Positions 1 to 64,000 of a stretch of 64,000 nt of DNA are shown piece by piece. This DNA is from Bugula neritina (taxonomy: Eukaryota; Bryozoa; Gymnolaemata; Cheilostomatida; Bugulidae): assembly GCA_964035545.1 (NCBI GenBank), contig OZ037773.1, forward strand, positions 9,339,751-9,403,750. The letters run 5' to 3'. The position numbers and the translations under genes are program-made. Every line of letters begins with the position of its first letter. The first letter of the stretch is position 1. Under the pieces are notes generated by a model that was given only the letters and a program-made list of their open reading frames with translations, ran no database searches and was not told the origin of the DNA.

Positions 1-110
1 CTAAAAAAGACAGCCATTTAGGAGGGCAACAACCAACTTTTGAGAGTTTTCCAACAAAGGGAAGACAGCTTTGCTTGTTTCCTAGATTCAGTCCTCCACA
101 AACTGAGTGA
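1..110 (+). CDS. 3' terminal exon of a caspase gene (gene 0), partial
   Basis: This is the last coding exon of a caspase-domain gene that starts outside the window. Reading from base 3, it matches the terminal exons of genes A, B and D, with the C-terminal p10 segment SFPTKGRQLCLFP and the ending FSPPQTE before TGA at 108-110. Caspase p10 subunits usually end with a similar basic-hydrophobic strand. A possible polyadenylation signal AATAAA lies at 446-451. It is the 3' neighbour copy of the tandem family, so at least one more ANK-caspase or caspase gene probably lies upstream. Whether that gene is intact cannot be judged from one exon. Confidence 0.8.
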   Translation, partial: KKDSHLGGQQPTFESFPTKGRQLCLFPRFSPPQTE

Positions 111-1546
111 AAGCTTAGAGAAAAAGTTTAGCAAATCTGTTTGCATAAACCAAACTGTTAAACTTGGAGTCACTTGCAGTAGTCTTCTTAATAAAAGTCA
201 GGTGTTTGCTGCCTGGCAGCTCATTTATTTTATTAACAATGACAATTATTTATTTAGTTTGCTTTAGTATTCACAGACTTTGTATTCTATTTCCACTTTG
301 TTTTGTTTGTTTATATTTGTTACTGTACATGCTGACAATGGCAGCAACAGTATTAGCTGCGTGTGCCTTAAATATCATATTGCATATAATATACTGTTTA
401 AAAACATATGTAGCTGGTTTCCTTTTTTATGCCCATGTAAGCCTTAATAAAGTTTTCCAAAACCTTTGATGGATGTTGTGAGAAAGTTTTAATAAATAAA
501 TATAATTTTTTTTTCAGTTGAATTTACAAAAACAAACTCAAAAAAAGAAAAATCAAATTTAATATGGGAAAAATACTTTGAATGATTTGTGAATAATTTT
601 GAGAACAGCATTGGTCACAGTGGCTATAGAGTTATCCCCCCTAACTAGAGCAAACGGCGAGAAGTTGCGATCTATATTAGAAAGATATCTCTCTGACTAT
701 AACATACATTATGTGATTATAATGTTATTTTGGAAGACAGAAAAGGCAGTTCCAAAAATTTTGTAGCCAAGTGCTATATAGTTACAAGGTACAACACATA
801 CTGTATATATAACATTTAGAAGCTGGGAAAACCTACTGAATACCCCGGGGAATATTGATAGAAAAATGATTTTGGAGCAGCTATTGGTAGCTGGAGGGAG
901 AAGTTGCAATTATAGAAACTGATACTACAGGCATGAAAGCCCTAGGGCAAACATAGAACATTAATTTACATAATACAGTCGATAATATTACCTCAGTGTA
1001 ACTGTAGTAATTATGAATGGAAAGTTTATGGCAAAGTGATCAGAAAAGCTATCATTTAGGGGTCATGTGAAGGGCTATTATAATATAACAGACTGTAAAC
1101 ATTGTTTCTGAGGTGAGAGGAGCCATTGAGATACAGTCGCTACTGCATTTCTTTTGAAAGTTTCTATAATAAGCTCTGCTGCTATAGAACAATGTCCAAT
1201 GAACAAACCAATATTCCATCTAGAAGAATCCCCACCATTAGACAACATAGATATCATTTATTAGGTTAAAGAATTGAAATATAATAAATGTGCATAATAA
1301 TAAATTAAGATATAATATTATTTTGAGTTTTAGCTATTAAATAATTTGATCTTAGAAATTAAAGTGATTGCAGAAGGGAAGGTTTTGGAAAGCCTCCCTT
1401 CTCAATATTGCTGCAGGTTAAATTTGAATTGTTATCCAGAGGGACCAAAATTACAATAACAATGCTTTATATTTTTCATAACTATTCCTACTGCATAGTG
1501 ATTTTATGTCATTAAATGAAAAACAAACATTTGAAAACTACTACAG
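111..1546. other. 3' UTR and intergenic DNA after gene 0
   Basis: No convincing exon is present. Bases 111-500 are the 3' UTR, closely similar to 8766-9150 and more distantly to 19539-19930 and 42164-42590. They include a short hydrophobic open frame starting at the ATG near 339. The stretch 690-1546 matches 11330-12181 in unit B, apart from the LINE inserted there. Confidence 0.6.
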
Positions 1547-2202
1547 GAAATGCTGGCTGTGGTGGAAAAAGAAACCCAGAGTTCAGAGTATGAGGCGTTA
1601 GGGGTCAGTGCCTTAGTAATCATGTCGCACGGAACCAAAAACCAATTTTATGGTACAGACAACTGTCCTGTTCAACTTACAGACCTGCTCTCTCTCATTT
1701 CTTCAAATGCATTTCAAGTGATGGCCAACAAGCCCAAAATTGTTGTTATCCAGGCAGACTATATAGAGGTATACTTGAAGCGCTAAAATAAAACTCAGGC
1801 AAATTTATAGCAGCTGTCCCTGTGAGAAACCCTTGATGGAAGAGGTTTTTGTTAAAGCTTGCTAAGAGCTTGAAGCGGTAGAATGCCAAACTATATATAA
1901 TGTAGGATTTTTATACTTTTAGAAAAGTTTGAAGCCTATTGATATATGCAGGATGCACCCTGAACAAATCTTTCCATCTTGGCCTAAATGTGCTATATTA
2001 AGCTAAAGTGCATATTATTTCTCCACACACCACTTACATGCATAACACATTTTTAATATATAGATATTATCTATTGTAGACTGCAGACCTGATTCTTTAG
2101 ATGAATCTCCAAATTCTAGTGAAGCAATTCAACAACCACATCTTTTGTCTGAAAAGAGCTTAGCTACAGACGACTTTTTTTTTGCAAGCAAGCTGGAATG
2201 GT
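1547..2202 (+). pseudogene. Orphan caspase remnant (p20 exon plus p20/p10 linker exon)
   Basis: Two exon-like blocks remain of a caspase from another subfamily than genes A, B and D. Block 1 (1547-1757) follows an AG acceptor and aligns with caspase exon 4. It keeps GVSALVIMSHG with the catalytic His and KPKIVVIQA, but where the active-site QACSG should be it reads QADYIE, so the catalytic Cys is gone and no donor follows. Block 2 (2080-2202) begins after TTGTAG, reads DCRPDSLDESPNSS and ends near TDDFFF, matching the exon that begins DRPDSLGF in gene A. No ANK, p20 N-terminal or p10 exons lie nearby. A diverged copy is at 12182-12840. This is a dead fragment that predates the tandem duplication. 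Confidence 0.8.
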
Positions 2203-2311
2203 AAATTTACACCAGCTCACAACAACATTGACCTATTTCAAGGTTTTGGTACACAACAGCACAGCTGCAGCAATATCTTATCCTTCTCTTTATTTCATTC
2301 TTTAATAAAAT

Positions 2312-2985
2312 ATATTCCTCCCGTTTCGTTTCTCCATGACTCTGTGATGAGTTCAGTAAGCCTCAGTATAAGCTCTGCACCACCTTTCTTCAACAGCTCA
2401 AGATGAATACCATCAACTCCTGTTGACTTCCTGTCAGAGAGCGCATTTACAGCTCTCATAACCTCTGTGACATCCAAACATTCATTCATCCATTCCTGGG
2501 TTGGCTACTGGTGTATGTGACTGGTCATGTCAGAGTCCACATTTCCTGTTTCATTGATGAGTGTTCGGAAGTACTCTGTCCATTTCTGCACCAAGTCGTC
2601 TCTCTGGGTGAGGAGGGTGTGGCTGTCCTTGTCAAACAGTTGGTCTGGGTGGTTTACACGTGGACCCCAGACCGCCCTCATGTTTTCGTAGAAGCCTCTC
2701 ATGTCATTTTGGTTAGCCAGTTCCTGCAGTTCAGCTGGCTTGTCTTGCCACCATTTGTTCTTTAGTTCAGGGCATTTCTTTTGAAGTGCTCTGTTACATT
2801 CCTTGTACCTTCCTTTGGTTTTCCTGGTCGATCGGTTCGTGACAACGGAATGTGCTAAGTTCCTCTCACTTAATAGGTCTTGTAGTTCTATGGAGTGTTC
2901 ATCAAACCAGTCCTCATGTTTTCTGCCAACAGTGCCTGTGATAGAGTTCTGGAAACCATATTTAAATAGGTGGAATGTTTAATTT
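2312..2985 (-). mobile_element. Non-LTR retrotransposon (LINE) fragment, unit A
   Basis: On the minus strand the fragment encodes the region between endonuclease and reverse transcriptase of an endonuclease-RT LINE. Recognisable parts are a KNKWWQDKPAELQELANQ stretch, MRGFYENMRAVWGP, and the RT-1 motif STGVDGIHLELLKKGG. The frame is interrupted, and no YADD/FADD catalytic core or 3' end is present, so this is a relic cut off at both ends. The same relic is at 12950-13625, so it was in place before the duplication. Confidence 0.8.
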
Positions 2986-3861
2986 AGTGCTCTCTAATAT
3001 ATTAAATATTAAATAATGTTGGCTAAATTGTACTCAACATGTAAATGATTAGCAATCAAATGTTATAATATATTATATAGTATCCATGCACAATTAATGC
3101 TATTATAAAGTATTTAGTACTTTTTAGTACTAGTATATTATAACATGGGAAGAGACCAAACTGGCCATGATTTTATTTACTGTACTTACTTTATACTGAG
3201 CAGTACTGTTTGATACTATAGAAATACTATTATATATCATCCACTACATATATAGCAACCAAAGGATGCTACGATAACTTGAAACATTTTCAATAAGTTA
3301 TAATAGTAAAATACTTTAATAGAAAGTTCAGTATTTATGTAAACCACATACTAGGCTTAGAAAACGGCTTAGAATGAACAATATGCTTTGATGAACAAAG
3401 AACTGGTTGAACAAAGACTCCAATAACTTATATAATCATTTTTTGTTTGTGAAATTTTGAAAAATTGTTTTTATAGTTGATTGTTAACATTGATCAGCTC
3501 GAATGTTATGTTATGTAAAGCACATAGCTAGGCTAGGCTCAGAACAATTACAATGAAACGTAGAAATGAATATAACAAAGGGGGTGATTGTACTTATATA
3601 TAATTTAGTATTCTATACAATCTTTGTTATTGGCTTTTGAATTTACTAAAAATTATTCTTATAGTTGATTAGCTTTAATTGTTGAAAACTATTATTGATT
3701 TTTTATTTTGTATCGGCAAGTTTTATACCACTATAGCACTTCGGTTTAAAACAGTTTAAAGCTAAGTTGTAGCTTATTAATGTACAAAAGATAATATATA
3801 CAACTGTGATTACATGTAAGTTGCATGTCATGGATTAGAGTAAAACATTTGAAGAAACAAA
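2986..3861. other. Upstream region of gene A
   Basis: No exon is seen. The stretch is AT-rich and matches 13626-14516 upstream of gene B with small indels. A TATATA run at 3795-3800, 62 bp before the ATG, is the nearest TATA-like element. A recurring AAACCACATA(G/C)TAGGCT-like block near 3342 and 3517 is the only repeated motif noticed. Confidence 0.5.
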
Positions 3862-6800
3862 ATGTCTGCCAATGAGTTACACACTCTGATAGATGATAGA
3901 GACAAGTTTGAAGAACAACTTCTAATGCTGCCTGTTGAAGACAGGTTTGAAGCTTTAAGAAAAGAGATTGGGGAAGAAAACCAAACAATATTGCACATTG
4001 CAACGACTGATGACCTAACACATATTCTAAAGTTAGTTATTGATAATGTGACAGAAGAGAGTCTGTTACAATTGCTGATGATTCAAGATGGAGATGGGAG
4101 TACACCAGTACACTATGCTGCCAGGGGTAATTATACAGGGCACATTCAGTGTATTGTAGAATCCACACCAGAAGAACATTTGTGCGAAGTGTTTGCTATG
4201 AAAAATGAATCTGGTAACACAGCTGTTCACTGGGCAGTTGGAAATAGTAACACAGATATGTTGCAGTGTCTGTTAAACTCTTTACCTTCAAACCAGATAG
4301 GTGAATTGCTCAACATACAGAATAACAGTGGCAACACAGCTTTACACACTGCAGCAGATAGTGATAGCGTCAAAATTATAAACATTTTGCTTAAGAGTCT
4401 GAAAGATCCAGCTGAGTTAGAGAGACTTTTACAAGCAGCAAATAAAGAAGGAATGACTGCTATTCATTACTTGGCAATTAATAACCAGTCTGGTATAGTA
4501 AAATGGATGACAAGCACTCTGGGGAAAAACATGCTAAAGAAACTTTTTAGCATACGAGCGAAAAATGGATTTACTGCAGTTCATTTTGCAGTCATTATTG
4601 GTCATACCAGCATAATGAGATGCGTAGCAGAAACATTGCCAGAATATATGCTATTGGAGCTGCTTAGTATCAAATGTAATGATGGTGAAACATGTGTTCA
4701 CTATGCAGCATTGGATGGTCACACAGATATGATAAAATTGATAATCGAAAAGTTGCCAGAATACATGTTATCGAGGCTGTTTGGTATTCAAACCAAAGAT
4801 GGCCTTACATGTTTTCACTATGCAACAATGAAAGGTCATGCTGAGATTGTCAACTGCATATCAAATTCATTAACAGCTAAGGCGTTGAAAGAAATACTCA
4901 CAAAAAAAAGTCGGCATGGAAGTACAGCAATACACTTTGCGGCTGAATCTGATAAAACGATGGTATTACGCCACATCCTTGAATCTCTTCAAAGAGATGA
5001 AACTTTAGAAATGATTTTTATGCATAACCAGTACAGAAACACACCATTTCAGTTGGCAGCGATGAGTGGTCACACCGACACTTTGAAAATTATGATCAGT
5101 TTTCTCTCAGTTGAAAATCTGTTGTCTTTGCTGGAAATAGCAGGCTTGTACTCTCTAACTCCTCTACACATTATAGCAGGAAATGGACATGCATTGGCGT
5201 TAGAAGTTATTTTCTGCCATTTACCTGTCGCTAGTTTATATGACATACTCACTAATAATAGAAATTGGTGTGGTGACACAGCAGCTCATATTGCAGCTGA
5301 AAAAGGTCATGTCAAAGTTTTAGAAGTGATTTTCAAAAACTTGTCATCAAAAGAAGCTTTACAGCTGCAAGAGATAAAAAATAATAATGAGAAAACGGCA
5401 CTAGACCTAGCAAAAATAGCTAAACACACAGAAACAGTAACTTTTATTAGGCAAAGTCAGAAAAAAGCGAAGAGAGCCTTCTCAGGTATGCCTATATAAT
5501 TGTAAAATATAAAATATGCTCTCTAAACGTATTATGACACATGTATGAGATATCTGACTGAAATATACAATGCTACCGGATTGTCTCAATCACAGAACTA
5601 TAACTCTGCACACAGTTTATTACTTTTATTTTTACTATATACATAGTTTTATTGTTGTTTTTGGTGAAAAAATTCTTTTGAAACAAAATTAAAGTTACAG
5701 TAAGGAAGTAGAATATAGTCATCTTCATATTCATAGGCTAATTGCTTATTAAAGGTTTAGTGTTTTTTAAAGCATTATACTTGTATAGTATATTATGTAA
5801 TTGTTTACCAGAACATTTAACACTTTTGAAATCACAATGAATTTGTAGATATGTTATTTTATTTGACAGCTTAAATGTAGTTTTTGCCTACCTATCTATA
5901 GCTTTTAAAATATTTCAGGTAAATTTTGAAGAAATTTCTAAGTTTTTTGTGTTAATGGTGGAATTAAATATATATAAAACATTTTTTTCCTAGCCTGGCG
6001 AAAGAATTGACCAATATTTTTCAATTTACAAAAATTCACTCATGCGTGTTTTAGAATGTGCAGCTAATCTAGGAGCTAAGTCAACAAACATACTTACTTG
6101 GCCAATCACAGATGAGGACATAGTTGAGAAATATTTGAACGAGTCCGATGTAAAGACAGACATGATCAACCTACCTTTGAGATCATGTACACAACCAAAC
6201 ACAGAAGATATGTACAACTGCAATGAGGTTTACAAATTGACTTGCATCAAATTTTATTGAAAAATGAATACTTTTTTTATTTATGCTTTACCACCATTAT
6301 TATATTTTTTTAATAAATTATGTGTCATTTAACAGTTAATGTAGTTTTATATAATATTGTAGTTGTAAACCACTTATATGACCACTATAACAATAAAACA
6401 CTGCATTTTATATTGAGCACGGTTTTGAAAAATAGCTGTGACCCGCATTTAAGTGGACAGTTTTTGTTATAATAACCCAACTGATAAATTTATATTCACT
6501 GTTTTTAGAAATATTACCAGATGACTTCTCCCACCAGAGGAAGGTGTCTTATCATCAACAATAGAGACTTTGAAGTTCCCTCTACACCAGACCAAGTGAA
6601 ACTTGATAAGCGACAAGGTTCAGATGTTGATGTGGCAAATGCTTTAAATGTCTTCACTCAGCTTAGTTTCATCTGCGAAGTTCACACTAACCTGACCAGT
6701 CAAGTAAGCTAAGTTCACACTAACCTCACCAGTAAGGTGTGGTAAGGGTTATAGCTAATTATTGATGCATAACTTCTATATATACCGAACAGATTAAGTT

Positions 6801-6909
6801 TAATTCTAATCAACGGTGAGAGTGAGGGGTCTTCAGGGGTACGAGTATTCCACCATTTTCTCTATGACCACTGCTAATACTAGTTGACTGTATATTAGTA
6901 TAATATATT

Positions 6910-6988
6910 TGCTTAATATAAAATTAACTTTTCAATAACTTTGTTATATTATAACAAACTTATTGAAAAGTTAATTTTATATTAAGCA
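6910..6988. repeat. Inverted repeat in intron 3 of gene A
   Basis: Two arms of about 34 bp (left from 6910, right to 6988) form a near-perfect hairpin around a short TATATTATAAC centre. The matching intron of gene B near 17646-17690 has only one arm, so the second arm is an inverted duplication specific to A. Confidence 0.75.
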
Positions 6989-7811
6989 AAGTTATTGCAA
7001 TGATAATTTTAGTGAAATCAAAAAAGCTACAATAATAAAGCAGTTTTTAAAAATGTTATCTTTTAAGTTCTATTTTGATCTATAATCTATTAAATGCTAT
7101 TATTAGCTCAAGATCATTTTTTTCATTCAAGAATGTGAACTGTATAGAAATATTTTGAATTTATAGGGAATGTTACATGTGTTGAACCGTGAAATACAAA
7201 ATCCAGAGCATGAGAGTTTTGGAGTTAGTGCCTTTATCATAATGACTCATGGGACTGAAAACTTTATCTAGGGTGCAGATAGTCGCCCTGTCAAACTGTC
7301 GGACATCTTGGATCTTATGTCTCCATATGCATTCAAAGCCATGGCTGGTAAACCTAAAATAGTTGTCATCCAGGCCTGTTCTGGTGGTGAGTTTTATCAG
7401 AACTAAAGAATCATTGAACTGGTCCTTTCTCAAATTTTAATTCTGGGTTGACTCTTACAGATCTATGGTTACATATCTACATTATATGTATATATGTACA
7501 TATATACTTATATATATACGTACATATATATACTTGCATATATACTTACATACATCCACATCTACATACACCTGTACTTTGTCTTGCAGACAGGCCAGAC
7601 AGTCTAGGCTTCTTTACAGAAGACTCTCCAAGCGGTGCTGGAGCAAATTTCAATGATGTCAAACAGAAATCTGATCCATTTCCTGGAGATCACTTGTCTA
7701 CTGATGATTTGTTCTTGTTGAGAGCCAGTTTTCTCAGTGAGTACAATCGCATCTGATGAATTTAACTAGTGCTGAATGCTCAACGTTAGATGATCAATAA
7801 TTAATAAAATA

Positions 7812-7815
<4 letters not shown>

Positions 7816-7892
<77 letters not shown>
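7816..7892. repeat. (AT)n microsatellite in intron 5 of gene A
   Basis: A pure AT dinucleotide run of about 38 units lies just upstream of the p10 exon acceptor. Gene B has no such run at the equivalent place and D has only scattered TATATA. Confidence 0.95.
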
Positions 7893-7895
<3 letters not shown>

Positions 7896-8278
7896 CTGTA
7901 TGTTTCATGTGTTGCAGGTTTCCGTTCAACAAGACATACTCGCCAGGGTAGTTGGATGATCAGAGCTCTAGTTTGTTCACTGTACAACCACAGCTGTGAT
8001 GAGGATATTGAGACTATCTTCAGAAAAGTGAGTGATATCTGTATTAATAAGTTTGTGATAGTTATACTAGCAGAGGGTTTAGCAATGCATCTTTTCTTTT
8101 AAACAAGTGAATGAATGTTGATTAGGCTGCATAGTTGCGGGTTTATTTGTATCCAAAATACATGATAGCTTCATATTATAACTTAAAGTAAACAATCATC
8201 TTTTAAGAACTCTAAGTAAAATTTTTGAGAGTGCTTTCTATACTTTTTACTATAACTGTAAAAAGGTAATATAATAAA

Positions 8279-8379
8279 GCAGTGATATATAACAAGTGCC
8301 AAATTCACATTCACTATAAGTTACTATAATATAGTAACTTATAGTAAATGTGAATTTGGCACTTGTTATATATCACTGC
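8279..8379. repeat. 101-bp near-perfect palindrome in intron 6 of gene A
   Basis: Arms of about 48 bp run from GCAGTGATATATAAC to its complement GTTATATATCACTGC with almost no spacer (centre near 8329). No equivalent palindrome is present in intron 6 of B or D. Confidence 0.85.
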
Positions 8380-8765
8380 TTTTCTTACTTTCCCATTGCA
8401 AAAGCAGCGACACTTTGTTATATGCATGCTATTCAATAGCCATGGTGCAGATCTAACCTTTAACAAATTATGTCAGCGTTTGACTCAATAGCAATGTTGA
8501 ATGAACTTTTACTTCCACCTGTAGTATGAAAAATTTCCTTATTATAATAACTAAATAGAGATGTAAAACCAAGCTTACATTTCATATTAGCAGAATAAAA
8601 TGAAATTATTCTTTACAGGTAAAAGATATTGTCAGAGCAAAGAGTATCAAAGCATCTAAAAAAGACATTTATTTAGGAGGACAACAACCGACTTTTGAGA
8701 GTTTTCCAACAAAGGGAAGACAACTTTGCTTGTTTCCTGGATTCAGTCCTGCACAAACTGAGTGA

Positions 8766-9373
8766 AAGCTAAGAGAAAAGATTTAGCAAATCTGTTTGTA
8801 TAAACCAAACCATTAAACTTGAAGTCATTTGCAGCAGTCTTCTTAATAAAAGTCACACATTCGGTGTCTGGCAGCTCATTTATGTATCTTTACTAACAAT
8901 GACAATTATTAATTTAGTTTGTTTTAGTATTTACGAGTTTTATTTTCTATTCCCACCTTGTTTTGTTTGTTTATATTTGTTACTGTACATGCTGACAATG
9001 GCAGCAACAGTATTAGCTGCGTGTGCCTTAAATATCATATTGCATATAATATACTGTTTAAAAACATATGTAGCTGGTTTCCTTTTTTATGCTCGTGTAA
9101 GCCTTAATAAAGCTTTCCAAAACCTTTGATGGATGTTGTGAGAAAGTTTCAATAAATAAATATAATTTTTTCCAGTTGAATTTACAAAAAAACCTCAAAA
9201 AAAGAAAAATCAAATTTTATATGGGAAAAATGCTTTGAAGGATTTGTGAATAATTTTGAGAACATCATTGGTCACAGTGGCTATAGAGTTATCCCCCCTG
9301 ACTAAAGCAAGCGGGTAGGAGATTTGATCTATAAACTAGAAAGATATCTCTATGACTATAACATACATTATGT
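8766..9373. other. 3' UTR and intergenic DNA after gene A
   Basis: Closely matches 111-720. It contains the AATAAA at 9106-9111 and the same short hydrophobic open frame from the ATG at 8998. It ends at the LINE insertion point. No other gene is seen. Confidence 0.6.
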
Positions 9374-11349
9374 TTGTTTGTTTGTTTGTTTTTATTTTGT
9401 CATAGTAGGGAAAAAATTAATTGAGAAAAAAATAAACAAAATGACAGGGCCTATGGCGCAATAGCACTGTAGCTAGTCGAGGCACCGAGCCATGAATGGT
9501 TGACAGTTATATAAGATTTTTGTTTAGGTTTTTGGAAGTTTTAGCAACTTAAAAAATTTTTTTTTTATCTGGAAATTTGCCATTAGATGGTCTCTCAGGG
9601 CAAGTTTGAAACCAGCCTCCCTCCCCACAGCACGAATAGAACTAGGCAATTTATTCCATAGCGTCGAACATTGGAATTCCACTCTTCGTTGACCTGCAGC
9701 AGTTGATGATGGAGGAGTTTGTAGGCTAAACTCTGAAAATCTTGTGGGATAGTTATGTGTGAGATGTGTTAGTTGAGAATAGTAAAGTTTATGTGAGAGC
9801 AGTATTAGTTTGAATTTGTGTAGAGTGTGAATAGGCATGATTGAAGAACTAAGAAACAGTGGTTTAGATGGGGAAAGGTGATGCTTTTTATATATAATTC
9901 TCAGTATTTTCTTTTGCAGTAAATGTAGTGGTTCAAGATAAATGTTTGCTGCATTACCCCACGATTCTAGGCAATATGTTAATTTAGAATTTACAAAAGA
10001 GTTATATATTTGTATTAAAATTTTTCTAGGTAGGTGATTGGAACATTTACTTATCAAGCCTACTAAGGGCCTTAGGTTTTGACAAAGTTTGCTGCAATGT
10101 TGTTGCCAAGAAAGATGTGAATCTATTATAATACCTAAGAAGGTAGTTGATTTTACTTCCACTAATTTTTTGTTAAACATTTCTAATGCAAAGCCATTTA
10201 AATCTTGTTTATTTTGCGCTGTTTTGATTATCATATAGTTTGTTTTACTCATATTTACAGTTAATTTATTTTTATTGCACCAATTTTCAATTTTCTTTAA
10301 TTCACAGTTTATGATGTCCATATTGTTTAATAGATTTTTTGATTCAAAGAAGAGGTTCGTATCGTCGGCAAATAATATAGGGTCTAAATGCATAGTTACA
10401 TCTGGAAGATCATTTATATAAATTAGGAATAGTGTGGGACCAAGTATGGATCCTTGTGGTACTCCACATGTGATATGAATAAAGTCAGAATATGTGTTGT
10501 TAATAATAGTAGACTGTTGACGATTGGACAAATAATTTTTAATTAGCTTCACACTGTGACTTGAAAAGTGGAGCATTTTTAATTTAGCTAATAAGATTTC
10601 ATGATTTATTGTGTCAAAGGCCTTACTAAAATCGAGGAAAATTCCAGCTACAGAATTACCATTGTTCATGGCATTTAAAACCTTATTTGTTAGATTAATT
10701 AAGGCAATATTTGTGTTTCTATTTTGTCTAAAGCCGTACTGCTTATCAGTTAAATAATTTTTGCTTTCTAGAAAATCTACTATTTGCTTATTTAAAATCT
10801 TTTCAGCTATCTTACTGAAAACAGGTAATATAGAAATTGGGCGGTAATTACTTACATCAGTAGCTATGCCTTTTTTGTGTAGAGGAACAACTTTAGCTTT
10901 TTTTAGTTCATTTGGAAAAGCGCCATCATTGATAATTGTGTTTATAATGTAAGCTAAAGGCTTTGAAAGATGAGATGCAGATATTTTTATTAGGTTGGTG
11001 GGAGCTAAATCTAATCCTGCAGCTTTGGCTGGGTTTACATCTTTAAGTAAGCTTTCAATGACTGTGCTTTCAATATTTGTAAAGCTAAACTGTTCATCAA
11101 GTTTCTTATCTGACTTCCGAGCTGTAAAATCAAAATTGTCGTCTGTGAATTTCTTTGATAACGTTGTTCCTATGGAAGTAAAGTATTTATTAAAATTGTT
11201 TGCTATGTCCTTATCTTCAGTTAGTGTAATATTTTCAGATGTTAAACTTTTAGGAGCATTTAATCCCTTTGATCGATTTTTTCCTAGATGTTCGTTTATG
11301 ACTTTCCAACATTTACTAGAATTTGAAGTATTTTCAAAAAAAGATTCAA
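9374..11349 (-). mobile_element. 5'-truncated CR1/jockey-like LINE with reverse transcriptase
   Basis: On the minus strand an open frame runs from about 11348 to the stop at 9524 (roughly 600 codons). It carries a typical non-LTR reverse transcriptase: SNYRPISILPVFSK, KQYGFRQNRNT, FLDFSKAFDTINHE, CGVPQGSILGPTLF and the catalytic FADDTNLF. No endonuclease domain is left, so the copy is 5'-truncated. The 3' end is a (CAAA)n tail, seen on the + strand as TTTG repeats from 9374. The same site in unit A (near 710) is uninterrupted, and ATGT flanks both sides (9370-9373 and 11350-11353), suggesting a 4-bp target-site duplication. The frame looks open throughout. The element cannot be autonomous without its 5' end. 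Confidence 0.9.
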
Positions 11350-12181
11350 ATGTGATTGTAATGTTATTTTGGAAGACAGAAAAGGCAGTTCCAAAATGTT
11401 GTAGTCAAGTGCTATATAGTTACAAGGTAGCAATACATAATGTATAACATTTAGAAGCTGAGAAAAGCTATTGAATATTCCCGTGGAATATTTAAGAAGA
11501 AATGGTTTTAGAGCTGCTATTGGCAGCTGGAGAAAGAAGTTGCAGTAAAGACTACTAATATATACAAGCAATAAAGCCCGAGGGCAAACATAGAACATTA
11601 ATTTACATAATACAATCGAGATTAATATTACCTCAGTAACTGTAGCAATTATGAATGGAAAGTTTATGGCAGAGTGATCAGAAAAGCTATCATTTAGGGG
11701 TCATGTGAAGTGCTATTATAATATAACAGACTGTAAACATTGTTTCTGAGGTGAGAAGAGCCATTGAGCTGCTGTGGCTGTTGCATTTCTTTTGAAGGTT
11801 TCTATAATAAACTCTGCTGCTATGGAACAATGTCCAATGAACAAACCAATATTCCATCTAGAAGAATCCCCACCATTAGACAACACAGATATAATTTATT
11901 AGGTTAAAGAATTGAAATATAATAAATGTGCATAATATTAAATTAAAATATAATATTATTTTGAGTTTTAGCTATTAGATAATTTGATCTTAGAAATTAA
12001 AGTGATTGCAGAAGGGAAGGTTTTGGAAAGCCTCCCTTCTCAATATTGCTAGTTAAATTTGAATTGTTATCCAGAGTGACCAAAATTACAATAACAATAC
12101 TTTATATTTTTTATAACTATTCCTACTGCATAGTGATTTTATGCCATTAAATAAAAAACAAACATTTGAAAACTACTACAG
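11350..12181. other. Intergenic DNA, unit B
   Basis: Matches 710-1546 of unit A; no gene is seen. Short open frames here are not conserved with unit A. Confidence 0.5.
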
Positions 12182-12840
12182 GAAATGCTGGCTGTGGTGG
12201 AAAAAGAAACCCAGAGTTCAGAGTATGAAGCGTTAGGGGTCAGTGCCTTAGTAATCATGTCACACGGAACCAAGAACCAACTCTATGGTATAGACAACTG
12301 TCCGGTTCAACTTACAGACCTGCTCTCTCTCTCATTTCTTCAAATGCATTTCAAGTGATGGCCAACAAGCCCAAAATTGTTGTTATCCAGGCAGACTATA
12401 GAGGTATACTTGAAGCGCTAAAATAAAACTCAGGCAAATTTATAGCAGCTGTCCCTGTGAGAAACCCTTGATGGAAGAGGTTTTTGTTAAAGCTTGCTAA
12501 GAGCTTGAAGCGGTAGAATGCTAATTGCTATATATAATGTAGAATTTTTATACTTTTAGAAAAGTTTGAAACCTATTGATATATGTAGGATGCACCCTGA
12601 AAAAAACTTTCCATCTTGGCCTAAATGTGCTATATTAAGCTAAAGTGCATATTATTTTTCCACACACCACTTACACGCATGACACATTTTCAATATATTG
12701 ATATTATTTATTGTAGACTGCAGACCTGATGCTTTAGGGGAATCTCCAAATTCTAGTGAAGCAATTCAACAACCACATCTTTTGTCTGAAAAGAGCTTAG
12801 CTATACTGACGACTTTGTTTTTTTTGCAAACGAGCTGGAA
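12182..12840 (+). pseudogene. Orphan caspase remnant, unit B copy
   Basis: This is the same two caspase blocks as at 1547-2202. Block 1 (12182 to about 12393) keeps IMSHG but has an extra CT in a CT run near 12330, which breaks the frame. It again lacks the catalytic Cys after VVIQA. Block 2 (12717-12840) begins DCRPDALGESPNSS and is frame-broken near 12803-12810. Having more lesions than unit A fits continued neutral decay after duplication. Confidence 0.8.
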
Positions 12841-12949
12841 TAGTAAATTTACACCAGCTCACAACAGCATTGACCTATTTCAAGGTTTTGGTACACAACA
12901 GCACAGCTGCAGCAATATCTTATCCTTCTCTTTATTTCATTCTTTAATA

Positions 12950-13625
12950 AAATATATTCCTCCCGTTTCATTTCTCCATGACTGATTTGTGATAAGTTTA
13001 GTAAGCCTCAGTATAAGCTCTGCACCACCTTTCTTCAACAGCTCAAGATGAATACCATCAACTCCTGTTGACTTCCTGTCAGAGAGCGCATTTACAGCTC
13101 TCATAACCTCTGTGACATCGAAACATTCATTCATCCATCCCTGGGTTGGCTGCTGGTATATGTGACTGGTGATGTCAGGGTCCACATTTCCTGTTTCATT
13201 TAGGAGTGTTCGGAAGTACTCTGTCCATCTCTGCACCAAGTCGTCTCTCTGGGTGAGGAGGGTGTGGCTGTCCTTGTCAAACAGTTGGTCTGGGTGGTTT
13301 ACACGTGGACCCCAGACCGCCCTCATGTTTTCGTAGAAGCCTCTCATGTCATTTTGGTTAGCCAGTTCCTGCAGTTCAGCTGGCTTGTCTTGCCACCATT
13401 TGTTCTTTAGTTCAGGGCATTTCTTTTGAAGTGCTCTGTTACATTCCTTGTACCTTCCTTTGGTTTTCCTGGTCGATCGGTTCGTGACAACGGAATGTGC
13501 TAAGTTCCTCTCACTTAATAGGTCTTGTAGTTCTATGGAGTGTTCATCATTAAACCAGTCCTCGTGTTTTCTGCCAACAGTGCCTGTGATAGAGTTCTGG
13601 AAACCATATTTAAACAGGTGGAATG
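12950..13625 (-). mobile_element. Non-LTR retrotransposon (LINE) fragment, unit B
   Basis: Paralogous copy of the relic at 2312-2985. Here the minus-strand frame is open for 136 codons (13347-12937), with MRGFYENMRAVWGP, LLNETGNVDPD and the RT-1 motif STGVDGIHLELLKKGG. The catalytic RT core is absent. Confidence 0.8.
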
Positions 13626-14516
13626 TTTAATTTAGTGCTCTCTAATATATTAAATATTAAATAATATTGGCTAATTTGTACTCAATATGTAGATGATTAG
13701 CAATCAAATGTTATAATATGTTATATAATATCCATGCACAATGCCATTATAAAGTATTTAGTACTTTTTAGTACTAGTATATTATAACATGGGAAGAGAC
13801 CAAACTGGCCATGATTTTATTTACTGTACTTACTTTATACTGAGCAGTATTATTTGATACTATAGAAATACTATCATATCATTCACTACATATATATAGC
13901 AACCAAAAGATGCTACTAAAACTTGAAACATTTTCAATAAGTTATAATAGTAAAATACTTCAATAGAAAGTTCAGTGTTTATATGTAAACCACATACTAT
14001 AGGCTTAGAACATGGCTTAGAATGAACAATATGCTTTGATAAACAAAAAACTGGTTGAACTAAGATTTCAATAACTTATATAATCATTTTTTGTTTGGGA
14101 AATTTTGAAAAAATGTTTTTATAATTGATTAGCTTTGATTGTTAACAGTGATCGGCTCGAATGTTATGTTATGTAAACCACATAGCTAGGCTAGGCGCAG
14201 AACACTTACAAAGAAACATAGAAATGAATATAACAAAGGGGTGATTGTACTTATATATAATTTAGTATTCTATAAAATCTTTGTTATTGACTTTTGAATT
14301 TACTACAAATTATTCTTATAGTTGCTTAGCTTTGATTGTTGAAAACTATTATTGATTTTTTATTTTGTATTGGCAAGTTTTATTCCACTAGCACTCTGGT
14401 TTAAAACAGTTTAAAGCTATATTGGAGCTTGTTAATGTACAAAAGAATATATATACAACTGTGATTGCTTGTAAGTTGCATGTCATGGATTAGAGTGAAA
14501 CATTTGAAGAAACAAA
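13626..14516. other. Upstream region of gene B
   Basis: Matches the region upstream of gene A. A TATA-like run lies at about 14448-14455, some 62 bp before the ATG. No exon is seen. Confidence 0.5.
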
Positions 14517-17500
14517 ATGTCTGCCAATGAGTTACACACTCTGATAGATGATAGAGACAAGTTTGAAGAACAACTTTTAAAGCTGCCTGTTGAAGACAGG
14601 TTTGAAGCTTTAAGAAAAGAGATTGGGGAAGAAAACCGCACGATATTGCACATTGCAACGACTGATGACCTAACACATATTCTAAATTTAGTTATTGATA
14701 ATGTGACAGAAGAAAGTCTGTTAGAATTGCTGATGATTCAAGATGGAGATGGGAGTACACCAGTACACTATGCTGCCAGGGGTAACTATACAGGGCACAT
14801 CCAGTGTATTGTAGATTCTATACCAGAAGAACATTTGTGCGAAGTGTTTGCTATGAAGAATGAAACTGGAAACACAGCTATTCACTGGGCAGTTGGAAAT
14901 AGTAACACAGATATGTTGCAGTGTTTGTTCAACTCTTTACCTTCAAGCCAGAAAGGTGAATTACTCAACATACAAAATCTCAGTGGCAACACAGCTTTAC
15001 ACACTGCAGCAGATAATGAAAGTTTGGAAACTATAGAAATTTTGGTAAAGAGCCTGAAGGATGCAATTGATTTGGAAAGACTTTTAGAAACAACAAATGA
15101 AGAAAGAGAGACTGCTATTCATTACATGGTAACCAATAACCATTCTGATATAATAAAATGGATGACAAGCACTTTGGATATTAAATTGCTGGAGAGACTG
15201 CTTAGCATACAAGATCAATATGGATTTACTGCGGTTAACTATGCAGCTGTTAAAGGTCATACCAACATAATAGGGTGCGTAGCAGGAAAATTGTCAGAAT
15301 ATGCATTAGTTCAGATGTTTCGTATTAGATGTGATCATAGTCATACATGTGTTCACAAAGCAGCAATGGGTGGTCACACAGATATAATGAGATGCATAAC
15401 AGAAAATCTGTCAGAATCTATGCTATCTTGGTTGTTTGGAATTCAAACCAAAGATGGCTATACATGTTTTCACTATGCAGCAATGGAAGGTCATGCTGAG
15501 ATTGTCAACTGCATATCAAATTCATTAACAGCTAAAGCGTTGAAAGAAATACTCACAAAAAACAAAGTGAAAGTGGACGTACAGCTATGCACTTTGCAGC
15601 TGAATCTGATAAAAAAATGGTAGTAAGCTGCATCTTTGAATCTCTTCCAAGGGATAATATTTTGGAAATGATTTTTACCAAAGACAACAAAAACAACACA
15701 CCATTCCAGTTAGCAGCAAAAAGTGGTCACACTGACATTTTGAAACTTATGATCAGTTTTCTCTCAGTTGAACATCTGTTGAATTTATTGCAAATAAGAG
15801 ACTCAGACTTTCTAACACCACTACACATTATTGCAAAAAATGGACATGCGTTGGCATTAGAAGTAGTTTTCGGCCATTTGTCTGTCGATAGTTTATATGA
15901 CATACTAACTTATTATGGAATCTGGTGGAATGAAACAGCAGCTCATATTGCAGCCGAAAAAGGTCATGTCGAAATTTTGGAAGTGATTTTCAAAAACTTG
16001 TCATCAGAGCAAACTTTACAGCTGCTAGAAATAAAAAATAAATATGAACAAACAGCACTAGACTTGGCAAAAATAAATAAGCAGACAGAAACAATAACTT
16101 TCATTAAGAAAAGTCAGAAAAAAGCGGAAAAAGCAATGTCAGGTAAGGCATTTATAGTAAAATAATATAAAATATGTTTTGTAAATTTCAAAGCTTTTTT
16201 TATAAGCTTTCTTTGATTATCATTAAAGATATTTTTATGTAATAGTGAGTTGGTGATAGCATAGATATTATGCCACATGTATGAGATATGAGATAACAAC
16301 GCATACTGGTGAGGATTGTCTCAATCACAGAACTACTCTGCACACAGTTTATTACTTTTACTATACATAGTTTTATTGTTGTCTTTTGTGAATAAAATAT
16401 TTTCAAATAAGGTAAAGTACAGAAGTAAAATTGCTATCTTCACATCTATAGCCTAACTATTTATTAAAAGTTTAACATTTTAAAGCATTATACTTGTATT
16501 GTATATTATGCCATTGTTTACAAGAACATTTATAACTTTTCAAATCACAATTAATTTGCAAACATCGTATTTTATTTGACTACTGAAATATGATTGTTTG
16601 CCTTTATATCTTTACAAATATTTCAGGCAAATTATGAACAAATTTCTAAAGTTTTGGTTCAACTGTGAAACTACACAAATATAAAATATGTTTCGCCTAG
16701 CTTGGCAAAAATAATTTACCAATATTTTTTAATTTACTAAAATCTACAAATAATTGACATAATTTTTATAGACTGTATAGCTAGTCTAGGAGCTAATTTA
16801 AAAGATAGACCTGATTGGCCAATCACAGAAAAGGACATAGTTGAGAAATACTTGAATGAGTCAGATGTAGAGATAGACATGATCAACCTACCTCTAAGAG
16901 CATGTACACAACCAAACACAGAAGATATGTACAACTGCAAAGAGGTTTACATATTGAACTGCATTAATTTTTTTTTGAAAATTGAATACTTTTCTCAATC
17001 TCATTTTTAGAATCAGCATTAAAATTTAGCAAATACATTTAGTTTCTGACATGATATGATGGTGCAGTGCATTTAGACATAATGGAATATAAAAGCTACT
17101 TTGTTCAAGCTGTACAACTTTTGCTATAATAACCCAACCATAATAACGAATAATTTATCATTTCCGTGTTTTTAGAAGTATTACCAGATGACTTCTCCCA
17201 CCAGAGGAAGGTGTCTTATCATCAACAATAGAGACTTTGAAGTTCCCTCTGCACCAGACCAGGTAGAATTTGATAAGAGAGAAGGTTCAGATGTTGATGT
17301 GGCAAACATTGTCAATGTCTTTACTCAGCTTAGTTTCATCTGTGAAGTTCACACTAACCTCACCAGTAAGGTAAGCTAGGTTCACACTAACCTAACCGGT
17401 AAGATATTTTGAGGGTCTTAGATAATGAATCATACTAAACCTTTACTGTAAAGACTAAGTTTAGACAAAATATATCTTACATTCTTAAATTATATCAAAC

Positions 17501-19538
17501 TCAGCAAAATTTTGCATTTCTCAAGTTTTAAAGCACAAGAGGTGACCTTGTAATCAGTGGTCCAAGTGGGTGGTCGGCAAAAGTTTGGATACTACGCCAT
17601 TTTCTCTAGGCCTTGGCCACTGCTAATATATTAGCCCACTGCATGTATATAACAACTTTATTGAAAAATTATTTTTATATTGAGCAAAATTATTACAATG
17701 ATAATTTCAATGAAATAAAAAAGCTACAATAATGAAATAGTCTTCAAGAATGTTGTCTTTTAAGTTCTATTTAGATCTATTCTATTGCTATTATAAGCTC
17801 AAGGTCATCCTTTTTATTCTACATAGCGAGAATGTAGAATGTGTAGAAACATTTTGAATTTATAGGGAATGTTACGTGTGTTGAACCGTGAAATACAAAA
17901 TCCAGAGCATGAGAGGTTTGGAGTTAGTGCCTTTATCATAATGTCTCATGGAGCTGAGAACTTTATTTACGGTGCAGATAGTCGCCCAGTCAAACTGTCG
18001 GACATCTTGGATCTTATGTCTTCATATGCATTCAAAGCCATGGCTGGTAAACCTAAGATAGTTGTCATCCAGGCCTGTTCTGGTGGTGAGTTTTATCATT
18101 CAACTAATCCATTACTTTTTCTGGTATTGAGATGGAGTTGGCTGTTACATTTAATACCTATGTTTTCTTATATCTATTATACTTGTATATCTATACATAC
18201 ATTGGTAATTACGTGTTTACTTGTAATATTCCCAATATCTACATGCATGTATCATGTTGTAGACAGAAATGTATTTGCATTGATACTTATTATATATACT
18301 TCTATATATATACTTGTATATATACTTACATCTATACTTACACAATATATTATACTTACGTATATAATTATATATATATATTTACATACATCTGTACTTT
18401 GTCTTGTAGACAGACCAGACAGTCTTGGCTTCTATACAGAAGATTCTCCAAGCACTGCTGGAGCAACTCTCAGTGATAGCAAATGGAAATCTGATCCATT
18501 TCCTGGAGATTACTTGGCTACTGACGATTTGTTCTTGTTGAAAGCTAGTTTTCTCAGTAAGAACACAATATTATCTAATGAAATGAACTATAGTGAACAA
18601 ACTTTAACATTAGATAATTAATAATTATAATATAACAATATAGTCATCATATATACGTATGTATGCAACTGACTTTGTTATAATGGGCTTGTATAACCTT
18701 CTTGACTGACAATCTTTTAGGTAACACAGTCTGTATGTTCCATGTGCTGCAGGTTTCCGTTCAGCAAGACACACTCGTCAGGGTAGTTGGTTGATCAGAG
18801 CTTTAGTGTGTTCACTGTACAATCACAGCTGTGATGAAGATATTGAGACTATCTTCAGAAAGGTGAGTAATATCTGTACTAATATGTATACTAGCAGAAG
18901 GGCTGTTAAGTTTAGAGCTTATAGGTCATTCTCTTTCAATTCTTTTTAAAAAAAGGTGAATGAATGTTCATTATAGTGTGCAGTACGGCCTGCAGTGCAT
19001 TATCTGTATTATAGCAAACATGCACCAGAAATTAATAAAACTTAAGCTAAACAAATTTATTAAAAACTCTAAGCCAATTTTTTGAGAATATTTTCTATAT
19101 CATTCTTGCTACAGCTAAGAGTAGATAATTGTCACTAATATTGATATTGAGTTTACCACCTGCTTATATTAATACTATACTTTTCTTACTCTCACACTGC
19201 AACCAAGCAATACTTTGCTATACATGCTATCCAATAGCTGTAGTACAGATGTAACCTTCTAACAAATCTGAATGAACCCTTACTTCCAGCCGTAGTGTGA
19301 AAAACCTCATTATTATAATAAGTAAATAGAGATGTAAAACCAAGCTTATACATTTCGCATTAGCAGAATAACATGGAATTATTCTTTTTAGGTAAAAGAT
19401 ATTGTTAGAGCAAAGAGTATCAAAGCATCTAAAAAAGACAGCCATTTAGGAGGGCAACAACCAACTTCTAATTGTTTTCCAACAAAGGGAAGACAACTTT
19501 GTTTGTTTCCTAGGTTTAGTCCTGCTCAAACTGAGTGA
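14517..19538 (+). pseudogene. ANK-caspase gene B, frameshifted in the ANK exon
   Basis: Exons as in gene A: 14517-16142, 16772-16944, 17176-17370, 17866-18085, 18410-18556, 18753-18862, 19392-19538. All caspase exons have the same lengths as in A and read cleanly: RGRCLIINNRDF, the Arg in REGSDVD, IMSHG with Tyr where A has its stop, QACSG, RQGSWLI and GRQLCLFP. Exon 1 is 1626 bp against 1624 in A. A net +2 shift lies near 15562-15585, in an A-rich stretch that A reads as ILTKKSRHG. The first frame therefore ends at 15621-15623 (368 residues, about 8 ankyrin repeats), while repeats 9-13 continue in another frame from about 15587. The catalytic part is preserved but out of frame with the start. 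A polyadenylation signal is at 19903-19908. An internal start or an assembly error in the A-run could rescue it. Confidence 0.85.
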
Positions 19539-20824
19539 AAGTCTTGAGAAAAAATTTGGCAAAACTAATAAACTAGAAATCATTTGCCGTATTATTTTTA
19601 ATAAAAGTCAGGTATTTACTGCCTGGCAGCTCATTTATGTATTTTTATTAACAATGACAACTATTTATTTAATTTTATTTAGTAGGCTATTTACGCACTT
19701 TATATTATATTTCTACCTTGTTTTGTTTGTCTATCTGTCACCTGTAAAGGCATTCAGCTGTTGCAATTAATTTATTACTGTGCAGGCTGACAATGGCAGC
19801 AACAGTATTAGCTGCTTGTGCCTTGAATATCATATTGCATATATACTGCATAAAAGCCTATGTTATAGCTCATTTCCTTTTTTCGATGCACGTGTAAACC
19901 TTAATAAATGCTGTGCTGTTAAATGTGGATCCTGTGAGAGTAAAGAAATATAATCCAATTTTTTTTCAGTTAAATTTACATAAACAAACACAAAAAAGAA
20001 AATACTACTAAAATCAAATTTCATATGAGAAAATAGCTATCAATGTACTCGTACATGAGCTATGAATGATGTGTGAATAATTTTGAGAACAGCATTAGTC
20101 ACTGTAGCTAGAGAGTTATCCCCTTGAATATATAGAGCAAACGGCTAGGAATAGTTGTGATCTATATTAGAAAAATATCCCTATGACTATAACATACATT
20201 ATGTGATTATAATACTATTTTGGAAGACAGAAAAAGCAGTTCCAAAAATTTTGTAGCCAAGTGCTATAGTTACAAATTAGCAACACATACTGTATAACAT
20301 TTTAAAGCTGGGAAAAGCTACTGAATATCCCATAAAATATTAATAAAGAAATGGTTTTAGAGCTGCTATTGGCAGCTGCAGGGAGAAGTTGCAGTAAAGA
20401 CTACTAATACAGGCATCAAAGCCAGCTGGCAAACATAGACCATTAATTTACATAATAAAATGATAATAATTTATCATGCACTTACAATACAAGTGATAAA
20501 CTTACTACATTATACCCCAGCAAGATAAACTAGATGAAAAATTCTACACCTGTTTATTGGCTCTTATTATAGCTAGTTTCAAAGTCATTATTAAATCATT
20601 GTTATCTAATGTAAACTACACTTACCCTTTAATCTTTCTTTGAAACTATGATTGTTACACATTAGTTTGCAACTAAATAAATGTAATGTGTTTGTCTAGT
20701 GATAGTCTTTCTAGCTACTCGCACTGTACTCAATGTTATATAAATTACTAATACTAGCTTATCATCAGTTGTTTAAGTAAAAGCCCGAGATTGAGGTATA
20801 GCATCTAAATGGTAATTACATTAC
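19539..20824. other. Caspase 3' UTR and C1 upstream region
   Basis: This spacer has nearly the same length and sequence as 42164-43449 between D and C1'. It shows that the caspase-to-C1 junction was duplicated as a block. It contains the caspase 3' UTR (AATAAA at 19903-19908). No further gene is seen. Confidence 0.6.
20730..20824 (+). promoter_or_regulatory. Putative core promoter of C1
   Basis: TATATAAA at 20737-20744 lies 88 bp before the ATG and is kept at 43360-43367 before C1'. The segment between TATA and ATG is almost identical in both copies. Recent duplication alone could explain this, so support is modest. Confidence 0.35.
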
Positions 20825-23800
20825 ATGACAAACATGTCAGGTGCAAGATTCCGTAAGTTGGTACAAGAAGAAAATGTGGCAGGATTTATTTGCAACTTTA
20901 CATCACTATCTTTGGATACCAAGTTAGCAGTTTTACAAGAACAGGACTTTTGTGGAAAAACGATAATGGGGCTAGCTGCAGAGCTGTCTTTGCCAGAAGT
21001 AGTTGAAAAAATAATAGACAGCATACCTCCGGATGAGCTGTGTGACATAGTTGCAATAAAAGACAAGCATGGAGACACTCCTCTACACATTGCTGCATAC
21101 TTTGGAGAAGAGAAAATAGTGAAATACGTACTCAATTCCAAACTAACCACTGCTCAACTGCGCCACATCTTAAATATAAGAAATAACAACAGCATTTCAG
21201 TTCACCAGCGTGCAGTTGCAGAAGGACATCTTAGAATGGCTGACACAATTTCAGACCGACTACAGCAGATTGAAAGAGAAGAAGATAAAAATGTATTGCT
21301 TCGAAAAGCTGTTGAGTCAAGTCAAATGAGCAGAGTTGAAACCTTTATGAATTCCATGTCTAAAATTGAATTTTATAGTCAGTTAGCAGCCCAAGATAAA
21401 GCTGGTAACACAGTTGTTCACATTGCAGCTCACTATGGATACAAAGAGATGATAGAACTGATGATACAAAGATTAGAACAACCTGATTTATACAAATTGC
21501 TAAAAATACAAAACAACAAAGGTTTTACTATCTTACTTGTAGCAGTGTGGAACAAAAACATTGAAACAGTAACACTAATTTTGGACAGCTTACCTCCAGC
21601 TGCTATGAGCGAAATACTTCAGATTCAAAACAAGCATGGTGCTACTGCATTTTCAATTGTTGTACAAAATGGAGTAATGGAAATTTTAGCGGTTATGGTA
21701 AGAAAACTCTCCAAGGCTGATCTTTATAGGCTAATTGTGCTAGCAGACAATGATGGTGATACAGCTATGCACTGCGCTGCATTTGGAAACCAGGCATACG
21801 CTGCTGTTTTCCTCTTAACCAGACTAACAGGTGAAGAAGCCAAGGATGTATTACAAGTAACAAACAACGATGGTTTTACTCCCATAGCATATGCTAATAG
21901 CGATGCAAACATAGATTTTGTTTCATCTATAATAACTTTTCAGAAACAAAAAGAGGCTAACCTAAAAGGTGAGAGCAAACAAGTGCGTGTTCTTATGCAG
22001 AATTGATTGGTAAATTAATTTGAAGTAATGTATTTTCTTTTTAGCACAAAAATATGTTCAACCTTAGTTATTAGTATATCCTTATTGTGTCAAAAAATAT
22101 TTGGCTATCCATTAACATGAGTTGTGGTTATTTGCCACTTGCTATAGTTGCTATAGTCAGTCGCTAATTACTAATAACTAGTAGCCACAGTCACTATAGT
22201 TATTATATTTTAAAGTTACTAGTTTTACATAGTTATACAATTAGTTGTCATTTATTAGTTGATTAATATAGTTTATTCAGCGATAATGTTTGCAATTTCA
22301 TGATGTGAAAAGTTAATAGAATTTAATTATATATATGCTATTTATTTGAGATATATTTTATGTTATTAGAACCAGCTGTACCAGCTAAAAGTATTGCACA
22401 AACAGCTGAAAACACAGAACTGGAAAATAGCGACACACCAAGCTGTGAATATTACGAAGACCCTGATAGTGCAAAAGGTTAGTTTCATGAAGAAATGGCA
22501 AACAATGACTCACCTAACTAAAAAGTATAAAATATGCATATTATGTTTTATTGAGGATAAAGTTTGGTGTAATACATTAGTGAGGTGAATTGCTCTGAGA
22601 ACTTAAACAAGCCTGTTGCTAAGTGAAGTCATGACAGTCAACGCACTCTTCACTAATTATTATATATCTCTTCTCTATAGCAACTAGAAACATATTTCTC
22701 CAACGTGTGATGCATATATATGTTAGGCAGGATGTATTACAGGTGTCCTGCATGTGTCCTGCAGGTGTCCTGCAGGTGTCCTGCAGGTGTCCTGCAGGTG
22801 TCCTGCAGGTGTCCTGCAGGTGTCCTGCAGGTGTCCTGCAGGTGTCGGTTAACAGCACCAGCTAACCATGAGTAATAATAATAATTCGTTTTCGTTGCAT
22901 GTATGATGATGCTATATGAACAGTGAGATTCAAAAGTTTACCTATAGCATGCTTTTATGCTTATAGTCTCACTATTCAAAGGCTAAAATAGCTGTGGGAG
23001 AATTTCAAGTGTGGGATAATGTATAGCCAGTTAAAAGGATTAGCAACTGTAAACTTTTCAAATTTTGTTCTTGCTTTCAGCAAAATCAAAGCTTGAAGAG
23101 CTTCCTCAAACTATAAGCTCTGTCAGCAGTGGGATTTCTAGCAATGCTGAAGCTTCTTTAGTAGAACGTAAGTTCTAAGCTTCATAAACCCAGATATACT
23201 ATTTACCTAATTTATATACAATCATCTTTAAAAACTGAAACTAATTCAGTTTTTTATGTAATAATGTGTTATAAAATGAAGACAACTAAATGACATATAG
23301 GTGAAATCATATTATCAACAGTAAGTTACAGATGCTTACATATTGCATAACAAAATCTGTGATGGTTATTTGTATATACAATGCTGAGCTTTCTTTAGTT
23401 CTTCAAGAGTTAAGTCTAGGAAAGAAGTTGGGTAGTGGCGGACAGGCGACTGTGTATGAGGGCACTTGGTTGGGTACTCCGGTGGCTATCAAGATGTTAG
23501 AACATTCTGTTGAAGCAGACTTGTCAAAGATAGCCGAGGGATACTTTGATGAATACAATGCCATAAAGTGAGAGATAAAATATAATCAAGATTATTACAA
23601 AACATTTTATTCAAGGAAAACATTCCTTTGGTTAGCAGTGAATAATAAGTAAATGGCTCTTTACTGATATGTACCCCACCTGATCATTATATATAACATA
23701 AATTATGGAAATGCATTAGCTATGGTTCTCAAACTAGTTTGTTGTTTCAATGTCTAACTTTTACTGTAGGTCTCTGCGACACCCAAATATTGTGCAGTTT

Positions 23801-26800
23801 TTTGGTGTTGGGCAGCTGCCAGAAGGAATTGGTCTGGTGATGGAGTTTTGTGACTCGGATCTAAAAGCCATGTGTGTGAAAATAAAAGCTGCTTCTCATT
23901 TGAAAGTTAGTGAATCTTTAGCAGTTATATAATAATATTTAAGCTGATTCAGGTAATGGGCAAAACTTTTACAAATCAAACTACTTACTCTGTACTTTCC
24001 TTAACTTTTCTAGTTTCTTCTTTTACTTCTTCTATAACCCTAAATTGCATGTTATAATAAACACTAACAACTACTACGATGCAGGCGTTATAGAAATTGA
24101 CATCAGTGGTATAAAGCCTGATTTTAGCAATAGCAATCACAAGTACTACAGTCGAATTTTACTCATTTAGTATGAATATGAAATAATTAAAAATTCTTGC
24201 AAAGAATAGTGTAAGCTTTTCATTTCACAGGTTATCTAGTTAATATCAAAACATGTGATTTATGCAAACACAGACAGGGATAATGTTTACACAAAATTTA
24301 AGATTAGAGATACTCCAGCACTTGCATTAAGCAAGCAGGCTAGACATTTGTTAGCAATGGTGATCCTAATTGTATGACAGATATATGTGTCAGTATTATC
24401 CTTGATGAACACTTTGAGTGGTTAGAGTATTAAATATTTATAATTATGCTCATTAAAGACTGGTGTTGTGTTGTAATAAAGAGAAACAACTCCAAAGTTA
24501 CATTTTGCCAGTTCTAACTTCTAAGGGAAAACTCGAAAAGTTGCAATTAAGCATGAATTGATGAAATTCCTGTTTATAGCACATTTTTTAATGTATGCTA
24601 GGGGAATCTAATACCTTATTGGTGTTCACAATCAAACACAAAATTAGCAACTCATCAGCAAAGAAGTAGCTGCATGCATGTGAACTAGTGTTAGGTGCTA
24701 TCTTGGGATGGGCATCAAGTTATAATTGCTCTTACACTCTTTAGAAACCCCTCGAATCGGATGCTGCCAGCTTTGTGAGAAGGTGCTGCTGTAGAAATTT
24801 GTTTCAATTAGTTGGTAGAAGTTGCATAATTTATAAGGAAACAATCTTAATTTCTGCTGGTAATTTTAACTTACGCTTTTAATCTAGCAGGTCAACGTGT
24901 TTTAAAGCAATACAGTCTGTAATGAATATTGGTCAAATATTGGTTCACTTAAATATTGTTTATATATTATATATATACATTATAGGAAAAGGTGCTTAAG
25001 ATAATAAAAGACTCTCTGAGTGGGTTGGTGTACCTCCACAGCAGGAACATGCTCCACATGGACATCAAACCACACAACATATTGGTGAGAAACCTTTCCA
25101 ATCTCAAATTTGGTTGCAGCATTAACTAATTCAATCATTGAAGAATATCATTTTTATAAACCTTCATTGCTATCATTAGCAAAGTGGCATTTACAATATT
25201 TCTGATACTTATATTTACAATTGCTCATAAAAACCTTTATAAATATTGTATTTGTATTGATCAATACATATAGTTCTTTACGCTTATTCATAACTTCTTT
25301 TAACTATTTAAAGCTCCTTTTTATAGATTCAATCTGGCAAAGGGAAATTGGCAGACTTTGGCTTAACTGACTTTGTTGGAAATTTCAATGACATGACAGT
25401 CACTTACCAAACATGGCAAGGTCAGTCTCAATGGTTTCTTGGTTTACATGAAGGCACATTTTTTTAATATCCTAGGAACAACAACTCATTATCCAGGTCC
25501 TTTGCAGAAGAAACCGCATTCACTATAAAAAATTGTCTGCATATGTATATTATCTATAAAATATTACATCATTTGTCTCTAACTTCATGCTTCAAGAGTT
25601 CCATTTAAGCTTTTTGAAAAAACTGCACAGCATTGGTGTTGTTGTGGAAAGCTGCTTCCAAAATCTGCCTCATATAAAACTTATTTTAATTGTAAAATGC
25701 ATGTCATGGTTACAGTTACTTTACCTGTAGACATCTGAGTTAATTGATTAATTAGGTTAAATTCTAAGATGTACATTGGAGGGTATTTTATAGCCTGTTA
25801 TATAGTTATTCTACATTGACCAAACAGTGTGAATCTTAATGAGGCAGAATACTGTCCTTGTGAGGGCTATTTAATGGTCACAGCCAATCAGTGTGAGAGT
25901 TGATTGATGCTACACATAATCTATGTGATTGTGACAGTGTTAAAGTTGACAGTAGTGTGACAGTTGATGCGGGTAGTGACAGCTAGTGTGACAAATTAAT
26001 AGTTGATGAGTAGTAACAGCTAGTGTGACAGTTGATGTGTATAGTGCTGACAGCTAGTGTGACACATAATGGGTAGTGACAGCTAGTGTGACAGTTGATG
26101 GGTAGTGACAGCTAGTGTGACAGTTGATGGGTAGTGACAGTTATTGTGACACATGATGAGTAGTGACAGCTAGTGTGACAGTTGATGGGTAGTGACAGTT
26201 ATTGTGACACATGATGAGTAGTGACAGCTAGTGTGACAGTTGATGGGTAGTGACAGTTATTGTGACACATGATGAGTAGTGACATGTGTTGATTTTGCAG
26301 GAACTCCAAGATACAGAGCTCCGGAGCTGCTACACAGAAAAGCACCTTCAAAAGCAGCAGACATGTGGTCTATGGGTGTGACAGCACTGGAGGCTTTGAC
26401 CGGTAGGTCTACATGATGCATTATATAACCCTTAAACCTTCATAACCTGCAGGTTTGCTAAGCACTAGCTGTATCAAGTTTGTCATATCTTATAAGTTGA
26501 ATATCAGCTAAAAATTTCAAGAACTTTAACATTATGTTATTTGTAGCCCTCTTCGTAGAATAACTTTATTAGCAAATCAATGCAGAACTGCATATATAAT
26601 TTTACATGTATCCAATAAAATTTAGCTCCACTATAAAATTATTTGCGTAAGCAAAAACTGTGTCTTAAATTTTTTCTGGTTTACTCACATCTTAAACCTT
26701 GTAGGAAGCTCATGTTACAAAAACATGGTGAAACATAAAAGATCATTTGTGCCGAAGGATATTTTGGAAACGAGACTACCCACAGCCTTGCAGAACTTGT

Positions 26801-26904
26801 CTCACCATAATCAAGAAATATTCAAATTAGTGCTGAATTTTGATCCAGAAAAACGATCATCGGCTTTAGAATGGCTCAAATGTCTAAACAGCTACGAGTT
26901 GTAA
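20825..26904 (+). CDS. ANK-protein kinase fusion gene C1, intact
   Basis: Nine exons fit: 20825-21968, 22370-22477, 23081-23167, 23399-23567, 23770-23905, 24986-25084, 25327-25420, 26301-26402, 26705-26904, giving 712 residues. Exon 1 has about nine ankyrin repeats (for example GDTPLHIAA, GNTVVHIAA). Exons 2-3 are a Ser-rich linker with SSVSSGISSNAEAS. Exons 4-9 are a complete kinase domain of about 266 residues: glycine loop LGSGGQATV, VAIK Lys478, HMDIKPHN with catalytic Asp574 and Asn579, ADFG Asp591, GTPRYRAPELL and the subdomain IX DMWSMGVTA. ATP-dependent Ser/Thr (possibly TKL-like) phosphorylation is expected. HMD replaces HRD, so it is a non-RD kinase. Known ANK kinases such as RIPK4 and ANKK1 have the kinase first; here ANK is N-terminal. 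No signal peptide or membrane segment is seen. A polyadenylation signal is at 26985-26990. Exon 5's donor (GTTAGT) was chosen because it gives the family length of 136 bp. Confidence 0.9.
22741..22846. repeat. 11-bp minisatellite in intron 2 of C1
   Basis: Nine near-identical AGGTGTCCTGC units run in tandem, followed by a partial unit. C1' has only two units at 45400-45432, so the array has expanded or contracted since duplication. Confidence 0.95.
25906..26284. repeat. Minisatellite in intron 7 of C1
   Basis: Degenerate units of about 27-30 bp built from GTGACAGCTAGTGTGACAG and GTTGATGGGTA are repeated up to 20 bp before the exon 8 acceptor. The array in C1' (49316-49992) is about twice as long. 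Confidence 0.9.
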
Positions 26905-28057
26905 AGAATTGATAAACTTGAATGCATGCTTTTGCTTTTCAAACTATTTTATGCATTGTGCATTTAAATTTTTAAGCTACTATAAATAAATAAGCCTAGT
27001 AAAATAATCTGAAATTTGACATTCAAGTGAATTAAATTTGACAGTCTATTATTAAACTTCTAATTAAATAAGAAACTTTTTCTTAATTTAATTTTGATCA
27101 ATTATACAACCCAAAAGTAATTTGGATTTTTAAACAGAAAATAATTATTACACGTAGACTTTGCTTATTTTAAAATCATAGCAATTAATTATTGTAATAA
27201 ATTAGGCATTTCATAAAAGCAATATGTACTTACGTTCTATTGAAAATAAAATTTATTTGAATTTTATTATAAATCTGACCGAGATTATTGCTCACATTAT
27301 TCAAACAGCAGTTGGCAAAGGGCCAGAATATTGGTTAGAAAGACTTATATTGTAGAGTATGAATTCAAAGCAATAATACATGTAGAAGTGTAGATGTTCT
27401 GCAAGTGTAAGATGCAGTTAAAAGTGATAATTTACTGTATAGGCTGCTATAGACATCTGACGCAACTATATATTAGGTTATGGCAAAATATTACTTTGCT
27501 CATTAAGAGTAATTATTGCTGCACTTTCTTTTAATTTTTTAAAAAGACAAGCCAACAAAAGCCCAAATGATAGTTTTCCTCCGTTTAAAAATAATAGACA
27601 CTGCAAAGATATAACGTTTTTTTATAATATAATACTTATTAGCCTACTCAATGTTGCACGTTTCATCTAAATTTATACAAGTTTATACCAGCTGAAGCAT
27701 GTTATTTTAAATCAACATGCAATTTTATAAGTACCTATCAAGTTATCATTCTTATTCTTCCAGCTCACTCTCAACTCGCAGTGTTTTATAAGTGTTGAAC
27801 AATTAAATTGTTTAAACCATACCATTTATGTTATATCTTATATACCGTATATATATAGCTGTATTATCTAAAGCCTATGTCAACTAGGTGGTAAAATTTA
27901 GTTTCAGTTGTAACATAGTCCTGTCATCTAGTGTACAGCAATGTATGTCTATATATAGCATTATGTTCTATATAGCACAGTCCTGGTTAATTTAGCTTTG
28001 CATACCTTTTAACCTCTGCAGTTCAGCACTTACCCTACTTTTGTTTGTATAAATCAC
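26905..28057. other. Intergenic DNA between C1 and C2
   Basis: Contains the C1 3' UTR with AATAAA at 26985-26990, then AT-rich DNA aligning with 51180-52555 after C1'. The conserved CCAAT/TATA block found just before D, C2' and E is missing here, together with the start of the ANK exon. No gene is seen. Confidence 0.6.
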
Positions 28058-28629
28058 ATGTTTTATACAGCAACTGAGACCGTGAAACTTATTTTAAACT
28101 GCCTTCCTGCAGCTGACATGTGTAAAGTGACTTCAATTCCAAACAATAAAAGAAACACTGTCTTGTCTTGGGCTGCACAATGTGGACTTATGGATGTGTT
28201 AAGACTGCTTGTAGATATTATTCCACCAGAAGAGCTGTATTCACAAGTTCTGGTAATAGATAATGATGGTGACACAGTCATACATTGTGCTGCTTACGGG
28301 AACCAATCAGAAGCTGCTGTATACCTGCTTGACAAGTTGACGGAGAACCAAATTGGAGAAATATTTGAAATACAAAACAAAGAAGGTCACACTCTGATTG
28401 AATATGCAAAAAGTAAAGCTAACCATGAGTTTGTGACTCTAATTGAAGCTTATTTGAAAGATAGAGAAATTTTTCCAAAAGGTAAAGTTCAACAACCTGC
28501 TTTCAGCTTTGGTTGGAAACAATCAACATAATCTTAAAATTTTGAGCTTTTGCATTATGCATAGTATATTATATTAGTACTCTTGTACGTGTTGGAAGTA
28601 TGTAGGCCAAATTCTTGTACACATGCAGT

Positions 28630-29023
28630 CAGGGTTGGGGTCAATTACATATGAATGTAATTAATTACAATTGCAATTATATGAGAATTTGTCCATATTA
28701 CAATTACAATTATATAATTTCAGTTCTAATAAATGTAATTAATACAATTTCAATTACTTTTGTTCTCCTTCTGGAGTCCAACTACAACGGGCAATTTTGA
28801 CAACATACAGCCTTCTTTGTTCTCAGCAGTAACCAATAGGGTGACAAATACACACTAAATTAATCTAAATTTTTTATTAAGCATGTAGGCAGGCAGTAAG
28901 CAAGACAGGAAAAATATGAGTTTTATAAGATATAAAAATTGAAGTAAGTGTTATGTAATTATAAAGTATTTGTAAAATTCGATTACATTAGCAATGTAAT
29001 TAATTACAATTACATTGTAATAT
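28630..29023. mobile_element. Truncated hAT-type MITE in intron 1 of C2
   Basis: The left end CAGGGTTGGGGTCAATTACA and the AT-rich body match the complete element at 53781-54259. Similarity stops near 29023 and the right terminal repeat is missing. Confidence 0.75.
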
Positions 29024-29969
29024 GGATCATTTTACTTAATTTAGTACACACCGGAAGTTTCCAGTTTTCAGCTATTTTTCACAATTTAGCTGCTAATGAA
29101 CAAGGGTTTTTGCCCAAAACTAGTTAAATGTCAATCAACACACAAATAATCGAGGTTCTTTTTAATTTTGATTGATTTTCCATGTTTTTTTCTAATTATT
29201 TAGCTACTTTTGATTGCAGACCGTTATGTTTTTTTTATGACCTGTAGAAGCTGCTGTAGTTGAATAAAAAATTGAACAACAGCTATAATGAGTTGAGCAT
29301 TTTTCTCGGATCAATTTGCATTAACTATGAGAAAGATATGCTGGCCAACATTATAATTTTTACAGGTTGTATCTTTGACAAAATTACTTTTTTAGTGCAA
29401 AATGGCTTGCAATAATCTTGAAATGTTTGACTTGCAGCTAAAATGCTGCCTCCGCTCTAGACTCAAAGTACATATATAATTCAAAATGATGGATGCATAG
29501 AAAATAAATTTAAATTTATTGTAGACAGAAAACTGAAAGTTGACTTTAACCAGAACACAAGTTCTGCTTACTCCTACAAGAACACAAGCTTTGCTGACAG
29601 TGGAATATCACTTGATGTTGAAACCAGTGTAGTAGACAGTGAGTGTATAAATTACTTCTTTGATACTGCAGGTACTAGATAATATATACCAATGATGGTC
29701 CAGCAAACAGATTCTAAACTATAAGCTGCACTCAAATGATGCGCCAATTCAGCGGTTGGCTTTGTTGAGCTGTTACCAGAGCAATCCTAGCTTTTTTACT
29801 TACGAATGTGTGGTTTGGTCTGCATGAAAATAAGTACGGTACTCACAAAAAACGGTTTAAAGAATTCACTTTTTGAAGCCAAACTTTAGTAAACAAAATA
29901 CAACTGTGAAGTGGTTTTAGAATGTCAAATATAAAATTGTGTGTGACAGTTTGGTATAAGCTTAAAAAT

Positions 29970-30715
29970 TTCAACTGCTATATGTTGCACTGCTTGGCCG
30001 TTGATACATGAAAAGTGTTTTGCCGGTTCAAAATGTAATGATGCAATGCTATAAGTAAAACTCAAGTGTTTATTGCTTGTATATATAACAAAATTTTTTG
30101 TATCCAAGTGACATTTAGGCTGCATAAAACTGTTGAGGTGCCATCGAGCTTAGCTACTCTAATTTTGGAGTATAATGTAAACACAGATAAATATTATAGA
30201 CTTTTATAAACTCACCACATTTTAATTGAAAATTTGGCACAAATATTTTCAATAATGTTAAGTAATTTTAGAATGTCAAATATAAAACTGTGACAGTTTG
30301 GTATAAACAGTTTAGAAATTTGAAACTGTATAGCTGTGATAATGAAATTTATATGTTTTTTAGTTAAAGTTGGAAGTTCATGTAATGATATCTTGCTTCT
30401 ATATATAAGTTTATAAAATGGAATTTTCAATAATTACTTAACAAATTGTATAGCTATGTACACTGCTTGGCCTTTGATACATGCAAGGCATTTTGTTGCT
30501 TCATCATATACGTAATGGTGCAACGCTAAGTGCAACTGAAGTTTTGTTTATGTAAAACAATACCATCTCTACCCAAATGGCATTTAAACTGCATAAAGCA
30601 TTTGAGGTGCTAGCCAGTCTACTCAACTTTAGGGATGATAATGTAAACACACATATATATTATAGACTTTGATAAACTCATAACCTTTTAATTGAAAATT
30701 TTGCACAAATTTGTC
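29970..30715. repeat. Old direct duplication in intron 2 of C2
   Basis: Two diverged copies of about 270 bp (about 29970-30242 and 30445-30712) share blocks such as CACTGCTTGGCC, GATACATG, CTGCATAAA and TTTTAATTGAAAATTT. C2' keeps only the first copy (about 55120-55395). Confidence 0.7.
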
Positions 30716-31627
30716 ATTAGTATTCATCAATAAAATGCAAGTTAATAGACATAATTAACCAATAGAATACATTTCTAAAGTGAATAATTATTGCTTTACT
30801 AAATATAGGCTTTAAATCTTCACTTCTTTAAAGTGACAACATAAGGGATTTGTGGATATTGAATGCTCATTTTATAGGTTTTACCACTTTACGTTTGGAA
30901 AAGTAAAACCCCAAATTACATCCAAATTTAATCTCTGTTAACAGAAAAAATGTATACATAACGTCTATAAGCTGCATTTATTTCTTATTTCAGTGCTGCA
31001 CAGTTTAAAGGTTGAAGAAAAGCTAGGCAGTGGTGGACAAGCAACAGTGTATAGGGGGACTTGGTTGAGTACCCCAGTGGCTATCAAAATCTTACCAAAT
31101 TCCATGGGTATAGACTTGTCCAAGACATCATTACAGGAACTAGAGGGGTACAATGCTGTCAAGTATGGGGAACAATACAAGTTGTTTACATTTTTTAAAT
31201 TTATCTAACCACTATTGAAGGCTTCTTTTAAATCAAACAAGGTGTAGCATTCTGTTTTCCTGATGCTTTTGTCTTTTGCTACAGGAACCTTCGACATCCA
31301 AACATTATCCAGTTCTTTGGAATTGGGCAGCTAATGACAGATATAGGTCTGGTGATGGAACTCTGTGACACTGATTTGAAGATAATGTCTCAACAAATTG
31401 GACAGAGTGCATGGAGATGCATTGGTAAGAGTTGTCTGAAAGCTCGATTATCTTGGTAAGTTTAAGACTTCTCTGTAGAAAATATTGTTGGTTTTATACT
31501 AAATCAAATTTGTTATTTCGCTAACCAACAAAGCATAACAACTTAGTTTGAGTTGCGCTGTGTTACATTGCGATTTTTTATGTTTTGTGCAATATGATTG
31601 CTTGTATTTTGTGTTTTGTGCCTTTTG

Positions 31628-33606
31628 CTTTGTGCCTTGTGCCTTGTGCCTTGTGCCTTGTGCCTTGTGCCTTGTGCCTTGTGCCTTGTGCCTTGTGCCT
31701 TGTGCCTTGTGCCTTGTGCCTTGTGCCTTGTGCCTTGTGCCTTGTGCCTTGTGCCTTGTGCCTTGTGCCTTGTGCCTTGTGCCTTGTGCCTTGTGCCTTG
31801 TGCCTTGTGCCTTGTGCCTTGTGCCTTGTGCCTTGTGCCTTGTGCCTTGTGCCTTGTGCCTTGTGCCTTGTGCCTTGTGCCTTGTGCCTTGTGCCTTGTG
31901 CCTTGTGCCTTGTGCCTTGTGCCTTGTGCCTTGTGCCTTGTGCCTTGTGCCTTGTGCCTTGTGCCTTGTGCCTTGTGCCTTGTGCCTTGTGCCTTGTGCC
32001 TTGTGCCTTGTGCCTTGTGCCTTGTGCCTTGTGCCTTGTGCCTTGTGCCTTGTGCCTTGTGCCTTGTGCCTTGTGCCTTGTGCCTTGTGCCTTGTGCCTT
32101 GTGCCTTGTGCCTTGTGCCTTGTGCCTTGTGCCTTGTGCCTTGTGCCTTGTGCCTTGTGCCTTGTGCCTTGTGCCTTGTGCCTTGTGCCTTGTGCCTTGT
32201 GCCTTGTGCCTTGTGCCTTGTGCCTTGTGCCTTGTGCCTTGTGCCTTGTGCCTTGTGCCTTGTGCCTTGTGCCTTGTGCCTTGTGCCTTGTGCCTTGTGC
32301 CTTGTGCCTTGTGCCTTGTGCCTTGTGCCTTGTGCCTTGTGCCTTGTGCCTTGTGCCTTGTGCCTTGTGCCTTGTGCCTTGTGCCTTGTGCCTTGTGCCT
32401 TGTGCCTTGTGCCTTGTGCCTTGTGCCTTGTGCCTTGTGCCTTGTGCCTTGTGCCTTGTGCCTTGTGCCTTGTGCCTTGTGCCTTGTGCCTTGTGCCTTG
32501 TGCCTTGTGCCTTGTGCCTTGTGCCTTGTGCCTTGTGCCTTGTGCCTTGTGCCTTGTGCCTTGTGCCTTGTGCCTTGTGCCTTGTGCCTTGTGCCTTGTG
32601 CCTTGTGCCTTGTGCCTTGTGCCTTGTGCCTTGTGCCTTGTGCCTTGTGCCTTGTGCCTTGTGCCTTGTGCCTTGTGCCTTGTGCCTTGTGCCTTGTGCC
32701 TTGTGCCTTGTGCCTTGTGCCTTGTGCCTTGTGCCTTGTGCCTTGTGCCTTGTGCCTTGTGCCTTGTGCCTTGTGCCTTGTGCCTTGTGCCTTGTGCCTT
32801 GTGCCTTGTGCCTTGTGCCTTGTGCCTTGTGCCTTGTGCCTTGTGCCTTGTGCCTTGTGCCTTGTGCCTTGTGCCTTGTGCCTTGTGCCTTGTGCCTTGT
32901 GCCTTGTGCCTTGTGCCTTGTGCCTTGTGCCTTGTGCCTTGTGCCTTGTGCCTTGTGCCTTGTGCCTTGTGCCTTGTGCCTTGTGCCTTGTGCCTTGTGC
33001 CTTGTGCCTTGTGCCTTGTGCCTTGTGCCTTGTGCCTTGTGCCTTGTGCCTTGTGCCTTGTGCCTTGTGCCTTGTGCCTTGTGCCTTGTGCCTTGTGCCT
33101 TGTGCCTTGTGCCTTGTGCCTTGTGCCTTGTGCCTTGTGCCTTGTGCCTTGTGCCTTGTGCCTTGTGCCTTGTGCCTTGTGCCTTGTGCCTTGTGCCTTG
33201 TGCCTTGTGCCTTGTGCCTTGTGCCTTGTGCCTTGTGCCTTGTGCCTTGTGCCTTGTGCCTTGTGCCTTGTGCCTTGTGCCTTGTGCCTTGTGCCTTGTG
33301 CCTTGTGCCTTGTGCCTTGTGCCTTGTGCCTTGTGCCTTGTGCCTTGTGCCTTGTGCCTTGTGCCTTGTGCCTTGTGCCTTGTGCCTTGTGCCTTGTGCC
33401 TTGTGCCTTGTGCCTTGTGCCTTGTGCCTTGTGCCTTGTGCCTTGTGCCTTGTGCCTTGTGCCTTGTGCCTTGTGCCTTGTGCCTTGTGCCTTGTGCCTT
33501 GTGCCTTGTGCCTTGTGCCTTGTGCCTTGTGCCTTGTGCCTTGTGCCTTGCACCTTGTGTCTTGTGCCTTGCGCCTTGCGCCTTGTGTCTTGTGCCTTGT
33601 GCTTTG
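31628..33606. repeat. Heptamer satellite (GTGCCTT)n, about 2 kb, in a C2 kinase intron
   Basis: About 270-280 tandem copies of a 7-bp unit fill the intron between kinase exons 31285-31424 and 33862-33960. The interior is nearly perfect and variant units (GCGCCTT, GTGTCTT, CACCTT) occur at the 3' edge. The equivalent intron of C2' has a short array of about 19 units, mostly GCGCCTT (56384-56520). Because 7 is not a multiple of 3 and the unit lacks stops, every frame is open for nearly 700 codons; these frames are not genes. Confidence 0.97.
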
Positions 33607-35198
33607 TATAAGTGTGTGTGTGTTTCCAAGTAGTCCCAAAACAGAAGCAGCTCTAACAACCTGCCTATGTAGCTGAAAAAAAAACATACTCAACAAACAA
33701 GCTGCAAAGATAAATTACTAATTTTGAATAAAACTTCACAGGACATTTGAAAAAGCTCATAATAACTGTCATGCATAAGATTGTTCATTGTGACTTGGCA
33801 AGATGCCATGCATGGCATTAAAATTCCATGAGTACACAATTCCTACTATATTTTCTTGTAGGATAAACTACTGAGGATTATTAAAGATTCTCTGTGTGGA
33901 TTAGTTTATCTTCATGATAAGAACATGATTCACATGGATATTAAACCACATAACATACTGGTAGGACAACTTCTGAATTAAATAAAAAAGATGAAAATAA
34001 TGCATATTATATGTAAAATACTAGATTAATATTTCATCTAATAATATAACGATTTAAACGTTCATTGTTTTCATGTTATGATACTATATTATATACTACT
34101 GTGTTGATTGTAGGTTCAATCTGGAAGAGGAAAACTGGCAGACTTTGGTTTAGCTGACTTGGCAGAAAACTTTCAGGACATGTCTATTACGTATTCTCCA
34201 TGGCAAGGTGTGTTTTGTATATACGTTTTGTTTTTCAGTCAATTAAACTTCCCTTTAAAACTTGCTATTACAAACCTTTTAAAGCTACATATATTTAGCA
34301 TCTCGCATACTTCAATCTGCTCAAATTATAGACATCGCAATTCAAAGTTTTAAACATAGGAGTATGATTAGTTCTCCTGTACCAAGTATAATTACTTTAA
34401 AGTTTTGTTTATCCTTCATTGCAAAACTAATTATTACTTAAAAATGTTTAATCACACGCACACGCACACACATATATATATGGAATTTCTAAAGCCTGTT
34501 TTCCATAGAATTAATGTCTAAATTTTTTGCCTGAAAAAGCTTTTTAAACAGCAATTTTTTTTTTTAGCTATTTTGAAAAAATGCTCATTTCTAAATGGTT
34601 CTCTATAGCAGTAATGAAACCATTTGGAATATAATGTGAAAACTTTTATTGTTTCTGGTATGGTAAAATATCATTATAACATTATATCAAATAAAATTTG
34701 GCCATGTCTTTTGTCATGGAATGAGTACAGCTGATTTCTGCTTCAATTTCTTTGTTTTAGGAACTTCATTGTACAGAGCTCCAGGGCTACTACACAGATA
34801 TGCTCCAACCAAGGCAGCTGACATGTGGTCTATGGGTGTAACAGCACTCGAAGTCTTCACAGGTGAATAAACCAAAGCAACTGATAATTACACATTCACA
34901 GCATCCTGTCAACGTGGCATGTGTGAAATATAGTTATTCTGCAGATTCTGTACATACATAAGTTGCATTAAAAATATTATTTTATTCTACAGGAGAACTT
35001 CCTTATCCTCTTGAAAACTTTGTTCGACATAAGAGAGCGAGAGTACCCAAAGATCTCCTTGACAAAAAGCTTCCTCAGTCTCTCCAGATGTTGTCAAATA
35101 GAAATCAGAAAATTATGCAGTTGGTGTTGACCTTTGAACCTGACCAGAGATTGTCTGCAGCTGATTGGCTTGAAAGACTGCAAAACTATCAAATTTAA

Positions 35199-37066
35199 TT
35201 TTATTTTAATTGAATTCAAATTGTCAATAAATATATCATTTGCACCACTATATACCCACAACTGGGGTGACAAAGTTCAATTTATACAAACTTTTGTTAC
35301 ATCAGTTTATCGAGTATGTTGATGAAATATCTATTTTGAATCAACATTTTTACTGCCTATGTTGATTAGCAGAGTAAATAGTGTATCCATTGAATATTGC
35401 TAAAATTGAGTGATTATTTGATAGATGTTAATTGTCTCCACCTCACCTTAATCTGTTTGTTTGCTTTTAGCGTGATAGCTTTGATATTTTAGATTATTAT
35501 TTTCCAGATAATTTACATTTTTCAATATCAATATTAATATATGGCTTGCAGTTTCAAATCACTACAAAAATTTGTCTTTCCGAAACACTAAATATTCTGC
35601 ATTCTCACTGCCATTCAAATGCTAATAATAGCATATCCATTGTTTATTACACTAATAGTAAGAAGAAAGGTAATTAATTCAACATAAGCTGCAACAAATG
35701 CTACTAAAACAACACCAAAGTATGTTTGTTTACTGAGCATAGATTAGATTTGATAATTTCTCACTAGACTATTAAGAACCTTGGTGTGCAATGTTTATAT
35801 ATTTCATAATTTTCACAACTGAATGGATAACCTTCAAGAAGTATTATTTATCACATCTTGGAGTTATCCCACCTCATCAATTTAGTAAGCAAAGTATCCT
35901 ATTCTATATATAATCAAGTTGGTAGTTGTCTTACCAACACTATTCTTTTATTTAACAGGCTTGAAGTGCTTAGCTTAAAGGCACTAACACATTATTTATT
36001 CACTATACATACAACTCTAAATAACTGTTTTACACCTACTCAAGCAACGCCCATGTTTGATTGAAAATTTATGTCAAATTTTTTAACACCAGTTTATTTT
36101 CTTTGTTGACAACTCTGGCAACTCAAGCAAAAACTAATGCTTTATACCCATTTATTTGGGTATTACACAGCTGAAATAGTACATCATATACTAGTTTCCT
36201 TTTGTTTAATTACTGCTGCATGTTTCACTGATTTCTTACAAAGTTATACCAACTTATACCAGCTGTATCTAGTATCTTATCTCAAGCTAGCATGTGAGTT
36301 CTTCAGATACGTTATCATTCTCATCCTCCCATCAAACTCCTAACTCGTTCTGTTTAAGAGTTAAATTATCAAACTGTGCAAACATTATGTTATATTAATA
36401 CCTTATACTAGCTGTATTATCTAAAGCCTCAGTGAAATATAGACAGTACAGTTTTATTTTACATATACATCAATGGTATCTTATAGAGTATAGTATAACT
36501 TGAACTTTGATAAACCTGCAACTTAGTTCCTTTAAAAACACTCATATGGAACTAGTTTAGTCTCGCGCTTCTTATATTTAGTGTAGACACTATTCTTCTA
36601 TGCAAAGATGATATAGGTTTTTATACAGCAGATAACTTGTGCAAGAGCAGGCATTTAACAAGTTAATTTCATTTCATTATTTTAGGTTTGGTTCAGTAAA
36701 ACAATCTGAATAAACTACATGACACATTAGCTATATTTGCAACCACTTACTCTCTAAATAGTGCTGGATCTGTGTATAGCTGACTTGCTGTGTTTAGTAT
36801 AATGTGTGAATCAAATTTAAACACAACACTGAAAAGAATATAATATAATTGTATGAGCATATTTTTGATACCTTAAAAAAATTTGGTCGATATTTTATAA
36901 ATTTTAGAATTACTGTTGATCATGGAGAGATAATAAACCAACAGCCAATCACAAGCAGTTATTTGTTTACACTCTATGTTATATATTATATGCGAGGTAC
37001 TATACTGGGTCATTCAACAACTGTATGCTGAGTATATAACTGTGGCTTAGAAATAGTGTAGTTAGT
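35199..37066. other. Intergenic DNA between C2 and D
   Basis: Holds the C2 3' UTR (AATAAA at 35226-35231) and AT-rich sequence homologous to 58256-60076 between C2' and E. No exon is seen before the promoter block at 36941. Confidence 0.6.
36941..37066 (+). promoter_or_regulatory. Putative promoter block of gene D (CCAAT, TTGTTTAC, TATA-like)
   Basis: CCAAT at 36945-36949 lies 122 bp before the ATG. It is followed by TTGTTTAC, a forkhead-like core, and then by TTATATATTATATG. The same order and spacing recur before C2' (CCAAT 52697-52701, also 122 bp). E keeps CCAAT at 59947-59951 but not the forkhead-like core. The block is absent before the truncated C2. Confidence 0.4.
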
Positions 37067-40000
37067 ATGCCAACAAGTAAGAGTTTCAATAGGCTGTTGG
37101 AGTTTATTAAGGAAGGAAGTGAAGTTGGATTTAAACAAATGATATGGTCTCTGACTGCTTCACAATGGCTAGATGTTCTTAAAGAACAGGATGATAAACC
37201 GGTTACGTTACTTGAATATGCAGCAGGATGGGGTCTTACTGAGATAGTGAAAGTTGTCATAAGATCAGTACCAGCTGGTGAGCTTCATGGTATTCTAGCT
37301 ATACAAGACTGCAAGGGTAATACACCTTTTCACGTGGCAGCTTACTTTGGGCACACAGAAATAGTGAAGCTTATAGCTAACTCTATTCTCACAGCTGATC
37401 TGTATCGTCTGTTGAAGATACAAGATAAGAATGGAAATACTCCATTAAGATGTGGATTGGTGGAAAAAAAAATTGAGACTGTAAAATTTATTTTAAACTG
37501 TCTTCCTGCAGCTGACATGCGTAAAGTGATATCAATTCCAGACAATCATGGAACCACTGTCTTGTCTCATGTTGCAGAATGTGGACCTATGGATGTGTTA
37601 AAACTGTGTGTCGATATTATACCACCAGAAGAGCTGTATTCACATGTTCTGGTAGCAGATACTGATGGTGACACAGTCATACATTGTGCTGCTTGCAGGA
37701 ACCAATCAGAAGCTGCTGTATACCTGCTTGATAAGTTGACAGGGAACCAAATTAGGGAAATATTTGAAATACAAAATAAAAAAGGTTACACTCCTTTTGA
37801 ATATGCAAAAAGTAAAGCTGACTACGACGGTGACGATGACTTTGTAACAGCAGTTAAAGATTGCCTAAAAAAGAGAAGAATTTTTTTAAAAGGTAAATTG
37901 ATAAACAACTTTTGTAAGCTATAGCTCAAGCAATAACCAACTATTTAAATAATGATAACTATGGACCTATAATATTTATGCTGAAAATGTACATCAATCT
38001 TGTTTAATATGTTATAAGGAAGATTTACTTGAGGGAAATTATAGTCCTAACACCCTGTATTTTAGACAAGAATATTCTGAGAGCAAAATAGTTTCTAATA
38101 ATTTTAGACTATTTAAGTTGTGGTCTATTCATCTACTCATTTCTTTCTATGGCCATTCCTTAATATAGCAAACCAAAGTTATAATAGTAATATTTGCATA
38201 GAGGATAAATTCATTGTAGATGAAACAGTGAAAGCTGATTTTCACCAGAACACAAATTCTGCTGACAGTGGAATAACACATGATGGTGAAACCAGTTTGG
38301 TACACAGTAAGTGTGAATATAAGAATCATTAACGTACCCCGTATTACATGATACGTATTACATAAGACGCAAAATGTGTGGTCTAGTAAATAAAGACGCT
38401 TGCAGTAATCAAGCACTATGTCAAAAAATGATCAAGTTTGTCGCTGGCATGCTATTCACACTTGCGTGGTTTGCTTAGAATATAATTATATTATTTACTT
38501 TGGTTTCAGTGGAAAACTACATCTGCCAAGTAGTTTTTGAATGTCAACCAAAAACTATGTTTTAAAAACTTGGAAATTCAAAGTATATAAAAATTATCAA
38601 TGTTGTATGTTTTTAGTTGACAGTTTGCAGTACCTTAGTTGTAATAAATAAGTTGGAAAGACTGGTCTTCAAAAATAACCTTATCTGCAGACCAATTTAC
38701 TATTACATAAAATTCATGCAAGTTTATAGTCACTACATCGCTGAGAGAACCCACGAATTAAAGAGCTTTTTAAAGAGAAATTATGACTGCATGCATGGAT
38801 ACTTTTTCTACCATCACCGATAGCTTTTGCTGGACCAATGACTTTTTGTTTACTAAGCTAACGCTACATAACCCTTAGACCACAGCTGCTCCCATCTTTT
38901 CGACACACAGGTCTCTGTAAAAATCTCTACAACAAAGCCCACTTTTGAAATATAGTTTTAAGCCAAGCTGACTTAGAGTTTTATAAGCCTATTTAGTAAT
39001 AGAGCTTATAGCTTCCAGGTAATTAATTGCAGGTAGTTAATCTACTTGAATAAATAGATGCCAATCTGACTATTTGTGTTTAAACTTTATAGTATCAAAA
39101 TACTAAAATTGAAAATAAGTTTTTTACTATGATTTCTTAATATTATGCAAACTCTTAATAAGCTATAAACTCTGCACCACTGAATAATTTTTTGTCATTT
39201 TCATCATAACTGCAGTACAGTAGATAAAAAATGTTCAGTTTGCTTTATTTTTCCTAGTTTTTAAGTTTATAGTCACATATGAGAAGTCTATAACTATAAC
39301 CAACTGTAATACCTGGTTCTCTGTATATATACATTGAACTTTCAATTAATCTATTATATTGCTACTGTAGAGAATTTTCTTCAACTGTAGAAATAAATAT
39401 AAAATATATATTCACCCAGCCTGAACAAAATATTCCAGGATTTGCAGCTACTCTAGAAGCTAGTTCAACAGCCCGATCTAATTGGCCAATCACAGAAGAG
39501 AACATAGTTGAGAAATATTTGAATGAGTTCGATGTAGAGGCAGACATGATCAACCTACCTCTAAGACCATCTACTCAACCAAACACAGAAGATATGTACA
39601 ACTGCAAAGAGGTTTACGTATTATCTAGCAACAAATTTTATTAACGATTGAGTAATTTTTTCGATTTCTTTTTTAACATCAGTTTTATAATTTTGCTAAT
39701 AAATTTACTTTCTGGCAGTGCTGTAATTAAAAGTAGTCACATGACAGCTAATGCAGTTTTACATAGTATAATTCCAAACCAAACACCAGACTATTGGAAC
39801 ATAATTGTTAGGGCATAATTGTTAATGAGCACCAATTTGACATAGTATAGCTCGAAGCTGTGTTTAAGGATACGGCTTTTGTTACAATAAGCTAACTGAT
39901 GAATTTACAATCATTGTTTTTAGAAGTATTACCAGATGACATCTCCCACCAGAGGAAGGTGTCTTATCATCAACAATAGAGACTTTGAAGTTCCCTCTAC

Positions 40001-42163
40001 ACCAGACCAAGTGAAACTTGATAAGAGACAAGGTTCAGATGTTGATGTGGCAAATGTTTTGAATGTCTTCACTCAGCTTAGTTTCATCTGTGAAGTCCAC
40101 ACTAACCTCTCCAGTGAGGTAAGCTAATTTCACACTAAACTCTCCAGTTTAAGGTGAGCTAAGTTCACACTAACCTCACAAGTAAGGTACGTTAAGAGTT
40201 ATAGCTAATGAAGTATACAAAACTTCTACCCTACAGATCGAGTGTAAGCAAAGCATCCTATATTCATAAATTATATCAAACTCAAAAAATAAATATTTCT
40301 CAAATTTTACAGCATGAGAGGTGACCTTGTAATCAGTGGTCAAACTGAGGGGTCAGCAAGGATTTGGGTACCCCACCATTTTTGCTAGACCTTGGCCACT
40401 GCTAGTATTAGTCTAGCTAATGCAATGGCTCTATTGAAAAATTTAACATACTTAACAGAATTGCTATATAATGCAAAGTTATTTCAATGATCATTCTAGT
40501 GGAAAAAAATTACAATAATTTTTAAAAATTTTGTCTGTTATAGACTCCATTTAGATCTGATCTATAAGTCAATGCTGTTATTAGCTCAAGATCATCCTTT
40601 TCATTCTAAAAGGCGAGAATATGAAATGTGTAGAAATATTTTGAATTTGTAGGGAATGCTACATGTGTTGAACCGTGAAATACAAAACACAGAACATGAG
40701 AGATTTGGAGTTAGTGCCTTTATCATAATGACTCATGGGACTGAAATCTTTCTCTACGGTACAGATAGTCGCCCAGTCAAACTGTCGGACATGTTGGATC
40801 TTATGTCTCCATACGTATTCAAAGCCATGGCTGGTAAACCTAAAATAGTTGTCATCCAGGCCTGTTCTGGTGGTGAGTTTTATCATTTAACTATAATCCA
40901 TTACTTTTTTCTGATATTGAGATGGAGTAGGCTGTTACATTTAATATCTATGTTTACTCACATCTATACATACATAAGTATACTTACGTGTTTACTTGCA
41001 TTATTCCTAATATCATCTTGTAGACAGACTTTTATTTGCATCGACACTTATTATATATATACTTGTATATACTTACATCTATACTTACATAATATATTAT
41101 ACTTACATATATACTTATATCTACATACACCTGTACTTAGTCTTGTAGACAGATCAGATCCTCTAGGCTTCTATACTGACGACTCTCCAAGCACTGGGGG
41201 AACAACTCCCAAATGGAAATCGGATCCATTTCCTGGAGATCATTTGTCTACTGATGATTTGTTCTTGTTGAAAGCCAGTTTTCTCAGTGAGTACAATCAC
41301 ATCTGATGAAGTTAACTAGTGCTGAATGCTAAACGTTAGATAATTAATAACTAACATAATATAATAATATAATCATTATATATATGATATATACATATAT
41401 GTATACAACTTATTATGTTAATAAACTTGTATAACCTTCTTGACTGACAATCTTTTAGGTAACACAGTCTGTATGTTTTATGTGTTGCAGGTTTCCGTTC
41501 AATGAGACATACTCGTCAGGGTAGTTGGATGATCAGAGCTCTGGTGTGTTCACTGTACAATCACAGCTGTGATGAGGATATTGAGACCATCTTCAAAAAG
41601 GTGCATGGATGATACGGTACTAATAAGTTTATGATAGCTACTAACAGAAAGGCAAAAATTTTGAAAGATATTCTTTATACTTTTTTATTACAGCTTTAAA
41701 GAAGTAATAAATGCAGTAATTAATATATAGACTGTTAGTTTACTTATACTTAGTATAGACTACCGCTTTTTTGCTTTTTTACTCTCACAGTGCAAACAAG
41801 CAACACTAAGATGTACATGCTTTCCAATAGCCATGGTACAAATTCAATCTCCTAACAAGTTAGATGAATGCATGACTAAATAGCGGTGATGGAAAAACTT
41901 CTACCTCTAGTTGTAGCATTAAAAATGTATGATTATAATAGCTAGATGAATGTATAAGAAGTAAGAACTATATAAGCGTACACTTTATATAAAAAAAATA
42001 AATTCGGATTTTACAGGTAAAGAATATTGTTAGAGCAAAGAGTATTGAAGCATCTAGAAGAGATTTCAATATAGGAGGGCAGCAACCAACTTTTGAGAGT
42101 TTTGCAACTAAGGGAAGACAACTTTGTTTGTTTCCTAGATTCAGTCCTGCACAAACCGAGTGA
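37067..42163 (+). CDS. Chimeric ANK-caspase gene D, intact
   Basis: Eight exons fit: 37067-37892 (ANK), 38220-38306 (linker), 39439-39611, 39924-40118, 40653-40872, 41149-41286, 41491-41600, 42017-42163, giving 631 residues. The ANK exon has six repeats and matches C2' and E (AAGWGLTEIVKVVI, TADLYRLLKIQDK, GDTVIHCAACRNQSEAAVYL), not the 13-repeat exon of A and B. The 87-bp linker (SADSGITHDGETS) also belongs to the kinase-gene series. From exon 3 on, the gene is a caspase like A and B: GRCLIINNRDF, Arg in RQGSDVD, MTHG His455, QACSG Cys498, RQGSWMI, GRQLCLFP. No stop or frameshift is seen. The p20/p10 linker exon is 9 bp shorter than in A and B. Exon 7 uses a weaker-looking donor (GTGCAT). 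It should be an Asp-specific cysteine protease with an ANK prodomain instead of CARD or DED. A polyadenylation signal is at 42574-42579. Confidence 0.88.
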
Positions 42164-43449
42164 AAGCTTTGAAAGAGATAAGCAAATCTGTTTTCATTTA
42201 AACGAAAGATATTTGCATAAACCAAACTATATTATTTTTTTTAAGAATCAAGCATTTACTGTCTTGCAGCTCATTTATGTCTTTTTATTAACAATGACAA
42301 CCTTTACTTTCCCTCTTTTTAGTATTTAAGGATTTTCTATTTTATTTCTACCTTCATCTTGTTTGCTTATATGTAAAGGTCGATTTGTGTCTTCAGTTTT
42401 GACAATTAATTTATTACTGTGCATGCTGAAGATGACAGCAACAGTCTTAGCTGTGTGTGCTTTAAATATCATATTAAATGCATATAATATACTGTATAAA
42501 AAGATATGTAGCTCATTCCCTTTTGTCTATGCACATGTAAGCCTTTGAAGCTTTCAAAAAATTTTTGAGAAGGAATAAATATAATTTAAGTTTGTTTTCT
42601 ATACTTAAATCTGCAATATTATTAAATACTATTAAAATCAAGTTTCATATGGGAAAATAGTATCAATGAACTCGTGAGCTTTGAATGACGTGTGAATAAC
42701 TTTAAAAACAGCATCGGTCATTGTAGCTATATAGTTATCTCCCCTAACTATATAGAGCAAATGGCTAGGAATAGTTGTGATCTATAAATTAGAACGATAT
42801 CTCTATGACAATAACATACATTATGTGATTATAGTGTTATTTTGAAAGACAAAAAAGGCTGTTCCAAAATGTTATAGTCAAGTGCTATAATATATAGTTA
42901 CAAAGTAGCAATACATACTGTGTAACATTTAGAAGCTGAGAAAAGCTATTGAATATCCCATAGAATATTAATAAAGAAATGGTTTTAGAGCTGCTATTCA
43001 TGGCAGCTGGAGAGAGAAGTTGCAGTAAAGACTACTAATACAGGCATCAAAGCCAGCAGGCAAACAGAGATCATTAATTTACATAATAAAATGATAATAA
43101 TTTATCAATTACAATATAAGTGATAAATTACTAGATTATACCCCAGCAAGATAAACTAGATAGAACATTCTACACCTGTTTATTGGCTCTTATAGCCAGT
43201 GTCAAAGTCATCATTAAACCATTGTTATCTAGTGTAAACTACACTCCCCTTTTAATCTTTCTTCGAAACTATGATTGTTACGCATCAGTTTGCAAATAAA
43301 TAAATGTAATGGGTTTTTCCAGTGATAGTCTTTCTAGCTACTCACACTGTTCTAAATGTTATATAAATTACTAATACTAGCTTATCATCAGTTGATTAAG
43401 TACAAGCCTGAGATTGAGGTATAGCATCTAAACGGTAATCACATTACAC
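42164..43449. other. Intergenic DNA between D and C1'
   Basis: Caspase 3' UTR and C1' upstream region, homologous to 19539-20824. A TATA-like TATATAAA is at 43360-43367, 90 bp before the ATG. No further gene is seen. Confidence 0.6.
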
Positions 43450-46400
43450 ATGACAAACATGTCAGGTGCAAGACTCCGTAAGTTGGTTCAAGAAGAAAAT
43501 GTGGCAGGGTTTATTCGAGACTTTACATCACTATCTTTGGATACCAAGTTAGCAGTTTTACAAGAACAGGACTTTTGTGGAAAAACGATAATGGGGCTAG
43601 CTGCAGAGCTGTCTTTGCCAGAAGTAGTTGAACAGATAGTAGACAGCATACCCCCGGACGAACTTTGTGACATAGTTGCAATAAAAGACAAGCATGGAGA
43701 CACTCCTCTACACATTGCTGCATACTTTGGAGAAGAGAAAATAGTGAAATACGTACTCAATTCCAAACTAACCACTGCTCAACTGCGCCACATCTTAAAT
43801 ATAAGAAATAACAACAGCACCTCAGTTCACCAACGTGCAGTTAGAGAAGGACATCTTAGAATGGCTGACACAATTTTTGACCGACTACAGCCGATTGAAA
43901 GAGAAGAAGATAAAGATTCATTGCTTCGAGAAGCTGTTGAGTCAAGTCAAACGAGCAGAGTTGAAGCCTTTATGAATTCCATGTCTAAAGTTGAATTGTA
44001 TAGTCAGCTAGCCGCTCAAGATAAAGCTGGTAACACAGCTGTTCACATTGCCGCTCACTATGGATACAAAGAGATGATAGAACTGATGATACAAAGATTA
44101 GAACAACCTGATTTATACAAATTGCTAACAATACAAAACAACAAAGGATTTACTATCTTACTTGTAGCAGTGTGGAACAAAAACATTAAAACAGTAACAC
44201 TAATTTTGGACAGCTTACCTCCAGCTGCTATGAGCGAAATACTTCAGATTCAAAACAAGCATGGTGCTACTGCATTTTCAATCGTTGTACAGAATGGAGT
44301 GATGGAAATTTTAGCGCTTATGGTAAGAAAACTCTCCAATGCTGATCTTCATAGGCTAATTGTGCTAGCAGACAATGATGGTGATACAGCTATGCACTGC
44401 GCTGCTTTTGGGAACCAGGCATACGCTGCTGTTTTCCTCTTAACCAGACTAACAGGTGAAGAAGCCATGGATGTATTACAAGTAACAAACAACAATGGTT
44501 TTACTCCCATAGAATATGCTAATAGCGATGCAAACATAGATTTTGTTTCATCTATAATAACTGTTCAGAAACAAAAAGAGGCTAACCTAAAAGGTGAGAG
44601 CAAACAAATGCGTGTCCTTATGCAGAATTGATTGGTAAATTAATTTGAAAAAAAATATTTTTTTTTAGCACAAAAATATCTTCAACCTTAGTTATTAGTA
44701 TCCTTATTGTGTCAAAAAATATTTGGCTATCCATTAACATGAGTTGTGGCTATTTGCCACTTGCTAGTTGCTACTTATTAATTGCTAGTTGCTAGTCAGT
44801 TGCTAATTACTAATAACTAGTAGCCACAGTCACTAGTTATTATAAAGTTATTTTAAAGTTACCAGTTTTAGTTACTATATAGTTATGCAATTAGTTGTTA
44901 TTTATTAGTTGATTAATATAGTTTATTCAGTGATAATGATTGCATTTGCAATTGTATGATGTAAAAAGTTAATAGAATTTAATTATATATATGCTATTAA
45001 CCTGAGATATATCTTATGTTACTATAGAACCAGCTGTACCAGCTAAAAGTATTGCACAAACAGCTGAAAACACAGAACTGGAAAATAGCGACACATCAAG
45101 CTGTGAATATTACGAAGACCCTGATAGTGCAAAAGGTTAGTTTCATGAAGAAATGATAAGCAATGACTCACCTAACTAAAAAGTATAAAAAATACATTAT
45201 ATGTTTTATTGAAAATAAAGTTTGGTGTAATACATTAGTGAGGTGAATTGATCTCAGAACTTAAACAAGCCTGTTGCTAAGTGAAGTCATGACAGTCAAC
45301 ACACTATTCACTAATTGTTTTATATCTTTTCTCTATACAACTATAGAAACATATTTCTCCAGCGTGTGATGCATATATATGTTAAACAGGATGTATTACA
45401 GGTGTCCTACATGCAGGTGTCCTGCAGGTGTCGGTTAACAGCACCAGCTAACCATGAGTAATAATAATAATTAGTTTTTGTTGCATGTATGATGATGCTA
45501 TATGAACAGTGAGATTCAAAAGTTTACCTATAGCATGCTTTTATGCTTATAGTCTCACTATTCAGAGGCTAAAATAGCTGTCGTCAATTTAAACTGTGGG
45601 AGAATTTTAAGTGTGGGAAAATGTATAGCCAGTTAAGAAAATCAGCAACTGTAAACTTTTCGAATTTTGTTCCTGCTTTCAGCAAAATCAAAGCTTGAAG
45701 AGTTTCCTCAAACTATAAGCTCTGTCAGCAGTGGGATTTCTAGCAATGCTGAAGCTTCTTTAGTAGAACGTAAGTTCTAAACTTCATAAACCCAGATCAA
45801 CTATTTAATTAATTTATATATCATCATCTTTAAACACTGAAACTAATTCATTTTATTATGTACTAATGTGTTTTAAAATGAAGACAACTAAATGACATAT
45901 AGGTGAAATCATATAATTATCAACAGTAAGTTACAGATGCTTACATATTGCATAATAAGATCTGTGATGGTTATTTGTATATACAATGCTGAGCTTTCTT
46001 TAGTTCTTCAAGAGTTAAGTCTAGGAAAGAAGTTGGGTAGTGGCGGACAGGCGACTGTGTATGAAGGCACTTGGTTGGGTACTCCGGTGGCTATCAAGAT
46101 GTTAGAACATTCTGTTGAAGCAGACTTGTCAAAGATAGCTGAGGGATACTTTGATGAATACAATGCCATAAAGTAAGAAATAAACTATAATAAAGATTGT
46201 TACAAAACATTTTATTCAGGGAAAACATTTCTTTGGTTAGCAGTAAATAATAAGTAAATGGCTCTTTACTGATATGTACCCCACCTGATCATTATATATA
46301 ACATAAATTATGGAAATGCATTAGCTATGGTTCTCAAACTAGTTTGTTGTTTCAATGTCTAACTTTTACTGTAGGTCTCTGCGACACCCAAATATTGTGC

Positions 46401-49400
46401 AGTTTTTTGGTGTTGGGCAGCTGCCAGAAGGAATTGGTCTGGTGATGGAGCTTTGTGACTCGGATCTAAAAGCCATGTGTGTGAAAATAAAAGCTGCTTC
46501 TCATTTGAAAGTTAGTGAATCTTTAGCAGTTATATAATAATATTTAAGCTGATTCAGGCAATGGGCAAAACTTTTACAAATCAAACTACTTACTCTGCAC
46601 TTTCATTAACTTTTGCAGTTTCTTCTTTTACTTTTTCTATAACCCTAAATTGTATGTTATAATAAACACTAACAACTACTACGATGCAGGCATTGTAGAA
46701 AGTAAAATCAGTGGTTTAAAGCCCGTTTTTAGCAATAGCAATCACAAGTACTACAGTAGAATGAAAAAATTAAAAATTCTTGCAAAGAATAGTGTACGCT
46801 TTTCATTTCACAGGTTATCTATAGTTAATATCAAAACATGTGATTTATGCAAACACAGACAGGGATAATGTTTACACAAAATTTAAGATTAGAGATACTC
46901 CAGCACTTGCATTAAGCAAGCAGGCTAGACATTTGTTAGCAATGGTGATCCTAAACGTATGACAGATATATGTGTCAGTATTATCCTTAATGAACACTTT
47001 GAGTGGTTAGAGTATTAAATATTTATAAGTATGCTCATTAAAGACCGGTGTTGTATTGCAGTAAAGGGAAACAACTCCAAAGTTACGTTTTGCCAGTTCT
47101 AACTTCTAAGGGAAAACTCGAAAAGTTGCAATTAAGCATAAATTGATAAAATTCCTGTTTATAGCACATTTTTTAATGTATGCTAGAGGAATCTAATACC
47201 TTATTGGTGCATGTTCACAATCAAACACAAAATTAGCAACCCATCAGCAAAGAAGTTATAGCCGCATGCATGTGAGCTAGTGACCGGTGCTATCTTGGAA
47301 AGGGCATCAAGTTATAATTGCTCTTACACTCCTTAGAAACCCCTCGAATCAGATGCTGCCAGCTTTGTGAGAAGGTGCTGCTGTAGAAACTTGTTTCAAT
47401 TAGTTGGTAGAAGTTGCATAATTTATAAGGAAACAATCTTAATTTCTGCTGGTAATTTTAACTGACCTTTTTAATCTAGCAGGTCAACTTGTTTTAAAGT
47501 AATACAGTCTGTAATCACGGGCTTTCCATGTACCGATCTCAGATCGATCTCGCTGAGATCGATCTGAGAACTGTGCTCAGATCGACTGCTTTTCCATGAA
47601 AGTGTCAGATCGATCTTGCGAAGTTGCCTCCTCTTAAGTGAAGAGTACTTTAAAAGTATAATTTGTTCACCTATTTGAGTGATTAAAACTACTACTGTTG
47701 AAAACAAGATGGTCGTAGTCTAAAATTTATTTCCAGTTATAAACTTTACGCAGCAAAGCTTTCAGTGTATGGTAATTTGGCCAATTTAAAATAATTAATT
47801 TTAATTTTTTAGCTTGACAGCTTATATAAAATTAATGGCTGTCTTGCAGATTATTAATAAACTTACAGGACTGTTAGGCTTGAAATTATAAAGAAAATAG
47901 CTAATGAAACTAAGTTTTAATAGTGATTTAAATTCAATTTAAATTCTCCCATTTTTTACCTTCTACTGCATTATAATTGAGTTTTCTTAATCATTGTACT
48001 GAAAATCAAAGTTTTAGCATCTGAAAAGGTGGCTATCATAATTATTTAATACTTTGCCTTAGTAATTATCAATAAGTTATCATTTTTATTAGCAGACAAC
48101 ATTGTAGCGCGCAGTCTTTTTCTACTTCTCAGATCGATCTGGCGTCTTTCCATGGTCTTATTGACATGAGATCGATCTGAGTTCGAGCTCTACAGACCGA
48201 CCAGCTCAGATCGACAGAGATCGATTTTTGACGTCTTTCTATGGATCGATCTCGCTGAGATCGATCTGAGATCGGTACATGGAAAGCCGGTGAATGAATA
48301 TTGGTTAAATATTGGTTCACATTACTATTGTTTATATATATATAATTATATATATATACATTATAGGAAGAGGTGCTAAAGATAATAAAAGACTCTCTGA
48401 GTGGGTTGGTGTACCTCCACAGCAGGAACATGCTCCACATGGACATCAAACCACACAACATATTGGTGAGTAACCTTTCCTCTCAAATCTGGTTCCAGCA
48501 TTAACTAATTCAATCACTGAAGAATATCATTTTTATAAATCTTCATTGCTATCATTAGCAAAGTGGCATTTACAATATTTCTGATACTTATATTTACAAT
48601 TGCTCATAAAAACCTTTATAAATATTGTATTTGTATTGATCAATACATATAGTTCTTTACGCTTATTCATAACTTCTTTTAACTATTTAAAGCTCCTTTT
48701 TATAGATTCAATCTGGCAAAGGGAAATTGGCAGACTTTGGCTTAACTGACTTTGTTGGAAATTTCAATGACATGACAGTCACTTACCAAACATGGCAAGG
48801 TCAGTCTCAATGGTTTCTTGGTTTACATGAAGGCACATTTTTATTTCTTTTAATATCCTAGGAACAACAACTCATTGTCCAGGTCCTTTGCAGATGAAAC
48901 CACATTCACTATAAAAAATTGTCTGCATATGTATATTATCTATAAAATATTACATCATTTGTCTCTAACTTCATGCTTCAAGAGTTCCATTTAAGCTTTT
49001 TGAGAAAACTGCACAGCATTGGTGTTGTTGTGGAAAGCTGCTTCCAAAATCTGCCTCATATAAAACTTATTTTAATTGTAAAATGCATGTCATGGTTACA
49101 GTTACTTTACCTGTAGACATCTAAGTTAATTGATTAATTAGGTTAAATTCTAAGATGTACATTGGGGGGTATTTTATAGCCTGCTATAGTTATTCTACAT
49201 TGACCAAACAGTGTGAATCTTAATGAGGCAGAATACTGTCCTTTTGAGGGCTATTTAATGGTCACAGCCAATCAGTGTGAGAGTTGATTGATGCTACACA
49301 TAATCTATGTGATTGTGACAGTGTTAAAGTTGACAGTAGTGTGACAGTTGATGCGGGTAGTGACAGCTAGTGTGACAAATTAATAGTTGATGAGTAGTAA

Positions 49401-50615
49401 CAGCTAGTGTAACAGTTGATGTGTATAGTGACAGCTAGTGTGACAGTTGATGTGTATAGTGACAGCTAGTGTGACAGTTGATGTATATAGTGACAGCTAG
49501 TGTGACAGTTGATGTGTATAGTGACAGCTAGTGTGACAGTTGATGTGTATAGTGACAGCTAGTGTGACAGTTGATTGGTAGTGACAGTTAGTGTGACAGT
49601 TGATGGGTAGTGACAGCTAGTGTGACAGTTGGATGGGTAGTGACAGCTGGTGTGTCAGTTAGTATGATAGTTGATGGGTAGTGACAGCTAGTGTGACAGC
49701 TAGTGAGACAGCTAGTGTGACACATAATGGGTAGTGACAGCTAGTGTGACAGTTGATGTGTATATAGTGACAGCTACAGTGTGACAGTTGATGTATATAG
49801 TGACAGCTATAGTGTGACACATAATGGGTAGTGACGGCTATATAGTGTGACAGCTAGTGAGACAGCTAGTGAGACAGCTAGTGTGACAGTTGAATGGGTA
49901 GTGACAGTTAGTGTGACACATAGTGAGTAGTGACAGTTAGTGTGACACATAGTGAGTAGTGACAGTTAGTGTGACACATAGTGAGTAGTGACATGTGTTG
50001 ATTTTGCAGGAACTCCAAGATATAGAGCCCCGGAGCTGCTACACAGAAAAGCACCTTCAAAAGCAGCAGACATGTGGTCTATGGGTGTGACAGCACTGGA
50101 GGCTTTAACTGGTAGGTTTACATGATGCATTATGTAACCCTTAAACCTTCATAACCTGCAGGTTTGCTAATTGCACTAGCTGTATCAAGTTTGTCATATC
50201 TTATAAGTTGAATATCAGCTAAAAATTTCAAGAACTTTAACATTATGTTATTTGTAGCCCTCTTCGTAGAATATCTTTATTAGCAAATCAATGCAGAACT
50301 GCATATATAATTTTACATGTATCCAATAAAATTTAGCTCCACTATAAAATTATTTGCGTAAGCAAAAACTGTGTCTTAAATTTTTTCTAATTTACTCACA
50401 TCTTAAACCTTGTAGGAAGCTCATTTTACGAAAACATGGTGAGACATAGAAGATCATTTGTGCCGAAGGATATTTTGGAAACGAGACTACCCTCAGCCTT
50501 GCAGAGCTTGTCTCACTATAATCAAGAAATATTTAAATTGGTGCTGAATTTTGATCCAGAAAAACGATCATCGGCTTTAGAATGGCTAAAGTGTCTGAAC
50601 AGCTACGAGTTGTAA
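43450..50615 (+). CDS. ANK-protein kinase fusion gene C1', intact duplicate of C1
   Basis: Exons: 43450-44593, 45028-45135, 45683-45769, 46004-46172, 46375-46510, 48367-48465, 48706-48799, 50010-50111, 50416-50615. All lengths equal those of C1, giving 712 residues, and most residues are identical. It has about nine ankyrin repeats, the Ser-rich linker with SSGISSNAEAS and a complete kinase: LGSGGQATV, VAIK Lys478, HMDIKPHN Asp574, ADFG Asp591, RYRAPELL. Differences from C1 are scattered substitutions (for example MELCDSD for MEFCDSD, SSFYENMVRHRRS for SSCYKNMVKHKRS). Intron 5 is longer because of a 777-bp transposon, and intron 7 has a larger minisatellite. The splice sites are kept. It probably does the same job as C1; being duplicated and intact while C2 decays suggests dosage or redundancy. 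Confidence 0.9.
45400..45432. repeat. Short 11-bp minisatellite in intron 2 of C1'
   Basis: Two AGGTGTCCTGC-like units plus a partial one, at the place where C1 has nine. Confidence 0.85.
47516..48292. mobile_element. Non-autonomous DNA transposon (CAC...GTG ends) in intron 5 of C1'
   Basis: The 777-bp insertion is absent from the same intron of C1 (near 24931). The ends are inverted repeats of more than 40 bp starting CAC(G/C)GGCTTTCCATGTACC. The flanks are a 3-bp duplication AAT (47513-47515 and 48293-48295), and the empty site in C1 has a single AAT. Both subterminal parts carry many AGATCGATCT palindromes. There is no transposase. CAC/GTG ends with a 3-bp target duplication fit the CACTA (CMC/EnSpm) group; PIF/Harbinger also makes 3-bp duplications, so the superfamily is uncertain. 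Confidence 0.88.
49316..49992. repeat. Expanded minisatellite in intron 7 of C1'
   Basis: Homologous to 25906-26284 but about twice as long, with extra GTGTATAGTGACAGCTAGTGTGACAG-type units and a GACAGCTAGTGA sub-array. It ends shortly before the exon 8 acceptor. Confidence 0.9.
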
Positions 50616-52818
50616 AGAATGGATAAACTTGAATGCATGTTTTTGGTTTTCAAACTATTTTATGCATTGTGCTTTTAAATTTTTTAGCTTTCAATTAAAA
50701 AATTCAAGAAATACTGATGAAATATTATGAAAAAAAGTTGCAATGGTATAAAGTTTACAAGATAGTTGCAAAAATATTTTCTAATAGTGAGGAAATTCAA
50801 AAAACAAAAGCAAATTGATTAAATAATATTTAAATGAAAAATGAGATACAACACCTTATGGTTGCTTTTGTTTTTTAAATTTATCAACTGGTTTTCTTTA
50901 TTCAGTTGCTGTTGCTTACGCTCCAAAACTTCTTTTTCCTGTCAAACATAATAGTTAAAAGAAGTAAAATATTTTAGTAAGGAAAATTTAGCCAAGTGAC
51001 TTTGAGTTTTTTGAAATGAATTTATCAAGTAGATGTTTAGAATAAATAACTATCATGTTGCAGTTAGTTTGATTCTTTGAAATCTGAATTATTTAATAAA
51101 TGATATATTTTTAATCACACCCAGTGACTTTATGGCATTCAAAAAACAAACTATAGAAAAGTTACTATAGATAAGCCTATATAATATATAATTATAATCT
51201 GAAATTTGACATATAAGTGAATTTAATTCAACACTCTATATATTACTAAATTTCTATCTAAATAAAAGACTTATATTTACTTTTATTTTGATCAATTATA
51301 CAGCCCAAAAGTAATCTGGATTAATAAACAGAAAATAATTTTTACACGTAGACTTTGCTTATTTTAAAATCATAACTAATAATTATATTGTTCTAAATTA
51401 GGCATTTCATAAAAGCAATATGTACTTACGTTCTATTAAAAATAAAATTGATTTGAATTTCTATTATAAATCTGACTGAGATTATTGCTGACATTATGCA
51501 AACAGCAGTTGGCAAAGGGCCAGAATATTGGTTCGGTATAGTATCATGGATTCAAAGCAATAATATAGTTATAAATGTAGAAGTGTAGATGTTTTGCATG
51601 CAGACATTATTACACTTTATGTGCAAAATACAGCTAAAAGTGATATCTCACGCATGTATATATAGGCTGAAAGCTCAGCATTTAGCTTCCTTATACTTAG
51701 CAGCCCTATGTTATATTAAAGCATACAGTATGCTGTGCTATAGACATCTATATATTAGGTTATGGCAAAATATTACTTTGCTAGCTAAGAGTAATTATTG
51801 CTAATCTTTCTTTTAATTTTTTAAAAAGACAAGCCAACAAAAAACCAAATGATAATTTTCTTTGGTTTAAAAATAATGGACACTGCAAAGATAGGTACGT
51901 TATGCTGTATAATATAATACTTATTATTCAACGTTGCATGTTTCATCCAAATTTATACAAGTTTATACCAGCTCAAGCATGCTATCTTAAGTCAACTCGC
52001 AATTTTATACGTACATCAAGTTATCATTCTTATTCTTCCAGCTCAATCTCAACTCACAGTGTTTTATAAGTGTTGAACAATTAAATTGTTCAAACATAAC
52101 ATTTATATCATCTTATACTAGCTGTAATATTTAAAGCCTATGTCAACTATATATGGTGGTAAAATTTTGCTGTACCTCTTCTCTTACCTCTTCTTCTTTA
52201 GAAAGCACTAGAGCATGTAGCAAGTGGTGCTCCTCAATAGGTTGCAGTCTTTGGTTAGCTCGTACATGCATGTCAACTAGTTGTCAAATGACTAATGTGC
52301 ACATCATTACGTATAAATGTACATCACTTTTACCGTATAGAAAGTTTAGATTTAAGTTCTCGTACTGTCTTTGGTAAAAAGCTATTGTTATAATTGTAAC
52401 ATAGTCCTATCCTTTAGTGTACAGCAATGTATATCTATAAAACATCATGTTCTATATAGCACAGTCCTATAAATACCTGGTTAATTTAGCTTTGCATACC
52501 TATTAACCTCTGGTGTAGCACTTACCCTACTTTTGTTTGTATAAATCGCTGTGACTTATGACGTGTTAACTATGAGCTTAAACATTTTATAAGGATTGAG
52601 GCTAGTTTTGTCATATTCCAAAGGTCATTATCACTTTCCTCACCTTGAAGCAATGCTACTAAGATGAATTAGGTAAAGGCAATTGAACTATATCAGCCAA
52701 TCACATGCAGTTATTTGTTTACACTATATGTTATATATTATATGCGAGGTACTATACTAGGTCATTTAACAACTATATGCTGAGTATATAACTGTGTCTT
52801 ATAACTAATGTAGTGAAT
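50616..52818. other. Intergenic DNA between C1' and C2'
   Basis: Compared with 26905-28057 it has two extra segments of unknown origin, about 50689-51166 and about 52165-52390. It also has about 260 bp of promoter-proximal DNA that C2 lost. No coding exon is recognised; short open frames here are not shared with the other copy. Confidence 0.55.
52693..52818 (+). promoter_or_regulatory. Putative promoter block of C2'
   Basis: CCAAT at 52697-52701, then TTGTTTAC and TTATATATTATATG, in the same order and distance from the ATG as in gene D. Confidence 0.4.
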
Positions 52819-58255
<5,437 letters not shown>

Positions 58256-60076
58256 TTTTATTTTAATTAGATATAAATTGTCAATAAATATATCATTGCA
58301 TCACTATATACCCACAGCTAGGGTGACAAAGTTCAATTTCTAACAAGTTTTGTTACATCAGTTTATTGAGTATTTTGATGACATATTTAGTTTTAGTTAA
58401 CATTTTTTTGTTAAGTTGATTAGTAGAGTAAATATTGTATCTTCTATAGATTGCTAAACGTGAGGGGCTATGTATTAGAGTTAATTGTCTTCACTTTACC
58501 TTAATCGTGAATTTGCTTCTATAGCATGTTAGCTTTGATCTTATCTTTATTTCTTAATACCAATATTAATTAATGGCTTGCATGCAGTTTCAAATCAATA
58601 GAAATTTGTCATTCCACAACAGTAAACATTTTGCATTCTCACTGCCATTCAAATGTTGATAATAGCATATTCATTGTTCATTACATTAATATTAAAAAGA
58701 AAAGTAATTAATTCAACATAAACTGCAACAAATGCTACTAAAACAACACCAAAGTATGCATGTTTACTGAGCATAGGTTGGCCTTGATAATTTCTCACTA
58801 GAGTGTTAAGAATCTTGGTTAACAATGTTTATATATTTCCTAATTTTTACCACTGAATGAATAACCTTTAAGTAGTATTATTTATCACATCTTGAAATTA
58901 TCCCACCTTGTCAATCTAGTAAGCAAAGTATCTCATTCTATAGATAATCAAGTTAGCAGTTGTCTTACCAACACCATTTTTTTATTTAACATGCTTGAAG
59001 TGCTCAGCAAAAGCACTAACACATTATTTAGTCATGACATGCAACTCTAAATAACTGTTTTTACACCTATTTAATGCAAATCACGAGTTTGATTGAGTAT
59101 TTATGTCAAATTTTTCAACACTATAAGTTTATATTCTTTGTTGACAACTCTGCATGGCAACTCAAACAGAAACTATTGCTTTATGCCCATTTATTTGGTT
59201 ATTACACAGCTGAAAATAGTCTATCGTATACTAGTTTCCTTTCGTTTAATTACTGTTGTACGTTCAACTGATTTCCTATACAAATTTATACCAACTTATT
59301 ATACCAGCTGTATGTAGCATCCTACTTCAAGCTAGCATGTGACTTCTTCAGATACGTTATCATTCTCATCCTCCATCAAACTCCTAATTCATTCTGTTTA
59401 AGAGTTAAATTATCAAACTGTGCAAACATTATGTTCATATTACCTTATATACTAGCTGTATTACCTGAAGCTTAAGTGAAGTATTATAGGCAGTACAATT
59501 TTATTTTAATCATAATAAAGAAACAATTTATTTCCTCTAAAAAGCTTATTTGTAACTGGTTTAGCATTGTGTCTTGCTCTTATTGCCTTGTGTAGTTACT
59601 ATTCTTCCATGCAGGGATGGTATAGGTTTTTATACAGCAGATAACTTGTGCAGGATCAGGTATTTAATAAATTCAAATCAATAATAAAAAATTCAAATAA
59701 ACACATCAGCTTTCTGCAACTTCTTACTCTCTAAATAGTGCTAGATCTGTGTAGTTTACTTACTATGTTCATGCAGTATAATGTTTGAATTGAAGAAGTT
59801 ATAAAAACTTATGAAAGGCAAAGCATGATTGTATGAGTATAGTTTTGACATATCTCAAAATTTAGTCATTTTTGTTTACATTTAAGTATTATTACTGTTG
59901 ATTATATAGATGACAGTTGAGCATGTGGAGATAGACAAACTAACAGCCAATCATGTGCACTTAGCTATTCATATTATATAATGCTGCATATATATTATAT
60001 GCTTGGTGCTACTGGGTCACTAAACAACTGTATGCCGAATATAATATAACTGTGTCTTATAACTAGTGTAGTGAAT
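58256..60076. other. Intergenic DNA between C2' and E
   Basis: C2' 3' UTR (AATAAA at 58283-58288) and AT-rich DNA homologous to 35199-37066. No exon is seen before the promoter block. Confidence 0.6.
59943..60076 (+). promoter_or_regulatory. Putative promoter block of E
   Basis: CCAAT at 59947-59951, 130 bp before the ATG, followed by TATATATTATATGC. More diverged than the D and C2' blocks, and the TTGTTTAC core is not kept. Confidence 0.35.
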
Positions 60077-61788
60077 ATGCCAACAAGTAAAAATTTTGAT
60101 AGACTTTTGGAGTTGATGGAGGAAAGAAATGAAGTTGGATTTAAGCAAAAACTAAGATCTCTGAGTCGTTCACAGCAATTAGATGTCCTTAAAGAAGGGA
60201 ATGATCAACAGGTCACTTTACTTGAATGTGCAGCAGGATGGGGTCTTACAGAGATAGTGAATGTTGCCATAGTTTCAGTACCAGCTAGTGAGCTTCATGA
60301 TATTCTAGCTATACAAGACGTTATTGGCTACACGCCACTCCATGCGGCAGCTTACTTTGGCCACACAGTCATAATGCAGCTTATAGCAAGTCTTCTGCTT
60401 ACAGCTGATCTGTATCGTCTCCTGAGAATAAAAAACAAGAATGGGATTACTGCCATACAATGTGGATTAAAGAACGGAAGAACTGAGACCGTGAAATTTC
60501 TTTTAAACTGCCTTTTTCCAGCTGACATGTGTAAAGTGATTTCAATTCCAGACAATAAAGGAAACACTGTCTTGTCTTGGGCTGCACAGTATGGACTTAT
60601 GGATGTGTTAAGACTGCTCATAGATATTATACCACCAGTAGAGCTGTATTCACATGTTCTGGTAACAGATAATGATGGTGACACAGTCATACATTGTGCT
60701 GCTTACGGGAACCAATCAGAAGCTGCTGTATACCTGCTTGACAAGTTGAAAAAAAGCCAGGTTGAAGAAATTTTAGAAATACAAAACAAAGAAAGTCACA
60801 CTTTGATTAAATATGCGAAGAGTAGAGGTTACCACGAGTTTGTGACTGTCGTTGGAGCCTATTTGAGAGATAGAAAAATCCTTCTAACTGGTAAAATTAA
60901 GCATGTTGTTGTAAGGTTTGATCACAAGTAATATTCAAATAATTAAATCTTTTTGTATATAGCATAATGATTTTTATGCACACAAACCATGCAACCATCA
61001 TCCATGCCTAATATTTGTTTACAGTGCTTTCAGTCGACTGCTTTTTTTAATAACATAATTTGATTGATGTTTTGTAAAAAAGTAAAAACATCAAGATTTG
61101 CTTTCTTTAACACGGCAATAAAAAAAGTTTTAGATTTTGGCAAATTTAAAAAGCCTATAGATGCACTTCACACTACTGCAATTTTGTGCTGTATTACTAT
61201 TTTATAGTTATATGTATTATTTCATCACATATAATTTTTATATTATACAATTACTACCATAAAACATTTTAAAGTATTTTTCTTCCAAACTGCTAAGAAA
61301 TTTTCAAACAAGTTCTATATTTATGTGTAAATAAGTTACTAATAGTTTATTAACCTTCACACAGTAATTTGAATAGTTATTTATTATTTTCAAATGTTTT
61401 TGTTGTTGAATAATTTTGCAGCAACTAAATCAGTTTATGCAAACTCTAATATACAAATAAACTTGTTTGCAATAATTTCAATCAACTAGTAAAAAGGGGT
61501 ATACTTGCCAATATTATCATTATTATCAAAATTTCGAAATTATTCTAAGTGCAATATATAGGGTTTATATATAATAATTATAAAATACTTTACTTGAAGC
61601 TACATACAATGCTACATTCCTTCTAAACATTAACTGGATTATTATAGTAACCCAAAGTAATCATTATATCTGCATAACAGATAAATCTAATTCTATTGTA
61701 GATAGAAAAGTGGATGCTGACTCACACCAAAACACAAGCTCTGCTGACAGTGGAGTATCACGTGATGTTGAGACCACTGTAGTAGACA
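60077..61788 (+). CDS. Gene E: ANK exon and linker exon, effector not in view
   Basis: Two exons are clear: 60077-60890 (814 bp, same length as C2' exon 1; six ankyrin repeats with AAGWGLTEIVNVAI, GNTVLSWAAQYG, GDTVIHCAAYGN) and 61702-61788 (87 bp linker with NTSSADSGVSRDVETT). Both end in phase 1. The linker is followed by a GTGAGT donor and an intron start resembling that of C2, but no caspase or kinase exon is found in the remaining 2.2 kb. In C2' and D the effector starts about 1.0-1.1 kb after the linker. E may continue beyond the window, may have lost its effector, or may be an ANK-only gene. The duplication model predicts that E keeps the effector that D's parent had before the crossover. 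Confidence 0.75.
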
Positions 61789-64000
61789 GTGAGTGTATAA
61801 TTACTTCTTTAATACTGCAGGTACTAGATAATATATATAACTGGTGGTGGTCTATATAGTGAACAGATTACAAGCTATTATTAATTAGACAATGTGCCAA
61901 GCCAGTGTTTGATATTGTTGAGCTATAGTATCAGAGCAAGCTAGCTTTCTTTCCTACATGACATATTATATATCTAATGGAAATGATAAAAAGTTATAAA
62001 ATACATTTGTAACGTTTAATTATAGGCATGTTTCACACATGCATATCACTTTTTATATAATTAGTCAATTTGTATGACTATAGCATCAAGTTTAGAATTT
62101 GACGTTCGCCTAGTTTGCAAAACTTAGGTTTGGGGTTGCATTATTTTGTTCAAATTGTTTCTGGACAGAGAGGATTTTTGTTTTTTATTACATAAACCAA
62201 CAGTAAACATGTTGTTCAACATGTGTACCAAGTGCTAATTGCTAAATTTGACCCAGCAGCAATATTCAGGCTTTCAAAAAGTCATGTAGCGCCGGTGCTA
62301 CACTGGGCTTTAGAGGCAACAATTCTTCCAATTTTCAGATCAATATTGCATTGATTGAAATTGCTATTTCAATCAATTTTGCAATCTATTTTTATTCAGT
62401 CACATTCAATCTAATTCACACATGTTACCCAGATAGTGAAACTAAATATTTTGAAGGTAGCCCTTGTACTAGCAAGATAAAAAACAGCAGAGCTCAAAAA
62501 TTCCACAACTTCATTGTTTAGTACTTTTGACGGATTATATCAAACCAAATAAATAATTTAAATTGGCTTTGCCATTTTTTTTAAATTTTAGACTGCCTTT
62601 TAATCAGTATTCAATATACTTTTTACCAGTTTTTGAGTGTAAAAAACCTAAACATAGATCTATGAAAATCTGAAGACGGCTGCATTCATTTTGTAAGAGC
62701 TTTTTGCCATCTATGCCAAAGGGACCGTCTCGCATTGCAAAACTGTTATCAAAAAAGCAAAAATATACCTGAACTTTATTGCCTAAATTAAATGAAGTTC
62801 CAATTTTGGAGCTGGAACATTAGTGTATATTCTCACTTTCATAAATATTATATAAAACTATTTGGGGCAACATTCGAAAACCATGAGTCATGTTTTATAG
62901 TATTGCGAAAACTCTTCAAACAATAGCTTTGGTAACAACACTTTACTTGCATAAAATCATAAGCAGCTAAAAAAAACAAAATATGTTTTAGGCAGACTGA
63001 GTTATAATAAACATCATGCTGCAGGCTACAAATCTACTAGATAGAAACAGCTGAATGATCTAGAATGTGAATTATTCAAACTGAAAGAGGAGAAACAAAA
63101 TTTTTTTGTTAGTGTGAATGCTAAACTGTGAGTTTGCTTCATTTTTAGTAAATCACAGCTAACATAAGAATATAGATTATAAAAAAACTAACAAAGATAA
63201 AGGCAGCATTATACATGTATTCAATATTCCAGAAACTGTGAGACACCATAAAACAATATCTGACATTGCTTTGCTTGATTTGTTAAACTTTGTTGATATT
63301 ACGAAAATTTCACAAGATAAGTTTGTTTGGGATAAGCTAATGTTAGCAACAGTGAGTGCATGTAGTATTGATGAACTAGCTCACAGTAATGGTATAAGGA
63401 TACAGCAAATATCAAATGTTAGATAAGCAAAGATCGAATTTTAAAGGGGGGGAGAGGGCTGGGTAAGCCTCATTAATGTATAATATATATTAGTTGTTTC
63501 TGGTATCTTATTTTACTCAGGGCACAATGTGACATCATTAATCATGGTAAATTTAAATCAGAATAATATCAATTACTTTTACACAACGAGCAAAAAATAT
63601 AATCAAAAGTTGAAATTGTGGCCTATATAAGATGCGAAACATGTGTGAATTGGTCATTTATAGTAGGTGTGACGGCGGATAATTGTTGCTGCATCAGCAC
63701 GGATGCTGTTTGGCACGGATGCCTATGTATTGTGATTCACTTAATGAAAGGTGAATGGATGGAGGACACGATGCAGGCCACAACTCTATTTTTTGTCTAT
63801 CACCAACAGTATATTTTCTAAGTTAGACTTAGACTTGAGCTCACATTCAGACTTAGACTCATATTCATACTCAAGCTTGAACTTGAACTCATACTCATAC
63901 TGTAACCTATAACCATGAAAATTACAAAAATATTGTTAACTTAACATTAATTACATAGCTGATAAAATATTTAGTTAATAAAGTTCAAAACAAAAGATAA
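61789..64000. other. Downstream of E: long intron or intergenic DNA
   Basis: AT-rich, with no caspase or kinase motif on either strand. It contains a 12-bp-arm hairpin at 62350-62377, a degenerate array of ACTCATACT/CTTGAACTT-like words at about 63820-63900, and one unrecognised open frame listed separately. Confidence 0.5.
63163..63426 (+). other. Unrecognised open frame, 87 codons
   Basis: The frame is open from after a stop at 63160-63162 to TAG at about 63424. It reads through DIALLDLLNFVDITK and LMLATVSACSIDELA, with amphipathic character but no family I recognise. An AG at 63231-63232 could be an acceptor, but joining it to E's linker in phase 1 gives an immediate stop. It could be an exon of another gene, a transposon remnant or chance. 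Confidence 0.2.

Follow-up and report, generated by a model that had tools for sequence, protein, structure and literature searches.

Initiator caspases are normally brought together through CARD or DED prodomains. Ankyrin (ANK) repeats are joined to a Ser/Thr kinase in RIPK4 and ANKK1, with the kinase N-terminal and the ANK repeats last, and the kinase-first order that the original prediction gave for ANK kinases is correct for these two; the cluster described here has the reverse order, the ANK exon coming first in each of its five kinase units. As a general statement the kinase-first order is incomplete, since TNNI3K is an ANK-first kinase with the arrangement coiled coil, ANK, kinase (PMC8232738, available portion of the text). 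Among caspases, the LRR-caspase and TNFR-caspase hybrids of amphioxus have a sensor fused straight to the caspase, which is called a shortcut or direct link in the available sections of the source (PMC2575513). A literature search for ANK-caspases found no paper on such proteins, the phrase "ankyrin-caspase" in the excerpt available from PMC13429693 being part of a domain name, UPA-CARD, and a search on bryozoan caspases and Bugula neritina immunity found no description of such genes.

The window analysed in the present study is a stretch of 64,000 nucleotides from chromosome 9 of the bryozoan B. neritina (contig OZ037773.1). It contains eight head-to-tail, ANK-first units (G1 to G8), all on the plus strand and each with one ANK exon, in agreement with the predicted tandem cluster built on one plan. 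Effector exons follow seven of the eight ANK exons within the window, specifying a caspase in G1, G2 and G5 and a kinase in G3, G4, G6 and G7, and the G8 kinase starts 676 bases beyond the window end, so that the eight units comprise three with caspases and five with kinases. The full cluster is larger than the window, spanning about 97 kb (C9:9319461-9416527) with 12 ANK units, seven of them with caspases and five with kinases. The genes form a tandem family with a common anatomy: a single first-coding ANK exon ending in phase 1, one or two linker exons, then caspase or kinase exons, with splicing predicted. The linkers between ANK exon and effector are short and fall into three types: A, which consists of two small exons, B and C. 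A DSG(I/V)S-like motif in linker B was considered as a phospho-degron lead and dropped; among the off-cluster kinase stretches L016-L022 only L020 has the pattern. Feature coordinates are collected in Table 1, where full splice models are given for G3, G5 and G7, partial models for G1 and G2, and open exon cores for the remaining units. The window also holds retroelement-like ORFs and large repeat arrays, and an Rfam search of it gave no match at gathering scores.

Table 1. Features of the ANK-effector cluster, in window numbering.
Feature	Position	Strand	Remarks
U3 (ANK-caspase unit just upstream of window), last/tail exon	21..107	+	GGQQPT..FPTK motif
G0 orphan caspase p20 exon	1535..1756	+	catalytic Cys codon changed to Asp (IQAD); without own ANK exon
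G1 ANK exon, 541 aa	3862..5485	+	donor TCAG/GTATGC, phase 1
G1 linker C and caspase exon cores	6055..8762	+	6055-6227, 6509-6703, 7167-7385, 7592-7736, 7918-8030, tail 8613-8762
G1 TAG stop	7269-7271	+	within caspase exon, between catalytic His and Cys
G0b second orphan caspase exon remnant	12170..12393	+	frame disrupted; without own ANK exon
G2 ANK exon	14517..16142	+	two-base frame change near 15,560 beside A run; donor TCAG/GTAAGG, phase 1
G2 linker C and caspase exons	16772..19535	+	16772-16944, 17176-17370, 17866-18085, 18410-18556, 18753-~18865, tail 19392-19535; catalytic His and Cys kept
G3 ANK exon, 381 aa	20825..21968	+	donor AAAG/GTGAGA, phase 1
G3 linker A and kinase exons	22370..26904	+	linker A 22370-22477, 23081-23167
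G3 kinase exons	23399-23567, 23770-23905, 24986-25084, 25327-25420, 26301-26402, 26705-26904	+	splice-consistent model
G4 ANK exon	28076..28480	+	truncated, N-terminal half missing
G4 linker B and kinase exons	29527..35195	+	linker B 29527-29637; kinase exons 30993-35195; APE changed to APG
G4 7-bp tandem array	31616-33607		between kinase exons 2 and 3
G5 ANK exon, 275 aa	37067..37892	+	from clade otherwise kinase-linked
G5 linker B exon	38220..38306	+	start ambiguous: 38169, 38202, 38220 or 38229
G5 exchange-point interval	38315..39436	+	DNA comparison with kinase and caspase units
G5 linker C and caspase exons	39391..42160	+	linker C start 39391 or ~39438, end 39611
G5 caspase exons	39924-40118, 40653-40872, 41149-41286, 41491-~41609, tail 42011-42160	+	His and Cys kept
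G6 ANK exon, 381 aa	43450..44592	+	93% identity to G3
G6 linker A and kinase exon cores	45027..50612	+	
G7 ANK exon, 271 aa	52819..53632	+	donor AAAG/GTAAGG, phase 1
G7 linker B and kinase exons	54676..58252	+	linker B 54676-54789
G7 kinase exons	55767-55935, 56062-56197, 56771-56869, 57023-57116, 57816-57917, 58050-58252	+	splice-consistent model
G8 ANK exon	60077..60890	+	
G8 linker B exon core	61716..61787	+	
G8 kinase exons	64676-67577 (past window end)		8-base deletion in kinase exon 3

The Pfam search that had been proposed as a check recovered all three expected domains in the predicted proteins: Ank_2 across the splice-consistent models (E 7.9e-20, 3.5e-25 and 1.2e-27), Peptidase_C14 (PF00656) in the G5 model (E 7.1e-31), and Pkinase in G7 (E 3.1e-45) and G3 (E 5.9e-49). 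Caspase motifs in the units are RG, His, QACSG and, in the p10 part, R..GSW. G5 has both p20 and p10, with His and Cys in the catalytic site and Arg in the substrate pocket, and its alignment to PDB caspase-3 spans HG, QAC.G and the R..GSW region; G1 is interrupted by a stop, and U1/G0 has Asp for the catalytic Cys. No CARD or DED was found at E <= 0.001 in the splice-consistent models, including G5, which is thus without the prodomain of an initiator caspase; ANK repeats occupy that place. The G3 and G7 models carry the Gly loop, VAIK Lys, catalytic Asp and Asn, DFG and APE expected of a kinase (motifs GSGG, VAIK, DIKPHN, DFG and APE, with HRD reading HMD). Within the window G3, G5, G6 and G7 are seemingly intact.

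The ANK ORFs and the effector exons could instead be separate, adjoining genes, the outcome that was to refute the original prediction. Of 27 ANK ORFs, 26 have a phase-1 site as their top-scoring splice donor close to the end of the frame (14 of 15 off-cluster), the best donor of the L027 ORF being in phase 0; the count leaves aside five more ANK-bearing ORFs, namely a piece of U1 (L010), L023:8869, L024:1-1938, L024:7867 and L025:483-1793. Under equal phases the binomial p is 7e-12, a value to be read with the related copies not being independent, and 17 of the 27 donors outscore 90% of random stretches. Both pairings also recur at unlinked loci. In off-cluster searches that scored the best 143 of 386 and the best 143 of 317 candidates, a same-strand upstream ANK ORF was present at all seven kinase loci having this exon pattern and at eight of the best 11 caspase loci, the other three showing no ANK in the 3.6-3.8 kb upstream. 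Furthermore, ANK and effector are joined in the separate annotation of the 2020 B. neritina assembly, in P0001 (ANK and caspase, 443 aa) and P0003 (ANK and kinase, 778 aa), and also in the annotated P0004, although P0001 as annotated omits the exon bearing His and Cys; the annotation search scored 7,999 candidates, with 120 of 495 hits listed. Two observations favour separate genes: by eye, no effector was recognised in the short sequence inspected after one ANK ORF in a C3 array, and the predicted splice of linker C onto the first caspase exon relies on a poor donor (GTTTAC, with a score of -4.2 for G1, G2 and G5), which counts against the one-gene reading; the P0001 annotation nevertheless uses the identical join. 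Given the donor phases and the recurrence at unlinked loci, separate genes are very improbable and were rejected as an explanation.

The predicted interchangeability of effectors is borne out, in that ANK first exons of a single kind are paired with caspases as well as with kinases, and in G5 one exchange is visible in the DNA, which is like the kinase units through 38,314 and like the caspase units from 39,437. In a tree of ANK sequences, in which the placement of U1 is void, the G5 ANK groups in a clade otherwise linked to kinases. That G5 represents two broken genes adjoining by chance was rejected, since U12 is co-linear with the G5 arrangement at 85% DNA identity, so that the cluster contains two copies of the exchanged form, and P0001 has the same pairing in the other assembly. 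In this colonial animal, the switch of effector partner by one type of ANK reader suggests sensing of an unusual, modular kind.

Effectors are under purifying selection, and dN/dS is higher in the ANK exons: omega was 0.21-0.37 for caspases (8 pairs), 0.11-0.25 for kinases (5 pairs) and 0.39-0.61 for ANK (10 pairs), the comparison covering 23 selected pairs, several including damaged units, with the first piece only of split exons. A neutral expansion of mostly decaying duplicates, with the effector exchange a functionless accident, would fit the lesions or lost catalytic residue in six of the 12 units (six being intact by our reading) and the retroelement-like ORFs and repeat arrays in the window. 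It appears improbable, as the intact units retain full catalytic motifs, omega for the effectors is clearly less than 1 (damaged units being part of several pairs), and the exchanged form is found twice in the cluster, with the same ANK-caspase pairing in the annotation of the 2020 assembly.

ANK repeats serve widely as binding modules, and the ANK part might act as a scaffold or localisation module on otherwise ordinary caspases and kinases with roles in development or remodelling, such as polypide regression or metamorphosis, and with no sensor. In keeping with this, the ANK-first TNNI3K acts in heart muscle (PMC8232738, available portion), and a caspase expansion in Mytilus is tied to larval metamorphosis (PMC10967218, available excerpts). 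At ANK positions 2, 3, 5, 13 and 14, which from designed-ankyrin work we take to be contact positions, omega was 0.98 against 0.55 at the other positions of 1-24 (permutation p 0.0015), and the synonymous rate there was not raised (p 0.53). Such an excess of replacements, and tandem birth and death with damaged copies, would be more typical of recognition families than of scaffolds, although an omega near 1 is also compatible with relaxed constraint on exposed residues. On balance we regard a scaffold role as possible and rather unlikely.

The reading we favour, to which we assign about an even chance, is that of an expanded family of ANK sensors and effectors working without death-fold prodomains. 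The cluster grows by duplication, and at least once a 5' half of kinase-gene type, with its ANK exon and linker, has joined a caspase 3' half through an intron, the reading frame staying open after such joining because the junctions are in phase 1. The ANK solenoid would bind a varying partner and binding would gather the effectors, whereupon caspases could self-activate or kinases trans-phosphorylate, possibly in intracellular defence or the control of self and non-self, by a route that would bypass CARD/DED adaptors. More speculatively, and with a clear minority of the probability, B. neritina may have largely swapped death-fold prodomains for plug-in sensor exons placed before caspases (ANK and, separately, LRR-Roc-COR) and, in the case of ANK, also before kinases, with intronic recombination in tandem clusters making new pairs and so a changing repertoire of single proteins that recognise and kill or recognise and signal, perhaps in colony self/non-self discrimination. 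In such genes one diversifying ANK module would drive death or signalling without CARD/DED adaptors, with the exchange recorded in DNA, and the cluster offers a concrete, testable set of genes for immunity or self/non-self recognition in Bryozoa.

Searches for ANK-caspases in other bryozoans found none, and the sole non-Bugula bryozoan match among their hits was a CARD-caspase of Watersipora subatra (P0002). Its caspase exons, linker C-like segment and C-terminal tail match those of the Bugula genes, but it carries a CARD prodomain (precomputed Pfam) where they carry ANK. A search for caspase places scored the best 150 of 295 candidates, and all 23 COR-A matches were compared with 36 caspase places: Roc/COR-caspase genes of the B. 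neritina genome, and Owenia P0122, likewise have another module before the caspase exons, but an LRR and Roc-COR GTPase module in place of ANK. Exon shuffling in candidate immune receptors is described for the ROCO genes of brown algae, a different lineage and a ROCO module (PMC11378527, available portion). Among the 60 of 2695 PDB matches listed for the G7 kinase, the best were EGFR, ULK3, STK3/4, PHO85 and RAF chains, with similar scores, and no chain was named TNNI3K. The G3 and G7 models resemble TNNI3K in having ANK upstream of the kinase domain but stop directly after the last kinase exon, whereas in TNNI3K a coiled coil stands at the N terminus and a Ser-rich domain at the C terminus (PMC8232738, available portion). 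The amphioxus hybrids differ in that the sensor is LRR or TNFR, the word "ankyrin" being absent from the text (PMC2575513), and, unlike the Bugula cluster, they have no kinase counterpart mentioned in the available sections. Both kinases preceded by ANK repeats (TNNI3K) and caspases fused to other sensors (amphioxus) are already known.

This region of chromosome 9 of B. neritina (9.34–9.40 Mb) carries eight ANK exons, all on the plus strand and with effector exons behind them. Models with consistent splicing, in which exon cores were set by hand and joined by a simple scoring of donors and acceptors, gave ANK-kinase proteins of 712 aa (G3, the third unit) and 577 aa (G7), and an ANK-caspase of 602 aa without the tail exon (G5), each concordant with Pfam. 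Splice scores were good at most junctions; where linker C joins the first caspase exon, the donor is weak. Among solved structures, the caspase part has matches to caspase-3, CED-3 and caspase-8, and the kinase part to many kinases at similar scores, EGFR, ULK3, STK3/4 and RAF among them (best 60 of 2695 sequences). In a large protein collection, B. neritina supplies the closest proteins, joined in the case of the caspase by Watersipora. Several between-unit ORFs appear by eye to be reverse transcriptases of retroelements or pieces of them, and a 7-bp repeat array lies between kinase exons of G4 (see table).

That ANK and effector exons might belong to separate genes, which the original prediction named as its counter-case, is made improbable by the donor phases, by the recurrence of the pairings off the cluster and by joined annotation. 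Within the last 150 nt of 27 ANK ORFs (12 in the cluster, 15 elsewhere), the best donor is in phase 1 in 26, including 14 of the 15 off the cluster, and in 17 of the 27 it scores above the 90th percentile for 2,000 random stretches (3.9); against one third by equal chance the phase-1 excess gives p = 7e-12 (26/27) and 2e-6 (14/15), for copies that are related and not independent. Outside the cluster, a large same-strand ANK ORF lies upstream in 8 of the best 11 caspase loci (L023–L028, L036, L037), and an ANK ORF in 7/7 kinase loci of the same exon pattern. The upstream stretches examined for the remaining three caspase loci (L033–L035) hold no ANK ORF; those of L035 include segments that resemble, by eye, the prodomain end and linker of a Watersipora CARD-caspase. 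Automatic exon joining over L023–L026 and L028 gave a model for L023 only, a stop-free ANK-caspase of 1,281 aa, in part because the other loci lacked a linker core. The gene set of the other B. neritina assembly includes P0001, annotated as ANK and caspase, and P0003, as ANK and kinase (longest contig 254,062 bases for both), as well as P0004, as ANK with a short kinase part. The P0001 annotation omits the exon bearing His and Cys, and P0003 appears to be two copies fused; this gene set is described, in a general statement, as de novo prediction verified by transcriptome data (PMC7576161).

The full cluster comprises seven ANK-caspase units (U1–U5, U8, U12), five ANK-kinase units (U6, U7, U9, U10, U11) and an additional kinase end fragment, U4–U11 being G1–G8. 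Read from their open exon cores, caspase units U3, U8 and U12 and kinase units U6, U9 and U10 are intact. One caspase subtype, consisting of a full unit (U1) and three fragments, has Asp for the catalytic Cys wherever the codon is readable (U1 and the orphan caspase exon G0). Inactive caspase homologues serve as decoys in other systems and, by analogy, U1-type proteins could be inactive decoys.

Features of the cluster and of related loci (window positions unless a contig or locus is named)
Feature	Position	Observation
Cluster with flanks	C9:9319461-9416527	Single strand throughout
U1		ANK frame open; Asp at catalytic Cys codon
U2		4-base insertion, caspase exon
U4/G1		Stop
U5/G2		Two-base frame change beside poly-A run, ANK exon
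U7/G4		ANK truncated; APG
U11/G8		8-base deletion, kinase exon
Cys-to-Asp subtype fragments	1535-1756; 12170-12393; C9:9332723 (upstream)	
Between-unit ORFs	9527-11404 (-); 2508-2978 (-); 12940-13626 (-)	Reverse transcriptase-like
Array between G4 kinase exons	31616-33607	About 285 copies of TTGTGCC, 99% matches; all six frames open
G5, kinase-like DNA	36,722-38,314	Aligns with kinase units, 75-85%
G5, caspase-like DNA	39,437 onward	Aligns with caspase units, 70-85%
ADSG(I/V)(S/T)-like motif, linker B exons	29527-29637; 38234-38302; 54678-54788; 61716-61787	
Linker B motif variant	L020, reverse-strand position 3010	SDSGVS
DED and Death matches	C1:6357006-6357620	Together
L029		COR-A above cut-off, Roc below
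L030		Roc above cut-off, COR-A below
L031		Roc above cut-off, COR-A none
L032		Roc above cut-off, COR-A below
ANK ORF array (L042)	C3:4479417-4508263	Long ORFs, repeat type as in cluster

The DNA of G5 switches from kinase-unit to caspase-unit similarity, and none of these kinase or caspase units aligns across the switch point (matches of at least 60 bases); U12 is co-linear with G5 through it. In the ANK tree G5, U12 and P0001 group with the kinase-linked ANK exons U7, U10, U11 and P0003 (97/97), which form their own subgroup (92/96), and in the caspase tree G5 and U12 group with the remaining cluster caspases, the distant U1 excepted (94/93). Given the switch point and both trees, a single exchange, placed in the intron that follows linker B, would account for the data; it would predate the G5/U12 duplication and is probably older than the split of the two sequenced lineages. 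The Watersipora CARD-caspase has the tail and a segment like linker C in common with the Bugula ANK-caspases, which suggests that the prodomain changed at a deeper level too. Linker B itself carries a serine-rich motif common to kinase units and caspase chimeras.

Constraint is unequal along the proteins. By the NG86 method, omega (dN/dS) is 0.39–0.61 for ANK (10 pairs), 0.21–0.37 for caspase exons (8 pairs) and 0.11–0.25 for kinase exons (5 pairs, silent sites saturated in one). Within the ANK repeat it is 0.98 at positions 2, 3, 5, 13 and 14, which we take to be the contact positions, 0.55 at the rest of 1–24 and 0.45 at 25–40, the contact positions showing an excess of replacements (p = 0.0015) and none of silent changes (p = 0.53). 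This pattern is compatible with a diversifying surface, and also with relaxed constraint on exposed residues.

Across the genome searched (215.8 Mb, 295 contigs), PF00656 gave at least 176 exon matches (150 of 295 candidates scored); counted exon-wise, matches to CARD number 4, DED 3 and Death 11, and for 21 of 23 COR-A matches a same-strand caspase exon follows 2.0–3.4 kb downstream. The ANK cluster thus belongs to a bigger repertoire of caspases in which CARD and DED are scarce. A second caspase family (C1, C5, C6, C7; e.g., L029–L032) has an LRR/Roc/COR-like ORF upstream. At these four loci the long upstream ORF matches Roc, COR-A and LRR, partly below Pfam cut-offs, and its best donor is in phase 1 in three (n = 4, little weight); Owenia P0122 unites Roc, COR-A and caspase in a single chain. 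Behind one ORF of the C3 ANK array, in one short stretch of L042, no caspase or kinase was recognised, and the array perhaps has another effector or none. Kinase matches on small contigs such as C15, C58, C131 and C261 contain in-frame TAA and TAG, TGA being nearly absent (one, C15), as expected if they derive from a ciliate-like cobiont with a different genetic code.

Beyond the gene anatomy, catalytic motifs, effector exchange and unequal constraint observed here, a variable partner would bind the ANK repeats, the bound proteins would cluster, and clustered caspases would cleave themselves or kinases trans-phosphorylate, perhaps in defence. No ANK-caspase protein was recognised in broader literature searches. 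The word "ankyrin" is absent from the main text of two bivalve caspase studies (one of them PMC10967218), and a phrase search (ankyrin-caspase and similar) found as sole use a domain name, UPA-CARD, in PMC13429693. Among the 120 protein-collection matches listed of 495, P0051 (477 aa, ENA source) is one further ANK and kinase protein. The original prediction placed the kinase first in ANK kinases, which is incomplete; TNNI3K is a known kinase with ANK first (PMC8232738), and since ANK-first kinases are known, its surprise is in part reduced. Direct sensor-caspase fusions are also a known kind, from amphioxus (PMC2575513).
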